A stretch of 64,000 bases of DNA from Caenimonas koreensis DSM 17982 (GTDB lineage Bacteria > Pseudomonadota > Gammaproteobacteria > Burkholderiales > Burkholderiaceae_C), in the NCBI RefSeq assembly GCF_009646335.1, contig NZ_WJBU01000006.1:1-64000 (forward strand), read 5' to 3'. Below, piece after piece: positions 1 through 64,000 of this stretch. The position numbers and the translations under genes were made by a program. The notes below the pieces were generated by a model. The model was not told the origin of the DNA, did no database searches, and saw only the letters and a list, made by a program, of their open reading frames with translations. Position 1 is the stretch's first letter. Each line of letters starts with the position of its first letter.

Positions 1-2391
1 AACGCCAACGGCGAGCCGGTATCGGTAACCGACCCCTTGCAGCAAACAACAGCCCAAACGCTCGACGGCCTGAGCCGCCCAGTTCGCACGACCCTGCCCG
101 ACAGCGCGAGCGTGACCACAGACTGGAACGCGTCGGACCAGCTCACGCGAGTCACCGACCCCAAGGGCGTGCAGACCGGCTACGAGCAGAACGCCTTGGG
201 CGATGTGAAGCGCCAGACCAGCGCCGACGGCGGCAACGTCACCTACGAGCACGACGCCGCAGGCAATGTGATCGCAAGTACCGATGCCAAGGGCGTCAAA
301 ACGGCAATCACCCGCGACGCCTTGGGCCGCCCCACAGAAATTCGCCACGGCAACGAACCCGCCCAACAGTTCGAGTGGGACAGCAACAAGACGGGGTATC
401 TGGCCAGCATCAGCGACAAGACGGGTTCACTCGTCTTCGTGCGCGATGCGCAGGGCCGCATCACCAGCAAGACCTCCACCGTGCTGGACAACCCAGCCAC
501 GCCGAGCCGCTACACAGTGACCTACAGCTACGCAGCCGGAGAGCTCGCAGGCATGACCTACCCCAGCGGCCTTGCAGTGACCTACCAGCGCACAGCAGGC
601 CGCATCACAGGCGTATCTGTTCGCGAGCCCGGCACCGCCCGCAAGCCCAAGCCCACGATCCCGTTCATCAGCAGCCTCACGCACAACGCGCTCGGCCAGC
701 CGCAATCATGGACGTGGAGCACCGGCGACAACGCAGCCCGCACCTTCGACACAGATGGCCGCATGACGGCCACCGAGTTCTCAAGCTACGGCTACGACGC
801 GGCAGGCCGCATCACCAGCATCACGCAAGAGCTGTGGGCGCTACGCACCACGACGCTGGAGCTGTACCGCACGCCACTGACCTGGACCGCTGGCTACGAC
901 AACCGCGACCGCCTCACTTCCTTCACCCGAGCAGGCGCGAGCACCAACTACACCTACGACGCCAACTCCAACCGCCTCACGTCCATCGACAAGACCACCA
1001 GCGATACGGATATCGACGGCCAGTTCACCGAGCAAGACGCAGCCAGCACCACAAGCCAGGTGTCGTTGATGGATGGCGACAGCAACCGGCTGCTCGGCTT
1101 CACGCAGACGCTCACCACCATGAGCAACGGCAAGGTCAAGAGCGTGGTGACAGCGCCGGTGAACTACATCGTCAACGCGAACGGATCGATGACCAGTGAT
1201 GGCCTGCGAGAGTTCGACTACGACGCGGCGAACCGACTCGCCAAAGTGACCGTCAGCAAAGACGGCGAAGCCGCACGAGTGGTCTATCTGACCAACGCCA
1301 TGGGCCAGCGGGTGTTCAAGAGCGTCACGCAAGCCGAACAAACGCTGCCGAATGAAACGACGCTGGACGCAGGCTTCATCGCCTGGCTCAAGAAGTCGTT
1401 CGGCTGGCTGTTCACCAGCAGCAGCGCGACAACAGGTGCAGGCCTTGGCACGGCATACGTTTACGGCGACGGCGCCATCCCCGCATGGGCGATGCTGGGC
1501 GAGTACGACAACGGAAGCGCAGTGGGCAAAGGACGCACGGAATACATCTGGCTGCCGACGCAAGACGGCCAGGCATTGCCAGTGGGTATGTACCGCAACG
1601 GCAAGTTCTACGCAGTGCACGCGGACCACCTCGGCACGCCAAGACTGATCACCGACGAAGCCAACAAACCGGTGTGGCAGTGGCCCTATTCAGCGTTCGG
1701 CAACAACACGCCAACGGGAGTGCTGCAAGCGACGCCAAACCCGAAGCAGGCGATCACGAATCAGCCAGTGTTGCTCAAGGCAAGCAAGCCTATCGAGATG
1801 AACCTGCGGTTCCCGGGGCAGTACTTCGATGCGGAGACGGGGCTGTTCTACAACTGGCATCGGCTGTACGGTCCGAAGCTTGGAAGGTATTGGCAATTTG
1901 ACTTGACTGGACTGCATGGGGGCATCAATGGATTCGGCTATGTTGGCAACGCGCCGCTAACTAACGCGGACCCGTCGGGCTTACAGGCATTGATGCCCGT
2001 GCCAGGGCCGGGTGGCTTACCAATTCCCGCGCCAATTCCGACGCCAAACTCCTCTCCGCGACCTATTGATCCCACAGAACCTGGTCGACTCACTTACACA
2101 CCTGGAATCAACTTGCCCGATTTGGTGCTACCCCCATTCATCAGTGTGCCACTGCACATTGTTCAAATGCTGTGTGAGCCGGACCGTGAAAATACGCCAA
2201 CCACCAACCCTGACGATTTCGAATTCATAAGAGGCGCCAGTGGAAAGCGCAACAAGAAAACTGGGGAGATCTGGGAAAAAGACAAACTTCACAAAGACCA
2301 TTGGGAGGTCTATGGAGACCGAAAAGACTACGAAAAGGGTCGCCGCAACCGTGATGTGTGGGACGATGGACGCCCAAAGCGGAAGTTTTGA
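1..2391 (+). CDS. Rhs/YD-repeat protein, C-terminal part with toxin-like tip (5' truncated)
   Basis: The reading frame is open from the first base, so the N-terminus lies outside the window; about 796 residues remain. YD-type repeats are seen (for example YTYDANSNRL, YEHDAAGNV, FDYDAANRL), followed by the Rhs core (HADHLGTPRLI, then FDAETGLFYNWHRLYGPKLG) and the DPSGL boundary near residue 657. In this family the YD repeats form a hollow cocoon around a C-terminal toxin that is delivered by type VI secretion or another exporter. After the boundary comes a Pro-rich linker and a basic tip of about 140 residues ending in charged motifs (KDHWEVYGDRKDYEKG, RRNRDVWDDG). I cannot assign the tip to a named toxin family; a small nuclease is an inference from its basic charge. 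Base composition turns more AT-rich in the tip, as is usual for exchanged Rhs tips. Confidence 0.9.
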   Translation, partial: NANGEPVSVTDPLQQTTAQTLDGLSRPVRTTLPDSASVTTDWNASDQLTRVTDPKGVQTGYEQNALGDVKRQTSADGGNVTYEHDAAGNVIASTDAKGVKTAITRDALGRPTEIRHGNEPAQQFEWDSNKTGYLASISDKTGSLVFVRDAQGRITSKTSTVLDNPATPSRYTVTYSYAAGELAGMTYPSGLAVTYQRTAGRITGVSVREPGTARKPKPTIPFISSLTHNALGQPQSWTWSTGDNAARTFDTDGRMTATEFSSYGYDAAGRITSITQELWALRTTTLELYRTPLTWTAGYDNRDRLTSFTRAGASTNYTYDANSNRLTSIDKTTSDTDIDGQFTEQDAASTTSQVSLMDGDSNRLLGFTQTLTTMSNGKVKSVVTAPVNYIVNANGSMTSDGLREFDYDAANRLAKVTVSKDGEAARVVYLTNAMGQRVFKSVTQAEQTLPNETTLDAGFIAWLKKSFGWLFTSSSATTGAGLGTAYVYGDGAIPAWAMLGEYDNGSAVGKGRTEYIWLPTQDGQALPVGMYRNGKFYAVHADHLGTPRLITDEANKPVWQWPYSAFGNNTPTGVLQATPNPKQAITNQPVLLKASKPIEMNLRFPGQYFDAETGLFYNWHRLYGPKLGRYWQFDLTGLHGGINGFGYVGNAPLTNADPSGLQALMPVPGPGGLPIPAPIPTPNSSPRPIDPTEPGRLTYTPGINLPDLVLPPFISVPLHIVQMLCEPDRENTPTTNPDDFEFIRGASGKRNKKTGEIWEKDKLHKDHWEVYGDRKDYEKGRRNRDVWDDGRPKRKF

Positions 2392-2413
2392 AACGCCGAT
2401 TGTGGAGATGTAG

Positions 2414-2671
2414 ATGAAGACCGATGAAATTTGTGAGCGCTACTCTGAAAAGTCTGTAGGCCTCGTTGTACGGCTCTTGGATGACGACAATCAATCGCCG
2501 TCGACCGTTCTGATAGAAGGCTCGGTCGACGCTCTGAGAATGCTTGCGGAGCTTCTCGTGGCAGTTGCGGATGAGTCGGACAATGATGGGTTCTTCATAT
2601 CCCCATTCGGAGCAGGCAAAGTGCACTTCGGTAAAGCTTCTGAGCTTGGTGTCTATATTCATCGCACGTAG
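2414..2671 (+). CDS. putative Rhs immunity protein
   Basis: Small acidic protein of 85 residues starting 22 bases after the Rhs stop, with GGAG seven bases before the ATG. It has no signal peptide or membrane segment and contains a hydrophobic helix (ALRMLAELLVAVADE) near the middle. I do not recognise a family. Position directly behind the polymorphic tip, small size and opposite charge to the basic tip fit a cognate immunity protein that protects the producer by binding the tip. This is inference from context only. The local sequence is AT-richer than the rest of the window, like the tip. Confidence 0.6.
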   Translation: MKTDEICERYSEKSVGLVVRLLDDDNQSPSTVLIEGSVDALRMLAELLVAVADESDNDGFFISPFGAGKVHFGKASELGVYIHRT

Positions 2672-2877
2672 TTACCGCTGAAAAATCGCCGCGATACTTA
2701 CAAACTAGAAGTCGCTGTTCGAATCTGAAGAAGCGCCCTTTATTGACAGACACGTCGTCATCGATCCCAGAGGGCTTTCGAAAAATGATGCCGTAGGAGG
2801 CGTCCTCAGTGCGTAAGCCCTACGGTATCGCGCGCAAACGCAACTGGAAGCGTGAGCTGAAAATGTGTCAGGAAAAA

Positions 2878-3183
2878 ATGGAAAGTAAGACCGTTCAAAT
2901 CGAAGACCTTCGGTTGGCCTGTGATCGCATCTTCAGCTTCATCCTCAACGATCTGGGCATTGCCTCTGTTGAGCTGGATAAAAATCTCTATTGGACCTTG
3001 CCGGAAGAGGTTCGCTTTGACATGGCCCATACACCCACGCCTGACCACGTAGGAAGTTTGATCGACGACTACGAATTCGTTAGATCGGCTGTTGCTGATA
3101 GCGACCAGGCTTTGCCTCTGATGTTTCAGCATTTGGCACCGTTGCTTGAAGCGCTTTCCACCAAGATTCAAAGCTATCGATAG
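2878..3183 (+). CDS. small hypothetical protein, possible orphan immunity gene
   Basis: About 101 residues from the ATG at 2878, which has CAGGA five bases upstream. The frame also extends to a GTG at 2809 and an ATG at 2863, but the extra residues are basic and unlike the rest, so 2878 is preferred. The protein is acidic with the motifs LYWTLPEEVRFDM and GSLIDDYEFV, then a hydrophobic helix. I recall similar small proteins near Rhs and phage loci but cannot name a domain. It may be an immunity gene left from an earlier toxin tip, or an independent gene. The stretch 2672-2877 in front holds no other gene that I can support. Confidence 0.55.
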   Translation: MESKTVQIEDLRLACDRIFSFILNDLGIASVELDKNLYWTLPEEVRFDMAHTPTPDHVGSLIDDYEFVRSAVADSDQALPLMFQHLAPLLEALSTKIQSYR

Positions 3184-3223
3184 GCTGGACACGTGGCCTG
3201 CCTCAGACCTGTGCTGGACGCGG

Positions 3224-4243
3224 CTACGTCGAAGGCCGGTCATCCCGAAATGCCGCAGGCGTCGTCCCCGTCCATTCCCGAAACGCGCGGATAAAGCTCT
3301 TCTCGCTCGCAAAACCCACTGCTGCTGCTACCTGCTTCACCGGCTTGCGGCTGCGATGCAGCAAATCTTTCGCGCCCTCCAGCCGCACCTCGTCCTTGAG
3401 CTGCTGCAGGCTCGCGCCTTCTTCTTTCAGCTGCCGGTGCAAGGTGCGTGTGGACATGTGCAGTGCAGCCGCAATGTCGTCTGCGCTGCGCGACCGCGCA
3501 GGCTCGGCGAGCAGCGCGTGCCGCACCTGTTGCACCAGCAGCCGGTCGCGCCGGTATTGCAGCACCGTGAGCGGCAGCGCGCGTTGCAGCATCTGCTGCA
3601 ACGCCTTCTCGTCACGGCGCAGCGGCAACGCCAGGTAGCGCGCGTCGAAGCGAATCGATGCGTGGTCAGCGCCGAACTTCAGCGGCCCGCCAGGGAACAT
3701 GTGAACGTACGCGTCGGCATGCGGCGGCGCTGCAAACGGAAAGCTCGCGCCCTGCAGCGGAATGCGCGAGTCGATGTACCAGCAGGCCAGCCCGTGAACG
3801 TTGCGCAGCAAGTGCACCAGGCTGAACTCACGCTGCGCGGCTGGCGCGACAGGCTCCCCGGTCACGGTGATGGTCGCGCTCGTCGCAGTCGCCACCAGTT
3901 CGAGCTTCACGTCACCCGCGATCAGCGCGTGGTGGCGGCACCATCGCTTGAGTGCCACACCCAGGTTGGGCGAGGTCAGCGACGCGCGCGCGAGCATGCC
4001 GTAGCTGCCCCACGGCAGTTTGCGGCTGAAGGCACCCAGTGCCTCATCATCCAGCGCCTGCATCGCGGCACCGGACAACACCTCCATCTGGTGGGCGGTG
4101 ATGCGCAAGTCGGGCTTTTGCAGCTGTGCGGGCGTGATCGCCGCGAGCTTGAGTGCGGCATCCGGGCTGCGGCCGTCGCGGCGCATCGCGGCCGCGATGG
4201 CGCATGCGAACGCCATGGGTGTTGCGGCCGCGGGTGCCTTCAT
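3224..4243 (-). CDS. AraC-family transcriptional regulator
   Basis: 339 residues from the ATG at 4243. The N-terminal two thirds match the arabinose-binding-like domain found in OruR/ArgR-type AraC proteins (motifs LPWGSYGMLARA and LVHLLRNVHGLACWY). The C-terminal 90 residues carry two helix-turn-helix units (DIAAALHMSTRTLHRQL and VKQVAAAVGFASEKSFIRAFREWTG), typical of AraC DNA binding. The start is supported by an ATGA overlap with the stop of the upstream GAF gene (TGA at 4242-4240), which suggests translational coupling; an in-frame ATG at 4270 is less likely. The ligand and target genes are unknown. The divergent liuB gene lies beyond the partner gene, so control of leucine catabolism is possible but not shown. 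Confidence 0.85.
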   Translation of the reverse strand: MKAPAAATPMAFACAIAAAMRRDGRSPDAALKLAAITPAQLQKPDLRITAHQMEVLSGAAMQALDDEALGAFSRKLPWGSYGMLARASLTSPNLGVALKRWCRHHALIAGDVKLELVATATSATITVTGEPVAPAAQREFSLVHLLRNVHGLACWYIDSRIPLQGASFPFAAPPHADAYVHMFPGGPLKFGADHASIRFDARYLALPLRRDEKALQQMLQRALPLTVLQYRRDRLLVQQVRHALLAEPARSRSADDIAAALHMSTRTLHRQLKEEGASLQQLKDEVRLEGAKDLLHRSRKPVKQVAAAVGFASEKSFIRAFREWTGTTPAAFRDDRPST

Positions 4244-5232
4244 GCCGCCTGTGAAACGCAGGCCGCCCACATCGCCGCGGCATCGGCTTGCGGGCTGAGC
4301 TCCGACAGGCGCACCATCGCCGGCTCGATGCCGAATGTGAGCGTGACGCCATCGGGCATCGTGGCTGTCGCGGTTTTTTCAAGCAGCGGGCGCAGCATTT
4401 CTTCGAGGTACCACACCGACGGCGCGTTGTAGAGCGCGCTGAACACCGAGCCCGTCATGTGCGTGAGGATCGCCTCTGCGGGCATGCGGCTGCGCAGCAG
4501 CTGCGCCAGGACGGCGAGCGGTATATCCGGGTTGCTCGCGTGCAGCGCAATCACGGCGTCTTCCAGCCCCGTGCAGCGCAGCTGCACCAGCGCGAGCTGG
4601 CTGCCTTCGGCGCGTGCCTGCTCCACCCCCATGGCCAGCAGCTTGCGAAAGGCGCGCGGCCGCCAGCAGCCCGTGACCGGGTCGAGCGCATGGCGGCGCT
4701 GCACCATGTCGAGGTTCATCAGCATCGTCTTTTGCAGGCTGGATGCGGCGCTGGCGCGCAGTTCGGATTCGGCGATGCGGGCCAGGTCAATGATGCCTTC
4801 CATCTCGGCGCGGCTGAACGTGCGGGGAATCGTGTCGATGGCGCACAGCGTGCCCGCAAAAAGCTGCGGCGCGATCTGCAGCGGCCAGCCGATATAAGAG
4901 CGGATGCCCGGCGGGCCGGTGACCAGCGGGTTGTCCAGGAAGTCAGGGTCTTCCCACGTGTCCTTGATCACGAGCGGCCGTCGCATGGCCACTGCATGGC
5001 CGCAAAACGAGATGTCGCGGGCGGTGTGGTCAACGTCCAGCCCCTGCACCGAGCGGAACCACTGCTCGTCCTCCTCAACAATGGTCACCATGGCGATGGG
5101 CACGTGCAGGAGCCGCTGCAGTGTGCGCGTGATGCGGTCAAAACGCTCTTCGCGCGGCGCATAAGCGCAGTACGAGGCGCGGACGGCTTGCAGCCTTTCA
5201 GGCTCGTTGGCGGGCAGGGGTGCGGACTTCAT
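4240..5232 (-). CDS. GAF domain protein with degenerate GGDEF domain
   Basis: 330 residues from the ATG at 5232; the longer open frame upstream overlaps the liuB promoter and start and is not credible. Residues about 20-170 form a GAF sensor domain ([19 protein letters not shown] and [10 protein letters not shown]). The C-terminal part begins like a diguanylate cyclase ([16 protein letters not shown]), but at the expected GGDEF signature the sequence reads [11 protein letters not shown], so catalysis is unlikely. It probably acts as a cytoplasmic sensory or scaffold protein. The gene is divergent from liuB and coupled by ATGA to the AraC regulator, so the two products may act in one signalling step. 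Confidence 0.8.
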
Positions 5233-5347
5233 GGGCGCATTGTGGAGCACATGGCCGCATGAAAGTGGCAGGAATTGCAACCTGCTTGACTGCTTGTGGA
5301 CAACCGGCGCGCTAGGATGTGGCACGACAAGAACGAGGACGCCACCC

Positions 5348-6955
5348 ATGCCCGCCCTGGAGACACAACTCAACCCCCGCTCTGCCGACTTCCAGGCCAA
5401 CGCTGCCGCCATGCGCGCGCTGGTTGATGACCTGAACGTGCAAGTTGCCAAGGCGGCTGCAGGCGGCGGCGAAACAGCCCGTGCCCGCCATGTGTCGCGC
5501 GGCAAACTGCTGCCACGTGAGCGGGTGCAGATGCTGCTGGACCCCGGCACACCTTTTCTTGAACTGTCCCCGCTGGCCGCGCACGGCATGTACAACGGCG
5601 ACGCGCCTTGCGCCGGCGTGATCGCCGGTATTGGCCGCGTGAGCGGGCGCGACTGCCTCATTGTGTGCAACGACGCCACCGTCAAAGGCGGCACCTATTA
5701 CCCGATGACGGTCAAGAAGCACCTTCGTGCGCAGGAAGTGGCGCAGCAGAACCACCTGCCGTGCATCTACCTCGTCGATTCAGGCGGCGCCAACCTGCCC
5801 AACCAGGACGAGGTGTTTCCCGACCGCGATCATTTCGGCCGCATCTTCTACAACCAGGCGAACATGTCCGCGCAGGGCATCGCGCAAATCGCGGTGGTGA
5901 TGGGCTCGTGCACTGCCGGCGGTGCGTATGTGCCCGCGATGAGCGACGAGACCATCATCGTCAAGAACCAGGGCACGATCTTCCTGGGCGGCCCGCCGCT
6001 GGTCAAAGCCGCCATCGGCGAAATCGTGTCAGCTGAAGACCTGGGCGGCGGCGATGTGCACACGCGCCTGTCGGGCGTGGCGGACCATCTCGCGCAAAAC
6101 GACATGCACGCGCTGGCCCTGGCGCGGCAAGCTGTGGCGACGTTGAATCGGTCGAAAGAACTGCCTGTCGAAACGCGCGAGCCCGTTGCCCCGAAGTTTG
6201 ATCCGAAGGAGCTGTACGGCGTGATCCCGACCGACGCACGCAAGCCGTTCGATGTGCGCGAGATCATTGCGCGCATCGTCGATGGCTCGCAGTTCCATGA
6301 ATTCAAGCAGCGCTACGGCACGACGCTGGTATGCGGCTTTGCGCACATTGAAGGCATGCCCGTGGGCATCATCGCCAACAACGGCATCCTGTTTTCCGAG
6401 TCGGCCCAGAAGGCCGCGCACTTCATCGAGCTGTGCTGCCATCGCAAGACGCCGCTCGTGTTCCTGCAGAACATCACCGGCTTCATGGTGGGCCGCAAAT
6501 ACGAGGCCGAGGGCATTGCACGGCACGGCGCGAAGATGGTCACGGCTGTGGCCACGGCCAGCGTACCCAAGTTCACCATCATCATCGGCGGCAGTTTTGG
6601 TGCGGGCAATTACGGCATGTGTGGCCGCGCCTATTCGCCGCGCTTTCTGTGGATGTGGCCGAACGCGCGCATCTCGGTGATGGGCGGCGAGCAGGCGGCC
6701 AGCGTGCTTGCCACCGTGAAGCGGGATGGCATCGAAGGCAAGGGCGGCCAGTGGAGCGCTGATGAAGAAGCAGCTTTCAAGCAACCGTTGCTCGACCAGT
6801 TCGCGCACCAGTCGCATCCGTATTACGCGAGCGCGCGCCTGTGGGACGACGGCGTGATCGACCCCGCCGATACGCGCCGCGTGCTGGCGCTGGGCTTGTC
6901 GGCGTCGCTCAATGCGCCGATCGGCGAGCCGAAGTTCGGCGTGTTCCGGATGTGA
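5348..6955 (+). CDS. liuB: methylcrotonyl-CoA carboxylase, beta (carboxyltransferase) subunit
   Basis: 535 residues. It transfers CO2 from carboxybiotin to 3-methylcrotonyl-CoA in leucine catabolism and works as a complex with the biotin-bearing alpha subunit encoded at 12716-14734. Family motifs are clear: [17 protein letters not shown] and [18 protein letters not shown] in the N-lobe, [16 protein letters not shown], then [11 protein letters not shown] and [16 protein letters not shown] in the C-lobe that binds acyl-CoA. Length is normal for the family. The ATG at 5348 has GAGGA about ten bases upstream. It opens the catabolic operon, but the next liu-type genes follow only after the vapBC insertion. 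Confidence 0.95.
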
Positions 6956-6993
6956 TGTATAGTGTGTATGAAAACTTAACTTTCTACACATCA
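6953..6993 (+). promoter_or_regulatory. probable vapBC promoter/operator with inverted repeat
   Basis: Imperfect inverted repeat: TGATGTATAG at 6953-6962 pairs with CTACACATCA at 6984-6993 (9 of 10), separated by 21 bases. It spans the liuB stop codon and ends at the vapB start. TATAGT at 6958-6963 could be a -10 box; no good -35 is seen. VapB-type ribbon-helix-helix antitoxins normally bind such repeats with VapC to repress their own operon, so autoregulation is the likely role. Confidence 0.45.
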
Positions 6994-7289
6994 TGCGCAC
7001 CAATATCGATATTGACGATGCCCTCATGGAAGGCGCCATGCGCGCTGGGCACTTCAAGACCAAGAAAGAGGCAGTCGAGGCTGGCCTTGCCTTGCTCGCC
7101 CGGCAAGCCGCTTACCGCGAGATCCTGAAGTGGGAAGGCAAGCTCCAGTGGGACGGCGATGACGAGCCCGGCGGGCTTGTCTATCCGCCTCACACACCGG
7201 CACCGCCATTGGTGCTGCGCGAGCCAACGGCGAAGGAGTTGGCTGCCAAGAGCACTGCGACCAGGAAGAAGCCCCATGGTCGTCGTTGA
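6993..7289 (+). CDS. vapB: VapB-type antitoxin
   Basis: 98 residues. The N-terminus (MRTNIDIDDALMEGAMRAG, then TKKEAVEAGLALLARQ) is a ribbon-helix-helix DNA-binding domain of the VapB family. The C-terminal half is Pro-rich and basic, as expected for the flexible segment that wraps and inhibits the toxin. The end overlaps the vapC start by 14 bases, the normal coupled arrangement. The product should repress its own promoter and neutralise VapC until Lon/Clp proteolysis releases it; this is family knowledge. Confidence 0.88.
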   Translation: MRTNIDIDDALMEGAMRAGHFKTKKEAVEAGLALLARQAAYREILKWEGKLQWDGDDEPGGLVYPPHTPAPPLVLREPTAKELAAKSTATRKKPHGRR

Positions 7290-7674
7290 TTCGGGCGTGT
7301 GGATCGACTTCTTCAACGGTGCGGACACGCCGCAGCAATCGGTCCTGCGGCAATTGCTGGCGCGCGGCGAGGCGCCGCTCATCGTGCCGGACCTGGTCCT
7401 CTACGAAGTGCTGCGTGGTTTTCGCCATGAGCGTGACTTCCTGCAGGCCGAGAAATTGATGCTGTCGTTGACCATCGAATCCACAGGCGGGCAGGCACTT
7501 GCCCAACGCGCAGCAGCGCACTACCGCAGCCTCCGCTCCACGGGCATCACGATCCGAAATTCCATCGATGTGTTGCTCGCGACGTTTTGCATCGAACGCG
7601 GCTATGTGCTGCTGCACCGCGACCGCGATTTCGATGCCTTCGAGGAATTGCGCGGCCTGCAGGCCCTGCATTGA
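7276..7674 (+). CDS. vapC: VapC-type PIN-domain ribonuclease toxin
   Basis: 132 residues from the ATG at 7276, inside the vapB 3' end. The PIN-domain acidic residues are in place: D5 (VVVDSGVWIDFF), E44 (LVLYEVLRG), D98 (IRNSIDVLLATFC) and D116 (LLHRDRDFD). VapC toxins are Mg-dependent endoribonucleases that often cut tRNA or rRNA; the target here cannot be read. All catalytic residues are intact, so the pair should be active. The stop is five bases before the next gene, so that gene may be expressed from the vapBC promoter. Confidence 0.9.
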   Translation: MVVVDSGVWIDFFNGADTPQQSVLRQLLARGEAPLIVPDLVLYEVLRGFRHERDFLQAEKLMLSLTIESTGGQALAQRAAAHYRSLRSTGITIRNSIDVLLATFCIERGYVLLHRDRDFDAFEELRGLQALH

Positions 7675-7679
7675 ACGAT

Positions 7680-9461
7680 ATGAAGAATCCGCTCTTGTCT
7701 GTCTGGGTGCTGCGCGCCGCGCTACCCGCAATGGCACTAGCTGCAAGTGCCTCGGCGAGCGGCGCGATACCTCTGATCGTGCCAATGGAGCGGCGCATCG
7801 AACTACGGATCGAATCAGCACCGCTGGACGACGTTCTCTTCCAGCTTTCCTATGCTTTGCACCCAGCCTGCCGGGAAGATGGGAAAGGCTGGAACGACGG
7901 TTCCAGTTTCGAAATCATGGGCCGGCCGCAGGGCAGCGAACGGTTGGTGAAGTCGATTGGGCAAAGCAATGCAGCCATCAAGACCCGCTTTCCGGAAGCC
8001 GAAGCCGGCGACTTTGTCGTGGTCGCCAATCGACCGGGATCCCCGTCAGGCCATGCAGGACTGAAACAGGGCGACTTCATTGTTCCGGCCAAGCGCACTG
8101 AGGAAACTAATCAGGGCACCCCCACTAGAGAGTCCGCTTCCGAAACGGCAAAGCGGCTCGCAGACGAGCGCGAGAAGCGGTATTCCGAAAATCCGGTCGT
8201 GACCCGCACCGTGCGCAGAAACGGCCAGACTTCGGAGATTCCCGTTCGGCTGGTGCGCGTATGCGCGATGCGCTTGCACGTTTTCGACAGCCAGTACATG
8301 TATGCGGACTCGGACGGGGCCATGGTCTTTCTTACGGCCCCCTTCATGAAGGGGCTTGACGCGTTGGAGGCCAAGGTAGTGTTGGCGCACGAAGCGGCGC
8401 AAGTGGCATTGGGCTTCTCCAAGAATCGCGAACGGGGCAAGATGCTTGCAGAGGCCGTCCTGGGCTCGTTGGTGACATTGGGAGAGAACCGCGAGAGCGG
8501 ACTAAGCCCTGCAACCGATCAGCAACTGATTGCCGCGGACCGTCTTGCAATGCGCACCCTGGTGCAGATGGGTGTCGAGCCGCTTGCCTATCTTGTCATC
8601 ATGAAGAAGTTGACCGCAGAGTCGGGCGTCTTCAGCGGGCCTACTTATGGCCGTACGCGACCATTGAGCGCCGCCCGGGCGGCCGACATCGAGAAGAATA
8701 TCGAGCTCTGGACTGGGGAGCGCAAGTTGCTGATATCTGCGGGCCTGCCGTTGGAAGCAGCACTGGCAGTGACCAGTCGCCTGCGCGAAGTCGTCCGCGA
8801 GCGGGATCGTACGTTTGGTGTCAATGCCACGGCGGCTACCAACGCAATGGCGGCCGACGCGCAGCCCGCCGTCTCATTGCGCGTGGGCGAACTGGACATC
8901 CGCGGCCGATTCATCCGGCTACCCGGTACCAACTGGAGCTTGGCGGCAGATACGGGCGGGCCCGTGAACAATAGGGGCCAGGACGTTGCCAAGTCCTATC
9001 AGGCGTATGCGACCCACATCGAAGCAGATGCGGCGCGGTGGTCTGTCGCCTTCATGATTTGGGACAACAACATTACGATGCCCCAATGGTCTTCCAACGC
9101 TTGTGCGCCCGCGAGTGAATTTCACAGGGAAGAATTTGCCCCTTCACGAGATTTTCCTGATTGCATCAAGATCTTCCGGCGTGATCGCCATCTCGTTGGA
9201 TCTCTCGACGATCCGCTGTATTCGCAGGCCCGGAGGTGGCTGAACGCCCGGTCACTCAAGATTGATGGCCCCCTCTACGAGATTTTCTATACGCGCTATG
9301 GCCGCGATGGTTTCGGCTGGGTCCGTGCCTTTGTGCCGACAAAGGAATTCACCGACGAGAAGGAAGCCGTCGAGTGGAGTGCGCAGCTACGCGCGTCGAT
9401 GCAAGGTTTGTTCGACGGTCATGAGCAACGCGCTAGCCTTCCTTCTCTCCCGAGGCAATGA
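7680..9461 (+). CDS. exported M48-like protein with broken HExxH motif
   Basis: 593 residues with a signal peptide (cleavage likely after ALAASASASG, around residue 27). A central part resembles M48-type peptidases, but the zinc site reads H237-E-A-A-Q241, so the second histidine is replaced by glutamine and proteolysis is doubtful. A PDZ-like stretch precedes it (GDFVVVANRPGSPS, then GLKQGDFIVP). The C-terminal 170 residues are a separate region of unknown function. It may serve as a periplasmic chaperone, inhibitor or scaffold. The gene starts five bases after vapC and ends seven bases before the acyl-CoA dehydrogenase, so it is squeezed between unrelated genes. Start at 7680 is the first ATG that yields a clean signal peptide. 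Confidence 0.7.
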   Translation: MKNPLLSVWVLRAALPAMALAASASASGAIPLIVPMERRIELRIESAPLDDVLFQLSYALHPACREDGKGWNDGSSFEIMGRPQGSERLVKSIGQSNAAIKTRFPEAEAGDFVVVANRPGSPSGHAGLKQGDFIVPAKRTEETNQGTPTRESASETAKRLADEREKRYSENPVVTRTVRRNGQTSEIPVRLVRVCAMRLHVFDSQYMYADSDGAMVFLTAPFMKGLDALEAKVVLAHEAAQVALGFSKNRERGKMLAEAVLGSLVTLGENRESGLSPATDQQLIAADRLAMRTLVQMGVEPLAYLVIMKKLTAESGVFSGPTYGRTRPLSAARAADIEKNIELWTGERKLLISAGLPLEAALAVTSRLREVVRERDRTFGVNATAATNAMAADAQPAVSLRVGELDIRGRFIRLPGTNWSLAADTGGPVNNRGQDVAKSYQAYATHIEADAARWSVAFMIWDNNITMPQWSSNACAPASEFHREEFAPSRDFPDCIKIFRRDRHLVGSLDDPLYSQARRWLNARSLKIDGPLYEIFYTRYGRDGFGWVRAFVPTKEFTDEKEAVEWSAQLRASMQGLFDGHEQRASLPSLPRQ

Positions 9462-9468
9462 GGCACGC

Positions 9469-10602
9469 ATGGACAGCATCTACACCAATCCCGACCACGA
9501 ACTGCTGCGCGACCAGGTCGCGAAGTTCATCGCCCGCGAAGTCGAGCCGCATGCCGACAAGTGGGAGGAGGCGGGCATGGTTCCGCGCGATGTGCTGCGG
9601 CGCATGGGCAGCGCCGGCCTGTTCGGGTTGATGTACGAGGGCGCGTATGGCGGCGCCGAGGCCGACGCGATGACCAACCTGGTGTTTGCAGAAGCGTTGT
9701 CGCAATCGACGTATGCGGGCTTCATCATCACGGTGCTGGTCCACACCGACATGGCCAGCCCCCACCTGCACCACGCAGGCTCGCCCGCGCAAAAAGACAA
9801 GTACTTGCGCAAGGTGATCGCAGGTGAATTGATCACGGCTGTGGGCATCACCGAGCCGGGCGCGGGCTCTGACGTCGCCGGCATCCGCACCACGGCCCGG
9901 CGTGATGGCGACGACTGGGTGCTCAACGGCACCAAGATGTTCATCACCAATGGCGTGCATGCCGACCTGTATTTCGTCGCCGCCAAGAGCGGGCCGGGCA
10001 AGCGCGAAGTGTCGATGTTCATCGTCGAGAAGGGCACGCCGGGTTTCACCGTAGGCCGCGCCTTGAAGAAGTCGGGCTGGCTGTCGTCTGACACCGCCGA
10101 ACTGATCTTCGACAACGTGCGCATCCCCGCAGCCAACTTGCTGGGCGAGGAGGGCAAGGGCTTTTACTCGGTGATGAAGAATTTCCAGACGGAGCGGATT
10201 GCACTCGCTGCAATGGCTGTGGGCCACTGCCAGCGCGCGCTGGAACTCACGCTCCAATACGTCAAGCAGCGCGAAGCATTCGGCTCCACGCTGTGGGACA
10301 AGCAGACGATCCGCCAGCGCATCGCGATGCTCGACGCCAAGACGCGGGCGGCGCGCCAGTTCATGTACCACTGTGCCTGGCGCGTCACACAGGGCCACGA
10401 CATCGTGCAGGACGTGTCGCTGCTCAAGGCGCTCACGGGCGAGCTGGTGAACGAGGTGGTGCAGGCCTGCCAGCAGTTCCACGGTGGCATGGGCTACATG
10501 CGCGAGACGCCCATCGAGCGGCTCTGGCGCGACGCGCGTGTGCTGGCCATTGGCGGCGGCGCCACCGAAGTCATGCTCGAAGAAGCCGCCAAACGGTACT
10601 GA
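9469..10602 (+). CDS. acyl-CoA dehydrogenase
   Basis: 377 residues, FAD-dependent acyl-CoA dehydrogenase acting on a branched or medium acyl-CoA; the electron acceptor should be ETF. Motifs: ITEPGAGSDVAG and VLNGTKMFITNG (FAD and acyl binding), KQREAFGSTLW, and the C-terminal IGGGATEVM. In the medium-chain type the catalytic Glu sits near that C-terminal loop; here the better candidate is E242 in FQTERI, as in isovaleryl- and long-chain enzymes. Its place among liu genes suggests isovaleryl-CoA, but it could equally be a citronellyl-CoA-type enzyme. The start at 9469 has GAGG about seven bases upstream; an in-frame ATG at 9421 overlaps the previous gene. Confidence 0.88.
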   Translation: MDSIYTNPDHELLRDQVAKFIAREVEPHADKWEEAGMVPRDVLRRMGSAGLFGLMYEGAYGGAEADAMTNLVFAEALSQSTYAGFIITVLVHTDMASPHLHHAGSPAQKDKYLRKVIAGELITAVGITEPGAGSDVAGIRTTARRDGDDWVLNGTKMFITNGVHADLYFVAAKSGPGKREVSMFIVEKGTPGFTVGRALKKSGWLSSDTAELIFDNVRIPAANLLGEEGKGFYSVMKNFQTERIALAAMAVGHCQRALELTLQYVKQREAFGSTLWDKQTIRQRIAMLDAKTRAARQFMYHCAWRVTQGHDIVQDVSLLKALTGELVNEVVQACQQFHGGMGYMRETPIERLWRDARVLAIGGGATEVMLEEAAKRY

Positions 10603-10663
10603 CAATGGCGCGCCGTTGTGCTGTCATTCGCGATTCACAAAACTGCTCACGAAAGGGGCAAAC

Positions 10664-11251
10664 ATGACCCGTGTCATTTCCATGGTGGCGCTGATGCTGA
10701 GCCTGCTGCTTGCAGGTTGCTCTGGCACCATCCAGCGCGAATCGGCGGGCGGCACGCAGCGCCTGCAAGGCATGACCTACCGGTCTGTCGATGTGGTGAT
10801 GTCGGATAACGCCAAGTTGCTGCTGAACGACAACCCGCAGTACAGCTCGCAATTCAGCTTCAGCCCGCTCGAGCTGGGCGACAACGTGCGCCGGCGCCTG
10901 CAAACGGCGAAGCTCATGAATACCGATGCGAAGAACCGCGTGGAAGTGACGGTCGAGGCCTTCAAGGTGCGCGACACGCTGGCTGCAGCTGCATTCCAGT
11001 TCCTGGCAGGCACTGACTTTATCGACGGTTATGTTCGCGTCTTCGACGAGCGCGGCTCGCAGCTGCATGCATACAAGGTCAGCGCCACTTACTCGGGCGG
11101 CGGCATGGCCGGCAGCCTTGAAGCCATCCGCATGTCGATCATGTACGACAAGTTCGGCGAGCTCGCTGCCGCTGAACTTGCAGGCACGACCGAAGCGGGC
11201 AATGTGACACCGGGCGACGCCACCAGCGCCTCGCCTGCAGCCAAACCCTGA
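10664..11251 (+). CDS. DUF4410-like lipoprotein
   Basis: 195 residues with a lipoprotein signal peptide; the lipobox LLAG-C places the lipidated Cys at about residue 19. The body has alternating strands typical of small periplasmic lipoproteins (DVVMSDNAKLLLND, then VEVTVEAFKVRD) and a low-complexity Ala/Thr tail. The fold resembles the DUF4410 group; no enzymatic motif is seen. A good ribosome site (AAAGGGG) lies upstream of the ATG. It sits inside the acyl-CoA catabolic run, probably as a passenger gene. Confidence 0.75.
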   Translation: MTRVISMVALMLSLLLAGCSGTIQRESAGGTQRLQGMTYRSVDVVMSDNAKLLLNDNPQYSSQFSFSPLELGDNVRRRLQTAKLMNTDAKNRVEVTVEAFKVRDTLAAAAFQFLAGTDFIDGYVRVFDERGSQLHAYKVSATYSGGGMAGSLEAIRMSIMYDKFGELAAAELAGTTEAGNVTPGDATSASPAAKP

Positions 11252-11259
11252 CCCGCGCC

Positions 11260-12042
11260 ATGCATCACCTGCTCCTGGTCGTCAACGACGCTATCGCAAC
11301 GGTCACGCTCAACCGGCCTGACGTGCGCAATGCGTTCAACGACGAAGTCATCGCCGAGCTGACGGCTGTTTTCATGGCACTCGCCGAACGGCCCGAAGTG
11401 CGCTGCATCGTGCTCGCCGGCAACGGCCCCGCCTTTTGCGCAGGCGCAGACCTCAACTGGATGAAGCGCATGGCCACGTACACGCACGACGAAAACCTCG
11501 CCGATGCGCAGGCGCTTGCCCGCATGCTGCGCGTGGTCTATTCGTGCCCCAAGCCGACCATCGCGCGCGTGCAGGGTGATGTGTATGCGGGCGGCACGGG
11601 GCTGGTGGCGGCGTGCGACATGGCGGTGTCGGTGGACACAGCGCAGTACTGCCTGAGTGAAGTTCGCCTGGGCCTTGTACCCGCCACGATCAGCCCGTAT
11701 GTCATTCGTGCGATGGGCGCGCGCGCCGCGCACCGTTACTTCCTCACGGCTGAGCGGTTCAGTGCGGCAGAGGCGCTGCGCATCGGCTTTGTGCATGAAG
11801 TGGTCAAGGCCGACCAGCTCGACGCCAAGGTGCATGAGCTCGCGCAACTGCTCGTGCAGAACGGGCCGATGGCAATGAAGGCGTGCAAGCAACTCGTACA
11901 TGACGTCGCCGGCCACGACATCACCTCGGGCCTCATCGAGCGCACCGCACAAGTCATTGCCGACATCCGCGTGAGCGATGAAGGGCGCGAAGGCGTGCAG
12001 TCGTTCCTCGGCAAGCGCAAGCCGAACTGGCTGCTGCCGTAA
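11260..12042 (+). CDS. liuC: enoyl-CoA hydratase family, probable methylglutaconyl-CoA hydratase
   Basis: 260 residues, crotonase family. It likely hydrates 3-methylglutaconyl-CoA to HMG-CoA between the carboxylase and the lyase encoded nearby. Seen: the N-terminal substrate loop (VTLNRPDVRNAFND), the oxyanion-hole segment (GNGPAFCAGADLNWM) and the second oxyanion/active-site region (YAGGTGLVAACDMAV, then LSEVRLGLVPATI). The Glu in SEVRLGL is at the position of the usual acid/base residue. Eight bases follow the preceding lipoprotein stop. Substrate is inferred from the neighbours. Confidence 0.9.
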   Translation: MHHLLLVVNDAIATVTLNRPDVRNAFNDEVIAELTAVFMALAERPEVRCIVLAGNGPAFCAGADLNWMKRMATYTHDENLADAQALARMLRVVYSCPKPTIARVQGDVYAGGTGLVAACDMAVSVDTAQYCLSEVRLGLVPATISPYVIRAMGARAAHRYFLTAERFSAAEALRIGFVHEVVKADQLDAKVHELAQLLVQNGPMAMKACKQLVHDVAGHDITSGLIERTAQVIADIRVSDEGREGVQSFLGKRKPNWLLP

Positions 12043-12061
12043 CCGCAAGGGCGCGCGACGC

Positions 12062-12712
12062 ATGGAACCGTTTCGTCACCTGATCGACACGCCGCAACTG
12101 CTCGCGCTGGCAGCCGCGCTAGGCTGGGCCAGTGGCATCCGGCTTTATGCGGCGGTGTTCCTCGTGGGCGCGGCGGGCTACATGGGCTGGATCGACTTGC
12201 CGCATGGCCTGCGCATGCTGCAGCACCCGGGCGTGCTCGCAGCCAGCGGCTTCATGTGCTTTGTTGAATTTTTCGCCGACAAGATTCCCTTCGTGGATTC
12301 ACTGTGGGACGTGGTCCATACCGTGATCCGCATTCCAGCAGGCGCAGCGCTCGCAGCCGGCGCGCTGGGCGCGGATGGCGACGCGATGACCTGGGTCGCG
12401 GCGCTGCTGGGCGGCAGCCTCGCTGCAACGAGCCACGCTGCCAAGCTGACAACGCGCGCCGCGGTAAACACATCGCCCGAGCCGTTTTCCAATATCGGTG
12501 TGTCGCTGCTTGAAGACGGCTTTGTCGTCTTCATGCTGTGGCTCGCTGCGGCGCATCCGGCGGTGTTTGCGATTGCACTTGTACTCACGCTCGCCATTGC
12601 CGTGCTGCTGATGGTCGTGCTTGTGAAATTCCTGCGGCTCGTCATCACGCGCGTGCGCGCTTTCCTGTCCGGCCGCATGCCGGCGCCCCTGCCTCCCCAC
12701 AAGGAAGTCTGA
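12062..12712 (+). CDS. DUF4126 family membrane protein
   Basis: 216 residues with about five hydrophobic segments, including LYAAVFLVGAAGYMG near residue 30 and a long C-terminal pair (FVVFMLWLAAAHPAVFAIA and LVLTLAIAVLLMVVLVKFL). The motifs FVEFFADKIPFVDSLWD and NTSPEPFSNIGVSLLED are characteristic of DUF4126 proteins, which have no known function. It lies 19 bases after liuC and three before liuD, so it is co-transcribed with leucine catabolism; whether it contributes, for instance to substrate entry, is unknown. Confidence 0.85.
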   Translation: MEPFRHLIDTPQLLALAAALGWASGIRLYAAVFLVGAAGYMGWIDLPHGLRMLQHPGVLAASGFMCFVEFFADKIPFVDSLWDVVHTVIRIPAGAALAAGALGADGDAMTWVAALLGGSLAATSHAAKLTTRAAVNTSPEPFSNIGVSLLEDGFVVFMLWLAAAHPAVFAIALVLTLAIAVLLMVVLVKFLRLVITRVRAFLSGRMPAPLPPHKEV

Positions 12713-12715
12713 GAC

Positions 12716-14734
12716 ATGTTCAAGAAGATTCTGATTGCCAATCGCGGCGAGATCGCCTGCCGGGTTGCAGCCACCTGCAAGCGTTTGGGCATCCGCACCG
12801 TTGCGGTGTATTCCGACGCCGACGCGCAGGCCCGCCACGTGAAGGCCTGCGATGAAGCCGTGCACATCGGCGGCAGCTCACCCAAGGACAGCTACCTGCG
12901 CTGGGAGCGCATCATCGAAGCGGCCAATGCCACGGGCGCGCAAGCTGTGCATCCCGGCTACGGCTTTCTCTCAGAGAACGAAGAGTTTGCGGCGGCGTGC
13001 AAGGCAGCGGGCCTTGTCTTCATCGGCCCGCCCGCGTCTGCGATCCAGGCGATGGGGCTCAAGGCCGAATCGAAGCAACTCATGGAGCGCGCTGGTGTGC
13101 CGCTCGTGCCCGGTTATCACGGTGCAGGGCAAGACGCAGCCATGCTCAAGGGCGAAGCCGACCGCATTGGCTACCCGGTGCTGATCAAGGCCAGTGCAGG
13201 CGGTGGCGGCAAGGGAATGCGTGCTGTGGAAAACGCAGCAGACTTTGATGCCGCGCTTGCCTCGTGCAAGCGCGAAGCGATCAACAGCTTCGGCGACGAC
13301 GCCGTGCTGATCGAAAAGTATGTGCAGCGCCCACGCCATATCGAGATCCAGGTGTTCGGCGACACGCATGGCAACTACGTGTATCTCTTCGAGCGCGATT
13401 GCTCCGTGCAGCGGCGCCACCAGAAGGTGCTGGAAGAAGCGCCCGCACCCGGCATGACCGAGGCCATGCGCAAGCAGATGGGCGAAGCGGCCGTGGCGGC
13501 GGCGCGCGCGGTGGACTACGTCGGCGCGGGCACGGTCGAATTCATCGTGGAGCAGCGCGCGGGCGAGATGAACTTCTTCTTCATGGAGATGAACACGCGC
13601 CTGCAAGTGGAGCACCCCGTGACGGAAGCGATCACCGGCCTCGATCTGGTTGAGTGGCAGCTGCGCGTGGCCGACGGCGAGCGCCTGCCCATGCTGCAGG
13701 ACGAGCTGAAGATAGGCGGCCACGCGATCGAGGCGCGCATCTGCGCCGAGAACCCGGACAACAATTTTTTGCCTGCCACGGGCCGCCTCGATGTGGCTCG
13801 CTGGCCCGCACACGTTGCGTTCCGCCGCAATGCGGATGCCGAGCGCCTTCATGACGCCGCACCTGTGCGCATCGATACCGGCTTTGGCGAAGGCGATGTG
13901 ATCTCGCCCTTCTACGACTCGATGATCGCGAAGCTGATCGTGCACGGCAGCACGCGCGAGCAGGCGCTGGCGCGGCTTGATGAAGCGTTGGCGCAAACGC
14001 ATATCGTCGGCATCAGCACCAACGTGCAGTTCCTGCGGCATGTGGTCAAGAGCCGCTCGTTCGAAACGGCGGATCTTGATACGGCGCTCATCCCGCGCGA
14101 GCAGGATGTGTTGTTCAAGCAGGAGGAGGTCGGCCTGCCCCTGGCAGCGGCCGCAGCCGTGGCGCAGACGCTGCTCAACGAAAAAGCGAAGGAAGGTGCG
14201 GACCCGTTCAGCCGACGCGATGGCTGGCGCTCGCATGGCATCAACGCGCGCCGCTTCGAGTTCGAGTTCAAGGGTGAGCATGTCAAGGCGGAACTCGCGT
14301 ATTTGCACGATGGCGCATTGACGCTCACCGTGGGCGATGTGTCGGGCGCGTTGCGCTTCTCAAGCGGCGAGGGCGGCATCGACCTGCAGTTCGCCGGCCA
14401 ACGCGCCCTTGCCTCGGTGTATGCCAATGGCGAGACCGACTATGTGTTCACGCCCCAAGGCGCGACGCAGATCGTCGCCATCGACTTGCTCGCCCACGCG
14501 GGCGAGGCGCAGGCCGAGGGCGGCCGGCTCACAGCGCCGATGCCGGGCAAGGTCGTGTCGTTTGCCGTGAAGGCGGGCGACAAGGTCACCAAGGGCCAGG
14601 CACTCGCCGTGATGGAGGCAATGAAGATGGAGCACACCATTGCCGCGCCCGCTGATGGCGTCGTGGCTGAGCTGATGTATGCGCCGGGCGACCAGGTGTC
14701 GGAAGGTGCGGAGCTTTTGAAAATCGCCGCCTAA
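12716..14734 (+). CDS. liuD: methylcrotonyl-CoA carboxylase, alpha (biotin carboxylase/carrier) subunit
   Basis: 672 residues. It carboxylates its own biotin with ATP and bicarbonate and hands it to the beta subunit (5348-6955). Order of domains: biotin-carboxylase N-terminus (FKKILIANRGEIACRV), ATP-grasp with the Gly-rich loop (KASAGGGGKGMRAV) and the active-site stretch RDCSVQRRHQK, then EMNTRLQVEHPVTE; a linker domain of about 150 residues; and the biotinyl domain with EAMKMEH, biotinyl Lys at about 637. Length fits the family. The next gene starts two bases after the stop. Confidence 0.95.
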   Translation: MFKKILIANRGEIACRVAATCKRLGIRTVAVYSDADAQARHVKACDEAVHIGGSSPKDSYLRWERIIEAANATGAQAVHPGYGFLSENEEFAAACKAAGLVFIGPPASAIQAMGLKAESKQLMERAGVPLVPGYHGAGQDAAMLKGEADRIGYPVLIKASAGGGGKGMRAVENAADFDAALASCKREAINSFGDDAVLIEKYVQRPRHIEIQVFGDTHGNYVYLFERDCSVQRRHQKVLEEAPAPGMTEAMRKQMGEAAVAAARAVDYVGAGTVEFIVEQRAGEMNFFFMEMNTRLQVEHPVTEAITGLDLVEWQLRVADGERLPMLQDELKIGGHAIEARICAENPDNNFLPATGRLDVARWPAHVAFRRNADAERLHDAAPVRIDTGFGEGDVISPFYDSMIAKLIVHGSTREQALARLDEALAQTHIVGISTNVQFLRHVVKSRSFETADLDTALIPREQDVLFKQEEVGLPLAAAAAVAQTLLNEKAKEGADPFSRRDGWRSHGINARRFEFEFKGEHVKAELAYLHDGALTLTVGDVSGALRFSSGEGGIDLQFAGQRALASVYANGETDYVFTPQGATQIVAIDLLAHAGEAQAEGGRLTAPMPGKVVSFAVKAGDKVTKGQALAVMEAMKMEHTIAAPADGVVAELMYAPGDQVSEGAELLKIAA

Positions 14735-14736
14735 AC

Positions 14737-15657
14737 ATGCGAATCACTTTTTGCGGCACCGGCAGCAAAGCCGATCCGTGGGTTCAAGCGTTGCGCACAG
14801 AGTTGCCGCAATCCACGGTCACCGAGTGGAAGAGCGGTGATCCGCTGGCCGACTACGCTGTGGTGTGGGCTCCACCGCAGCAGTTCATTGACGAGCAGTC
14901 CGCACTCAAGGGCATCTTCAACATCGGTGCAGGCGTTGATGCGCTGCTGAAGCTGCGCATTCCTGCCGATGTGATGATCGTTCGCATCGACGATGGCGGC
15001 ATGGCAGCGCAGATGGCGGAGTTTGTCGTTCACGCAATCACGCGGCACGTGCGTGAGCTTGATCGCTATGAAGAAGACATTCGCCGCGGCGCGTGGGAGT
15101 TTCGCAAGCCGCGGCCTCGCGATGAGTTCCCGGTCGGCGTGATGGGGCTGGGCGTGCTGGGCAAACGCGTGGCGCAGGCGGTCGCGCAGTTTGACTACCC
15201 CGTGCTCGGCTGGAGCCGCACACCCAAAGACGTGCCGGGCGTACGCAGCTTCACCGGTCATGAGCAGTTCAACGATTTCCTGCGCGCCACGCGCATCCTC
15301 GTGTGCCTGCTGCCGCTGACCGACGAGACGCGCGACATCATGAACAGCCAGACGCTCTCGCTCCTGCAGCCCGGCGGCTACGTGATCAACGTTGCACGCG
15401 GTGCGCATCTGGTGGATGAAGACCTGGTCGCGCTGCTGGACAGCGGCCACCTTGCAGGCGCGGCGCTCGATGTGTTTCGCACCGAGCCTTTGCCTGCAGG
15501 GCACGCCTTCTGGAAACACCCCAAAATCACTGTGACACCCCACACCTCCGCACGTACGCTGCGTGACGAAACGGTGGCTCAGATCGCGCGCAAGCTGCGC
15601 GCGTTCGAGCGGGGAGAACCCATTGCCGGCGTGGTTGACCGGCTCAGAGGATACTGA
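14737..15657 (+). CDS. ghrA: glyoxylate/hydroxypyruvate reductase A-type D-2-hydroxyacid dehydrogenase
   Basis: 306 residues, cytoplasmic NAD(P)H-dependent 2-hydroxyacid dehydrogenase. The nucleotide site is GVMGLGVLGKRVAQAV. The catalytic triad of the family is present: Arg in INVARGAHLVD, Glu in FRTEPLPAGH, His in TPHTSARTLRD. The pattern is that of GhrA (glyoxylate and hydroxypyruvate reduction) rather than of phosphoglycerate dehydrogenase. It lies two bases after liuD and four before the lyase gene, so it belongs to the same transcript; a role in recycling a small 2-oxoacid is only inferred. Confidence 0.87.
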   Translation: MRITFCGTGSKADPWVQALRTELPQSTVTEWKSGDPLADYAVVWAPPQQFIDEQSALKGIFNIGAGVDALLKLRIPADVMIVRIDDGGMAAQMAEFVVHAITRHVRELDRYEEDIRRGAWEFRKPRPRDEFPVGVMGLGVLGKRVAQAVAQFDYPVLGWSRTPKDVPGVRSFTGHEQFNDFLRATRILVCLLPLTDETRDIMNSQTLSLLQPGGYVINVARGAHLVDEDLVALLDSGHLAGAALDVFRTEPLPAGHAFWKHPKITVTPHTSARTLRDETVAQIARKLRAFERGEPIAGVVDRLRGY

Positions 15658-15661
15658 CGCC

Positions 15662-16570
15662 ATGAAGCTGCCCAGCAAAGTCAAGATCGTCGATGTCGGC
15701 CCGCGCGATGGCCTGCAAAACGAAAAATCCCCCGTGCCTGCCGAAATCAAGATCGGCCTGGTGCATCGCCTGCAGGACGCAGGCCTGACAGAGATCGAAG
15801 TGACCAGCTTCGTCTCGCCCAAGTGGGTGCCGCAAATGGCGGACAACGCCGAGGTGATGGCAGGCATACAGCGCAAACCGGGCGTGCGCTATTCCGTGCT
15901 GACGCCGAACATGAAGGGCTTTGAAGCAGCGCTTGCGTCCAGGCCCGACGAAATCGTCGTGTTCGGTGCGGCAAGCGAGGCGTTCAGCCAGCGCAACATC
16001 AACTGCTCGATCGAGGAAAGCATCGAGCGCTTTGCGCCGGTGGTGGAGGCAGCAAAGGCCAACAACATCTTTGTGCGCGGCGCGATCTCATGCGCAGTCG
16101 GCTGCCCTTACGAGGGCGAAGTGGCCCCTGAGCGCGTGGAGCTGGTCGCGCGGCTGATGAAGCAGATCGGCGTGCAGCACATTGGCGTGGCTGACACGAT
16201 CGGCGTTGGCACACCGGTGAAGGTGCAGCGCGCGATGGAAGCAGCGTTGAAGCACTATGGCATCGACGACATCTCGGGCCACTTTCACGACACGTACGGC
16301 CAGGCGCTGGGCAACACGCTGGCCACGCTGGAGATGGGCGTGTGGCAGTACGACACGTCGTCTGCCGGGCTGGGCGGCTGCCCGTACGCCAAGGGTGCGA
16401 CAGGCAATGTCGCGACCGAAGACGTCGTGTACATGCTGCATGGCATGGGCATTGAAACCGGCATTGATCTCGACAAGCTCATCGACGCAGGCAAGTACAT
16501 CAGCGACTTCCTGCAGCGCAAGCCAAACTCGCGCGCATCGACGGCCATCCTGAACAAGCGGGCGCAATAG
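15662..16570 (+). CDS. liuE: hydroxymethylglutaryl-CoA lyase
   Basis: 302 residues. It cleaves HMG-CoA to acetyl-CoA and acetoacetate, the last step of leucine degradation. TIM-barrel motifs: VDVGPRDGLQNEK at the start (metal- and substrate-binding Asp/Arg), TSFVSPKWVPQMAD, GHFHDTYGQALGNTLA (two metal-binding His), and the HMG-CoA lyase signature GLGGCPYAKGATGNVATED with the active-site Cys at about 240. Length is normal. The start at 15662 is the only well-placed ATG. Confidence 0.95.
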   Translation: MKLPSKVKIVDVGPRDGLQNEKSPVPAEIKIGLVHRLQDAGLTEIEVTSFVSPKWVPQMADNAEVMAGIQRKPGVRYSVLTPNMKGFEAALASRPDEIVVFGAASEAFSQRNINCSIEESIERFAPVVEAAKANNIFVRGAISCAVGCPYEGEVAPERVELVARLMKQIGVQHIGVADTIGVGTPVKVQRAMEAALKHYGIDDISGHFHDTYGQALGNTLATLEMGVWQYDTSSAGLGGCPYAKGATGNVATEDVVYMLHGMGIETGIDLDKLIDAGKYISDFLQRKPNSRASTAILNKRAQ

Positions 16571-16572
16571 CC

Positions 16573-17091
16573 ATGTGTGGAGCTGAATTGAGTGCATTGC
16601 CCGAAGGCGTGCAACGCGTAGCGAAGGCGCTGCAGGCCAGCGGCCACCCCAACCCGCCCGTGATGCTCGACGACGCCGCGCGCACAGCGCAGCAGGCGGC
16701 AGACGCACTGGGCGTGGGCCTGGGGCAGATCGCCAAGAGCATCATTTTTCGTCGCAAGCTGGACGACGCGGCGGTGCTGGTCATCACGTCTGGCGACAGG
16801 CGCGTCGATGAGAAGAAGGTCGAGGCGCTGGTGGGCAACGGCGGCAAGCTCGGGCGTGCCGATGCTGATTTTGTGAAGGCGCGCACGGGCTTTTCGATTG
16901 GTGGTGTGTCGCCAGTGGCGCATGCGCAGCCCTGCGTCACGCTGATCGACAAGGAGCTTTTTCGCTTCGACGTGATCTGGGCGGCAGCGGGCCATCCGCA
17001 TGGCGTGTTCCAGCTGCGCCCGCACGATCTTGAGAGCCTCACAGGCGCGCCCGTGGCCGATGTCACGCAGCAACCAGGCGCTGCCGCGTGA
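16573..17091 (+). CDS. YbaK/EbsC-type aminoacyl-tRNA deacylase
   Basis: 172 residues. Proteins of this family hydrolyse mischarged aminoacyl-tRNAs in trans. The conserved core is seen: GQIAKSIIFRR (catalytic Lys), VLVITSGDRRVDEKKV, and the C-terminal SIGGVSPVAH and ELFRFDVIWAAAGHPHGVF. The first 15 residues are not conserved, so translation might start slightly downstream. It is two bases after liuE and its stop overlaps the next gene's GTG. Its presence in this operon has no obvious metabolic reason. Confidence 0.85.
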   Translation: MCGAELSALPEGVQRVAKALQASGHPNPPVMLDDAARTAQQAADALGVGLGQIAKSIIFRRKLDDAAVLVITSGDRRVDEKKVEALVGNGGKLGRADADFVKARTGFSIGGVSPVAHAQPCVTLIDKELFRFDVIWAAAGHPHGVFQLRPHDLESLTGAPVADVTQQPGAAA

Positions 17092-17324
17092 GCGCAGCCA
17101 CATTCCTGGCCAAGCAGGTGCGGCTCGTGGATGCCGGCCTGGTGGCTGAAGTGCCTTCGCCGTGCCTCTCGGTCTGCCGCATGGACCCTGCGACTGATTT
17201 TTGCGAAGGCTGCATGCGCACCATCGACGAGATCGCTGCATGGGGCCGCATGGGCGACGATGAAAAGCGCAGCGTGTGGAAACTGATCGGCATCCGCCTG
17301 GACGCGAGCGCCCAAGAGCCATGA
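17088..17324 (+). CDS. DUF1289 protein with four-cysteine motif
   Basis: 78 residues beginning with GTG at 17088, in a GTGA overlap with the previous stop. The core PCLSVCRMDPATDFCEGC has the C-x3-C ... C-x2-C arrangement of DUF1289, likely a small metal (Zn or Fe-S) site, followed by a helical R(T)IDEIAAWGRM segment. Function unknown; such proteins are common in proteobacteria beside oxidoreductases. The end overlaps the next ATG by ATGA, so three genes are translationally chained. Confidence 0.82.
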   Translation: MSAATFLAKQVRLVDAGLVAEVPSPCLSVCRMDPATDFCEGCMRTIDEIAAWGRMGDDEKRSVWKLIGIRLDASAQEP

Positions 17325-17962
17325 AGCACATCACGTTCTATCTCGACTTCATCTCGCCTTACGCACATCTCGCTTTCGAGAAGTTGCCGCAAGCACTCGA
17401 AGGCCTGAGCTACAGCGTGGACTACCGGCCGGTGCTGTTTGCCGGTTTGCTCAAGCATCACGGCCAGCTCGGGCCTGCGGAGATTGCCGGCAAGCGCGAC
17501 TGGACGTACCGGCAAGTGCTGTGGCTCGCGCACGCGAACGGCATCGAGCTGCAGATGCCCGCGGCCCATCCGTTCAACCCGCTTGCGTTGCTCCGGCTCG
17601 CTGTGGCTTGCGGCGACAACGGGCTTGCCAACCGCTACGTGTGCGAGACGATTTTTCGCCATGTGTGGCGCGGTGGTGCGGACGCGAGCGATGCGCAGCG
17701 ATTCGACGCACTGAAAGCTGCGCTCAACCCAAAGCGCGATCCATCCAGTGACGACGTGAAGAACGAGTTGAAAGCCAACACCGAAGGCGCCATCAGCGCT
17801 GACCTGTTCGGCGTGCCCACCTGCGTGGTGGATGCCAAACACTTCTGGGGCTTCGACGCGCTGCCGATGCTGCGCGCTTACCTGCAAGGTGACGACTGGT
17901 TCAACGGTACTGCGTGGGACGAGGCTGCGCGCGTTGCAGCAGGGCTCGTGCGCCCGCGCTAG
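17321..17962 (+). CDS. 2-hydroxychromene-2-carboxylate isomerase / GST-kappa-like (DsbA fold)
   Basis: 213 residues from the ATG at 17321. The N-terminus (MKHITFYLDFISPYAHLAFE) is the thioredoxin-fold strand plus the S-P-Y motif that replaces the DsbA CxxC in glutathione-dependent HCCA isomerases. GVPTCVVDAKHFWG near the end is the cis-Pro loop. In characterised relatives the enzyme uses glutathione in naphthalene catabolism; here the substrate is unknown. ATGA overlap with the DUF1289 gene. The 3' end overlaps by four bases the stop of the convergent regulator gene. Confidence 0.85.
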   Translation: MKHITFYLDFISPYAHLAFEKLPQALEGLSYSVDYRPVLFAGLLKHHGQLGPAEIAGKRDWTYRQVLWLAHANGIELQMPAAHPFNPLALLRLAVACGDNGLANRYVCETIFRHVWRGGADASDAQRFDALKAALNPKRDPSSDDVKNELKANTEGAISADLFGVPTCVVDAKHFWGFDALPMLRAYLQGDDWFNGTAWDEAARVAAGLVRPR

Positions 17963-18636
17963 CCCAACACGTACCCCTGGCCGCGTACTGTGCGAATGGC
18001 CAGCCGCGAGAAGCGCCGGCGCAACGCGTGGATGTGCACATCGACCGCGTTGCTGCTGATGTCCTGCCCCCAGCGGTAGAGATGGCGTGTGGATTCGTCG
18101 CGCGTCACAACCTGGCCGCGCCGGGACATCAGCAGGTGCAGCAAGTCAAATTCGCGCTTGGGCAGCTCCACGGCCGAGCCTGGCAGGTAAACGCAGCGTG
18201 CCAGCGGGTCCAGCGCGATTTCGTCGGCCACCAGGCATGCGTCGAGATTGCTGCCCATGCCGCGCGCCAGTGCCTCTATCCACGACACAACCTGTTCAGC
18301 TGACGCGGGCTTGCGCCCATAGGCATGCGGCCGCTCGGGTGCGCGCAGCACGTCGTACACCTCGGCAGGGGTGCACAGCACCAATAGCAAAGGACGCGGG
18401 GCCAGTGCACTGCAGGCGCCGAGCAGTGGCTGCCAGCCTGGTGCGCCGGCGCCGGTGTCGAGAACGGCGAGCGAATGCTGCCCCGCCTGGAGCGCTGCGG
18501 CAGCTTCATCCGGCGGCTTGAATTCGACGCGCCAGCCGCGCCGCTGCAGCAGGCTGGCGACCTGCGGCCCCCACGGCGAATCGCCGGCAAGCACCAGAAC
18601 GCATGAGGCATCGGTCGAAGCAGCGGTCGCAGTCAC
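17959..18636 (-). CDS. OmpR-type response regulator with partly degenerate receiver
   Basis: 225 residues with a GTG start at 18636 (no in-frame ATG nearby). The receiver keeps an Asp at about 60 (LAVLDTG) and Lys at 109 (YGRKP) but lacks the N-terminal acidic pair that binds Mg, so phosphorylation may be weak or absent. The C-terminal winged helix is intact (LPKREFDLLHLLMSRRG and AVDVHIHALRRRFS, then VRGQGYVLG). No kinase is adjacent. It is transcribed away from the cytochrome cluster, and a strong palindrome lies just upstream of its start, so it is the best candidate for a local regulator of that cluster. Confidence 0.82.
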   Translation of the reverse strand: MTATAASTDASCVLVLAGDSPWGPQVASLLQRRGWRVEFKPPDEAAAALQAGQHSLAVLDTGAGAPGWQPLLGACSALAPRPLLLVLCTPAEVYDVLRAPERPHAYGRKPASAEQVVSWIEALARGMGSNLDACLVADEIALDPLARCVYLPGSAVELPKREFDLLHLLMSRRGQVVTRDESTRHLYRWGQDISSNAVDVHIHALRRRFSRLAIRTVRGQGYVLG

Positions 18637-18659
18637 GCCCGCCAGCGTCGCGGCGCTTG

Positions 18660-18696
18660 CTTAAGCGCAAATGAAGTTGCTTCATCTGCGCTTAAG
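18660..18696. promoter_or_regulatory. 17-bp inverted repeat upstream of the OmpR-type regulator
   Basis: Arms at 18660-18676 and 18680-18696 pair with one mismatch around a 3-base loop; each arm carries CTTAAG at its outer end. It sits 24-60 bases before the regulator's start codon and about 245 bases before the divergent membrane-cytochrome gene. This fits an operator in a divergent control region; a transcript hairpin is the alternative. The rest of the 306-base gap (18637-18942) shows no gene that I can support. Confidence 0.45.
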
Positions 18697-18942
18697 GCTG
18701 GGGCTCAACGATGGCGCCCATGGCCAGCCGCATCCCACGCAACCTGCGAGAAATTGAGTCATGCGTTTTTGAATGTAAGGACGCCGCAGGCCTTGCACCG
18801 ATGAGCGCGGCAGCGTTCCTGCAGGCAGCACATGGCGAGCCAGCGCCAGTGGCGGCCTGGACATCCGCTTACACGCTTAATGCATGAGCCAGGCCGTCCT
18901 CAGAGACTCGACGCAACGCCAGCTTGCCCATTGCCATCACCG

Positions 18943-19830
18943 ATGTCCGCCACGCTCATACCTACTGTCATCGTGAACGGCCCCGAGCCCGCCAGGCGTT
19001 CATGGGCAGCCGGCACGATCTACCTGGGCATCGCGCTGGCAGTCGTCTTCGCATGGCTGCTGGTGCGTTCCACGGGCCTGCGTGCGGGGTCTGACGCGGG
19101 CTACTGGATCGGCGTGGCCGGTGGTGTGCTGATGGTGCTGCTGTTTGCGTATCCACTGCGCAAACGGGTTCGTTTCATGGCGCGGCTGGGCGCTGCGAAG
19201 TGGTGGTTTGCGGTGCACATGGTGCTGGGAATCGGCGGGCCGCTGTTGATCCTTGTGCACTCCACCTTTCGTGTGGGCTCGCTCAATGCGGGCGTTGCCC
19301 TCTACAGCATGCTCGTCGTAGGCGCGAGCGGTGTGGTGGGGCGATTTCTGTACCTGCATGTGCACCGGGGGCTCAACGGCGAGCGGCAGTCGATGTCGCA
19401 CTTGCAGCATGCGCTCGGCCTCAGGCACGACAGCGTCCACGCTGCGCTGTCTGACACACGCAACGTGGAAAGCGAGCTCCTGGCCTTCGAACGCTATGCG
19501 CTGGCGGGCCCGCCCGGCATGGCGCGACACCTGCGCGCCTTCACGCTCGTGCCGTTGCGCCGGCGCTGGCTCGAGGCGCATTGCGCGAGCGAGCTGAAAG
19601 CCGCCATCCGCGAGCGCGCACGCCGGCAGTCCACCAGCCATGCTGCTGCACGCCACGAGTACCGCAGCCAAAAGCGCGCCATGCAGGACTACCTGCAGGT
19701 CGTGCAGCGCGTGGCGCAGTTCCAGGGCGCTGTGCGCCTGTTCTCGCTGTGGCACGTCTTGCACGTGCCCTTTGTGTACGTGATGGTGGCCAGCGCCATC
19801 GCCCACGTTGTCGCGGTACATGCATATTGA
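18943..19830 (+). CDS. histidine-rich integral membrane protein, cytochrome b-like, of the electron conduit
   Basis: 295 residues from the ATG at 18943. Five hydrophobic segments are visible (about 21-41, 53-71, 86-106, 117-138, 268-295), with a long basic loop between the fourth and fifth. Histidines at membrane positions (H92 and H106 in segment 3, H139/H141 after segment 4, H271, H274, H288 and H293 in segment 5) could ligate b-type hemes. I do not recognise a named family. Because it precedes two multiheme cytochromes by only eight bases, it is inferred to be the inner-membrane link between the quinone pool and the periplasmic cytochrome. Confidence 0.7.
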   Translation: MSATLIPTVIVNGPEPARRSWAAGTIYLGIALAVVFAWLLVRSTGLRAGSDAGYWIGVAGGVLMVLLFAYPLRKRVRFMARLGAAKWWFAVHMVLGIGGPLLILVHSTFRVGSLNAGVALYSMLVVGASGVVGRFLYLHVHRGLNGERQSMSHLQHALGLRHDSVHAALSDTRNVESELLAFERYALAGPPGMARHLRAFTLVPLRRRWLEAHCASELKAAIRERARRQSTSHAAARHEYRSQKRAMQDYLQVVQRVAQFQGAVRLFSLWHVLHVPFVYVMVASAIAHVVAVHAY

Positions 19831-19838
19831 CCCGCCCG

Positions 19839-21641
19839 ATGAAACACGCCCTCATGCGCCTGGTGCGTGTCGGCCTGTGGGTGCTTGCGTGGCTGGCCTC
19901 GTCGCAGGCCATGGCGCAGAACGTCGAATCGGTGCTCTCGCCGGGCCCGCTGGTCAAGAGCCATGCGAAGTGGGACGACAGCTGCAAGAGCTGCCATGTG
20001 CGCTTCGACCGGCAGGCGCAAGACCGCCTGTGTGCCGACTGCCACAAGGACATCGGGCGCGACCTGGCGCAGCGCACCGGCATGCACGGCCGCCAGAAGC
20101 CGCAGGCGTGCCGCAGCTGCCACACCGACCACCGCGGGCGTGACATGAAGATCGCCGAATTCGACAAGCGCGCCTTCGACCACCAGCAGACCGACTACGT
20201 GCTGCGGGGCAAGCATCGCGAGACGGATTGCGGCAAGTGCCACCAGCCGCAGCAAAAATTCAGCGCCGCGCCGCAGGAATGCAATGCCTGCCACCGCAAG
20301 GACGACGTGCACAAGGCATCGCTGGGCACCGGCTGCGCCAATTGCCACGACGAGCGCAGCTGGCGCGAGACGCGGTTTGATCACAGTGTGACGCGCTTTG
20401 CCCTGACGGGTGCGCACAACAAGGCGCGCTGCGAGTCGTGCCACAAGACGCGCGACTACAAGGAGGCGCCGAAGGCCTGCGTGGGCTGCCACCTGAAGGA
20501 AGACAAGCACAAGGCCCGTTTCGGCGAGAAGTGCGAGAGCTGCCACAACACCCAGCGCTGGCCGCAGATCACCTTCCGCCACGACACGGACACGCGCTAT
20601 GCACTGGTGGCCAAACACCGCGATGTGCGATGCACAAGCTGCCACACCGGCACGCTCTACAAAGAAAAAACGGGCAGTGCGTGCATTGACTGCCACCGCA
20701 AGGACGACACGCACAAGGGCTCGCTCGGCCAGGACTGCGTGCGCTGCCACAGCGAGCGTGGCTGGAAAGAGTCGCAGCGCTTCGACCATGACCGCACGAA
20801 CTTTGCACTGCTGGGCCGCCACGCGAAGACGGCCTGCAAAGACTGCCACACCACGGCGGTTTACAAGGAAGCGCCCAGCACCTGCATTGGCTGCCACCGC
20901 AAAGACGACAAGCACCAGGCCAGTCTGGGCGAGCGCTGCGCTGACTGCCATACCGAGAGTGACTGGAAGGCCACGCGCTTCAACCATGCGCGTACGCGCT
21001 TTCCGCTGCGCGAGGCACATGCTGCACCAACGCTTGCCTGCAAGTCGTGCCACAAGGACTTACGCAGTTATCGCGACATTCCAAGGGCCTGCGTGGACTG
21101 CCACCGCAAGGACGACAAGCATGAGGCCCAGCTGGGCACGGACTGCGCAAGCTGCCACGGCGAGCAGCGCTGGACGGGCGTGCGCTACGACCACTCGCGC
21201 GCGCGCTTCGCGTTGACCGGGGCGCATGCGCCCGTTGCGTGCAAGTCGTGCCACCAGAGCCCGCGCTATCGTGATGCGCCGCGCGACTGTGGCAGTTGCC
21301 ACCAGAAGCAGGATGTGCACAAGGCGAGCCTGGGCGTGGCCTGCGAGAGCTGCCACAACACACGCGACTGGCGGCTCTGGCGTTTCGATCACGACAGGCA
21401 GACGAGCTATGCGCTTGCTGGCGGCCATGCCAAGGTTCGCTGCATCGCGTGCCATACCTTGCCAGCGCCCACAGGCCGCAAGACAGCGGCATTGCAGACC
21501 ACGTGCGTGTCGTGCCATGCCAAGGACGACGTGCATGACCGCAGCTTTGGGGCGCGTTGCGAGCAGTGCCACCAGCCCGCCCGCTGGAAGCAGATCATCA
21601 ACCAGCCGGCGCTCTCGCAGCCGGGTGCGAGCCGCCCATGA
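19839..21641 (+). CDS. 24-heme periplasmic c-type cytochrome (cytochrome c3 superfamily)
   Basis: 600 residues with a Sec signal peptide (cleavage likely after SSQAMA, residue 26). I count 24 CxxCH motifs. The first three lie in an N-terminal part; the remaining 21 fall in seven repeats of about 65 residues, each with three hemes and each opening with the pattern F/Y-D/N/R-H ... T-x-F/Y-A-L-x-G-x-H. Each repeat supplies about three extra histidines, matching bis-His coordination. There is no membrane anchor, so it should be a soluble periplasmic electron carrier. It shares an ATGA overlap with the larger cytochrome. The likely role is to bridge the inner-membrane protein and the outer-membrane complex. 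Confidence 0.92.
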   Translation: MKHALMRLVRVGLWVLAWLASSQAMAQNVESVLSPGPLVKSHAKWDDSCKSCHVRFDRQAQDRLCADCHKDIGRDLAQRTGMHGRQKPQACRSCHTDHRGRDMKIAEFDKRAFDHQQTDYVLRGKHRETDCGKCHQPQQKFSAAPQECNACHRKDDVHKASLGTGCANCHDERSWRETRFDHSVTRFALTGAHNKARCESCHKTRDYKEAPKACVGCHLKEDKHKARFGEKCESCHNTQRWPQITFRHDTDTRYALVAKHRDVRCTSCHTGTLYKEKTGSACIDCHRKDDTHKGSLGQDCVRCHSERGWKESQRFDHDRTNFALLGRHAKTACKDCHTTAVYKEAPSTCIGCHRKDDKHQASLGERCADCHTESDWKATRFNHARTRFPLREAHAAPTLACKSCHKDLRSYRDIPRACVDCHRKDDKHEAQLGTDCASCHGEQRWTGVRYDHSRARFALTGAHAPVACKSCHQSPRYRDAPRDCGSCHQKQDVHKASLGVACESCHNTRDWRLWRFDHDRQTSYALAGGHAKVRCIACHTLPAPTGRKTAALQTTCVSCHAKDDVHDRSFGARCEQCHQPARWKQIINQPALSQPGASRP

Positions 21642-24600
21642 AAACGACGGCTGTATCACGCAACACGTGGCTGCACATGCTGGCATGGCTGCTGGTGCTC
21701 GCAGCGTGCTTCATCGCGTTACCGGCACACGCAGCCGGCACCACCGAGTTCGATCACCTGCGCACTGGCTACGCGCTGACGGGCGCGCACAAAGATGCGA
21801 AGTGCGAGAGCTGCCACATCGGCGGCGTGTTCAAGGGCACGCCGCGCGATTGCGAGTCGTGCCACGTGAGCGGTGCGCGCTTTGCGCGGCTCAATGTCGT
21901 CAAGCCAGCCGATCACCTGCCCTCGCAACAGACGTGCGACACCTGCCACACGACCCGCACCTTCACCGGCGCGAAGATGAACCACACGGGCGTGGCCACC
22001 GGCAGCTGCCAGACATGCCACAACGGCGTGCAGGCCAGTGGCAAACCCGCTGGGCATCTGGCAACGTCGGCCACGTGCGACACGTGTCACCGCACCACGG
22101 CATGGAAGCCGGCGAGCGGCTTCAATCACGTGGGCGTCAGCCCTGGCAGCTGCGCCAGCTGCCACGATGGGCAGAAGGCCACCGGCAAGCCGGCCACACA
22201 CACACCGTATCAATCGGTGGCAGGCATCTCGCAAGCCAGCTGCGACAGCTGCCACAAGGCCGGCTTTGCTGCATGGACGCCAGCCAAGCTGCACACGAGC
22301 GTGACTGTGAGCGGCCAGTGCGCCACGTGCCACGCGGCGGCCAAGCCCAATACGGCGATTCACTCGGGCCAGACCGTTTGCGAGACGTGCCACAAGTCCA
22401 CGACGGCGTGGACGGGCGCCAAGGTCGACCACAGCATCTTCAACGCGTCCACCAATTGCGCGAGCTGCCACAACGGCACCGCAGCGACCGGCAAGAATGC
22501 GACGCACATGCCGTCGGGCTCGACCAATTGCCTGACTTGCCACACCACCAGTGCGTGGAAGCCGAGCTCGTGGAATCACACGCAGCTCACGGTGTCGAAC
22601 CAGTGCGCGACGTGCCACACAGGCACGTTCCCGCCAGCGGATGGCAAGTCGGCCACGCACACACCGTACCAGAACGTCTCGGCGCTGTCGTCGGCCAACT
22701 GCGATTCGTGCCACAAGGCGGGCTATGTGTCGTGGACGCCTGCCAAGCTGCACACCAGCGTCGCGATCCTGTCGCAGTGCGCGACGTGCCATGCAGCCAC
22801 CAAGCCGAGCACGGCGATCCACAACGGCCAGACGACCTGCGAGAACTGCCACAAGTCCACGACGACGTGGTCGGCGGGCAAGGTGGATCACTCGGCGTTC
22901 AATGCGTCGACCAACTGCGCGAGCTGCCACAACGGCAGCGCCGCTACCGGCAAGAGCGCGACGCACATCCCGTCGGGCTCAACCAATTGCCTGACTTGCC
23001 ACGCGACCAGCGGCTGGAAGCCGAGCTCGTGGAATCACACGCAGCTGACGGTGAGCAATCAGTGCGCGACGTGCCACACCGGTGCGTTCCCGCCCGCGGA
23101 CGGTAAGTCGGCCACGCACACGCTGTACCAGAGCGTGTCGGGTCTGTCATCGGCGAATTGCGATACGTGCCACAAGGCGGGCTATGTGTCGTGGACGCCG
23201 GCGAAGCTGCACACCAGCGTCTCCATCGTGGCGCAGTGTGCGACGTGCCATGCGGCGATCAAGCCCGGCACGGCGATCCACACCGGCCAGACTGTTTGCG
23301 AGAACTGCCACAAGTCGACGACGACCTGGTCGGCTGGCAAGGTGGACCACGGCCTGTTCAACGCGTCGACCAATTGCGCGAGCTGCCACAACGGCAGCGC
23401 CGCCACCGGCAAGAGCGCGACGCACATTCCTGTCGGCGCGACGAACTGCATCACCTGCCACTCCACCAGCGGCTGGAAGCCGACGTCGTGGAATCACACG
23501 CAGCTGACGGTGAGCAACCAGTGCGCGACGTGCCACACCGGTGCGTTCCCACCGGCGGATGGCAAGTCGGCCACACACACGCCGTACCAGAGCGTCGCGG
23601 GTCTGGGCTCAGCAAACTGCGATACGTGCCACAAGGCGGGCTACACATCATGGACGCCGGCGAAGCTGCACACCAGCGTCTCCATCGTCGCGCAGTGCGC
23701 CACGTGCCACGCGTCGGTCAAGCCCGCCACGGCGATCCACACGGGCCAGACCGTCTGCGAGAACTGCCACAAGTCCACGACGACCTGGTCGGCTGGCAAG
23801 GTGGACCACAGCCTGTTCAACGCCGCGACGAATTGCGCAACGTGCCACAACGGCAGCGCCGCCACGGGCAAGAGCGCCACGCATATTCCGGTGGCGGCGA
23901 CGAACTGCATCACCTGCCACTCCACCAGCGGCTGGAAGCCGACGTCGTGGAATCACACGCAGCTGGTGGTGTCGAACCAGTGCGCAACCTGCCATACAGG
24001 CGCGTTCCCGCCAGCGGATGGCAAGCCTTCCAACCACACGCCTTACCAGAGCGTTGCGGGCCTGGCCTCGGCGAATTGCGATACCTGCCACAAGGCGGGC
24101 TACACATCATGGACGCCCGCGAAGCTGCACACGAACGTGTCCGTCGTCGCGCAATGTGCCACGTGCCACGCGTCGGTCAAGCCCGCCACGGCGATCCACG
24201 CCGGCCAGACGGTGTGCGAGACCTGCCACAAGTCGACCAGCACGTGGTCGAGCGCAAAGGTCGATCACAGCACGTTCACTGTCGCGACCAACTGCGCGAC
24301 CTGCCACAACGGCAGCGCCGCCACAGGCAAGAGCGCGACGCACATTCCGGTGGGTGCCACCAACTGCATCAGCTGCCACTCCACCAGCGGCTGGAAGCCG
24401 ACGTCGTGGAATCACACGCAGCTGGTGGTCACCAACCAGTGCGCAACCTGCCACACGGGCGCGTTCCCGCCGGCAGACGGCAAGTCCGCCACGCACACGC
24501 CGTACCAGAGCGTTGCGGGGCTGGGTGCCGCCAATTGCGACACGTGCCACAAGGCGGGCTACACGTCATGGACGCCCGCGAAGCTGCACACGAACGTGTC

Positions 24601-25870
24601 GGTCGTCGCGCAATGCGCCACGTGCCACGCGTCGGTCAAACCGGCGACAGCGATCCACACCGGCCAGACGGTGTGCGAGACCTGCCACAAGTCGACCAGC
24701 ACATGGTCGAGCGCGAAGGTCGATCACAGCACGTTCACTGTCGCGACCAACTGCTCCACCTGCCACAACGGCAGCGCTGCCACCGGCAAGAGCGCCACGC
24801 ACATTCCGGTGGGTGCCACCAACTGCATCGCGTGCCACGCCACAACGGGCTGGAAGCCGACCAAGTGGAACCACACGCAAGTGATCGTCACGGGCCAGTG
24901 CGCGACGTGCCACTCGGGTGCGTTCCCGCCTGCTGACGGCAAGTCTGCCAGCCACATTCCGTACCAGGCCGTTGCGGTGCTCGCCGCGTCCAATTGCGAC
25001 ACGTGCCACAAGGCTGGCTATGCGGCTTGGACGCCGGCGCGCGTGCACACGAGCGTGTCGATCTCGTCGCAGTGCGCCACATGCCACGCCGCGATCAAGC
25101 CCAACACCACCGTGCACGTGGGCCAGACCGTTTGCGAGAACTGCCACAAGTCCACCAGCCAGTGGACTGGCGCCAAGGTGGATCACAGCACGTTCACGGT
25201 GGCGACGAATTGCTCCAGCTGCCACAACGGCAGCACGGCGACGGGCAAGAGCGCCACACACATCCCGGTGGCCGCAACCAATTGCATTTCTTGCCATGCG
25301 ACCACGGCGTGGAAGCCCACCAAGTGGAACCACACGCAGGTGTCTGTCGTCGATTGCGCGAGCTGCCACTCAGGCGCGTTCCCGCCGGCCGATGGCAAGC
25401 CTGCAGCGCACATTCCGTACCTCACCATTGCCGGCCTGAGCACCGCGAATTGCAGCACCTGCCACAAGTCCGGCTACGCCAGCTGGGCGAACGGCAAGTT
25501 GCACACGAGCGTTGCTGTGTCGGGGCAGTGCAAGACCTGCCACAGCGGCGCGTACACATCGCAAGGCGCAACGGCCAAGCCGGTCAACCACATTCCCGAA
25601 TCGCAGCTGCTCAATGGCGCGGTGATGGAATGCAATTCGTGCCACACGTCGACCTCTTCGTGGGCGCAGCGCATGAACCACAACGGCAGCCAGGGCAGCG
25701 GCGCGGGCTGGTGCAAGGGCTGCCATGCCACGGGCACGAACTACCTCGGCTCCATGTCGCGCATGTCGCTGACGCACCGCACCACCACGCCGGTGCCCAC
25801 CGATTGCTCCACCGCCGGCTGCCATCGCCCGCTGGGCAACAAGGGCGCCGCCTACAGCTCGTGGGACTGA
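21638..25870 (+). CDS. giant multiheme c-type cytochrome, 53 potential hemes, seven hexaheme tandem modules
   Basis: 1410 residues with a signal peptide (cleavage after ALPAHA, about residue 33). I count 52 CxxCH motifs plus one CxxxxCH (CSTAGCH) near the C-terminus. Layout: an N-terminal region with six hemes (residues about 34-186) that starts with the FDH ... GYALTGAH pattern of the 24-heme protein; seven near-identical modules of 153 residues (the last 152) with six hemes each; then a partial module and a C-terminal cap with five sites. Each module has six additional histidines, one per heme, so all hemes can be bis-His. No lipobox or membrane anchor. Rich in Ser/Thr/Ala and poor in hydrophobics, as in surface or filament cytochromes. 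Long frames on other strands here are repeat shadows. Confidence 0.93.
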   Translation: MKTTAVSRNTWLHMLAWLLVLAACFIALPAHAAGTTEFDHLRTGYALTGAHKDAKCESCHIGGVFKGTPRDCESCHVSGARFARLNVVKPADHLPSQQTCDTCHTTRTFTGAKMNHTGVATGSCQTCHNGVQASGKPAGHLATSATCDTCHRTTAWKPASGFNHVGVSPGSCASCHDGQKATGKPATHTPYQSVAGISQASCDSCHKAGFAAWTPAKLHTSVTVSGQCATCHAAAKPNTAIHSGQTVCETCHKSTTAWTGAKVDHSIFNASTNCASCHNGTAATGKNATHMPSGSTNCLTCHTTSAWKPSSWNHTQLTVSNQCATCHTGTFPPADGKSATHTPYQNVSALSSANCDSCHKAGYVSWTPAKLHTSVAILSQCATCHAATKPSTAIHNGQTTCENCHKSTTTWSAGKVDHSAFNASTNCASCHNGSAATGKSATHIPSGSTNCLTCHATSGWKPSSWNHTQLTVSNQCATCHTGAFPPADGKSATHTLYQSVSGLSSANCDTCHKAGYVSWTPAKLHTSVSIVAQCATCHAAIKPGTAIHTGQTVCENCHKSTTTWSAGKVDHGLFNASTNCASCHNGSAATGKSATHIPVGATNCITCHSTSGWKPTSWNHTQLTVSNQCATCHTGAFPPADGKSATHTPYQSVAGLGSANCDTCHKAGYTSWTPAKLHTSVSIVAQCATCHASVKPATAIHTGQTVCENCHKSTTTWSAGKVDHSLFNAATNCATCHNGSAATGKSATHIPVAATNCITCHSTSGWKPTSWNHTQLVVSNQCATCHTGAFPPADGKPSNHTPYQSVAGLASANCDTCHKAGYTSWTPAKLHTNVSVVAQCATCHASVKPATAIHAGQTVCETCHKSTSTWSSAKVDHSTFTVATNCATCHNGSAATGKSATHIPVGATNCISCHSTSGWKPTSWNHTQLVVTNQCATCHTGAFPPADGKSATHTPYQSVAGLGAANCDTCHKAGYTSWTPAKLHTNVSVVAQCATCHASVKPATAIHTGQTVCETCHKSTSTWSSAKVDHSTFTVATNCSTCHNGSAATGKSATHIPVGATNCIACHATTGWKPTKWNHTQVIVTGQCATCHSGAFPPADGKSASHIPYQAVAVLAASNCDTCHKAGYAAWTPARVHTSVSISSQCATCHAAIKPNTTVHVGQTVCENCHKSTSQWTGAKVDHSTFTVATNCSSCHNGSTATGKSATHIPVAATNCISCHATTAWKPTKWNHTQVSVVDCASCHSGAFPPADGKPAAHIPYLTIAGLSTANCSTCHKSGYASWANGKLHTSVAVSGQCKTCHSGAYTSQGATAKPVNHIPESQLLNGAVMECNSCHTSTSSWAQRMNHNGSQGSGAGWCKGCHATGTNYLGSMSRMSLTHRTTTPVPTDCSTAGCHRPLGNKGAAYSSWD
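22196..25405 (+). repeat. seven tandem 459-bp coding repeats (hexaheme modules)
   Basis: Units begin at 22196, 22655, 23114, 23573, 24032, 24491 and 24950; the first six are exactly 459 bp, the last 456 bp. A partial eighth unit starts at 25406. Each unit encodes T/S/N-H-T/I-P/L-Y-Q at its start and six CxxCH motifs. Units 3 to 6 are the most alike at base level, which suggests recent duplication or gene conversion, and the period is a multiple of three, so unit gain or loss keeps the frame. Confidence 0.92.
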
Positions 25871-25911
25871 CCCGCCTGCCACCGAATCGCAACGTTCCAC
25901 AAGCACGATCC

Positions 25912-28101
25912 ATGAAACCGGTCACTACCCATCTCTTTCGCCTGGCGGTCATCGCCGCATCGCTCGTCACCGCCAGTGCGCACGCCCAACTGGTCGACGA
26001 CGTTGAACTGCGCCGCGTCGGCAATGACGCAGTGCTGCAGGTGCGCTTCGTCACGCCAGTGCAATACCTGCGCACGCTGGCCACCGGCAGTGGCGACCTG
26101 GGTCATGTGTATTACGACGTGCTGCCCACGCCAGAGACCATCAACTTCCTGCCGACGGAACGGCGCATTCCTGCCGGATCGGCTGCGCCATTTGTCGTGA
26201 TGACAGACGAGACGGTGGGCACGGCCGAGCGCAGCCGCAGGTTGGTGCTGCGCTTGACGGGCAACACGCCTTTCACGGCGCGCGCAGGCCAGGGCAACCG
26301 CAGCATCGAGATCGTGCTGCGTGACAGGGGTGCGATGGTGCCCGCCACAAGCGGCGCCGCCGGCGCGCCCGTGCGCGACGACAAGGCGGGCGTGTTGCCC
26401 GCACCGTCAGGCACTGCAGCAGTCGGCTCCTCGGAAGCAGAAGCGCGTGCGCAGGCACTGCTTGCACAGGCTCGTCAAGCCGTGGAGCGCGCCGACTATG
26501 CAGTGGCAGTTGACTTGCTGGAACAGTTGCTCGCCCAGCCAGCCACGGCCTCCAGCCAGGATGCGCAAGAGCTGATTGCCGTGGCGCGCTGGCGCGAAGG
26601 TGATCCGCAGCGCGCACGTGTTGAATTCGAGACGTATCTCAAGCTCTATCCGACTGGCCCCGGTGCGCTTCGCGCTCGCGAAGCATTGCTCACGCTCGCG
26701 CCACCTGCACCGGTAGCGGCTGCTGAAGCAGCGGCGGCACCTGCGGTGACGACCACGGTGACGGGGTCTGTCGCCACGTACTACTACGGCGGCCAGTCGA
26801 AGTCGCGCACGCAGGAGTTCCAGGACTCGGCGCTGGGTGGTCTGCCCACACTTGTGTCAGACGCATCGCTCTCCGGCACCGACCAGAGCCAGATCCTGTC
26901 GAGCGTGGACTTGAACTGGCGCCGCAAGGACGCCGACAGTGACTTGCGTTTTGTGCTGCGCGACACGTACAGCGCCGACTTGCTGCGCAACGACAAGAGC
27001 AAGAACAAGCTGTCCGCGTTTTATGTGGACTACCGCCTGCAGTCGCCCGGCTTGAGCGTTCGCCTGGGCCGCCAGTCGCCCACGGGCGGCGGCGTGATGG
27101 GCCGCTTCGACGGCGTGCAGGCGAGCTGGCGTTTTGCGCCCAAGTGGCGGCTGAACGCCGTGGCGGGCCAGCCGACGGACAAATTGCTGGACAGCAGGCG
27201 CTCGTTCTACGGCGCGTCCATCGACGCCGACGCGCTCACGAGCAACCTGGGCGGCAGCCTGTACGTGATCGAGCAGCGCATCGACGGCCAGACGGACCGC
27301 CGCGCCATCGGCAACGAAATGCGCCTGCAGATGGGCGGGCTGTCTGCATCGTCGATCCTCGACTACGACACGATCCTGGGCGGCTTGAACATCGCGTCGG
27401 TGCAAGGCACATGGCAGTCGGCGGACAACACCGTGGTCAACGTGCTGTATGACCGCCGCGCGACGCCGATGCTGATGCTGGGCAACAGCCTGTTCTTCCA
27501 GAACCCGGTGCTCGCTGCACAGGCGACACGGCTGCAGGATTTGCTGGCGGTGCAGAGCGTGTCCCTCTTGCGCCAGCAGGTGAAAGACACGACCGCCTAC
27601 AGCACGCAGGCGATGGTCGGCGTGACGCATCCGCTCTCGCCCAACTGGCAGATCGGCGCGGACATCCGGCTCACGAACATCGGTGAGCTTTTGCCCGTGC
27701 CGGACATCCTGCCCAGCGGCCAGCCCGGTACCGGCAACATCTGGAGCGTGGGCGCGCAAGTGATCGCCACCAATCTCTATTCCTCGCGCGACACGCACGT
27801 GCTGGTGTTCAACCAGCTCAAGGCGCCGACGTACAAGGGCACGCTGCTGCAGTACAACAACTCGTCAACGATAGCGCAGGCGTGGCAGCTCGAGCCATCG
27901 TTGCGTATCTACCAGCAGACCGATTCCACCGACACGCGCACACGCCGCTGGGCGCCGGGCATGCGCGTGACGTATCGCCCCACGGCCAAGCTGTCGCTCG
28001 AGTCGGAGCTGAGCCTGGAGTTCAGCAACATCGCGGGCCCGACGCGCACTGAAACGTCGCGGCGCACGTTCTATTACTTCGGCTTCCGCTATGACATCTG
28101 A
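25912..28101 (+). CDS. outer-membrane beta-barrel protein of the cytochrome cluster, with N-terminal TPR-like part
   Basis: 729 residues with a signal peptide (cleavage after ASAHA, residue 25). Residues about 26-150 form a beta-rich domain; about 180-275 look like TPR-type helices (ALLAQARQAVERADYAVAV and ARVEFETYLKLYPTGPGALR); from about 290 to the end alternate amphipathic strands typical of a porin (FYVDYRLQSPGLSVRLGRQ and TFYYFGFRYDI at the C-terminus). It starts 41 bases after the giant cytochrome. By analogy with MtrB/PioB-type proteins it should hold or pass the cytochrome through the outer membrane, but I see no direct similarity to MtrB and the TPR-like domain is unusual. Confidence 0.75.
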   Translation: MKPVTTHLFRLAVIAASLVTASAHAQLVDDVELRRVGNDAVLQVRFVTPVQYLRTLATGSGDLGHVYYDVLPTPETINFLPTERRIPAGSAAPFVVMTDETVGTAERSRRLVLRLTGNTPFTARAGQGNRSIEIVLRDRGAMVPATSGAAGAPVRDDKAGVLPAPSGTAAVGSSEAEARAQALLAQARQAVERADYAVAVDLLEQLLAQPATASSQDAQELIAVARWREGDPQRARVEFETYLKLYPTGPGALRAREALLTLAPPAPVAAAEAAAAPAVTTTVTGSVATYYYGGQSKSRTQEFQDSALGGLPTLVSDASLSGTDQSQILSSVDLNWRRKDADSDLRFVLRDTYSADLLRNDKSKNKLSAFYVDYRLQSPGLSVRLGRQSPTGGGVMGRFDGVQASWRFAPKWRLNAVAGQPTDKLLDSRRSFYGASIDADALTSNLGGSLYVIEQRIDGQTDRRAIGNEMRLQMGGLSASSILDYDTILGGLNIASVQGTWQSADNTVVNVLYDRRATPMLMLGNSLFFQNPVLAAQATRLQDLLAVQSVSLLRQQVKDTTAYSTQAMVGVTHPLSPNWQIGADIRLTNIGELLPVPDILPSGQPGTGNIWSVGAQVIATNLYSSRDTHVLVFNQLKAPTYKGTLLQYNNSSTIAQAWQLEPSLRIYQQTDSTDTRTRRWAPGMRVTYRPTAKLSLESELSLEFSNIAGPTRTETSRRTFYYFGFRYDI

Positions 28102-28137
28102 GCGCCTGACCTCTCGAGTCCACACACACATCCATCC

Positions 28138-29091
28138 ATGAACGACGAACTCCTGAACCTGCGACGAGGCATCCAGCAACTCGATGAATTGCACCAGGCC
28201 GGCATGCTCTCTGCCGACGGCCACGGCAGCGCCCGCGCCGAACTCGAGAAGGCCATCGTGGCGCTCGTGCTGGCCAAGCCCGCTCCAGCGGTTGATGCCA
28301 ACACCGCCGCGCCATCCGACCAGCCGCCCAGTGCGCCGCTAGCCGGGACGCCAGCGCCCACCCCGGCACCTGATGGCAAAGGTGCATCGCGCGGCCTCTT
28401 GATCGGCATTGCGCTCTTCGCGTTCGCGGCTGGCGGCGCGGGCTACTGGTGGGCAGCTGCGCCGAACGCGTCCTCCGGCTCTCAGTCCACGCCTGTCGCT
28501 GCCTCTGCCGCAGCCGGCGGCCCCACCGCACCGCACCCCTTGGGCAACGACGCCATGGCTTCGATGGTGCAGGCGCTGGCCGACAGGCTGAAGGCGCAGC
28601 CGGCCGATGCCGAAGGCTGGGCGATGCTTGCGCGCTCCTACGCCAACCTCGGGCGGCATGGCGATGCGCTCGCTGCCTATGCCAAGGCCGTGGCCTTGCG
28701 CAAGGACGATGCCGCGCTGCTGGCCGACTACGCGGATGAACTGGCGCTGCAGCAAGGCCGGCGCCTGGCAGGTGAGCCGATGTCGTGGGTGAAGCAGGCG
28801 CTGGCTGTCGATCCGAACCAGCCCAAGGCGCTGCTGCTCGCAGGCACGGAAGCATTCGACCGGCAGGACTACGCACTGGCCATCACGCACTGGACGCGCG
28901 TCGTGCAATTCGGCCCGCCGGAGAGCGAACTCGTCAAGCAGGCCCGCGCCGGGCTGGACGATGCGCGCAGGCAAAGCGGCCAGCCTGCCGTGGTGGCAGA
29001 TGGCTCTGCCGCAGCCGCACCGAAAGGCCCGCTGACCACAGCGCTTTCCACTGCCGGCTTTGCTTCTGCCGCACGGCCTGCGAAGCAATAG
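28138..29091 (+). CDS. CcmI/CycH-like TPR protein, apocytochrome c chaperone
   Basis: 317 residues. One membrane segment at about 85-105 separates a short N-terminal cytoplasmic part from a periplasmic domain with TPR units (residues about 135-275: GWAMLARSYANLGRHGDALAA, ALAVDPNQPKALLLAGTEAF, DYALAITHWTRVVQFGP). This matches the C-terminal part of CcmI/NrfG proteins, which hold apocytochromes for heme ligation; the usual two-helix N-terminus of full CcmI is reduced to one helix. Its place behind two very heme-rich cytochromes suggests a dedicated maturation factor. It converges with the Fe-S oxidoreductase gene. Confidence 0.78.
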   Translation: MNDELLNLRRGIQQLDELHQAGMLSADGHGSARAELEKAIVALVLAKPAPAVDANTAAPSDQPPSAPLAGTPAPTPAPDGKGASRGLLIGIALFAFAAGGAGYWWAAAPNASSGSQSTPVAASAAAGGPTAPHPLGNDAMASMVQALADRLKAQPADAEGWAMLARSYANLGRHGDALAAYAKAVALRKDDAALLADYADELALQQGRRLAGEPMSWVKQALAVDPNQPKALLLAGTEAFDRQDYALAITHWTRVVQFGPPESELVKQARAGLDDARRQSGQPAVVADGSAAAAPKGPLTTALSTAGFASAARPAKQ

Positions 29092-29119
29092 CGCCGCCGT
29101 GCCCTGGCGCGGCGATGCT

Positions 29120-30415
29120 TCAGGCGCTGCCGTGCTTGGTCTGGAATTCGATTCCCATTTGCTGCAGCAGCGCGACCGGCAAGATGCCGCCTGCGCACAC
29201 GATCACGGCTTCATTGGGCAGCACGACAGGCTGGCCTGCGCCGCGCAGCGTGACTTCAGTGGGTGTGATTGCGTCGACCTGCGTTTCCAGCTGCAGGTCG
29301 ATGCGCCCCTCGCGCACCGCCTCGTCGAGTGCCTGACGGTTGGCCTGCTTGACGCGGTTGAATGCCGCCCCGCGATAAGACAGCGTGACGCGCGTGTTGG
29401 GTTGCGCTGCAACGGCAACCGCCGCTTCGAGCGCGCTGTCGCCGCCCCCCACCACCAGCACCGCCATGCCCGCGTATTGCTCCGGGTCCACCAGGCGGTA
29501 GACAACTTTTTGCAGGTCTTCGCCCGCCACGCCCAGCGTGCGCGGCGTGCCGCGGCGGCCGATGGCCAGCAGCACGGAACGCGTGCGCCACTGGCCCGCA
29601 CTCGTGTGCACGACAAAGCTGTCGCCATCGCGCTCCACGCGCTCCATCCGCTCGCGAAAATGCAGTTCAAGCGCTGTGTCGCCCACCACGCGGTTCCAGA
29701 AGGCAATCAGCCGCTCTTTCGAGATGGCGGTCATGCGCACCGTGCCCACCAGCGCGAGCTTGATCGGCGCGGTCATCGCGATCTTGTTGCGCGGGTAGTG
29801 CGACACGGTGCCGCCCAGCGAGTCTTCCTGCTCGATCAGCCGGAAGCGAAGGCCGTGCTCCTTGGCTGCGAGGCCCGCCGAAATGCCCGCGGGGCCTGCG
29901 CCCACGATCACCACATCGAGCTCGCCGGGCGCGGCTTTGCGCCGCCTGATGGCCGCAATCGCCTGCTTGCCTTGCTCTGCAGCTTTGCGGATCAGGCCCA
30001 TGCCGCCGAGTTCACCGGCGATGAAGATGCCCGGCACATTGCTCTCGAAATCGGGCGACACGGTCGGTATGTCGACACCGCGCCTTTCAGTGCCGAACAC
30101 CAGTGTGATCGCCTCGACCGGGCATGCCGCGCGGCAGGCGCCATGGCCGATGCACGATGCGGCATTCACGAGCACTGCGCGCCCGTTGACGATGCCCAGC
30201 GCCTCTTCGGGGCAGGCCTTCACGCAGCCTCCCGAGCCAATGCAGCGCGACGCATTCACCACGGGATGCAGCGATGCAGGCTCGTTCAGCCCGGCCAGGG
30301 TGGCGGCCTCGTGCGCCGCGGCGGCCTTGCGTTCGCGCCGGCGCCGCATGAACACATGCAGCGCAACGCCGGCGGCAGCGAACGCGCCATAAATCGCCAG
30401 GTACTCGTTTTGCAT
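29120..30415 (-). CDS. Fe-S / NAD(P)-binding oxidoreductase (thioredoxin-reductase fold) with membrane anchor
   Basis: 431 residues from the ATG at 30415; the longer frame runs into the divergent response-regulator gene. Residues 5-22 are a membrane helix. Two ferredoxin-like motifs follow: C58-IGS-GG-C64-VKA-C68-P and C88-IGH-GA-C94-RAA-C98-P. Both lack the usual second Cys (Ser61 and His91 instead), so each may hold a 3Fe-4S cluster or a 4Fe-4S cluster with a non-Cys ligand. An FAD site (VIVGAGPAGISAG, residues 170-182) and a nucleotide site (VLVVGGGDSALEA) complete a reductase that lacks the redox CxxC. It may exchange electrons between NAD(P)H and a membrane or periplasmic partner; that is inference. 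Confidence 0.8.
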   Translation of the reverse strand: MQNEYLAIYGAFAAAGVALHVFMRRRRERKAAAAHEAATLAGLNEPASLHPVVNASRCIGSGGCVKACPEEALGIVNGRAVLVNAASCIGHGACRAACPVEAITLVFGTERRGVDIPTVSPDFESNVPGIFIAGELGGMGLIRKAAEQGKQAIAAIRRRKAAPGELDVVIVGAGPAGISAGLAAKEHGLRFRLIEQEDSLGGTVSHYPRNKIAMTAPIKLALVGTVRMTAISKERLIAFWNRVVGDTALELHFRERMERVERDGDSFVVHTSAGQWRTRSVLLAIGRRGTPRTLGVAGEDLQKVVYRLVDPEQYAGMAVLVVGGGDSALEAAVAVAAQPNTRVTLSYRGAAFNRVKQANRQALDEAVREGRIDLQLETQVDAITPTEVTLRGAGQPVVLPNEAVIVCAGGILPVALLQQMGIEFQTKHGSA

Positions 30416-30472
30416 CCGCAAATTCTGCAGCGCGCGGCTGAAGGCCGAATGAAGCGCGGCGACAATGCACCC

Positions 30473-31126
30473 ATGAGGCTGCTGCTGCTCGAAGACGACG
30501 TGATTCTGGGTGCGGGCCTGCGCGACTACCTTCGCATTGAGGGTCACCTCGTGGACTGGTTCACGCTGCTGGTGGATGCGCGCACCGTGGCGAGCGAGCC
30601 TTACGACGCCCTGCTCGTGGACTGGCAGCTGCCCGACGGCTCGGGCGTGGAGTGGGTGCGGCAGTTGCGTGACAAAGGCGTTACCACGCCCATCCTCGTT
30701 CTCACCGCGCGCGACCTGCTCTCCGACCGCATCAAGGGGCTGGACAGCGGCGCCGACGACTACCTGGTCAAACCGTTCGAGCCCGAAGAGCTGGCAGCGC
30801 GTATTCGCGCCGTGCGGCGGCGTGTGGGTGCACAGGGCGTGCCGCGACGGCGCATTGGCGATGTGGAGATCGATTCGTCGGCCCGTGCCGTGTGGCGCGC
30901 CGGCGTGGCTGTGGACCTGACGGCCCGCGAGTGGGGCCTGCTCGATGCGCTGGTCACGCGCTCGGGGCGTGTGGTGTCCAAGTCCGATCTGGATGCGTTG
31001 CTGACTGGCTTTGAGGGCGAGGCCTCCAGCAATTCGCTGGAGGTGCATGTGTTCAACCTGCGGCGCAAGCTCGGGCGCGACATCGTGCAGACGGTACGCG
31101 GCCTGGGCTACCGGATTCCGTCATGA
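30473..31126 (+). CDS. OmpR-family response regulator (QseB/PmrA-like)
   Basis: 217 residues. MRLLLLEDDV at the start, phospho-acceptor Asp50 (LLVDWQLPDGSG), Lys100 (YLVKPFEP) and a complete winged-helix domain (LTAREWGLLDALVTRSG, then SLEVHVFNLRRKLG). An in-frame ATG at 30450 exists, but the family start is at 30473. It overlaps the kinase gene by ATGA. It is divergent from the Fe-S oxidoreductase, with only 57 bases between starts, so the promoters share this space and the pair probably controls one or both sides of the cluster. Confidence 0.92.
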   Translation: MRLLLLEDDVILGAGLRDYLRIEGHLVDWFTLLVDARTVASEPYDALLVDWQLPDGSGVEWVRQLRDKGVTTPILVLTARDLLSDRIKGLDSGADDYLVKPFEPEELAARIRAVRRRVGAQGVPRRRIGDVEIDSSARAVWRAGVAVDLTAREWGLLDALVTRSGRVVSKSDLDALLTGFEGEASSNSLEVHVFNLRRKLGRDIVQTVRGLGYRIPS

Positions 31127-32436
31127 CGAGCAGCACACCGCGCCTGCCTTCGCTGCGCCGCGAACTGCTCAAGGCGCTGACGGTCGTCAGCATGGGCTGG
31201 GTCGTGGCCGTGTTCCTGACCGTGGTGATCGGCGTGAGCCGGCAGGTGGACGACCTGATGGACGGTGCCCTGCAGGAGTCTGCCGAGGTGCTCTACGGAA
31301 TCCTGATGCTGCGAGGCAACGACTTGCCGCTGGCCGCAGGCAGCAGCATGCCCGCACCGCTGCATGACGAGGGGCTGGTGTGGCAGATCGTCGATGAACG
31401 CCAGGCCGTGGTGCTGCGGTCTCACAAAGCACCGACGACGCCTTTGCTGCCGCGATTTGTCGCCGGCTTCAGCAATGCAGCGCCGGACTGGCGCGTCTAC
31501 GCCCTTGAGTTGCCCACGCCGGGCCAGGCCCTCTACGTCGGGCAGCCCGGCACCGACCGCGCCGAGTCGCGCTATGAAGTCATTGCCGTCGTTGGAGCGG
31601 CTGTGCTGCTGGTGGGTTTGGCCTTCGCGCTCTGGCTGCGAAGGCGCATTGTTCGCGCAATGTCGGTGGTGCAGGACATGTCGCTGCAGGTCAAGGCGTA
31701 TGACCCGATGCGCACGGAGACGGACTTGCCGCCCGCCGCGCGCGAGGAGTTTGTCGATATCCGCGAGGCGATCAGGGAGCTCGGGCAGCGCCTGGCAGCG
31801 CGCGTCGAGCGAGAGCAGGCCTTTTCCGCGCATGCAGCGCATGCACTGCGGACGCCGCTCGCCGGGATGGAAGTGCAGCTGGCGCTCGCTATGAAAGAGG
31901 CGCCACCGGGCGCGCAGCCGCGGCTGGAGCTCGCGCGCGAATCGGTCAACCGGCTCAAGCGGGTTGTCACGTCATTGCTCACGTTGTTTCGCAGCGGTGA
32001 GCAGCTGCAGCTGGAAGACATCGACGTCGCGCGGTTGGTCGCGCTGATGCAGGTCGAGGCCCTGGTGGTGCATGTCGATGCAGACTGCAAGCTCAGGGGC
32101 GATGCCAATTTGCTCGCGGGTGCACTGGCCAACTTGCTGGACAACTGCGTGCGGCATGGTGCGCGCGAGTGCTGGGTGAGTTGCAGTGCCAGTGAAGGCG
32201 GACAGACGCTGACGCTGCGCGACAACGGCCCGGGCGTGAGCGACGCGCGTCGCGCGGCGCTGCAGGCCGCACTGGATCAAACGGTATCGAGCGAATCAGG
32301 CGGTCTCGGCCTCAAGCTTGCTGCCCTTGTGGCACGAGCACACAAAGGCAGGCTCACGATCGAGCCTGCACCTGGTGTGGAAGGCGGCTTTGCGGTGAGC
32401 CTGTTTCTCGGTGTGCCTGGGCCCAGGGCCCATTAG
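31123..32436 (+). CDS. sensor histidine kinase (QseC-like)
   Basis: 437 residues, partner of the regulator at 30473. Two membrane helices (about 22-38 and 153-172) flank a periplasmic sensor domain of some 110 residues with no known ligand motif. Cytoplasmic order: HAMP-like linker, HisKA with H240 (AHALRTPLAGM), N box (LANLLDNCVRH), G1 (LRDNGPGV) and G2 (SGGLGLKL). Translationally coupled by ATGA. QseC relatives sense metals, quinone state or small signals; the cue here is unknown, but a redox or metal signal would suit the cytochrome cluster. Confidence 0.9.
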   Translation: MTSSTPRLPSLRRELLKALTVVSMGWVVAVFLTVVIGVSRQVDDLMDGALQESAEVLYGILMLRGNDLPLAAGSSMPAPLHDEGLVWQIVDERQAVVLRSHKAPTTPLLPRFVAGFSNAAPDWRVYALELPTPGQALYVGQPGTDRAESRYEVIAVVGAAVLLVGLAFALWLRRRIVRAMSVVQDMSLQVKAYDPMRTETDLPPAAREEFVDIREAIRELGQRLAARVEREQAFSAHAAHALRTPLAGMEVQLALAMKEAPPGAQPRLELARESVNRLKRVVTSLLTLFRSGEQLQLEDIDVARLVALMQVEALVVHVDADCKLRGDANLLAGALANLLDNCVRHGARECWVSCSASEGGQTLTLRDNGPGVSDARRAALQAALDQTVSSESGGLGLKLAALVARAHKGRLTIEPAPGVEGGFAVSLFLGVPGPRAH

Positions 32437-32505
32437 TCATCGCCGATGTCGGGGGCGGTGCTGTGAATCGCAAGCCCCGTACCGGGCGAGACTGACGCTC
32501 GCGCC

Positions 32506-33015
32506 CTACTGGGCGGTGTCCATCTCGCGGTGCTCACCGAGTTCCGGCTGCTTGCCCGTGACGGCTGCCGTCGCCATTTTGAGCAGCTGCGTCATCTTGC
32601 TTTCCTTGACGTCCCAGAACTCGGCATGCTCCATCGCCACTTCGACGAGTTCCAGGTCCGGGTCTTCGACACCGCCGGGAAACCAGGCCTTGCTCATGGC
32701 GTTGAAAAGCTCCTTCTTCTTGCCCATGTCCTCGCTCACACTGGCGTGGCCGGAGATGGACACGTACACATCGTCCTTCGGCTCGGCGAAGGCGACGCAC
32801 ACACCGCCATCGACCAGAAGCCGCTGGCCGAGTTCACTCTTTTTCGACACGAAGAAGTACAGCGGATCGCCTGCCTTCAAGGTCCTGTTCTGCATCGTGA
32901 GCGGATGGGCGTGCAGCATGCCGCCCAGATGACGATGGACAAACATTGGAAAGCGGATGTCCTTGATCAGGTCCCACAGGGCTTCATGGAATGGTCGGGT
33001 CTGGTCGTTGCTCAT
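32506..33015 (-). CDS. pyridoxamine 5'-phosphate oxidase-like general stress protein
   Basis: 169 residues with an AGGAAG ribosome site before the ATG at 33015. The split-barrel FMN-binding fold of the PNPOx-like / general stress protein 26 family is seen: FPMFVHRHLGGMLHAHPLT, DPLYFFVSKKSELG, VSISGHASVSED, then a conserved AWFPGGVEDPDLELVEV. Members bind FMN or F420-like flavins and are often stress-induced; the exact reaction is unknown. It ends 69 bases after the kinase stop, in convergent orientation. Confidence 0.82.
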   Translation of the reverse strand: MSNDQTRPFHEALWDLIKDIRFPMFVHRHLGGMLHAHPLTMQNRTLKAGDPLYFFVSKKSELGQRLLVDGGVCVAFAEPKDDVYVSISGHASVSEDMGKKKELFNAMSKAWFPGGVEDPDLELVEVAMEHAEFWDVKESKMTQLLKMATAAVTGKQPELGEHREMDTAQ

Positions 33016-33198
33016 GGGTTCTTCCTTCGCGTGCATTTGCAAAAGCCCATGTTCGGCGCTGCCCTGTGCCTGCTGCTGTCGGCCTGAACGGATGGGGCGT
33101 GTGCGCCATTGCCGACAGCCTGGATAGAGCGGCGTCAGTGCCGGGTCAGGCAGCAGTCCAACAATGCGCGCGACCCCCACAATTTGAAGGAGACTTTC

Positions 33199-33342
33199 AT
33201 GCTCAAGCTTGCCATCGGATTTGTCGTCTTTGCGGCCATCGCCCTGTTCGTCATCTTCAAGGCCGGCGACAAGGTCGACATGAGCGGCGAAAAGCACGGT
33301 ACCGAGACTGTGCAGCCCGCCGCTTCGGGCGCCAAGCACTGA
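33199..33342 (+). CDS. small single-helix membrane protein
   Basis: 47 residues with a strong ribosome site (GAAGGAG at 33186-33192) seven bases before the ATG. One membrane helix near the N-terminus (LAIGFVVFAAIALFVIF), then a short charged tail with Lys, Asp and His. No family known to me. It lies between a divergent stress-protein gene and a convergent binding-protein gene, so it is probably a monocistronic small gene. Coding is supported by the ribosome site and the clean helix, not by homology. Confidence 0.6.
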   Translation: MLKLAIGFVVFAAIALFVIFKAGDKVDMSGEKHGTETVQPAASGAKH

Positions 33343-33355
33343 GACGGGCGCCGCG

Positions 33356-34468
33356 TCAGCGCCTGAACCGGCCGTCGCTGCCGATGATCGACAGGTCTGC
33401 GAAGTCCAGGCCCGTGTGGTCGGTGGTGCTGTAGCCCACGACGAGGCCACCCAGGTCGAACCGGTCCATCTTCTCCAGCGCTGAAAGAATTTTCTCGCGC
33501 GTAGGTTTGGGCGACGCACGCCTGACCGCTTCGACCATCACTTTCGCGGCGGCAAACCCTTCCAGCGTGGCCGGCGACACATCGCCCATGCCTTTGGCCT
33601 TGGCCGCTGCAATCACTTCCTGCACGAACGGGTAGCTGTACGAGCGCTCGTACGGGAACACCTGCGTGACGATCACCCCGCGGCTCGCATCGCCCAGCGA
33701 CTTGATGAAGCCTCCGGACGCGTTGTTGGACAGCGTGACGACCTGCGCGGCCGAGCCTGCAGCACGCAACGCTTTCACGCCTTCCGAGACGGCGGTGCCG
33801 GAGCCGATCCACACGACGGCCTGCGCGTTGGCAGCGACGATGGGCGGCACGATGGTGGTGTAGTCGGGCTTGTCGCGATCGGCTTTCAGGATGGTGACGG
33901 GCGCGACCTTGGCCTTGACGAAACCCTTGTTCGAGCCCTCCAGCCCATCGCGGCCGAACGAGTCGTCGACGTGCACGATCGCGATGCGGTTGATGCCCAG
34001 CGAGAACAGGTGATCGACCGCCTTCTCGGCCTCACGCTGGTAGGACGACCGCACGTTGAAGATGTGGCGCTTGACCGGGTTGTGCAGCAGCATTGCGCCC
34101 GTTGAAGGCGCGATCAATGCGATGTCGTGCTTTTCAAGCAGCGGCATGATGGCTTCGGTGTGCGGCGTGCCGCGATTCATGAAGAGCGCGACCACGTTCT
34201 TCTCTTCGATCAGGATGCGTGCGTTCTCGACGGCCTGCTTCACGTCAAAACGGTCGTCGAGCGTGAGCAGTTCAATCTTCTCGCCCCTGATGCCGCCCTT
34301 GGCATTCACGCTGTCGATATACAGGCGCGCGCCCGCCACTGCTTCCTTGACGGTAGCGGCAACAGGCCCGCTGACGCCGACCGTCTGGCCGATGACGATC
34401 TGCGAGTAGGCAGGAGCGAGCAGGCACGACAAAGCGAGTGCGGCAACAGCGTGATACCAGTGTTTCAT
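33356..34468 (-). CDS. branched-chain-amino-acid-type ABC transporter substrate-binding protein
   Basis: 370 residues with a signal peptide (cleavage near AYSQ, residue 23). The type I periplasmic binding fold of the LivK group is clear: IGQTVGVSGPVAATVKEAVAGARLY at the start of the mature protein (given here in part), LLTLDDRFDVKQAVENAR, and APSTGAMLLHNP. It delivers a ligand, an amino acid or an aromatic or aliphatic acid, to an ABC permease that is not encoded nearby. A good ribosome site (AGGAGAC) precedes the ATG. Orphan binding proteins of this kind are common in Burkholderiales. Confidence 0.88.
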   Translation of the reverse strand: MKHWYHAVAALALSCLLAPAYSQIVIGQTVGVSGPVAATVKEAVAGARLYIDSVNAKGGIRGEKIELLTLDDRFDVKQAVENARILIEEKNVVALFMNRGTPHTEAIMPLLEKHDIALIAPSTGAMLLHNPVKRHIFNVRSSYQREAEKAVDHLFSLGINRIAIVHVDDSFGRDGLEGSNKGFVKAKVAPVTILKADRDKPDYTTIVPPIVAANAQAVVWIGSGTAVSEGVKALRAAGSAAQVVTLSNNASGGFIKSLGDASRGVIVTQVFPYERSYSYPFVQEVIAAAKAKGMGDVSPATLEGFAAAKVMVEAVRRASPKPTREKILSALEKMDRFDLGGLVVGYSTTDHTGLDFADLSIIGSDGRFRR

Positions 34469-34619
34469 GTGATGTCTCCTGTAGTACTTTTAGCGAAAAA
34501 GCATAGCTGCCAGTTCCTGCTGCGCAGCTGTGGGAATTACGTTGTGGAAAACCACATGACAGAAGCTGGCGATGGTTGGTCCCTAGAATGTTCGGCCACC
34601 TCCAGAAAGCACCTTCCGT

Positions 34620-37600
34620 ATGACCCAGGGACTGATCCGCATCCGCGGCGCCAGGCAACACAACCTCAAGAACCTCGACCTCGACCTGCGAACAGGTGAG
34701 CTGACGGTGGTGACCGGGCCCAGCGGCTCAGGCAAATCGAGCCTGGTGTTCGACACGCTGTACGCCGAAGGCCAGCGCCGCTACGTCGAAACGTTCTCTG
34801 CCTATGCGCGGCAGTTCCTGGACCGCATGGACAAGCCGGCGGTGGACCGGGTCGAAGGGGTGCCGCCCGCCATTGCGATCGACCAGACGAACCCGGTGCG
34901 CTCGTCGCGCTCAACCGTCGGCACGATGACGGAGCTCAACGATCACCTCAAGCTGCTGTTCGCACGCGCTGCCCAGCTGTTCGACAAGAAGACAGCGCTG
35001 CCGGTGCGCCACGATTCGCCGGATTCGATTTATGCGGAGTTGATGTCGCGCACGCAAGGCGCCGACCCGCGGCTCGTCGTGACATTCCCTGTTGAGCTGC
35101 CATTGGCGACGACGAAGGAAGAGCTGGAGCAGTGGCTGGCCGCCAGCGGCTTCACGCGTGTGCAGGCCGAGCGCGAAGTGGCAACGCCCACCGGCCCGCG
35201 CAAAGTGCTCGATGTGGTGGCGGACCGGTTCAGGCTGCACGCAACCGAGCGCGCGCGCGCGGTCGAGGCGATTGAGGTCGCGCTCAAGCGCGGCGCGGGG
35301 CGCATGAGCATTTATGCGGGCGACGAAGGCGCGCAGGAGATCTGGAAGTTCTCCACCGGCCTGCATTGCCCCGAGAGCGACACGCGTTACACCGACCCTA
35401 TCCCGTCGATGTTTTCGTTCAACTCTGCCGTGGGTGCGTGCGAGGCGTGTCGCGGTTTTGGGCGCGTGATTGGCGTGGATTACGGCCTGGTCATTCCCAA
35501 CGACAAACTCACGCTGCGCGCCGGCGCGATCAAGACGATTCAAACCCCCGCATGGGCCGAAGCGCAGGACGACCTGATGCGCCACGCCGAGACGGCAGGC
35601 ATTCCGCGCGACACGCCCTGGTACAAGCTCACCGCCGAACAGAAGGGCTGGGTGATCAACGGCACGCCCACCTACAAGGAAGGCAACTGGAACAAGCAGT
35701 GGTACGGCATCAAGCGCTTCTTCCAGTACCTGGAGAGCAAGGCGTACAAGATGCACATTCGCGTGCTGCTGTCGAAGTACCGCAGTTACACGCCGTGCGA
35801 AACGTGCGGTGGCGCACGCCTGAAGACCGAGAGCCTGCTGTGGCGCATCGGCACGAAGGAAGACGCCGATGCCGTGCTGGCGCCGGCCAAGCGGTTCATG
35901 CCAGTGGGTGTGGACTGGACGCGCGAGCAACTGGAAGCGCTGCCGGGCCTGTGCCTGCACGACCTGATGCTGTTGCCGATCGACAAGCTGCGCAACTTCT
36001 TCGGCCGGATCGGCCTTCCCCCAGAGGGGGAAGGAGCAAGGCATGGAGAGCAACAGGCACTGAAGCTTCTCTTTGAAGAGATCACGACGCGCTTGAAGTA
36101 CCTCGTCGATGTCGGCATCGGCTACCTCACACTCGACAGGCAAAGCCGCACGTTGTCGGGCGGTGAGGTGCAGCGCATCAACTTGACCACGGCGCTTGGC
36201 ACATCACTTGTGAACACGCTGTTCGTGCTCGATGAGCCCAGCATCGGCCTGCACCCGCGCGACATGAACCGCATCACCGAAGCGATGAAGCGCCTGCGTG
36301 ATGCGGGCAATACGCTGGTGGTGGTCGAGCACGACCCGGCGGTCATGCTCGCTGCCGACCGCATCATCGACATGGGGCCAGGCCCGGGCGAGAAGGGCGG
36401 GCAGATTGTGTTCGATGGCACGACGAACAACCTGCGAAATGCCGACACACTCACGGGCGCTTACCTGGGTGCGCGCAAACACGTCGGCATGGGGTTCAAG
36501 CGCGCGGTGACGCAAGCAACGCCGCGCCTGATCCTTGAAGGCGCGCGCGAACACAACCTGCAAAACGTGACGGTGGAGTTTCCACTGCAGCGGCTGGTGT
36601 GCGTGACGGGTGTTTCCGGCTCGGGCAAGTCGTCGCTGATACAGGACATCCTGGCGCCTGCGTTGCTGCGCCACTTCGGCAAATCGACAGACACACCGGG
36701 CGTGCACGACAGGCTGCTGGGTGCGGACCATCTGGGCGATGTGGTGTTTGTCGACCAGTCGCCCATCGGCAAGACGGCGCGCTCGAACCCGGTGAGCTAC
36801 GTGGGCGCGTGGGACACGATTCGCGAAATCTTCGCGACGTCGCCGCTGGCAAAGCAGCGCGGCTATACGGGTTCGAAGTTCAGCTTCAACTCGGGCGATG
36901 GCCGCTGCCCGACGTGCGGCGGTTCGGGTTTTGAGCACGTCGAGATGCAGTTCCTCTCCGACGTGTACCTGCGCTGCCCGGACTGTGATGGCAAGCGCTA
37001 CCGCCCCGAAATTCTGGAAGTGACGATCGAGCGGCATGCGATGGGGGCGATAGCGGGCCGCGTGATGAACGTGGCGGACGTACTCGACCTCACGGTGAGT
37101 GAAGCGGCGGCGCTCTTTGCGAATGACCGCGATGTGATCCGCGCGCTGCAGCCCATCGTCGATGTCGGCCTTGAGTACGTGAAGCTGGGCCAGCCGGTGC
37201 CCACGCTCTCGGGCGGCGAGTCGCAGCGGCTCAAGCTCGCGGGTTTTCTCGCGCAGGCAGGCGGGCGCTCTTCAAAGAGCAGGCAGCCGACGGCCACGCG
37301 CGGCACGATGTTCATGTTCGACGAGCCGACGACGGGCTTGCACTTCGACGACATCGCCAAGCTGATGCGCGCGATGCGGCGCCTGCTGGAAGGCGGCAAT
37401 TCCGTCATCGTGATCGAACATAACCTCGATGTGATTCGCGCTGCCGACTGGTTGATTGATCTTGGCCCCGAAGGCGGCGAGGCGGGCGGGTTCATCGTTG
37501 TCGAGGGCACACCGGAAGAGGTGCGCCTGCATGCGACGTCCCACACGGCCAAGGCTTTGCGTGAGTACGACTCGACTCTGGGGTTGGGCGTTGAGCGTGC

Positions 37601-40358
37601 GGCGTTGGGCGTGGAAGAGGCGCGCGTGCCTTACGCCCATCGCTCAACGCCCAACGCTCAACCGCCGAAGGCGATCCAGATCGTGAATGCGCGCGAACAC
37701 AACCTGAAATCGCTCTCGGTCGATATTCCGCACAACCGCTTCACGGTGGTGACGGGTGTGTCGGGCTCGGGCAAGTCGACGCTCGCGTTCGACATTCTTT
37801 TCAACGAAGGCCAGCGCCGCTATCTTGAATCGCTGAACGCGTATGCGCGCAGCATCGTGCAGCCAGCAGGACGGCCTGAGGTGGATGCGGTGTATGGCAT
37901 TCCGCCGACGGTGGCGATCGAGCAGCGGCTGTCGCGCGGCGGCCGCAAATCGACGGTGGGCACGACGACGGAGGTGTGGCACTTCCTGCGGCTGCTCTAC
38001 GTCAAGCTCGGCGTGCAGCACTGCGTGAACGACGGTGCCGAAGTGCGCCCGCAAACGCCCGACAGCATCGCCGCGCAGCTGATGCGCAAGTACAAGGGCC
38101 AGCACATAGGCTTGCTCGCGCCGCTGGTGATCAACCGCAAGGGTGTGTACACCGAGCTGGCCGACTGGGCGCGTCCGCGCGGCTACACGCATCTGCGTGT
38201 GGATGGCAACTTCCTGCCGACGACGGGCTTTCCGCGTATCGATCGCTTCAAGGAGCACACGATTGAATTGCCGGTGTGCGACCTGGTCATCTCTGCCGCG
38301 ACTGAGGGGCTGCTGCGCGCCAAGCTCACTGAAGCGCTTGAACACGGCAAGGGTGTGCTGCATGTGCTTGCACCGCTCGATGGGCTGCGCGGTGCGATGG
38401 CGAACGGCGACAGGCATCAGCACATCGGCAAGGTCGAGGTGTATTCGGTCAAGCGAGCGTGCCCGGTGTGCAGCACGAGCTATCCGGAGCTTGATCCGCG
38501 GCTGTTCTCGTACAACAGCAAGCATGGCTGGTGCCCTGATTGCGTCGGCACAGGCGTGCGCTTGACGAAGGACCAGCGCAAGGCATACGACGACACGATT
38601 CGCGACGACGCGGACAAGGGCCGCGAGCAAACATTCGCCGAGCCTGAAGTGGAAGATGTGGCCGATGAAGCGTGCCCCACATGCAAGGGCTCGCGGCTGA
38701 ACCTGCAGGCGCGCAACGTGATGTTCGACAAGACGGGTATCGCCGATATCGCAGCGCTGTCGGTCGTGGAAGTGCGCCGCTGGATAGAGAGCCTGCAGGT
38801 CAAGGGCGTGCTCACTTTGCGTGAAGAAGGCGTGGCGCGTGACCTGATTCCGGAGATTCGCAGCCGGCTCGAGTTTCTTGAAGAGGTGGGGCTGAACTAC
38901 CTCACGCTGGACCGTGGTGCACCGACGCTCTCGGGCGGTGAAGCGCAGCGCATTCGCCTGGCTGCGCAGCTCGGGTCGAACCTGCAAGGCGTTTGCTATG
39001 TGCTCGATGAGCCGACCATCGGCCTGCACGCGCGCGACAACCAGGTGCTGCTGAACGCGCTGCACAAGCTGGGCGACAAGGGCAACACGCTGGTCGTGGT
39101 CGAGCACGACGAAGAAACGATTCGCCGTGCCGATCACATCATCGACATCGGGCCGAGTGCGGGCAAGCGGGGTGGCCGGATCGTGGCGCAAGGATCGGCA
39201 GCGGATATTTCAGCTGTCGATGAATCTGTGACGGGCCGCTACCTGCTGCATGCGATGAAGCATCCGGCGAAGGCGCGCCGCGCTATCGCGAGCGACACAC
39301 CGAAGCTTTTGCTGCGCGGCGCTGACTTGCACAACTTGCAGCAAGTCGATGTTGATGTGCCGCTGACGCGACTGGTTGCCGTGACCGGTGTTTCCGGCTC
39401 TGGCAAATCGACACTCGCGCGCGATGTGTTGCTGCACAACGTGCAGGCCATCGTGCAGCAGCGCATGACCAAGGCGGGCCGCGAGGCGGACGACAAGGGC
39501 AAGCACCCGGCGTGGGTGGGCTGCAAGTCGCTCGATGGCTACCAGATGGTCGACCGGGTGCTGGAAGTGGACCAGACGCCCATCGGCAAGACGCCGCGTT
39601 CGTGCCCTGCCACCTACATCGGCTTCTGGGACACAGTGCGCCGGCTCTTTGCCGACACGCTCGAAGCGAAGGCGCGCGGCTATGGCCCGGGCCGCTTCTC
39701 GTTCAACACCGGCGAGGGCCGCTGCCCCACGTGCGAGGGCCAGGGCATGCGCACGATCGGCATGAGCTTCTTGCCAGATGTGAAGGTGCCGTGTGAGTCG
39801 TGTCACGGCGCTCGCTTCAACCCGGAAACGCTGGCCGTGACGTGGCGCGGCAAGAGCATCGGCGATGTGCTGCAGATGGAAGTCGATGAGGCGGTGGAGT
39901 TCTTCGCCGCGATGACGAACATCAGCCATCCGCTGCAGTTGCTCAAGGATGTGGGGCTGGGCTACCTGACGCTGGGGCAGCCTTCGCCCGCGCTCTCAGG
40001 CGGCGAGGCGCAGCGCATCAAGCTGGTGACTGAGCTGTCGAAGGTGCGCGACGACATCACGCGGCGCGGCGTGAAGCCGCCGCACACGCTGTATGTGCTG
40101 GATGAGCCGACGGTGGGGCTGCACATGGCCGACGTCGAGAAGCTGTCGAAGGTGCTGCACCGGCTGGTCGATGGTGGCCACAGCGTGATCGTGATCGAGC
40201 ACGACCTTGATGTGATCGCCGAGGCCGACTGGGTGATCGACCTGGGGCCGGAGGGCGGCAACAGCGGCGGCAAGGTGGTGGCAGCAGCGACGCCCGAACA
40301 GGTGGTGGCGAAGAAGACCAACACCGGCATTGCGCTGAAGGCGGTGCTGGCGCGCTGA
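34620..40358 (+). CDS. uvrA: double-length UvrA (two tandem UvrA units in one chain)
   Basis: 1912 residues, about twice a normal UvrA. Four ATPase units are seen: Walker A sequences GPSGSGKSS (residue 33), GVSGSGKSSLIQ, GVSGSGKSTLAF (about 1045) and GVSGSGKSTLAR; signatures LSGGEVQRI, LSGGESQRLKL, LSGGEAQRIRLA and LSGGEAQRIKLV; Walker B LDEPSIGLHPRD, FDEPTTGLHFDD, LDEPTIGLHARD and LDEPTVGLHMAD. Zinc-finger Cys pairs occur in both halves (for example CPTCGGSGFEH and CPTCEGQGMRT). UvrA scans DNA for damage with UvrB; a fused tandem dimer could recognise damage without dimerising. No SOS box is visible upstream. Two palindromic elements lie inside the coding region. The normal-length uvrA is not in this window. 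Confidence 0.93.
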   Translation: MTQGLIRIRGARQHNLKNLDLDLRTGELTVVTGPSGSGKSSLVFDTLYAEGQRRYVETFSAYARQFLDRMDKPAVDRVEGVPPAIAIDQTNPVRSSRSTVGTMTELNDHLKLLFARAAQLFDKKTALPVRHDSPDSIYAELMSRTQGADPRLVVTFPVELPLATTKEELEQWLAASGFTRVQAEREVATPTGPRKVLDVVADRFRLHATERARAVEAIEVALKRGAGRMSIYAGDEGAQEIWKFSTGLHCPESDTRYTDPIPSMFSFNSAVGACEACRGFGRVIGVDYGLVIPNDKLTLRAGAIKTIQTPAWAEAQDDLMRHAETAGIPRDTPWYKLTAEQKGWVINGTPTYKEGNWNKQWYGIKRFFQYLESKAYKMHIRVLLSKYRSYTPCETCGGARLKTESLLWRIGTKEDADAVLAPAKRFMPVGVDWTREQLEALPGLCLHDLMLLPIDKLRNFFGRIGLPPEGEGARHGEQQALKLLFEEITTRLKYLVDVGIGYLTLDRQSRTLSGGEVQRINLTTALGTSLVNTLFVLDEPSIGLHPRDMNRITEAMKRLRDAGNTLVVVEHDPAVMLAADRIIDMGPGPGEKGGQIVFDGTTNNLRNADTLTGAYLGARKHVGMGFKRAVTQATPRLILEGAREHNLQNVTVEFPLQRLVCVTGVSGSGKSSLIQDILAPALLRHFGKSTDTPGVHDRLLGADHLGDVVFVDQSPIGKTARSNPVSYVGAWDTIREIFATSPLAKQRGYTGSKFSFNSGDGRCPTCGGSGFEHVEMQFLSDVYLRCPDCDGKRYRPEILEVTIERHAMGAIAGRVMNVADVLDLTVSEAAALFANDRDVIRALQPIVDVGLEYVKLGQPVPTLSGGESQRLKLAGFLAQAGGRSSKSRQPTATRGTMFMFDEPTTGLHFDDIAKLMRAMRRLLEGGNSVIVIEHNLDVIRAADWLIDLGPEGGEAGGFIVVEGTPEEVRLHATSHTAKALREYDSTLGLGVERAALGVEEARVPYAHRSTPNAQPPKAIQIVNAREHNLKSLSVDIPHNRFTVVTGVSGSGKSTLAFDILFNEGQRRYLESLNAYARSIVQPAGRPEVDAVYGIPPTVAIEQRLSRGGRKSTVGTTTEVWHFLRLLYVKLGVQHCVNDGAEVRPQTPDSIAAQLMRKYKGQHIGLLAPLVINRKGVYTELADWARPRGYTHLRVDGNFLPTTGFPRIDRFKEHTIELPVCDLVISAATEGLLRAKLTEALEHGKGVLHVLAPLDGLRGAMANGDRHQHIGKVEVYSVKRACPVCSTSYPELDPRLFSYNSKHGWCPDCVGTGVRLTKDQRKAYDDTIRDDADKGREQTFAEPEVEDVADEACPTCKGSRLNLQARNVMFDKTGIADIAALSVVEVRRWIESLQVKGVLTLREEGVARDLIPEIRSRLEFLEEVGLNYLTLDRGAPTLSGGEAQRIRLAAQLGSNLQGVCYVLDEPTIGLHARDNQVLLNALHKLGDKGNTLVVVEHDEETIRRADHIIDIGPSAGKRGGRIVAQGSAADISAVDESVTGRYLLHAMKHPAKARRAIASDTPKLLLRGADLHNLQQVDVDVPLTRLVAVTGVSGSGKSTLARDVLLHNVQAIVQQRMTKAGREADDKGKHPAWVGCKSLDGYQMVDRVLEVDQTPIGKTPRSCPATYIGFWDTVRRLFADTLEAKARGYGPGRFSFNTGEGRCPTCEGQGMRTIGMSFLPDVKVPCESCHGARFNPETLAVTWRGKSIGDVLQMEVDEAVEFFAAMTNISHPLQLLKDVGLGYLTLGQPSPALSGGEAQRIKLVTELSKVRDDITRRGVKPPHTLYVLDEPTVGLHMADVEKLSKVLHRLVDGGHSVIVIEHDLDVIAEADWVIDLGPEGGNSGGKVVAAATPEQVVAKKTNTGIALKAVLAR
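36014..36034. repeat. C-rich/G-rich palindromic element inside uvrA
   Basis: CCTTCCCCC at 36014-36022 and GGGGGAAGG at 36026-36034 form a perfect 9-bp stem with a 3-base loop. It encodes part of a Leu-Pro-Pro-Glu-Gly-Glu-Gly segment (residues about 465-472) next to a Lys-poor, low-conservation stretch. I recall this hairpin as a repeated element in Comamonadaceae genomes; that is memory, not a search. Confidence 0.6.
37583..37655. repeat. 15-bp inverted repeat in the linker between the two UvrA halves
   Basis: GTTGGGCGTTGAGCG at 37583-37597 pairs perfectly with CGCTCAACGCCCAAC at 37641-37655; a related GGCGTTGGGCGT copy lies between the arms. The encoded residues (about 988-1012) fall in the linker that joins the two UvrA units and look unrelated to UvrA. 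It behaves like a small palindromic insert accepted in frame. Confidence 0.6.
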
Positions 40359-40399
40359 GCGAAATGCCCGCTCCGGTGGCGCTGGTGGCCCCGGTGGCA

Positions 40400-41359
40400 C
40401 TACGCGGGAACGGGCGTCACGAGCTTGCCGGTTTCGAAAAACGACTGCACGTTCGCGAACACCAGGTCGCCCATGGCCTTGCGGGTTTCGTGTGTGCCGC
40501 TCGCCATGTGGGGCAGGAGCACGACGTTGTCGAATTCCATGAGTGCCGCCGGCACCCTCGGCTCGTCGGCGAAAACGTCGAGGCCGGCGCCGGCGATTTG
40601 TTTGTCTTTCAGCGCGCGGATCAGCGCCTCTTCATCGACCACGCTGCCGCGCGACACGTTCACGAGGAAGCTTTGCGGGCCGAGCGCTTCGATGACTTCG
40701 GCGGACACGAGGTGCTTCGTGGCAGGACCGCCCGAGACGACGACCATGAGCACGTCGCACCACTTCGCCAACTCGACCAGCGATTTTTCGTGCTGGAACG
40801 TGACGCCTGCAACGGGATTGCGCGAGTAGTAGCGGATGGCCATGTCAAAGCCCGATGCGCGCTTCGCGATCGTGCGGCCGATGCGGCCCAGGCCCGCAAT
40901 GCCGAGCTTCTTGCCGCTGACACGCGATGTCAGCCTGAAGTTGCCCTTGAGCCAGTCGCCGCGGCGCACGAACCGCTCCGATGCGCTCAACCCGCGCACG
41001 GTGTCGATCAACAGGCCCATTGCCAGGTCGGCGACACAGTCGTTCAGCACGTCAGGCGTGTTGCTCACGACGACGCCTTGTTTCGACGCAGCTGCCACGT
41101 CGACGTTGTCATAACCCACACCGAAATGTGCGATGGCCTTCAGGCCTTTGAGCGATGCGATCAGGTCGGCGTTCGCACCGTTCTTGCCGGATGTGACGAG
41201 CACGGGATAGCGGCTGCCTTCGCGCGCGATGAACGCGGCAGGATCGGCTTCGTCTGCAAGCACATGGCAATCGAATGCGGCCATGAGCTGCGCTTCGAGC
41301 GGCGGGTGCGGCGTGATGTGGCCAGTGAGCAGCAGGGCAGGGCGATGGGTGTTGGTCAC
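40400..41359 (-). CDS. D-2-hydroxyacid dehydrogenase
   Basis: 319 residues with a likely GTG start at 41359; the longer frame upstream overlaps the divergent Bug gene. NAD(P)-binding loop GIAGLGRIGRTIAKRA and the catalytic Arg (VNVSRGSVVDEEALI), Glu (FADEPRVP) and His (LLPHMASGTHETR) of the family are present. The pattern is close to glyoxylate/hydroxypyruvate reductases of the GhrB type. Substrate is not determined. It converges with uvrA and is divergent from the Bug gene. Confidence 0.85.
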   Translation of the reverse strand: MTNTHRPALLLTGHITPHPPLEAQLMAAFDCHVLADEADPAAFIAREGSRYPVLVTSGKNGANADLIASLKGLKAIAHFGVGYDNVDVAAASKQGVVVSNTPDVLNDCVADLAMGLLIDTVRGLSASERFVRRGDWLKGNFRLTSRVSGKKLGIAGLGRIGRTIAKRASGFDMAIRYYSRNPVAGVTFQHEKSLVELAKWCDVLMVVVSGGPATKHLVSAEVIEALGPQSFLVNVSRGSVVDEEALIRALKDKQIAGAGLDVFADEPRVPAALMEFDNVVLLPHMASGTHETRKAMGDLVFANVQSFFETGKLVTPVPA

Positions 41360-41508
41360 GGTGGTTCGGGCGGGTGGGTCGATGAAGGGTCTGTCAGCCC
41401 GGCCATTGTGCGCCGCGTCACGCGCGCGACTGGCTAGTGTGAAACCCGATTGAGCTTTTTGCGGGCTGCGTTTCAATGGCGCATCCATTTGCATCGCAAG
41501 GAAGCCTC

Positions 41509-42471
41509 ATGCAGCGCAGACACCTCATCCAGTTCGCCGCCGCCACAGTGGCCGCGCCGTCGCTCACCGCTTTCGCACAGTCGTATCCGGCCAAGCCGAT
41601 CAAGCTGATCATTGCCTTTCCCGCAGGCGGGCCGACCGACATCACGATGCGCTCGCTCGCCGACAACGCGTCGAAGATCCTGGGGCAGCAAGTGGTCGTC
41701 GAGAACAAGGCAGGTGCGGGCGGCACGCTTCCGGCGCAAGCCTTGCAGATATCGCCGCCCGATGGCTACACGCTCGCGCAGATTCCGCTTGGCGTGTTCC
41801 GCCTGCCGTACACGACAAAGCTCACGTGGGACCCGATCAAGGACATCAGCTACATCATCAACGTCACTGGCTACGCATTTGGCATGGTCGCGCCGACGGA
41901 TGGGCCCATCAAGAACTGGGCCGACTTTGTGGCGTACGCCAAGGCCAATCCGGGCAAGCTGAGTTATGGCTCGACGGGTGTGTTGACCAGCCCGCACCTG
42001 ACCACGGAGTTGATCGCGCAAAAGCTCGGGCTGCAGCTCAATCACATTCCGTACAAGGGCAATGCGGAGTTGAACCAGGCGCTGATGGGTGGGCAACTGA
42101 TGGCCGGCTCTGACTCGACAGGCTGGGCGCCGCTGGTGGACGCTGGCAAGGTGCGCGTGTTGAACGTGTGGGGCGAAAAGCGCCTGCCCAAGTTCCCCGA
42201 TGCGCCGACGTTGAAAGAGCTTGGCATCGACATCGTGCAGAACTCGCCATTTGGCATTGGTGCACCGCGCGGCACGCCACCAGAAGTCGTCGCGAAGTTG
42301 CACGACGCGTTCAAGAAGGCGATGGAAGACCCGACCTACGTCGCCGCGCTGAACCGCTACGACATGCTGCCGATGTACATGAGCACGGCCGGGTACACCA
42401 AGTTTGCGCAGGACACGTTTGCCACCGAGAAGGCGCTCGTGGAAAAACTGGGCTTGATGAAGACGAACTAG
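41509..42471 (+). CDS. Bug-family tripartite tricarboxylate transporter binding protein
   Basis: 320 residues from the ATG at 41509 (ribosome site AAGGAAG). A signal peptide with a twin-Arg-like start (MQRRHLIQFAAATVAAPS) is followed by the Bug family opening (YPAKPIKLIIAFPAGGPTD) and the conserved VVVENKAGAGGT and PYKGNAELNQALMGGQ stretches. Bug proteins capture carboxylic acids or aromatic compounds in the periplasm, often as orphans without TctAB, as is the case here. They are greatly expanded in Burkholderiales, which supports the taxonomic guess. Confidence 0.93.
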   Translation: MQRRHLIQFAAATVAAPSLTAFAQSYPAKPIKLIIAFPAGGPTDITMRSLADNASKILGQQVVVENKAGAGGTLPAQALQISPPDGYTLAQIPLGVFRLPYTTKLTWDPIKDISYIINVTGYAFGMVAPTDGPIKNWADFVAYAKANPGKLSYGSTGVLTSPHLTTELIAQKLGLQLNHIPYKGNAELNQALMGGQLMAGSDSTGWAPLVDAGKVRVLNVWGEKRLPKFPDAPTLKELGIDIVQNSPFGIGAPRGTPPEVVAKLHDAFKKAMEDPTYVAALNRYDMLPMYMSTAGYTKFAQDTFATEKALVEKLGLMKTN

Positions 42472-42493
42472 CGCACCGGCGCCCGATCGCGGA

Positions 42494-43294
42494 TCAGCTG
42501 CGCAGCGACGAGGCTGCGACAACCGCCTGTGCGACTTCTGCAAACCCCGCACCGCGCGGTGAGGGTGTGATGTACCGCGGCGGATGCGTCAGCTGCGATT
42601 CAAAGCGGCGAATGTTCGCAACACCAATGCTGTGCGGGAAGTGCTCGAACATGAGCACGTCGTTGGTTGAGTCGCCGACATAGACCCATCGATCGATCTC
42701 GTCGTCGAGTTCCCGGTGGAAGAGCTCGCGAACGATCCAGCGCGCGCCTGCAAGCTTGTTGTGGTCGCCGTACCAGCCGTTGACGTGAATCGAGCTCACG
42801 GTGGCGTTCATGCCCTCGAGTTGCATCAGCTGCACGACGTGTGCAATGAGCGCCTCGGGCAGGTGGGTGTACTCGCTGTGGTCGATGGCAATGTCGGTTT
42901 CGCGGCCCGGGCTGTCGCGCGAGAGCATGGCGCCGGGCACTTCGGCCATGATGCGCGCCGCGACTTCCTGCATCCGTGCGTAATTGCTGGCGCGCAGGTC
43001 TTCGTCTTGCTGGTAAATCTTCCTGAGCTGGCCGGCACCGTCGCCCACAAGCGCCATGGCGCCGTTCTCCGCCACGATCGCATCGACAGGCCATTGCAGC
43101 GCGAACGGCTCGCTCCATCCAACAGGCCTGCCCGTGATCGGGATGACGACGATGCCCGCTGCCTTCAGGTCAGCCAGTGCCTGCAATGCGTCGCCCGTCA
43201 CGACGCCTTCCGTCGTCAATGTGTCGTCGATGTCGGTGAAGACGCCGACGATGTTCTTGCGATCGGCTTCGGGCCACCCGGCAAGCTGCAGCAT
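42494..43294 (-). CDS. HAD-superfamily (type IIB) phosphatase
   Basis: 266 residues. Motif I FTDIDDTLTTEG contains the nucleophile Asp, motif II is IPITGRPVGWSEP, and the C-terminal motif is VYVGDSTNDVLMFEHF, the arrangement of mannosyl-3-phosphoglycerate or sucrose/trehalose-phosphate phosphatases. The IIB cap domain lies between. Substrate unknown, probably a sugar phosphate. It begins eight bases after the prfC stop on the same strand, so the two form an operon. Confidence 0.87.
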   Translation of the reverse strand: MLQLAGWPEADRKNIVGVFTDIDDTLTTEGVVTGDALQALADLKAAGIVVIPITGRPVGWSEPFALQWPVDAIVAENGAMALVGDGAGQLRKIYQQDEDLRASNYARMQEVAARIMAEVPGAMLSRDSPGRETDIAIDHSEYTHLPEALIAHVVQLMQLEGMNATVSSIHVNGWYGDHNKLAGARWIVRELFHRELDDEIDRWVYVGDSTNDVLMFEHFPHSIGVANIRRFESQLTHPPRYITPSPRGAGFAEVAQAVVAASSLRS

Positions 43295-43302
43295 GGTGCG
43301 AA

Positions 43303-44949
<1,647 letters not shown>

Positions 44950-45027
44950 GGGGAAGACTCCGGAGACTGGCGGCAGCGCGGTTATGGCACGGCTGCAAAC
45001 TCCGTATTGTGCCGCCCAGTCACCAGG

Positions 45028-46872
45028 TCACACGAACGCGGCAATCCGATCGCGGCATATCTCAAGCGTCCGTGTAACAGCATCTTCGCCGGCTGGCCCG
45101 TAGTGGACGAGCGTGGGCAGCGCGATCGTGGCAACGGCAGCCCGCATCCTTTCTCGAACGTCGTCGATCGCCGCGTTGGTGTCCGATGCCCGAAGTCCGG
45201 CTATCGCAGAGACCGCGAGGAAGTCGGTCCGCCTGAGCCGTTCGTCCTTGCCGTTGAGCTTCAGCGCCATCCGATCGTGTTCAAGGCGTGGGAAGACGCG
45301 CGTTGTCAACGTGTCATACACGGGCGCAAGGCGAACGCTGCGGAAAGCCGGATCGCCGGGTTCAGCGGTTTTCAGAATTGCCATGTTCTTGAGGTGCATG
45401 TCGCCGTCGGCAATGAGCCAGGCGAACACGACGCGCTTCATGAGAATCAGGAGATCTTCTTCGGGCGACGTGGACTGGCCCCGGAGTGCGCGCGCCACAC
45501 GTTCGATGGTGCCGTCGTACTTGGCCTCGGGCGAGAGATCGAGCACCGAGCATAGGTCTTCCATCGCCAGCAGGCGATGATCATCCGCGCTTGCGCGAAT
45601 GTCGAACCGCTCGACAAGAAGCGCTGGCGGCATGCCGTCTGGCATTGCGACCAGTGCGTTTTCCGGTACCGCGAACCCGGCTTGCCTCGCCAGGTTCAGG
45701 CCGATCCACTCGACCAGCGGCAATGCCTCGAAGCCGCTGGTTCCTGCGGGCTTGAGGATGTGCGTGAACGGTGTACCGATGCTTGGCGAGAGCCTGCCGT
45801 GCGGGTCGAGCGTCATCGGCGCCTTGATCTGTACGCCAGACAGGCGCGGCGTATCGGCACGTTCATAAATCGTGGCGAGGTTGCGCTCGAAGTCTTGCTC
45901 CATTGCGCTGCGCCCAGGCCCGAGATAGGTGCCTGTGAACACCCCGTCTGCTGTATGTGTGGCAAGCGGCGTCGCGATGACATCGAGCGGCAGGACGGCA
46001 AGTTCATTTGCGCTCTCTGCCATCGTGACGTTGGACATGTAGCGCCTGCCGGAGCGAAGCAGGGCTCGTTCGTCGCGCTCGTGGAGGACGCTTTCCAACC
46101 AGCCTTCTGGCAGCAGTGACACCACGAAGGGCGGCAGTCGGCCCGGCATCGTCTGACGGATGACTGATGGCATACGCACGCCGCTGTCGGCCTGCGACCA
46201 TCGCCATTCAAAGCCGTCATGCGCGAGAGTGCCGATGGGCTGACCGTGCCATGCCACGGTCAACGCGAACGCGGCCTCGTTGCGCGCGGTCGCAATTGAC
46301 TGGCCGCGTAGCAGGTACTTTTCTGCCCCTTCGCCTTCGCGATACCAGTCGTTTTCACGGGCCAGCGCCCATACGGCGTCGCTTGCGGCATTCGCGCCGC
46401 CGTACTCCAGGGCAAGGCGGGCGGCGATGGCCTCTCGCGTGGCCGCATCGATGGACGCGGCATGTTCGCTGCGCAGGCGAAAAGCTTCAAGGAACCTCTG
46501 GCGGATCGAGGAGACATTGACGGTGAACTCGCCCAGGCTGTCTGCAACGGTGGCCGAAGCGAGTGCGGGCTTGGCCGGAGCTCTGTTCTGAACGATTTCC
46601 AGTGCTCGCAGGCGCGTGCGTTGCACGCGTGGCCCGGTCAGATAAAGGCGGCCGTCGCGGGTCGGCCCCAGCAGAACGGCACTGGCCGCCGAGAGGTAAG
46701 CATTGGGATAGAGATAGCGGCCGATGCGCACGGCATGGGCAAGAACGGTCTGATCGATGTCGTCGGCGGCATCGACATAGATGCCGCGCATCAACTGGAC
46801 GAGCTTGCCCGTCTCGGCCAGATAGTGGCTACGGGTCTTGTCGATGGTCTCGCCGACGAGATGAAGGGGCAT
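45028..46872 (-). CDS. HipA-like kinase fused to an N-terminal winged-helix/AbiEi-like domain
   Basis: 614 residues, against about 440 in ordinary HipA. Residues 1-140 have a winged-helix-like pattern (GKLVQLMRGIYVD, then LYPNAYLSAASAVLL) resembling AbiEi-type antitoxin domains. From about 200 comes a HipA N-subdomain (GQPIGTLAHDG), then the kinase: LSGVQIK (345-350, the HipA P-loop-like/autophosphorylation region), the catalytic loop GDMHLKN (D491-N496) and the metal-binding LAPVYD (D520). Key residues look intact. HipA kinases phosphorylate glutamyl-tRNA synthetase or other targets; the partner HipB is absent, and the fused N-terminus may replace it. Two palindromes lie directly upstream. 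Transfer of a DNA-binding repressor role to the N-domain is inference. Confidence 0.82.
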   Translation of the reverse strand: MPLHLVGETIDKTRSHYLAETGKLVQLMRGIYVDAADDIDQTVLAHAVRIGRYLYPNAYLSAASAVLLGPTRDGRLYLTGPRVQRTRLRALEIVQNRAPAKPALASATVADSLGEFTVNVSSIRQRFLEAFRLRSEHAASIDAATREAIAARLALEYGGANAASDAVWALARENDWYREGEGAEKYLLRGQSIATARNEAAFALTVAWHGQPIGTLAHDGFEWRWSQADSGVRMPSVIRQTMPGRLPPFVVSLLPEGWLESVLHERDERALLRSGRRYMSNVTMAESANELAVLPLDVIATPLATHTADGVFTGTYLGPGRSAMEQDFERNLATIYERADTPRLSGVQIKAPMTLDPHGRLSPSIGTPFTHILKPAGTSGFEALPLVEWIGLNLARQAGFAVPENALVAMPDGMPPALLVERFDIRASADDHRLLAMEDLCSVLDLSPEAKYDGTIERVARALRGQSTSPEEDLLILMKRVVFAWLIADGDMHLKNMAILKTAEPGDPAFRSVRLAPVYDTLTTRVFPRLEHDRMALKLNGKDERLRRTDFLAVSAIAGLRASDTNAAIDDVRERMRAAVATIALPTLVHYGPAGEDAVTRTLEICRDRIAAFV

Positions 46873-46876
46873 TTAC

Positions 46877-46907
46877 AACTTTTCCGTGTTTCAGATACGG
46901 AAAAGTT
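46877..46907. promoter_or_regulatory. palindrome 1 upstream of the HipA fusion
   Basis: Perfect 11-bp arms AACTTTTCCGT (46877-46887) and ACGGAAAAGTT (46897-46907) with a 9-base centre, four bases before the HipA-fusion start codon. On the gene's strand the arm GGAAAAG is the best ribosome-site match, so a protein bound here, or the RNA stem, would also cover translation start. The centre TTTCA is shared with palindrome 2. Confidence 0.6.
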
Positions 46908-46930
46908 AGCATTCTATGAACTCCCAAGCA

Positions 46931-46979
46931 AGAAATACTAACCTTTGCGTATTTCAAATACGCAAAGGTTAGTATTTCT
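46931..46979. promoter_or_regulatory. palindrome 2, 23-bp perfect arms, upstream of the HipA fusion
   Basis: Arms at 46931-46953 and 46957-46979 pair without mismatch around a TCA loop. Its core TTTGCGTATTTCAAATACG matches palindrome 1 closely (shared form TTT-S-CGT-R-TTTCA-R-ATACG-S-AAA). Together they look like a two-site operator for a self-repressing toxin-antitoxin gene. The region is far more AT-rich than its surroundings. The rest of 46980-47061 shows nothing that I can support. Confidence 0.65.
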
Positions 46980-47061
46980 GTTGTTCTGGCGCTGCGCCAA
47001 GTCTCGGCCTTCTCGAGCCTGCGCAGCGCATGGACACTGGACGGCTACAGCCGCGTCGACC

Positions 47062-48156
47062 TCAGCGCTTGTTGCTGCGAGCCGTGAACATTGCCTGCAG
47101 CTCTGCCGCGCCCACGGTTTCAAGCTGGCCATAGCGGCATTGCGCCGCAGGCTTGTCGTCGCGCCAGCGCACGAAGGTGGCCGCATTGCGGAAGCGGTCG
47201 CCTTGCAGCTGGTCGTATTTCACCTCGGCGGCGCGCTCGGGCCGCAGTGCTTCCCAGCGCAGGTCTTTGCCGGCCGCTGACCGGCTTCGTACGCCGGGCT
47301 GCCGCTCTTCTTCATGCGCCTGCGGCTCGCCCCAATTGGCCCACGGGTGGTTCTTCAAGGCGTCTTTGCGCAGCGGCGCGAGTTCTTCGAGCAGGGCGAC
47401 GCGCTGCTCCATCGTGAACGTCGAGGCGCTGCCCATGTGCTGCAGCACGCCAAGTTCGTCGTACAGGCCCAGAAGCAATGAGCCAACGGCGTCTTCGCGA
47501 TCCTTGTAGAAGCGGAATCCGGCGACGACGCAATCGGCGGTGCGCTCATGCTTGATCTTGAACAACGCGCGTTTGGCTGGCGTGTACGGCAGTGCTTCGG
47601 GCTTGGCCATCACGCCGTCGAGGCCGGCGCCCTCAAAGCGGTCGAGCCAGTCCTGAGCCACGGCGCGGTCTCGCGTCATGGGCGTGAGGTACAGCGGCGG
47701 CTTCGCGGCAGCGAGGAAGCGTTCGAGGCGCACGCGCCGCTGCGCCTGCGGCAGGGCCATCGTGCTCTTGCCACCTGCGCACAGCAGGTCGAACGCGACG
47801 AACGAGGCGGGTGTTTTCTTGGCGAGCAGCGCGACGCGGGTGGTGGAGGGGTGGATGCGCGCCTGGAGGGCGTCGAAGTCCAGGCCCTTGTCGCCCGAAA
47901 CGACGATCTCGCCGTCGAGCACGCAGCCTTTGGGCAGCACTTCGAACAGGGCGCGCTCGAGCTCGGGGAAGTAGCGGTTCAGCGGCTTCTTGTCGCGGCC
48001 CTGGATGTAGATGCCGTCCTTGTTGGAGAACACGAGGGCGCGCAGGCCGTCCCACTTCGGTTCGAACAGGAAGCCCTCGCTGGCAGGAAGTTCCTGCGCT
48101 ACTTTGGCGAGCATCGGTTCAATGGGAGGGGAGGCAGAAGGGTTGGTTGCAGTCAT
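47062..48156 (-). CDS. ATP-dependent DNA ligase (LigC type)
   Basis: 364 residues. The adenylation motif EPKWDGLRA gives the nucleophile Lys34; motif III FVAFDLLCAG, motif IV GLDGVMAKPEALPY and motif V ALFKIKHERTADCVV follow, then a C-terminal OB-fold. It joins nicked DNA with ATP. It lacks the polymerase and phosphoesterase parts of LigD, and no Ku gene is nearby, so a LigC-like repair role is more likely than full end-joining. ATGA overlap with the gene for the Cys-rich protein upstream. Confidence 0.9.
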   Translation of the reverse strand: MTATNPSASPPIEPMLAKVAQELPASEGFLFEPKWDGLRALVFSNKDGIYIQGRDKKPLNRYFPELERALFEVLPKGCVLDGEIVVSGDKGLDFDALQARIHPSTTRVALLAKKTPASFVAFDLLCAGGKSTMALPQAQRRVRLERFLAAAKPPLYLTPMTRDRAVAQDWLDRFEGAGLDGVMAKPEALPYTPAKRALFKIKHERTADCVVAGFRFYKDREDAVGSLLLGLYDELGVLQHMGSASTFTMEQRVALLEELAPLRKDALKNHPWANWGEPQAHEEERQPGVRSRSAAGKDLRWEALRPERAAEVKYDQLQGDRFRNAATFVRWRDDKPAAQCRYGQLETVGAAELQAMFTARSNKR

Positions 48157-48719
48157 CGTTTACATATGGAGCCGACATAGCGTGCGGACTCCACCATCGC
48201 ATCGCAGCCTTCGACCTGATTGGTCGCGCGGCAGACGCCTTGCACGCGCGCGCCAATCACGACGGGCGGGCCTTTGTAGATACAGCCGTAGATGCAGTCG
48301 GCCTGGCCATCGCACGCGCGGTTGGCGTCGGACGCTTTCTTCACGGGCGGCTTGGCGCGGACGGTATTGGGCTGGCAGTAGGGCATCGTGGAGCCGGGCG
48401 GCCCCCAGGTGCCACCGGAATCGGTGCATTGGCGTGCCGTGGCGCGCTCGGAAATCTGCGCGGTGCAAAAGCCGCCGGCAGAAATGGCGCTGTTGGGCGT
48501 CCAGCCGCCGCCAAGATGGAAGCAGTCGTCCCGCCCCCACGGTACCTGGCACACGGCCATCCATGATTGCCGGCTCGCCAGCCACGCGCCGCCGAGCGCG
48601 AGGCATTCTGCTCGTGTGTCGACGGTGACGGGGGGTGCGGCAGGCGCGGGCACGACCGGCTGCGCGATGGCCGCCGCAGTGAGAAGCCACGCAACCAGGA
48701 TGAGTACGAGGCGATGCAT
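48153..48719 (-). CDS. exported cysteine-rich protein of unknown function
   Basis: 188 residues with a signal peptide (cleavage after TAAAIA, residue 19) and 12 cysteines, probably six disulfides. Repeated short patterns such as C-x-x-x-G-G-x-W (for example CLALGGAWLA, CFHLGGGWTP, CTDSGGTWGP) suggest three copies of a small disulfide-bonded motif. No enzyme motif is seen. The stop overlaps the DNA ligase start by ATGA, so it heads that two-gene operon. The gene is divergent from ahcY. Confidence 0.75.
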   Translation of the reverse strand: MHRLVLILVAWLLTAAAIAQPVVPAPAAPPVTVDTRAECLALGGAWLASRQSWMAVCQVPWGRDDCFHLGGGWTPNSAISAGGFCTAQISERATARQCTDSGGTWGPPGSTMPYCQPNTVRAKPPVKKASDANRACDGQADCIYGCIYKGPPVVIGARVQGVCRATNQVEGCDAMVESARYVGSICKR

Positions 48720-48752
48720 GACCCGAGTCTAGCGGGGGCTGCGGCTCGTGGG

Positions 48753-48758
48753 TACAAT
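48753..48758 (+). promoter_or_regulatory. probable ahcY -10 box
   Basis: TACAAT at 48753-48758 places a transcription start just before the riboswitch aptamer at 48767. The -35 region, 17 bases upstream, is weak (around 48730-48735). Confidence 0.4.
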
Positions 48759-48766
48759 TCGCGCAT

Positions 48767-48823
48767 CCGAGGAGCGTTGCAGCACCACAAGGTGTGAGGC
48801 TCGGACCTACGCAACGACGCTCA
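48767..48823 (+). ncRNA. S-adenosylhomocysteine (SAH) riboswitch
   Basis: The stretch fits the SAH riboswitch consensus: CCGAG (48767-48771) pairs with CTCGG (48800-48804) as P1; CACC/GGTG closes the small P2 hairpin (48783-48786 with 48791-48794); GAGCG and the following TTGC pair with GCAACG and CGCTC at 48811-48822. The conserved GGAGCGTTGCA and CAACGACGCTCA blocks are present. In proteobacteria this RNA sits before ahcY and turns expression on when SAH accumulates; here ahcY starts 80 bases downstream. Confidence 0.9.
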
Positions 48824-48903
48824 CCCACTGTTCCTGTGAGGTGAGTTCCAGATTCCCCTTTCATGGTGCAGTGGCTGATCCATTCAAAGCTCTGGAGCCA
48901 CAC

Positions 48904-50331
<1,428 letters not shown>

Positions 50332-51066
50332 TTGCGAGTCGATCAACTCCTTGTCGAGCGCGGCCTCGCGTCGTCGCGGTCGCAGGCGCAGCGCCTGATT
50401 GCATCGGGCGTGCGCTGGCTTGATCGAGGCGAGTGGAAGACCGTTGCCAAGAATGGCGACGACGTTCCGCTGGAAGCAGAGATCGAGCTGCTCGATGCGT
50501 CCGAGTCGCGGTATGTGTCGCGTGGCGGGCTGAAGCTCGAGGGTGCGCTTAAGGCTGCGGGGATTGATCCGGCAGGCTGGGTGTGCCTCGACGTCGGCCA
50601 GTCCACCGGCGGGTTTACGGACTGCCTGCTGCAACACGGCGCCGCGCAAGTGGTTGGTGTCGACGTTGGGCAAGCGCAATTGCACGACAGCCTGCGAAAC
50701 GACGAACGCGTGGTGGTGATCGAAAAGGTCAATGCGCGCGAGCTCACTGCAGAGCAAGCCGGCGAGGATTTCGATCTGATCGTCGGCGATCTTTCATTTA
50801 TCTCGATGACGCTGGTGTTGCCGGCGATCGTGCCTCTGCTCAAGCCGGGCGGCCATCTGCTCATGCTGGCCAAGCCGCAGTTCGAGTTGCAGCCGGGCCA
50901 GGTCGGCAAACGCGGGATCGTGACGGACACGTCGCTCTACGCGTTCGTGGAGAACCGCATCCGCACGTGTTGCACCGATCTCGGCCTGCAAGTGCGAAGC
51001 TGGTTCGACAGCCCCATCGACGGTGGCGACGGCAATCGAGAGTTCTTCATCCACGCACAGAAATAA
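50332..51066 (+). CDS. tlyA: TlyA-family rRNA methyltransferase with S4 domain
   Basis: 244 residues with a TTG start immediately after the ahcY stop and no ribosome site of its own, so translation must be coupled. The family start pattern MRVDQLLVERGLASSRSQAQ (S4 RNA-binding) supports this start. Then follows the FtsJ/RrmJ-like methyltransferase: SAM loop LDVGQSTGGFTDCLLQ, VGVDVGQAQL, and the catalytic-site DLSFISMTLVLP and KPQFEL. TlyA methylates ribose in 16S/23S rRNA in mycobacteria; in other bacteria the substrate is less sure. Sharing a transcript with the methyl-cycle genes makes sense because the enzyme yields SAH. Confidence 0.88.
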   Translation: MRVDQLLVERGLASSRSQAQRLIASGVRWLDRGEWKTVAKNGDDVPLEAEIELLDASESRYVSRGGLKLEGALKAAGIDPAGWVCLDVGQSTGGFTDCLLQHGAAQVVGVDVGQAQLHDSLRNDERVVVIEKVNARELTAEQAGEDFDLIVGDLSFISMTLVLPAIVPLLKPGGHLLMLAKPQFELQPGQVGKRGIVTDTSLYAFVENRIRTCCTDLGLQVRSWFDSPIDGGDGNREFFIHAQK

Positions 51067-51087
51067 CAACGCCACTGGGGCCTTGTC

Positions 51088-51915
51088 ATGACGCTTCCCA
51101 TCAGCCTTGAATTTTTTCCGCCCAAGACGCCTGAAGGCGCGGCCAAGCTGCGCGATGCGCGCAAAGTCCTGTACCAGCTCAAGCCCGAGTTCTGTTCCGT
51201 GACTTACGGCGCGGGTGGCTCGACGCAAAAGGGCACGTTCGAAACTGTCGGCGAGATCCTGCAAGAGGGTGTCGATGCGGCGTCGCACCTGTCATGCATT
51301 GGTGCCACGCGCGCCCGGGTGCGCGAAGAGCTGGCGAACTTGAAGGCCATGGGCGTCAGGCGCCTGGTGGCCCTGCGCGGCGATATGCCGAGCGGCTTTG
51401 GTATCGGCGGCGAATTTCACTACGCGAGCGACCTGATCAGCTTCATTCGCGAGGAAACGGGCCGCGACTTTCATATCGAGGTCGCCTGCTATCCCGAAGT
51501 GCATCCGCAGGCAAAGTCGCCTGAAAGCGACCTGCAGGCTTTTGCCACGAAAGTGCATGCTGGTGCGGACTCGGCCATCACGCAGTATTTCTTCAACGCT
51601 GACGCGTACTTCCGCTTTGTCGATGAAGCGAAGAAGGCGGGCGTCAACGTACCCATCATTCCGGGGATCATGCCGATTGCGAGCTCGACGCAGCTCATGC
51701 GTTTTTCCGACGCTTGCGGTGCCGAGATTCCCAGGTGGATTCGCTTGCGGCTGCAAAGCTTTGGTGACGACACGGCTTCGATCAAGTCGTTCGGCCTGGA
51801 TGTGGTGACGGACCTGTGCGAGCGGATGCGGGCCGGTGGCGCGCCGTCCATGCACTTCTACACGATGAACCAGGCAGGTGCGACCGTCGAGATCTGCAAG
51901 CGCCTGGGCGTCTAA
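51088..51915 (+). CDS. metF: methylenetetrahydrofolate reductase
   Basis: 275 residues, FAD/NADH enzyme that makes 5-methyl-THF for methionine synthesis. Family motifs: ISLEFFPPKTPEGAAKL (catalytic Glu in EFFPP), YGAGGSTQKGTFE, LVALRGDMP and CYPEVHPQAKS, then DAGADSAITQYFFN (given as GADSAITQYFFNAD). Slightly shorter than the E. coli protein. Third gene of the riboswitch-led transcript, which links SAH recycling to homocysteine remethylation. Confidence 0.96.
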   Translation: MTLPISLEFFPPKTPEGAAKLRDARKVLYQLKPEFCSVTYGAGGSTQKGTFETVGEILQEGVDAASHLSCIGATRARVREELANLKAMGVRRLVALRGDMPSGFGIGGEFHYASDLISFIREETGRDFHIEVACYPEVHPQAKSPESDLQAFATKVHAGADSAITQYFFNADAYFRFVDEAKKAGVNVPIIPGIMPIASSTQLMRFSDACGAEIPRWIRLRLQSFGDDTASIKSFGLDVVTDLCERMRAGGAPSMHFYTMNQAGATVEICKRLGV

Positions 51916-51922
51916 GCCGTCT

Positions 51923-52417
51923 TTAGCGCTCGAGCTGCCTACCGTCCGCGGTGAAGGCTTGCTTGAAAGTGAACGCGTCAGCGCTCGGGCCGTTGCGGCC
52001 CAGCAGGCGCAGCTTTTCAATCGCTTCGGCGACGGTGGGGTGATGTCCGGCCTCAACCCACCACAGGACGACCGGCGGTACGCCTTCGCCGAGTTCGACC
52101 ACGCGCGACACGCATGACTTCCAGTCGCCGAACCAGCTTTTGCGAGCCGCGAAAACCTTGCCGTGGTTGGTTTTGTACGCGAATGCGTGCAGCGCTTCCA
52201 TGGTTTGCCACACCGTCATGTTGAAGAGCACAAGAGGATCGGCGAACTCGCGCTGCCCCGCATCGCGTGAGTCGGACATGTAGCGCCACACAAAGCCCGG
52301 ACTTGCGTCTGCCAGCGAATTGATCTCGTCGAGTTGGGCATTGAAACCTGCCATGACAGGGTCGTCCTGCGCGCCGAGCGCATAGGCAACGTTGACCTGG
52401 GCCAGGTGGTGCTGCAC
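51923..52417 (-). CDS. DUF3291 family protein
   Basis: 164 residues with a GTG start at 52417. The core (LAQVNVAYALG, FVWRYMSD, NMTVWQTMEALHAFAYKTNHGK, then VVLWWVEAGHHPTV) matches DUF3291, an antibiotic-monooxygenase-like alpha-beta fold with no defined role. Its stop is seven bases from the end of metF, and it starts 15 bases after the rlmJ stop on the same strand, so the two probably form an operon. Confidence 0.85.
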   Translation of the reverse strand: MQHHLAQVNVAYALGAQDDPVMAGFNAQLDEINSLADASPGFVWRYMSDSRDAGQREFADPLVLFNMTVWQTMEALHAFAYKTNHGKVFAARKSWFGDWKSCVSRVVELGEGVPPVVLWWVEAGHHPTVAEAIEKLRLLGRNGPSADAFTFKQAFTADGRQLER

Positions 52418-52432
52418 CGCGCCGCGCTTTCT

Positions 52433-53353
52433 TCAGCCGCCCGATTCCAGCGTGTGGCCTTGCCCGCGGCCTCGACCGAGCACCTTCACGAGCTGGGGCA
52501 GCGCCTGTGTGAGGGCGGCTTTGAGCGTATGCGGCGGGTTCACGATGAACATGCCGCTGGCCGTCAGGCCTTGTCCACGCGCTTCTTCGCCGGGCACATT
52601 GCGCGCCTCATCCTGGCCGATAGCGAGTGTTGCGTGCAGCCATGGCTTGCCAGCCTGGTTGGATAGCGTCTTCAACCGGCGCGGCAGGTCATGCGCTTCT
52701 GGCCGTGGGATCACCGGATACCAGACAGCGTACGTGCCTGTGGGAAAGCGCTTGAGGCTGTCCTGGATGCAGGTGGCCACCTTGGCGTAGTCGCTCTTGA
52801 TCTCGTAACTCGGGTCGATCAGGACCAATCCGCGGCGTGACGGCGGGGGCAGGAATGCCTTCAGGCCTTCAAAGCCGTCTTGCCGGGCGCCCGCAATCTG
52901 GCGGCCGGCGTTCAGCTGGGCGATGTTTGCGGCCAGCGCCTTGCTGTCCGTCGGGTGCATTTCGAACAGCTTGAGCTTGTCGCGCGCCTCGGTTCGCAAG
53001 AGCTTCTGGACGACGAACGGCGAGCCGGGATAAATCTTTAGTGTTCCTTGCGGATTGAACTCGGCGATGAGCTCCATGTAGTCCTGGATGAGGGGTGCTA
53101 CATCTTCGATAGCGGGCTTTGCAGAGCCGGGCGGGGCAAGCGCAGTGAAGAGCTTGACGACGCCGTCCTCAGCCTCGCCCGAGGTGCCGGCATAGTCGCC
53201 GTCGAGCCGGTACAGGCCAGCGCCCGCATGCGTGTCGACGACCGTCAGGGCCGCGTCCTTCTGGGTGAGGTGCTTGAGGATCGCGATCAGCATCGCGTGC
53301 TTCAGGACGTCGGCGTGGTTGCCGGCATGGAAGCCGTGGCGGTAGCTGTACAT
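52433..53353 (-). CDS. rlmJ: 23S rRNA (adenine(2030)-N6)-methyltransferase
   Basis: 306 residues, about 25 longer than E. coli RlmJ owing to a C-terminal extension. MYSYRHGFHAGNHADVLKH is the characteristic start; the SAM-binding region VVDTHAGAGLYRL and the catalytic motif LVLIDPSYEIKSDY (DPPY-like) are present. Modifies A2030 of 23S rRNA. It is divergent from the ribosomal-protein operon, sharing a 170-base control region. Confidence 0.93.
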   Translation of the reverse strand: MYSYRHGFHAGNHADVLKHAMLIAILKHLTQKDAALTVVDTHAGAGLYRLDGDYAGTSGEAEDGVVKLFTALAPPGSAKPAIEDVAPLIQDYMELIAEFNPQGTLKIYPGSPFVVQKLLRTEARDKLKLFEMHPTDSKALAANIAQLNAGRQIAGARQDGFEGLKAFLPPPSRRGLVLIDPSYEIKSDYAKVATCIQDSLKRFPTGTYAVWYPVIPRPEAHDLPRRLKTLSNQAGKPWLHATLAIGQDEARNVPGEEARGQGLTASGMFIVNPPHTLKAALTQALPQLVKVLGRGRGQGHTLESGG

Positions 53354-53362
53354 GCACAGATG

Positions 53363-53393
53363 TTAACGCGCCGGGCAGAGAACTTCGTATAAT
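53363..53393 (+). promoter_or_regulatory. promoter of rplM-rpsI
   Basis: A perfect TATAAT at 53388-53393, with TTAACG at 53363-53368 as a possible -35 (spacing 19). It faces the ribosomal-protein genes, whose first codon is 131 bases downstream. Confidence 0.6.
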
Positions 53394-53399
53394 TGAGGG

Positions 53400-53524
53400 C
53401 TCTGCAGCGCCTTGTGGCTCCGCGTCAGAGACCAGAATCATTCTGGTACCCCACCTAAGAGATTCCCGTCAGAGGAACGCCGACCGTGGAAAAGAGCCCT
53501 TCCAAACCCATCGAAAGATAGCTC
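53400..53524 (+). promoter_or_regulatory. long rplM leader with hairpin
   Basis: The transcript leader of about 125 bases contains a stem ACCAGA/TCTGGT (53431-53447) and other GC-rich stretches (CTCTGCAGCGC and its surroundings). Ribosomal operons are often controlled by leader binding of one of their products; L13 is the known regulator in E. coli. Whether this leader works that way is not shown. Confidence 0.35.
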
Positions 53525-53968
53525 ATGAAAACGTTCAGCGCAAAACCCGCTGACGTGACGCACGAGTGGTTTGTGATTGACGCGACCGATAAGGTCCTCG
53601 GACGAGTAGCCAGCGAAGTTGCTCTCCGTTTGCGCGGCAAACACAAGGCCATTTACACGCCTCACGTCGATACTGGCGACTTCATCGTCGTCATCAATGC
53701 AGCGCAGCTGCGTGTCACCGGCGCCAAGCCGCTCGACAAGATTTACTACCGCCACTCCGGCTACCCGGGCGGTATCACTGCCACCAACTTCCGCGACATG
53801 CAGGCCAAGCACCCCGGCCGCGCGCTCGAGAAGGCTGTCAAGGGCATGCTGCCCAAGGGCCCGCTCGGTTACGCCATGATCAAGAAGCTCAAGGTGTACG
53901 GCGGCGCAGAGCACCCGCACACCGCACAGCAACCTAAAGTGCTTGAACTCCCGGGAGCCTCGAAATGA
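53525..53968 (+). CDS. rplM: 50S ribosomal protein L13
   Basis: 147 residues. [20 protein letters not shown] at the start, [16 protein letters not shown], and the conserved C-terminal [20 protein letters not shown] and [11 protein letters not shown] segments identify L13. Essential large-subunit protein involved in early assembly. Overlaps rpsI by ATGA, the standard arrangement. Confidence 0.98.
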
Positions 53969-54357
53969 TCGGTGATTGGAACAATGGCACGGGCCGCCGC
54001 AAGTCCAGCGTCGCCCGCGTGTTCATGAAAAAGGGCACCGGCAAGATCACGGTGAACGACAAGGACATCGAAGAGTTCTTCGGCCGTCAAACCTCGATCA
54101 TGATCGTCAAGCAACCCCTGTTCCTGACCAACCATGTCGAAACGTTCGACATCAAGGTCAACGTGCACGGTGGTGGTGAGTCGGGTCAAGCTGGCGCAAC
54201 CCGCCACGGCATCACCCGCGCCCTGATCGACTACGACGCATCGCTCAAGCCCGCGCTGTCGCAAGCCGGTTTCGTGACGCGTGACGCGCGCGAAGTCGAA
54301 CGCAAGAAGGTCGGCCTGCACTCTGCCCGCCGCCGCAAGCAGTTCAGCAAGCGCTAA
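53965..54357 (+). CDS. rpsI: 30S ribosomal protein S9
   Basis: 130 residues. [20 protein letters not shown] at the start and the basic tail [19 protein letters not shown] with terminal KR, which reaches the P-site tRNA, are diagnostic of S9. Normal length. Followed by a clear intrinsic terminator. Confidence 0.98.
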
Positions 54358-54382
54358 TACGTTTTTCTTTACTTGCAGGGAC

Positions 54383-54420
54383 AAAGCCGCACAAGTTCGC
54401 TTGCTGCGGCTTTTTCTTTT
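54383..54420 (+). terminator. rho-independent terminator after rpsI
   Basis: AAAGCCGCA (54383-54391) pairs with TGCGGCTTT (54405-54413); the loop contains CAAG-TTCG-CTTG, a UUCG tetraloop stem. A T-rich run (TTTTTCTTTT) follows, as expected for an intrinsic terminator of the rplM-rpsI transcript. Confidence 0.9.
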
Positions 54421-54437
54421 GACCTCATACTGCTCAG

Positions 54438-55145
54438 ATGCGCTTCAAGCTCCTTCGTCGACGTTTGACGATCAGCGCGCCACGAATGGCCGTGCGCAGC
54501 GCCATGCCCTGGCCGCTGCGCTGGGCGGTTGTTGCAATCGTTTTGGGTTTCTGCGGCGCGATCAGCCTGTGGGCCTTTGAGTTTGGCAAGAGCATCGCCG
54601 GCCTCGACACAGGCGCCAAGGAAGAGCTCGTCAGGCTGCGCGCCGACGTCGAGAAGCTGCGTGCTGAGCGCGACCAGGCGCAGTCAGTGCTCAATACATC
54701 GGGCAGCCTGATCACGGCAGAGAAAACGGCGCGCGAGCGACTTGCCACGCAAATCAAGGCACTTGAGTCCGAAAACCAGGCGCTACGCGATGACCTGGGG
54801 TTCTTCGAGAAGCTGATTCCCAGCACGGGCAGCGATGGCGTCGCCATCCGCGGGCTGCACGCCGAAGTCATGGGTGGCACCCAACTGAAGTGGCAGGTTC
54901 TGCTGATGCAGCCTGCGCGCAACGCCGCGGAATTTCGGGGAAAACTCGAACTCAGCCTTTCGGGCACGTTGGCTGGCAAGCCCTGGACCATGGAAATGCC
55001 CGGCGGCGCGCAGGGTTTGCAGTTTCGCCAGTACCGCCGGATTGAAGGAATGATCGATCTGCCGCCCCAAGCCGTGGTAAAAAACGTGTCCGCCAAGCTG
55101 GTGGAGGGCACGGCGACTCGCACCGTACAGAGCATCAAGCTCTAG
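54438..55145 (+). CDS. membrane-anchored coiled-coil protein (DUF6776-like)
   Basis: 235 residues. One membrane helix at about 28-48 (WAVVAIVLGFCGAISLWAF), a coiled coil of some 65 residues (LRADVEKLRAERDQAQSVL, then LATQIKALESENQALRDDL) and a periplasmic beta-rich domain. This matches a conserved betaproteobacterial family next to bactofilin genes. Likely a cell-envelope or morphogenesis factor acting with the bactofilin 36 bases downstream; that is inference from the repeated neighbourhood. Confidence 0.75.
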   Translation: MRFKLLRRRLTISAPRMAVRSAMPWPLRWAVVAIVLGFCGAISLWAFEFGKSIAGLDTGAKEELVRLRADVEKLRAERDQAQSVLNTSGSLITAEKTARERLATQIKALESENQALRDDLGFFEKLIPSTGSDGVAIRGLHAEVMGGTQLKWQVLLMQPARNAAEFRGKLELSLSGTLAGKPWTMEMPGGAQGLQFRQYRRIEGMIDLPPQAVVKNVSAKLVEGTATRTVQSIKL

Positions 55146-55181
55146 GAATCCCAGCGGTCAGCTCAATCAAGTGAGGTCGTC

Positions 55182-55574
55182 ATGTTCGGTAAAAAAGCCC
55201 AGCCGCCCATCAAGAGCCTCATCGCACAGGGCAGCCGCATTGACGGCAATCTGACATTCGCTGAAGGGCTTCGCGTCGATGGTGAGATTTGCGGCGACAT
55301 CACCAGCAACAGCCAGCAGCCGAGCATTCTTGTCATCTCCGAATCGGCCGTGGTCCGGGGCGCTATCCACTCCGACCACGTGATCATCAACGGCACCGTG
55401 CGAGGCCCCGTTCATGCCACCGAGCTGCTCGAACTGCAGCCCAAGGCGCGCATTGAAGGGGATGTGAAGTACCGCGCGCTCGAAATGCACCAGGGCGCCA
55501 TCATTGCCGGCAAGCTGGAGCCCATCGAGAGCGATGAAAAGCCCCTACTCAAATTGGCGACAAAGACAGCCTGA
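55182..55574 (+). CDS. bactofilin-family cytoskeletal protein
   Basis: 130 residues. The repetitive right-handed beta-helix pattern of bactofilins is plain (IAQGSRIDGNLTFAEGLRVD, GEICGDITSNS, VVRGAIHSDHVIINGTVRG, LLELQPKARIEGDVKYRAL). Bactofilins polymerise without nucleotide and scaffold envelope enzymes. A short N-terminal tail FGKKAQPP may bind the membrane. An M23 peptidase, the usual bactofilin partner class, is encoded nearby at 57174-58538. Confidence 0.93.
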   Translation: MFGKKAQPPIKSLIAQGSRIDGNLTFAEGLRVDGEICGDITSNSQQPSILVISESAVVRGAIHSDHVIINGTVRGPVHATELLELQPKARIEGDVKYRALEMHQGAIIAGKLEPIESDEKPLLKLATKTA

Positions 55575-55634
55575 GTGTATTCCCGAGCGATTCGCTGTAG
55601 TATTCGATGAACTGAGTCTTTCCCGGAGCTTTCA

Positions 55635-56000
55635 ATGAGCGCAGTCGCCGAAAACATCGAAACCGAAATGCCCCCTCCGCTGGTCTTTACCGACAGCGCG
55701 GCAGCCAAGGTTGCGGACTTGATTGCCGAAGAAGGCAACCCCGAGCTGAAGCTGCGGGTGTTTGTCCAGGGTGGCGGGTGCTCTGGCTTCCAGTACGGCT
55801 TCACGTTCGACGAAATCACGAACGAAGACGACACGGTGATGACCAAGAACGGCGTCTCGCTGCTGATCGACGCGATGAGCTACCAGTACCTCAACGGTGC
55901 AGAGATCGACTACAAGGAAGACTTGCAGGGTGCGCAGTTTGTCATCAAGAACCCGAACGCGACCAGCACGTGCGGCTGCGGTTCCAGCTTCTCGGCGTAA
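55635..56000 (+). CDS. erpA: iron-sulfur cluster insertion protein
   Basis: 121 residues, A-type carrier that passes Fe-S clusters to target enzymes. The three ligand cysteines are in [11 protein letters not shown] and [11 protein letters not shown] near the C-terminus; [20 protein letters not shown] is the usual core. Normal length and N-terminal extension for beta/gammaproteobacterial ErpA. Confidence 0.95.
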
Positions 56001-56023
56001 CTGAGCGGCTTAGCTTCCTGCAT

Positions 56024-57133
56024 CTACCGCGGGTAGATGCATCCCAGAACGCGGGCGCCTCGGGCGCCCGTTGTGCTTTCAAGTGCCAATGCTTCACGCC
56101 GCACAGTCTTTCGAGCCAGCCAGGCAAATGCGGTCGCCTCGACTTGCAGCGGCGGCAACCCCCGCGCGTCGCTCGGAATTACTTGAGCTTGCGGCAGCAG
56201 CGCCTGCAACCGCTGCATCAGGAACGTATTGCGTGCGCCGCCGCCGCAGACGATCACCTCGCGCAAATGCGCGTCAAGGCGCTTGACGTCATTGGCGCAG
56301 GCAAGCGCCGTCAGCTCGGCAAGGGTTGCCTGTATATCGCCGGGCGCGGCCATGCCAAACGTTGAGAGCCGCGCGGCCAGCCACGGCATGTTGAACAGAT
56401 CGCGCCCGGTGCTCTTGGGCGGCGCCTTGCGAAAAAACGGCTCATCCAGCAGCAGGGCCAGCAATTGGGGGATGACGCGTCCTGACGCCGCCCATCGGCC
56501 CTGTGCGTCGTACGGCGAGCCTTGGTGCTGCAGGCACCACGCGTCCATCAACGAATTGCCTGGCCCGCAATCAAAGCCAATCGTCGGCTGGCCGGGCTGC
56601 AGCAGCGTGAGGTTCGAGATTCCGCCGATGTTCAACACGCCGACGTTGGCGTCCTCACGGCCGAACCACGATTGGTGAAAGAACGGTGCCAGCGGTGCCC
56701 CTTGACCGCCGGCAGCCACATCCCGGCTTCGAAAATCCGCCACGACATCGATGCCGGTCAGTTCTGCCAGCAGGGCAGGCTGTGAGAGCTGCAAGGTATA
56801 GCCCGTCCCGTCGAATTCCTGCGGGCGATGGCGGACAGTCTGTCCGTGGGCGCCGATCGCGATGACGCCAGACGCCGGCACATCGGCATTGCGCAGCAGG
56901 CTGTGCACGACATCCGCGTACACGTGCATCAATGCGTTTGCGGCTAACGCTGCGCGATGAAGCTCATCTGCGCCCGCCGAATTCAATGCCAGCAATTCGG
57001 CGCGCAGGGAGGCGGTGAAGTCAGCGCTCGCATGGCCGAGGACCCGCGCGGGACTGGATGCGAAGTCGGCCAGTACCCCGTCCACGCCGTCGAGTGACGT
57101 ACCGGACATCAGGCCGATGAATAGTTCAGGCAT
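56024..57133 (-). CDS. anmK: anhydro-N-acetylmuramic acid kinase
   Basis: 369 residues. GLMSGTSLDGVDGVLADF at the start (ATP/phosphate loop of the ASKHA fold), GAHGQTVRHRP, NIGGISNLTLL, GFDCGPGNSLMDAW and VCGGGARNTFLM are diagnostic. Phosphorylates anhydroMurNAc during cell-wall recycling. Same strand and close to the M23 peptidase gene. Confidence 0.95.
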   Translation of the reverse strand: MPELFIGLMSGTSLDGVDGVLADFASSPARVLGHASADFTASLRAELLALNSAGADELHRAALAANALMHVYADVVHSLLRNADVPASGVIAIGAHGQTVRHRPQEFDGTGYTLQLSQPALLAELTGIDVVADFRSRDVAAGGQGAPLAPFFHQSWFGREDANVGVLNIGGISNLTLLQPGQPTIGFDCGPGNSLMDAWCLQHQGSPYDAQGRWAASGRVIPQLLALLLDEPFFRKAPPKSTGRDLFNMPWLAARLSTFGMAAPGDIQATLAELTALACANDVKRLDAHLREVIVCGGGARNTFLMQRLQALLPQAQVIPSDARGLPPLQVEATAFAWLARKTVRREALALESTTGARGARVLGCIYPR

Positions 57134-57173
57134 GCCGCGATGTTAGCCGCGACCCAGCCCTGGCCGCGGTGTC

Positions 57174-58538
57174 TTACTGCATGCGTGCGACGGTCGCTGA
57201 AGGCGCGGCCTGCAGCTGGGCATTCATGGCCTTCGCGGACAGCCTGAAGGCGGGCATCGCTTGCGCCGAGATCTCTGCTGCGACGCTGCGACGCGCCATG
57301 GCGGTGGGGTCCTGGTGGATGCCATTGACCCGGTACTCAAAGTGCAGGTGCGGCCCGGTCGCCCAGCCTGTCATGCCCACAGCGCCGATACGCTGGCCCT
57401 GAGTGACCGACTGGCCTGCCCGCACGTCGAGGCGGCTCAGGTGCGCATAGACGGTCTCGTCGGTCGCGTTGTGGCGCACGATGATCACGTTGCCAAAGCC
57501 ATTTTTCACACCGGCAAAACCGACAACGCCGTCGCCGATCACGCGCACCGGCGTGCCGATGGCAGCGCCATAGTCCACGCCCAGGTGAGCCTTCCATTGG
57601 TTGAGGATGGGATGCAGGCGCATGGCGAAGCTGCTGGTCACACGCGAGAACTCCATCGGAGAGGCCAGGTACGAAGTGGACAGGCTCCTGCCGTCGAGGC
57701 TGTAGTAGCTGCCCTTGCGCCCCGGCTCTTCGTACCACATGGCCTGGTAGTTCTTGCCGTTGTTCAGGAAGTCGACCGACAGCACGCGGCCCGTGCGCAT
57801 CGCTTCACCGTCGGCCTCCAGGGTTTCGTAGACGACGTTGAAGCGGTCGCCGACTTTCAACTGGCGCGAGAAGTCGATCTGGCTTGAGAAGATTTCAACG
57901 ACCTGGCTCACGACAGCATCCGGAATGCCGGCGTCGTCTGCGGCACCAAAAAGGGATGAACGTACCGTGGCACTGCTCAGCCGCGTGGACGCCGTGAGCG
58001 GCGCAGTTTCCAGGCGGGAGATGAACTGGTCGCTGCCCAGGCGCTCGACGACGAGCCGCTTGAACTGGCCATCATCCGTGGGCGCCCAGCGTGCCGTGAT
58101 CTTCACCAGCGCGTGATCTGCCGTCGCCTCGGCGGTGATGAGTCTGCCCGCACGTCCCAGCACCTGCGTCCGCACGACGGGGTTTGAGCGCAAATACGCA
58201 GCTGCCCCGGCATCGTTGACGCCCAGGCGCGAGAGCAGAGTCTCGACGGTATCGGTCGCGCGCGTGGTTTCGGTGCGGTACAGGTTCAGCGATGGCGCAT
58301 CGAGTGCACGGGGCTGCTCCAGCACGGGCAGGGGTTCGACGGACTCGAGCACCTGGCGCACGGTGACGCGGTCGGGTTCGGCATCGATCGCGGCCACCGC
58401 GAATGCACCGCCACCGCCAAACAGCATCAATGCGGCCAGTGCGGCCGTGACGTGCTTCGGGTGATGTTCGAGTAAGTGGGCCGCGTGAGACAAAAGCCTG
58501 TCACGAGCGGCAATAAGGCCGTTTTTCAACAATCGCAT
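57174..58538 (-). CDS. M23-family peptidoglycan peptidase
   Basis: 454 residues. A membrane helix or uncleaved signal at about 33-52 (ALAALMLFGGGGAFAVAAI) leads to a periplasmic region, then an OapA/SH3-like region and the LytM core with zinc ligands in HLGVDYGAAIGTPV and GPHLHFEYRVNG. Cleaves cross-links in murein. Possible partner of the bactofilin encoded 1.6 kb away. Divergent from tyrS. The first 20 residues are basic. Confidence 0.92.
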   Translation of the reverse strand: MRLLKNGLIAARDRLLSHAAHLLEHHPKHVTAALAALMLFGGGGAFAVAAIDAEPDRVTVRQVLESVEPLPVLEQPRALDAPSLNLYRTETTRATDTVETLLSRLGVNDAGAAAYLRSNPVVRTQVLGRAGRLITAEATADHALVKITARWAPTDDGQFKRLVVERLGSDQFISRLETAPLTASTRLSSATVRSSLFGAADDAGIPDAVVSQVVEIFSSQIDFSRQLKVGDRFNVVYETLEADGEAMRTGRVLSVDFLNNGKNYQAMWYEEPGRKGSYYSLDGRSLSTSYLASPMEFSRVTSSFAMRLHPILNQWKAHLGVDYGAAIGTPVRVIGDGVVGFAGVKNGFGNVIIVRHNATDETVYAHLSRLDVRAGQSVTQGQRIGAVGMTGWATGPHLHFEYRVNGIHQDPTAMARRSVAAEISAQAMPAFRLSAKAMNAQLQAAPSATVARMQ

Positions 58539-58699
58539 CCTTGGGGGGTGATCTGCTTGATCCTACATGAGCGTAGGCGGTTCCCTACGGTTACACAACG
58601 GGGCAAGCCTGAGGTGAAAACGCGGGAACTAGAATCAGGCGAGCATACAGAACACTGGCAGTGGCGCATCGAAGCATGCCGCCCCGCCTTCAAATCTTC

Positions 58700-59932
58700 A
58701 TGAACCAGCCCGCCGTGACCCAATATCCCGTGACCGACCGTGTGCGCGAGGCCCTCGCCGTCACGCTGCGTGGGGTCGAAGAGCTTATCCCTGCAGAAGA
58801 ATGGATTCAAAAACTCGCCCGCGCCGAGGCGACGAAGACGCCGCTGCGAATCAAGTTCGGCCTGGACCCGACGGCGCCTGACATTCATCTTGGCCATACT
58901 GTTGTGTTCAACAAGATGCGCCAGTTGCAAGACTTGGGCCACACCGTCATTCCGCTGATTGGGGATTTCACTACCACCATCGGTGACCCTTCCGGCCGCA
59001 ATTCGACGCGCCCGCCGCTCACGCGCGAGCAGATCGAGGCCAATGCCAAGACGTATTTCGACCAGCTGCGCGTCGTGCTCGATGTGAGCAAAGCCGAGGT
59101 CCGCTACAACAGCGAATGGAGCGACCCGCTGGGCGCACGCGGCATGATCCAGCTCGCAGCCAAATACACCGTTGCGCGAATGATGGAGCGCAACGACTTC
59201 CATGAGCGCTTCCATGCGGGCACCTCCATCAGCGTGCATGAGTTTCTCTACCCGCTGATGCAGGGCTACGACTCCGTCGCGCTCAAGAGCGACCTGGAGC
59301 TCGGCGGCACCGACCAGAAGTTCAACCTGCTGATGGGCCGGCACCTGCAGCAGGAATACGGCCAGGAGCCGCAGTGCATCCTGACCATGCCGCTGCTCGA
59401 AGGGCTGGATGGCGTCGAGAAGATGTCCAAGAGCAAGAACAACTACATCGGCATCACGGAAGACGCGAACACGATGTTTGCCAAAGTCCTGTCGATCTCC
59501 GACGAACTGATGTGGCGCTGGTACACGCTCGTGAGCTTCAGGGGCGAAGCCGAGATCGCGACGCTGAAGAAAGAAATCGAGGGCGGCCGCAACCCCAAAG
59601 ATGCGAAGGTCATGCTCGCCAAGGAAATCACCTCGCGCTTTCACAGCGCGCAGGCGGCCGACGCAGCAGAGCAGGACTTCATCAATCGCAGCAAGGGCGG
59701 CGTGCCCGATGAGATTCCTGATGTGGCGTTGTCAGGTGCACCGCTGGGCATCGGCGCGTTGCTGAAGCAGGCGGGCCTCGCGCCTTCCGGCAGCGAAGCC
59801 AACCGCCTGATCGATGGTGGCGGCGTGCGTGTCGATTCGGCCGTCGTCAGCGACAAAGGTTTGAAACTGCCGGCCGGCACGTATGTCGTGCAAGTCGGCA
59901 AGCGCAAGTTTGCAAGGGTGACGCTGAGCTGA
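58700..59932 (+). CDS. tyrS: tyrosyl-tRNA synthetase
   Basis: 410 residues from the ATG at 58700 (in-frame ATGs at 58661 and 58676 give unconserved extensions). Class I signature HLGH at 63-66 (HIGH-like) and KMSKS at 241-245, tyrosine-binding loop GYDSVALKSDLELGGTDQK, then a C-terminal S4 RNA-binding domain (SEANRLIDGGGVRVDSAVV). It is the longer TyrRS type common in betaproteobacteria. Confidence 0.96.
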   Translation: MNQPAVTQYPVTDRVREALAVTLRGVEELIPAEEWIQKLARAEATKTPLRIKFGLDPTAPDIHLGHTVVFNKMRQLQDLGHTVIPLIGDFTTTIGDPSGRNSTRPPLTREQIEANAKTYFDQLRVVLDVSKAEVRYNSEWSDPLGARGMIQLAAKYTVARMMERNDFHERFHAGTSISVHEFLYPLMQGYDSVALKSDLELGGTDQKFNLLMGRHLQQEYGQEPQCILTMPLLEGLDGVEKMSKSKNNYIGITEDANTMFAKVLSISDELMWRWYTLVSFRGEAEIATLKKEIEGGRNPKDAKVMLAKEITSRFHSAQAADAAEQDFINRSKGGVPDEIPDVALSGAPLGIGALLKQAGLAPSGSEANRLIDGGGVRVDSAVVSDKGLKLPAGTYVVQVGKRKFARVTLS

Positions 59933-59948
59933 AGCGCCGCGCGCTGGA

Positions 59949-60647
59949 TCACTTCGCGCCGGCTCGCTCCAGCATCGTCACCATCGCGGCATAGCCCCTC
60001 GCGCGGGCCAGCTGCAGGGGCGTTTGCCCGCTGCGGTCCGTCAGCTGCAAGTTCGCGCCCGCATCCACCAGCGCTTTCAGCGTTGCCTGATGCCGGGCGC
60101 CGCCATTGCCCAGCACGATGGATTCGATCACCGCCGTCCAGTGCAGGTTGTTCACGTGGTCGAGCGGCGCGTGCGCGGCTATCAGCTGTCGCACGACGCC
60201 GTCGTGCCCCAGATGGGCAGCCGCAATGAGCGCAGTGCCGTCGTAGCGGCTCGTCACCTGCTTCGCACTGGCGCCGAGGGCCAGCAACGTGCGCAGCGTT
60301 TCCTCATCGTCGGCAACTGCGGCGATGGTCACGCCGTCGTAGCGGTCCTTGTCGAGCAAGTCGATGCCGGCTCCTGCCTTGACCAGCGCGCGGATCGCCT
60401 CGCGCTGCTTCGCAAACGTCGCGACATGCAATGGCGTGCGGCCGTTGGCATCGCGCGCATTCAAGTCGGCTCGCGACGCGGCAAGTGCTTCGATACGCGT
60501 GACATCGCCCTTGTGTGCCGCCGCATGCAGGCCGCTGTACGCGGCGGCCTCGCTTGCCGAAGGCGCTGTCTGCGCCGCAGCCGGAACTGGCGCGACGCCC
60601 ATCGCCGACATGAGCAAAAGCGCCAGCCATGACGACTTGTTCATCAT
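59949..60647 (-). CDS. exported ankyrin-repeat protein
   Basis: 232 residues from the ATG at 60647 (a second ATG follows at 60644), overlapping the upstream stop as TGATG. Signal peptide (cleavage near PAAAQ, residue 26), then about five ankyrin repeats (GLHAAAHKGDVTRIEAL, NGRTPLHVATFAKQREAI, RYDGVTIAAVADDEETLRT, SGQTPLQLARARGYAAMVT). A periplasmic protein-protein interaction scaffold; such proteins are often paired with catalase or redox stress genes. Here it is coupled to the GlcG/HbpS-like gene. Confidence 0.88.
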   Translation of the reverse strand: MMNKSSWLALLLMSAMGVAPVPAAAQTAPSASEAAAYSGLHAAAHKGDVTRIEALAASRADLNARDANGRTPLHVATFAKQREAIRALVKAGAGIDLLDKDRYDGVTIAAVADDEETLRTLLALGASAKQVTSRYDGTALIAAAHLGHDGVVRQLIAAHAPLDHVNNLHWTAVIESIVLGNGGARHQATLKALVDAGANLQLTDRSGQTPLQLARARGYAAMVTMLERAGAK

Positions 60648-61138
60648 CACTTGAGCAGATCGCTCACCTTGGCAATCGCTGCAACGGCGCATTGCTCATC
60701 GAGATGGCCACCCGGCGCACCGCCGACACCCACGGCGCCGATCGTGTCGTTGCCGACCTTCACGGGCACGCCGCCGCCAAGCAGCAGAAAGCCGGGGATG
60801 TTCACGAGGTTTGCTGCAGCCGGGTTCTTCTGCGCGCCTTCCATCATGGCAAGCGTGTTGTTGCGCGCAGATGCCGATGTGAATGCCTTGCCGAAACTGG
60901 CCGCGATCGTGTGCGGGCCGGCGTTGTCGCCGCGCTGAACCGCGCGCACGGTGCCGGCACGGTCAACCACGGTTGCCGTGACGGCATAGCCGTTCGCGGC
61001 GCAAGCAGCGACGGACTCGGCGGCGATCTGGTTGGCCAGCGACAGTGACATCGTTTTTTCGGTGCGAACGGCCTGTGCGTTGGCGGCAGCGGCGATGAGG
61101 CTGAGCGCAATGGCGCAAATGGGGCGGAGAGTTTGCAT
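60647..61138 (-). CDS. exported GlcG/HbpS-like heme-binding protein
   Basis: 163 residues with a signal peptide (cleavage after AAANA, residue 21). The GlcG/HbpS/DUF336 fold is seen: SLANQIAAESVAACAANGYAV (in part), VVDRAGTVRAVQRGD, FTSASARNNTLAMM, then PGFLLLGGGVPV and GAVGVGGAPGGHLDEQCA. In Streptomyces HbpS binds heme and modulates a two-component pair; here it lies next to one. It is the first gene of a two-gene unit with the ankyrin protein. Confidence 0.88.
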   Translation of the reverse strand: MQTLRPICAIALSLIAAAANAQAVRTEKTMSLSLANQIAAESVAACAANGYAVTATVVDRAGTVRAVQRGDNAGPHTIAASFGKAFTSASARNNTLAMMEGAQKNPAAANLVNIPGFLLLGGGVPVKVGNDTIGAVGVGGAPGGHLDEQCAVAAIAKVSDLLK

Positions 61139-61217
61139 GGTGCGGGGTCTTTCGTTGTGAGCCGGTCCTGTTCAACCGTGATGGCAACTGTAGAAACTGA
61201 CAGCGCCCGCGTGAATT

Positions 61218-61251
61218 CGTAGCGCTACGCCGCGCGCTCCGTAGAACTACG
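61218..61251. promoter_or_regulatory. twin CGTAG-N2-CTACG palindromes before the GlcG/HbpS-like operon
   Basis: CGTAGCGCTACG at 61218-61229 and CGTAGAACTACG at 61240-61251, centres 22 bases apart (two helical turns). They lie 80-113 bases upstream of the GlcG-like start and overlap the stop region of the response-regulator gene. LuxR/FixJ-type regulators bind such dyads, so they are the probable operators of the adjacent regulator. Confidence 0.6.
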
Positions 61252-61891
61252 CAGTGTCATCGCCCTCGACGAGCGAGCCATAGCGCCGGATCAGCTGGGC
61301 CAGCGAGGGCGCTTCGAGCTTGGCGAAAAGGTTGGCCCGGTGCGTCTCCACCGTACGTGGCGACAGTGTGAGCGCGCGACCGATCTCCTTGTTGGTCAGC
61401 CCCGCCACGATCAGGCCCAGCACTTCGCGCTCGCGCTGCGACAGCTGCGCGTAGCGCTCGCGCGCCTGCCGGTCCGCCGAGAGGCGTTCGCGCGAGCGCA
61501 CGTGCTGGCGCACAGCCGACTGCAATGCCTCGATCAGCACCTCATCGTCCACAGGCTTTTCCAGGAACTCCGCCGCGCCCGACTTGAAAGCGCGACGGCA
61601 CATCTCAACCGTGCCGTGCCCGGTGAGCATGATCACCGGCTGGTCCACGCCCTGCGCCATCAACGTGTCGAGCACGGTGAGGCCGCTCACGCCGGGCATC
61701 CGCACATCCATCACGATGGCGCCGATGCTGTGCCGGTCGAACTCCGAGAGAAATGCTTGCGGGTCGCTCCACGTTTGCACGCGCAGGCCCACGGTGCCGA
61801 TCAGCAGCGACAGGCCTGCGCGCACGGCCTCATCGTCGTCGATCAAGTGGACGAGTGGCGAGAGCGGCCCGCTGGCAGTCGCGACGCTCAT
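61247..61891 (-). CDS. LuxR/FixJ-type response regulator
   Basis: 214 residues from the ATG at 61891, in an ATGA overlap with the kinase stop. Acidic pair in HLIDDDEAV, phospho-acceptor Asp62 (IVMDVRMPGVSG), Lys112 (FLEKPVDDE), and a C-terminal LuxR helix-turn-helix (LSQREREVLGLIVAGLTNKE, LSPRTVETHRANLFAKLE). Most similar in pattern to FixJ/TodT/DctR regulators. It probably activates the downstream exported genes through the twin palindromes at 61218-61251. Confidence 0.93.
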   Translation of the reverse strand: MSVATASGPLSPLVHLIDDDEAVRAGLSLLIGTVGLRVQTWSDPQAFLSEFDRHSIGAIVMDVRMPGVSGLTVLDTLMAQGVDQPVIMLTGHGTVEMCRRAFKSGAAEFLEKPVDDEVLIEALQSAVRQHVRSRERLSADRQARERYAQLSQREREVLGLIVAGLTNKEIGRALTLSPRTVETHRANLFAKLEAPSLAQLIRRYGSLVEGDDTA

Positions 61892-63345
61892 GCTTTTGCC
61901 AGCGGCAACGCAAGACGGAACACGGCGCCGCGCGGCGACCGGTGCGATGCATCGAGCCGGCCGCCCATTGAGCTCGCCAGGCTCTCGCACAGGCTCAGGC
62001 CCAGGCCAAGCCCGTTCTCGCGCGTCGTGAAGAAGGGTTCAAACACGCGCGGCAGGACGTCTGCGGGAATGCCTGGGCCTGAGTCTGCAATCGTCAGCTT
62101 GCCCGCGCCGCTGCCCGAATCGACCTTCACGGCCAGTTCGCGCTCCGCCACGGGCACTTGATCGAGCGCCTGCAGCGCATTGACGAGCAGGTTGTGGATG
62201 ATCTGTTCGAGCGCTACGGGTTCGGCGTGCACCATCACCGGCGACGACACGCCCGTGAGCCGCGGCGTCACCTGGTGGCGCGTGAACTCAGGCTCGAGCA
62301 GGTAGAACGCATTGCGCACGGCGTCTTGCAGCGCGACCGATTGCGACTGCGCGGCTGCGTCGGGGCGACTCACCGCACGCCGCATGCGCCCCACGACTTC
62401 CGAGGCGCGCTTGCCCTGCTGCACGGCCTGCTCCATCGCCCACCGTGCCGTGGACAAGTCGGGCGGGTCTTCATCGAGCAGGCGCTGGGCAGCCTGGGTA
62501 TTTGCCAGTACGCCGGTGAGCGGCTGGTTCAATTCGTGCGCCATGCCTGCGGCCAGCTCGCCCATACCGTTGAGCCGCGCGACCTGGCCCAGGCGCAGCA
62601 GCTCCTCAGCGCGCGAGCGCTCCGCGCGTTGGCGCTGCAATGATCGAAGCACCGCCAGCACCACGGCCGCTGCGGCGGCCAGCGTGAGCATCCACAACCA
62701 CGGCAGCGCTTCCCAGCCGACACTGCGCGTGGCGACCAGCTCAAACGGCTGGCTTTCGGCGGCCAGGTGCTTGCTGAAGTCGAACCGCCAGGGTGATTCC
62801 TCGACCAGGCCAGGCTGCAGCACGAAGCGCTGGCCCGACTGCTCCAGCACCACGCGCACCGGGCTCTTGTCTGCCGGCATGGGCCATTCGTTCCAGGGCA
62901 CGGCAGCGCGCACATCCAGCGTGAGCGCAAACGACGACGGCTGACCCGCCAGCAGGATGCGATAGCGGCCACGAGCCAGGTCGCTGTCGGCGAGCACGGG
63001 CTTTCGCTTCGACAGGGACAAGGTTTCGGCCGAGAGCAGGGCGGCGTCGGGCCACTGCGCATCGCCGTCGCGCCGCTGCACGGCCACAATTTGCGGATAG
63101 ACAGAGGCCAGGCGCTGCTCGGCTGGATCGCTCGCCGCCGCGGGTTGCAGCAATGCGAGCGTGGCAAGTACCGCCTCATGCTGGACAGCCCGCTGGCTGA
63201 GCAGCCGGTGCGCAATGCGCGCATCGGTCTCGAAGGCTTCGCGCAGGCGCGAAAGCTCGGCTTGCGCCAGCAGCGCGCTACCCGCAAGGGTGGCTGCCAG
63301 CCAGGCAGCGATCCAGATGCCGTGACGCATGAGCCAATGACGCAT
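61888..63345 (-). CDS. sensor histidine kinase with periplasmic domain
   Basis: 485 residues from the ATG at 63345; the longer frame reaches the divergent transporter start and is unlikely. Membrane helices at about 8-27 and 215-235 enclose a periplasmic sensor of some 185 residues of no named family. The kinase has H270 in GMAHELNQPLTGVLANTQ, N box VALEQIIHNLLVNALQAL (in part), G1 IADSGPGIP, F box FEPFFTTRENG and G2 GLGLGLSL. Same class as DctB/TodS-like kinases. Partner is the regulator at 61247-61891. Confidence 0.92.
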   Translation of the reverse strand: MRHWLMRHGIWIAAWLAATLAGSALLAQAELSRLREAFETDARIAHRLLSQRAVQHEAVLATLALLQPAAASDPAEQRLASVYPQIVAVQRRDGDAQWPDAALLSAETLSLSKRKPVLADSDLARGRYRILLAGQPSSFALTLDVRAAVPWNEWPMPADKSPVRVVLEQSGQRFVLQPGLVEESPWRFDFSKHLAAESQPFELVATRSVGWEALPWLWMLTLAAAAAVVLAVLRSLQRQRAERSRAEELLRLGQVARLNGMGELAAGMAHELNQPLTGVLANTQAAQRLLDEDPPDLSTARWAMEQAVQQGKRASEVVGRMRRAVSRPDAAAQSQSVALQDAVRNAFYLLEPEFTRHQVTPRLTGVSSPVMVHAEPVALEQIIHNLLVNALQALDQVPVAERELAVKVDSGSGAGKLTIADSGPGIPADVLPRVFEPFFTTRENGLGLGLSLCESLASSMGGRLDASHRSPRGAVFRLALPLAKA

Positions 63346-63432
63346 GGGGCGGATTCTTGCACGCACCCTGATGGGTTGTCTGCTTTTGGGCGGCGCCTCA
63401 CGTTCGGGTCGCGGCGCCTGCACAATGCGCGG

Positions 63433-64000
63433 ATGTCATTTTTCACGAGCATCGCACGCGCGTCACCGCAAGCCTTGCTGCGCGCGTCCATCGTCGTGGC
63501 GATCCTCACGATCGCACTGAAGACCGCGGCATGGTGGATCACCGGTTCAGTCAGCCTGCTCTCCGATGCGATGGAGTCGTTCGTGAATCTGGCCAGCGCG
63601 ATTTTTGCGCTGGTGATGGTCACGATCGCGCACCGCCCGGCCGATGCGGACCATCCCTACGGGCACCACAAGGCCGAATATTTTTCGTCGGGTTTTGAGG
63701 GCCTGCTCATCATCGTGGCCGCGCTCGGCATCGTCTGGGCCGCAGTGCAGCGGCTGATCACGCCGCATCCCATCGAGCAACTCGGTATGGGCCTGGTGCT
63801 CTCCGTGCTGAGCAGCGCGCTCAATGGCGCGCTGGCCTGGGCGATGCTTCAGTCATCTCGCCTGCACCGCTCGATTGCGCTCGAAGGCGATGCGAGGCAC
63901 TTGATCACCGACGTCTGGACATCCGCCGGTGTGGTCGTCGGCGTGGTGCTGGTGTGGATCACCTCGTGGGGCTGGCTCGACGCCGCCGTGGCGATCGCGG
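63433..64000 (+). CDS. cation diffusion facilitator transporter (3' truncated)
   Basis: Open from the ATG at 63433 to the window end (about 189 residues). Four membrane segments are visible, and the CDF signature is clear: SLLSDAMESFVNLASA with metal-binding Asp, HPYGHHKAEYFSSGFEG, and EGDARHLITDVWTSAG in the fifth helix. Members export Zn, Fe or Mn (FieF/ZitB types) using protons. The metal is not decided by the part seen. Divergent from the histidine kinase, with 87 bases between starts. Confidence 0.93.
   Translation, partial: MSFFTSIARASPQALLRASIVVAILTIALKTAAWWITGSVSLLSDAMESFVNLASAIFALVMVTIAHRPADADHPYGHHKAEYFSSGFEGLLIIVAALGIVWAAVQRLITPHPIEQLGMGLVLSVLSSALNGALAWAMLQSSRLHRSIALEGDARHLITDVWTSAGVVVGVVLVWITSWGWLDAAVAIA

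Follow-up and report, generated by a model that had tools for sequence, protein, structure and literature searches.

A 64,000-nucleotide stretch of the Caenimonas koreensis genome (hereafter the window) carries, side by side, genes for a membrane protein, two cytochromes rich in heme-binding sites and a predicted outer-membrane barrel, which raises the question of what kind of electron conduit they encode and with which electron source or destination inside the cell it is connected. Genes re-derived from the sequence bore out the contiguous cluster described in an earlier note on this DNA, comprising an inner-membrane protein (IMP), two cytochromes (MHCp and MHCe), the barrel protein (BB), a CcmI-like protein, an Fe-S/flavin oxidoreductase (named Fnr here) and regulators (Table 1). 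The close packing of the core genes was likewise confirmed, with the two cytochrome genes overlapping by ATGA at 21638–21641 and the remaining gaps at 8, 41 and 36 bp. Recounting gave 24 + 53 sites, matching the 77 potential hemes in two proteins claimed previously, and the membrane protein described as His-rich was the IMP, with 16 His in 295 aa. The start of Fnr is likely at 30415, giving 431 aa; the 642-aa open reading frame over-extends.

Table 1. Genes of the cluster, with positions in the window.
Feature	Position	Strand	Basis
RR1, OmpR-type DNA-binding regulator	17959..18636	-	PF00486 68.7 bits
IMP, 5-TM inner-membrane protein, probable di-heme b cytochrome	18943..19830	+	295 aa, His motifs, AF2
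MHCp, 24-heme cytochrome c, predicted periplasmic wire	19839..21641	+	24 CXXCH; PF14522 113.1 bits
MHCe, 53-site cytochrome c, predicted surface wire	21638..25870	+	52 CXXCH + 1 CX4CH
BB, outer-membrane protein: N-terminal beta domain + TPR + 22-strand barrel	25912..28101	+	
CcmI/NrfG-like TPR protein	28138..29091	+	PF23914 79.5 bits, cut-off 42
Fnr, membrane-anchored ferredoxin-like/flavin NAD(P)H-type oxidoreductase	29120..30415	-	Fer4_10 41 bits, Pyr_redox_3 135.6 bits
RR2, OmpR/PmrA-like response regulator	30473..31126	+	PF00072 73.8, PF00486 63.1 bits
HK, sensor histidine kinase paired with RR2	31123..32436	+	HATPase_c 51.2, HisKA 38.3 bits

By its gene content, the cluster is a member of the putative-conduit type PCC3, as it has the IMP motifs and all four genes that define the type. 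PCC3 was described in 2017 by He et al. (PMC5566968), with copies Slit_0867–0870 and Slit_1446–1449 in Sideroxydans ES-1, and is defined by a barrel, a periplasmic cytochrome of ~21 hemes, a repeat-rich predicted extracellular cytochrome and an IMP of about 300 aa with 5 TM helices, SGxxG and two WX3HX13H motifs (PMC5566968). Its electron transfer across the outer membrane is given as putative in the available part of PMC12442390. The window cluster shares with other members the IMP, a periplasmic cytochrome of 21–27 hemes, a repeat-rich second cytochrome and the barrel, at about 25–27 aa per heme, but differs in the 53 sites of its second cytochrome, the CcmI-like gene and the PmrAB-like pair. 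Thus, the porin–cytochrome conduit proposed in the earlier note, which pointed to PCC3-type clusters for comparison, was supported, with electron transfer itself being predicted, whereas the "unusual parts" ascribed to it proved to be those of a typical PCC3; in the recommended synteny check, the PCC3 gene order held in many genomes.

The cluster also resembles MtrCAB, MtoAB and PioAB in combining a barrel with periplasmic and (in Mtr) surface multiheme cytochromes. An MtrCAB-type identity was nevertheless ruled out, as BB had no match to the MtrB/PioB model TIGR03509 at 0.01 and MHCp scored 31 bits against the model of the DmsE-type decaheme partner (TIGR03508; cut-off 192.2). MHCe exceeded the latter cut-off (251 bits), spread over seven matched stretches of repeats, and scored 113 bits against the OmcA/MtrC model (cut-off 209). 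The host genome has a separate locus matching the MtrB/PioB and OmcA/MtrC models.

The IMP contains the motifs W88-x3-H92-x13-H106 (WFAVH) and W270..H274-x13-H288 (WHVLH), and SGVVG was also read. In an alignment of the window with 75 of 79 usable loci (A3, which omits L078 and L111, cut by contig ends, and the complete L099 and L101; L113 was partial), H92, H106, H271, H274, H288 and SGxxG were invariant (76/76), W88 was conserved in 74/76, and two His pairs spaced by 13 lay on two TM helices in every sequence. The IMP, modelled at a pLDDT of 89.4, has five TM helices and a helical loop at about residues 140–255, and is probably a di-heme b cytochrome. The window protein itself had no Pfam match; a few relatives matched Ferric_reduct (best 8.1e-6) and cytochrome b561 (5.2e-5), and DUF4405 is a heme-b-like domain. 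A Foldseek search returned nothing at E ≤ 0.001, high-ranking Foldseek/VIA-align rows being helical-bundle look-alikes, and the best sequence matches in the PDB reached only E 0.12 or worse. Among the best 80 of 85 relatives, the closest named IMP was that of Caenimonas sp. SL110 (59%).

Chance occurrence of the heme motifs was ruled out, since 77 sites fall in an adjacent gene pair, the 48 Cys of MHCp are exactly two per CXXCH motif, and non-motif His (25 of 49 in MHCp, 55 of 108 in MHCe) are just enough for a second axial ligand per heme. MHCe has 107 Cys, one beyond motif need, located in the signal region. MHCp has a signal peptide-like start (by eye) and heme triplets every ~67 aa, and all but one of 64 uncut relatives carry 18, 21, 24 or 27 hemes; it is predicted to be periplasmic. 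MHCe, predicted to be extracellular or surface-exposed, has a signal-like N-terminus and seven 153-aa six-heme units, the first six 75–88% identical at the DNA level and unit 7 63–67%. The surface cytochrome is highly variable in heme number, ranging from 7 to 59 in 52 uncut further multiheme open reading frames.

BB was predicted with 22 strands (pLDDT 83.8), a count to be set beside the strand numbers generally given for known barrels, and its structure matches, among those listed, were outer-membrane barrels. The earlier note held that its conduit reading would fail if barrel homologues never co-occurred with cytochromes; instead, all 44 barrel-positive loci had a multiheme gene downstream of the IMP, a result that cannot test the barrel independently because loci were picked by IMP. 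The CcmI-like gene is probably the remnant of a cluster-borne ccm gene set: genes for CcmF and CcmE sit between BB and CcmI at locus L121, which shares the order BB-CcmI-Fnr-RR2-HK with the window, and CcmE and a Cytochrom_C_asm gene do so at L131. Alignment A5 comprised the window and 40 of 42 loci, with L087 and L109 left out. As to the regulators, the N-terminal receiver of RR1 had no Response_reg match at 0.001 in Pfam, and L041 has a partial response regulator match at the position equivalent to RR1.

The published four-gene definition of PCC3 leaves Fnr unnamed (PMC5566968), and our literature search, which covered passages of main texts (Fnr might be drawn in supplements or figures), returned no paper that mentions an Fnr of this kind together with PCC3. 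At 64 of 80 PCC3-type loci, Fnr was encoded in the DNA retrieved around the locus, mostly adjacent to the IMP, and was directly divergent from it at 54 under a strict rule that misses some neighbours where an over-long open reading frame was taken (e.g., L050). These loci are the best 80 of 85 relatives, picked by two short peptide patterns, and so not an unbiased sample. Of the 16 genomes of the remaining loci, 14 hold Fnr elsewhere, in 12 cases beside PCC3 genes; at three of those 14 (L124, L129, L134) Fnr adjoins a different IMP copy from that originally retrieved, and at two (L123, L127) the stretch examined contained no PCC3 gene. The other two genomes, a 1.9 Mb MAG (L075) and a Terriglobia genome (L117), had no Fnr at 1e-60.

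Linkage was also examined in two surveys that were drawn regardless of the cluster and share some genomes. Among 370 genomes of the class, 38 had both a strong IMP and Fnr, 1 had IMP only, 1 had Fnr only and 330 had neither, and 29 of 41 IMP–Fnr pairs were <1 kb apart. In the phylum survey (397 genomes), a strong IMP occurred in 6, the same 6 that had a full-length Fnr, and 18 genomes with only weak IMP-family matches had no full-length Fnr. The cut for a strong IMP (~E 1e-40) was set after seeing a gap from 1e-44 to 1e-17, with the split matches in G355 and G294 counted as strong, and the Fisher test of co-occurrence counts related genomes as independent. One genome (G231) had, next to the IMP, an Fnr limited to its first 121 residues; in another (G091) the match was split, with an internal TGA, and G437 carries a second Fnr. 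Pairwise distances of IMP and Fnr were correlated (r = 0.93; 58 loci and the window). Locus counts and both surveys ruled out Fnr as a chance neighbour: Fnr is almost never found apart from IMP. The oxidoreductase that the earlier note listed in the cluster is a linked component and no bystander, which suggests an electron source or destination for PCC3.

Features of Fnr were read from the window and 63 of 64 further sequences (alignment A4; the partial L047 was left out). In 64/64 the N-terminus is hydrophobic with the more positive side behind it, consistent with a predicted membrane anchor and a body facing the cytoplasm. Measured against the ferredoxin ligand order, its two ferredoxin-like motifs are altered at the second cysteine, and one has an invariant His. 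The glycines of both nucleotide motifs are invariant, and one motif points to a preference for NADP. The flavin and nucleotide domains, common to Fnr and the YpdA (Bdr)/thioredoxin reductase-like flavoproteins, align with residues 3–267 of a 328-residue YpdA (152.8 bits against TIGR04018, cut-off 339.9). R348 (64/64) aligns with the first Arg of the HRR motif of a thioredoxin reductase, a functional motif in those enzymes. In contrast to YpdA, Fnr adds the anchor and the ferredoxin-like domain, carries Ala (61), Ser (2) or Gly (1) at position 176 in place of the functional Cys of GGGPCG, and apparently has its C-terminal FAD segment in front. No CXXC occurs behind residue 160 in any of the 64, and with neither kind of catalytic thiol present, activity as a thioredoxin or bacillithiol disulfide reductase was ruled out.

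The YpdA-like flavin domain looks circularly permuted. Three of four PDB alignments contained an additional stretch (at most profile positions 119–159) that fitted the C-terminus of YpdA/thioredoxin reductase at 1.4–3.1 bits; the fourth had none. When residues 111–160 of one sequence, the window Fnr, were placed behind 161–431, its Pyr_redox_2 score of 77.8 bits rose to 87.7 and its Pyr_redox_3 score of 135.6 to 144.2, against 81.8 and 136.1 for a control segment, with which Pyr_redox_2 likewise reached 289 of 291. Support for the permutation is modest.

The cluster was probably gained as an island, because 36 congeners are without it and the flanks lie 2–4 kb apart in 4 of 6 inspected. We take flanking genes to encode HCCA isomerase and UvrA, and Pfam assigned DSBA and Peripla_BP_6 to two flanking genes. 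A plasmid origin was rejected, as a search of 72,556 plasmid records returned nothing close.

We judge it about as probable as not, if slightly short of even, that PCC3 is a trans-envelope conduit, probably island-borne, that is linked to NAD(P)H through Fnr, with direction, partner and substrate inferred. NAD(P)H would reduce the FAD of Fnr, from which electrons would pass via two Fe-S clusters to the two b hemes of the IMP, on to the 24-heme MHCp in the periplasm and through the barrel to the 53-heme MHCe, and finally to an acceptor outside, which could be a mineral containing Fe(III)/Mn(IV), humic matter or a second cell. Linkage and topology suggest that electrons pass between Fnr and IMP. 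NAD(P)H being a low-potential donor, we favour the outward direction; on commonly given redox potentials, electrons could run inward from Fe(II) to NADP+ only at a cost in energy. Against the scheme, the Fnr gene mostly diverges from the operon, and its product may have a different target. Nqr/Rnf-like two-subunit complexes are thought to pass NAD(P)H electrons to extracytosolic acceptors (available part of PMC11334425), but their proteins are unrelated to PCC3 and Fnr and use flavinylated subunits in place of b and c hemes.

More tentatively, PCC3 may be primarily an NAD(P)H-driven electron exporter rather than a quinone-linked iron oxidase, in which a permuted Fnr with a His-ligated Fe-S cluster would form a five-part core with the IMP and feed its b hemes and some 77 c hemes, an unbroken route from a soluble nucleotide in the cytoplasm to the exterior. 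This would fit the occurrence of PCC3 in numerous bacteria for which iron oxidation is not known, and its expression in Sideroxydans ES-1, in which the two PCC3 clusters were expressed less on Fe(II)-citrate than on thiosulfate (available part of PMC8788666). The same expression data, and the near-constant company of Fnr and IMP, weigh against a reading we consider unlikely, namely that PCC3 passes electrons inward from extracellular Fe(II) or another donor through the IMP to the quinone pool, with Fnr as an accessory, e.g., in cytochrome maturation or repair. In a later ES-1 proteome table, the surface subunit Slit_1448 was 0 in all eight columns seen of PMC12016527, with the IMP and porin of that cluster detected; for a multiheme protein, such an absence is a weak argument. 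In favour of inward flow, the accessible text of He et al. (PMC5566968) models the IMP as quinone-linked and inward-directed and notes that its His spacing is like that of quinone-reactive cytochromes b, and iron oxidisers carry PCC3 (parts seen of PMC5566968, PMC10734462 and PMC13386937). Moreover, the IMP gene of PCC3 copy 2 in Sideroxydans CL21 was significantly upregulated once cells had become able to oxidise iron (excerpted from PMC12442390), which suits the inward model and counts against NAD(P)H export. Together, the ES-1 and CL21 data leave Fe(II)/Mn(II) oxidation, a function suggested in the earlier note, as a candidate role.

It is more improbable still that the same NAD(P)H chain is an assimilatory or detoxifying surface reductase, comparable to NAD(P)H ferric reductases, that serves uptake or stress and not respiration by reducing oxidised metals such as Fe(III) and Mn(IV). 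Its NAD(P)H, FAD and pair of b hemes do recall the layout of ferric reductase/NOX enzymes, He et al. remarked on ferric-reductase-like HX13H pairs (PMC5566968, in the part available), and the kinase/regulator pair is nearest to the PmrAB models, with scores below their cut-offs (196 bits for RR2 against PmrA, cut-off 330). However, 53 surface hemes look excessive for uptake, and none of the nine cluster proteins has a Pfam transporter domain. Least probable of all is an electron capacitor or cell-to-cell wire whose hemes store charge or link cells with a varying net partner, as the authors of PMC10734462 proposed for the capacitor (in the part seen) and as the variable surface heme number might suit, since surface storage alone would not need a periplasmic wire, the IMP and Fnr.

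PCC3 has repeatedly been listed as a candidate iron oxidase, with its function putative. A nearly always linked, NAD(P)H dehydrogenase-like fifth gene as the entry point would predict the donor, the likely direction and a purifiable soluble activity, and a single-gene fnr knock-out would separate outward from inward models. Fnr may also be a marker for PCC3 relatives in other phyla.

The earlier note had read 17959-32436 as a porin-cytochrome conduit; every gene it named there was re-found in the sequence, including the 24-heme and 53-site cytochromes, MHCp and MHCe, whose genes share the ATGA overlap it described. The conduit reading is supported: judged by sequence, the cluster belongs to the already known PCC3 type (an inner-membrane protein, IMP, with two multiheme cytochromes and an outer-membrane barrel, BB), and each of the PCC3 features in section 15 of He et al. 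2017 (PMC5566968) is present. The consulted portion of that paper gives a record of 85 hemes in one protein, and the 24 and 53 hemes found here lie inside the published range. An MtrCAB-type identity was rejected by family-model search. Later papers, as far as their consulted text goes, place PCC3 in Gallionellaceae, Leptothrix and Sideroxydans CL21 and term it predicted or untested (PMC10734462, PMC13386937, PMC12442390). In those sources the expression data conflict, pointing in both directions: both PCC3 clusters of Sideroxydans ES-1 showed lower expression with Fe(II) than with thiosulfate (PMC8788666), whereas both copies in Sideroxydans CL21 were above mean expression, with the copy 2 IMP gene significantly up when cells were able to oxidise iron (PMC12442390). 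Since its DNA-binding domain comes without a recognised receiver, the regulator RR1 at the left end of the cluster may be phosphorylation-independent, as its sequence suggests.

Features of the PCC3 cluster and of another electron-transfer locus from this genome
Feature	Position	Strand	Remarks
RR1	17959-18636	-	OmpR-type DNA-binding domain; receiver domain not recognised
IMP	18943-19830	+	inner-membrane protein
MHCp	19839-21641	+	24 CXXCH
MHCe	21638-25870	+	52 CXXCH + one CX4CH
BB	25912-28101	+	barrel protein
CcmI/NrfG-like TPR protein	28138-29091	+	
Fnr	29120-30415	-	Fe-S/flavin oxidoreductase
Two-component pair	30473-32436	+	
Second electron-transfer locus	L146 (G000:C42:108000-127900), 2561-18249		MtrB/PioB-type barrel, OmcA/MtrC-type decaheme, 9-site cytochrome, then ccm genes

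The new part of the finding is that Fnr (our label for the Fe-S/flavin oxidoreductase) is a nearly obligatory companion of PCC3; the published definition leaves it out, yet it was linked to PCC3 loci here, and no mention of it with PCC3 was found in the literature searched, figures and supplements lying outside that search. Among 80 PCC3-type loci picked via IMP alone (the best 80 of 85 relatives), Fnr, called at >300 bits to a three-sequence profile, was inside the fetched DNA of 64; it directly adjoined IMP on the opposite strand in 54 and was elsewhere or missed by the distance rule in 10. The same profile gave no Fnr within the fetched DNA of the other 16 loci. Fourteen of these 16 genomes do hold Fnr elsewhere (best E 8.8e-187 or lower), adjoining a CcmI, BB, IMP or multiheme gene in 12, 3 of them beside another IMP copy; for L123 and L127 no PCC3 gene lay within the fetched stretch around Fnr, and neither the L075 genome (a 1.9 Mb MAG) nor that of L117 (Terriglobia) yielded Fnr. 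Between the two proteins, IMP and Fnr, pairwise distances correlated at r = 0.93 (58 loci plus the window), to which shared host ancestry contributes.

Surveys drawn regardless of the cluster agreed with this linkage. In the class survey (370 genomes), strong IMP and Fnr matches each occurred in 39 genomes, together in 38, and neither in 330 (Fisher p 1.5e-49, with related genomes counted as independent). The genome with IMP alone (G231) carried the first 121 Fnr residues beside IMP, and that with Fnr alone (G145) had it spread over three reading frames of a 3.5-kb contig, adjoining a cytochrome fragment; in G091 Fnr was split and contained an internal TGA. No Fnr was found in the ten genomes with only weak IMP-family matches. 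The 41 IMP-Fnr pairs were <1 kb apart in 29 cases, 1-15 kb in 8 and on different contigs in 4. In the phylum survey (397 genomes, partly overlapping the class set, e.g. G000, the window's own genome, and G135), strong IMP and full-length Fnr occurred in the same six genomes, G182 and G445 gave partial Fnr matches in other, longer frames, and 18 genomes with weak IMP matches had no Fnr. In five Acidobacteriota loci (L114, L116, L118, L119, L120) the genes for IMP, Fnr and a 23-heme cytochrome stand in a different order and no BB was recognised; this is possibly a distant PCC3 relative. Two loci with distant IMP relatives (L009, L011) and one with a weak IMP match (L010) have a 10-heme cytochrome and a CcmI-like gene nearby and no Fnr match; by gene content they form a separate, simpler system.

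The 48 cysteines of MHCp are exactly two per CXXCH, and spare histidines (25 in MHCp, 55 in MHCe) number about one per heme, the amount that bis-His ligation requires. MHCp repeats a three-heme block of ~67 residues, and its 64 uncut relatives had 24 (42), 21 (11), 27 (8), 18 (2) or 22 (1) sites, a multiple of three in 63 of 64 (relatives L041-L120), so the periplasmic wire appears to vary by three-heme steps; the consulted text of PMC10734462 already gives 21, 24 and 27 hemes. By comparison, 52 further downstream multiheme ORFs had 7 to 59 sites, a range for uncut ORFs only, bigger ones being end-cut in the fetched DNA (e.g. 72 sites in L068). Such stepping would be expected if the periplasmic wire must span a nearly fixed distance; the outer wire is free. 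In MHCe a six-heme block, exactly 153 residues long, occurs seven times; the protein probably expanded by tandem duplication, because six blocks are 75-88% identical in DNA with adjacent blocks closest, the seventh having diverged further (63-67%).

IMP was absent from all 36 congeners, some with incomplete genomes. The flanking genes, a DSBA-domain protein (left) and a periplasmic binding protein (right), are 15.4 kb apart in the window (17962-33356), against 2.2-3.8 kb in four of the six congeners without the cluster that were inspected; in L182 the right neighbour was missing, with a UvrA-like gene 2.1 kb off, and the stretch inspected in L177 reached neither flank. Because IMP is missing from congeners and the flanks lie close together there, the cluster is probably an acquired island, inserted at a site that is otherwise conserved, although its G+C (0.664) differs little from that of its surroundings (0.63). 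A 1912-aa ORF at 34620-40358, resembling a doubled UvrA, is conserved in congeners.

Between BB and CcmI, Caenimonas sp. SL110 (L121, 10600-16400) has CcmF and CcmE genes and Ideonella aquatica (L131, 11300-16900) a CcmE and a Cytochrom_C_asm gene; in the window such genes are absent there and the CcmI-like gene alone remains. Family models named, as part of a ccm set elsewhere in the genome, CcmE, CcmF, CcmH, CcmI, a second Cytochrom_C_asm gene and an ABC ATPase. That set lies beside a separate locus whose barrel (392 bits, cut-off 240) and decaheme protein (580 bits, cut-off 209) match the MtrB/PioB and OmcA/MtrC types, and whose 9-site cytochrome has a cytochrome-b-like membrane domain (29.6 bits, under the model's cut-off); conduits of two distinct kinds thus seem to be present in this organism.

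Among the NCBIfam matches listed for the window Fnr, no model attained its cut-off. In all 64 aligned Fnr sequences the net charge is more positive behind an N-terminal hydrophobic segment than ahead of it (mean +3.3 against -0.6), and the body should therefore be cytoplasmic. Behind this anchor the window Fnr has two ferredoxin-like motifs, CxxSxxCxxxCP and CxxHxxCxxxCP, whose first, third and fourth cysteines are invariant (64/64); at the second position the first motif has Ser in 35, Cys in 15 and Ala in 14 sequences, and the second motif always has His (64/64), where His ligation of an Fe-S cluster is plausible but a guess. Residues 3-267 of a YpdA (328 residues long) align with the flavin and nucleotide domains of Fnr, as do thioredoxin reductases, but Fnr lacks the thiols of those enzymes. 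Arg348, invariant (64/64) and aligned with the first arginine of the TrxR HRR motif, favours NADP(H) as cofactor. The C-terminal FAD segment of the YpdA/TrxR fold seems placed ahead of the flavin domain, and Fnr is probably circularly permuted, since two Pfam scores rose by 8.6 and 9.9 bits when this segment was moved behind that domain, and by 0.5 and 4.0 bits when a control segment was used instead.

A proposed electron path builds on what is established: which parts are present, how they are conserved and linked, and the predicted barrel and membrane folds. Electrons would pass in the cytoplasm from NAD(P)H to FAD and two Fe-S clusters of Fnr, then to two b hemes in IMP, the 24-heme periplasmic wire and, via BB, the 53-heme surface wire; this cofactor order would match that of NAD(P)H ferric reductases, here stretched over the whole envelope. 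Reverse flow, into quinones, was proposed for PCC3 in the consulted part of He et al. (PMC5566968). Because of the predicted coupling to NAD(P)H, outward electron flow appears more likely.
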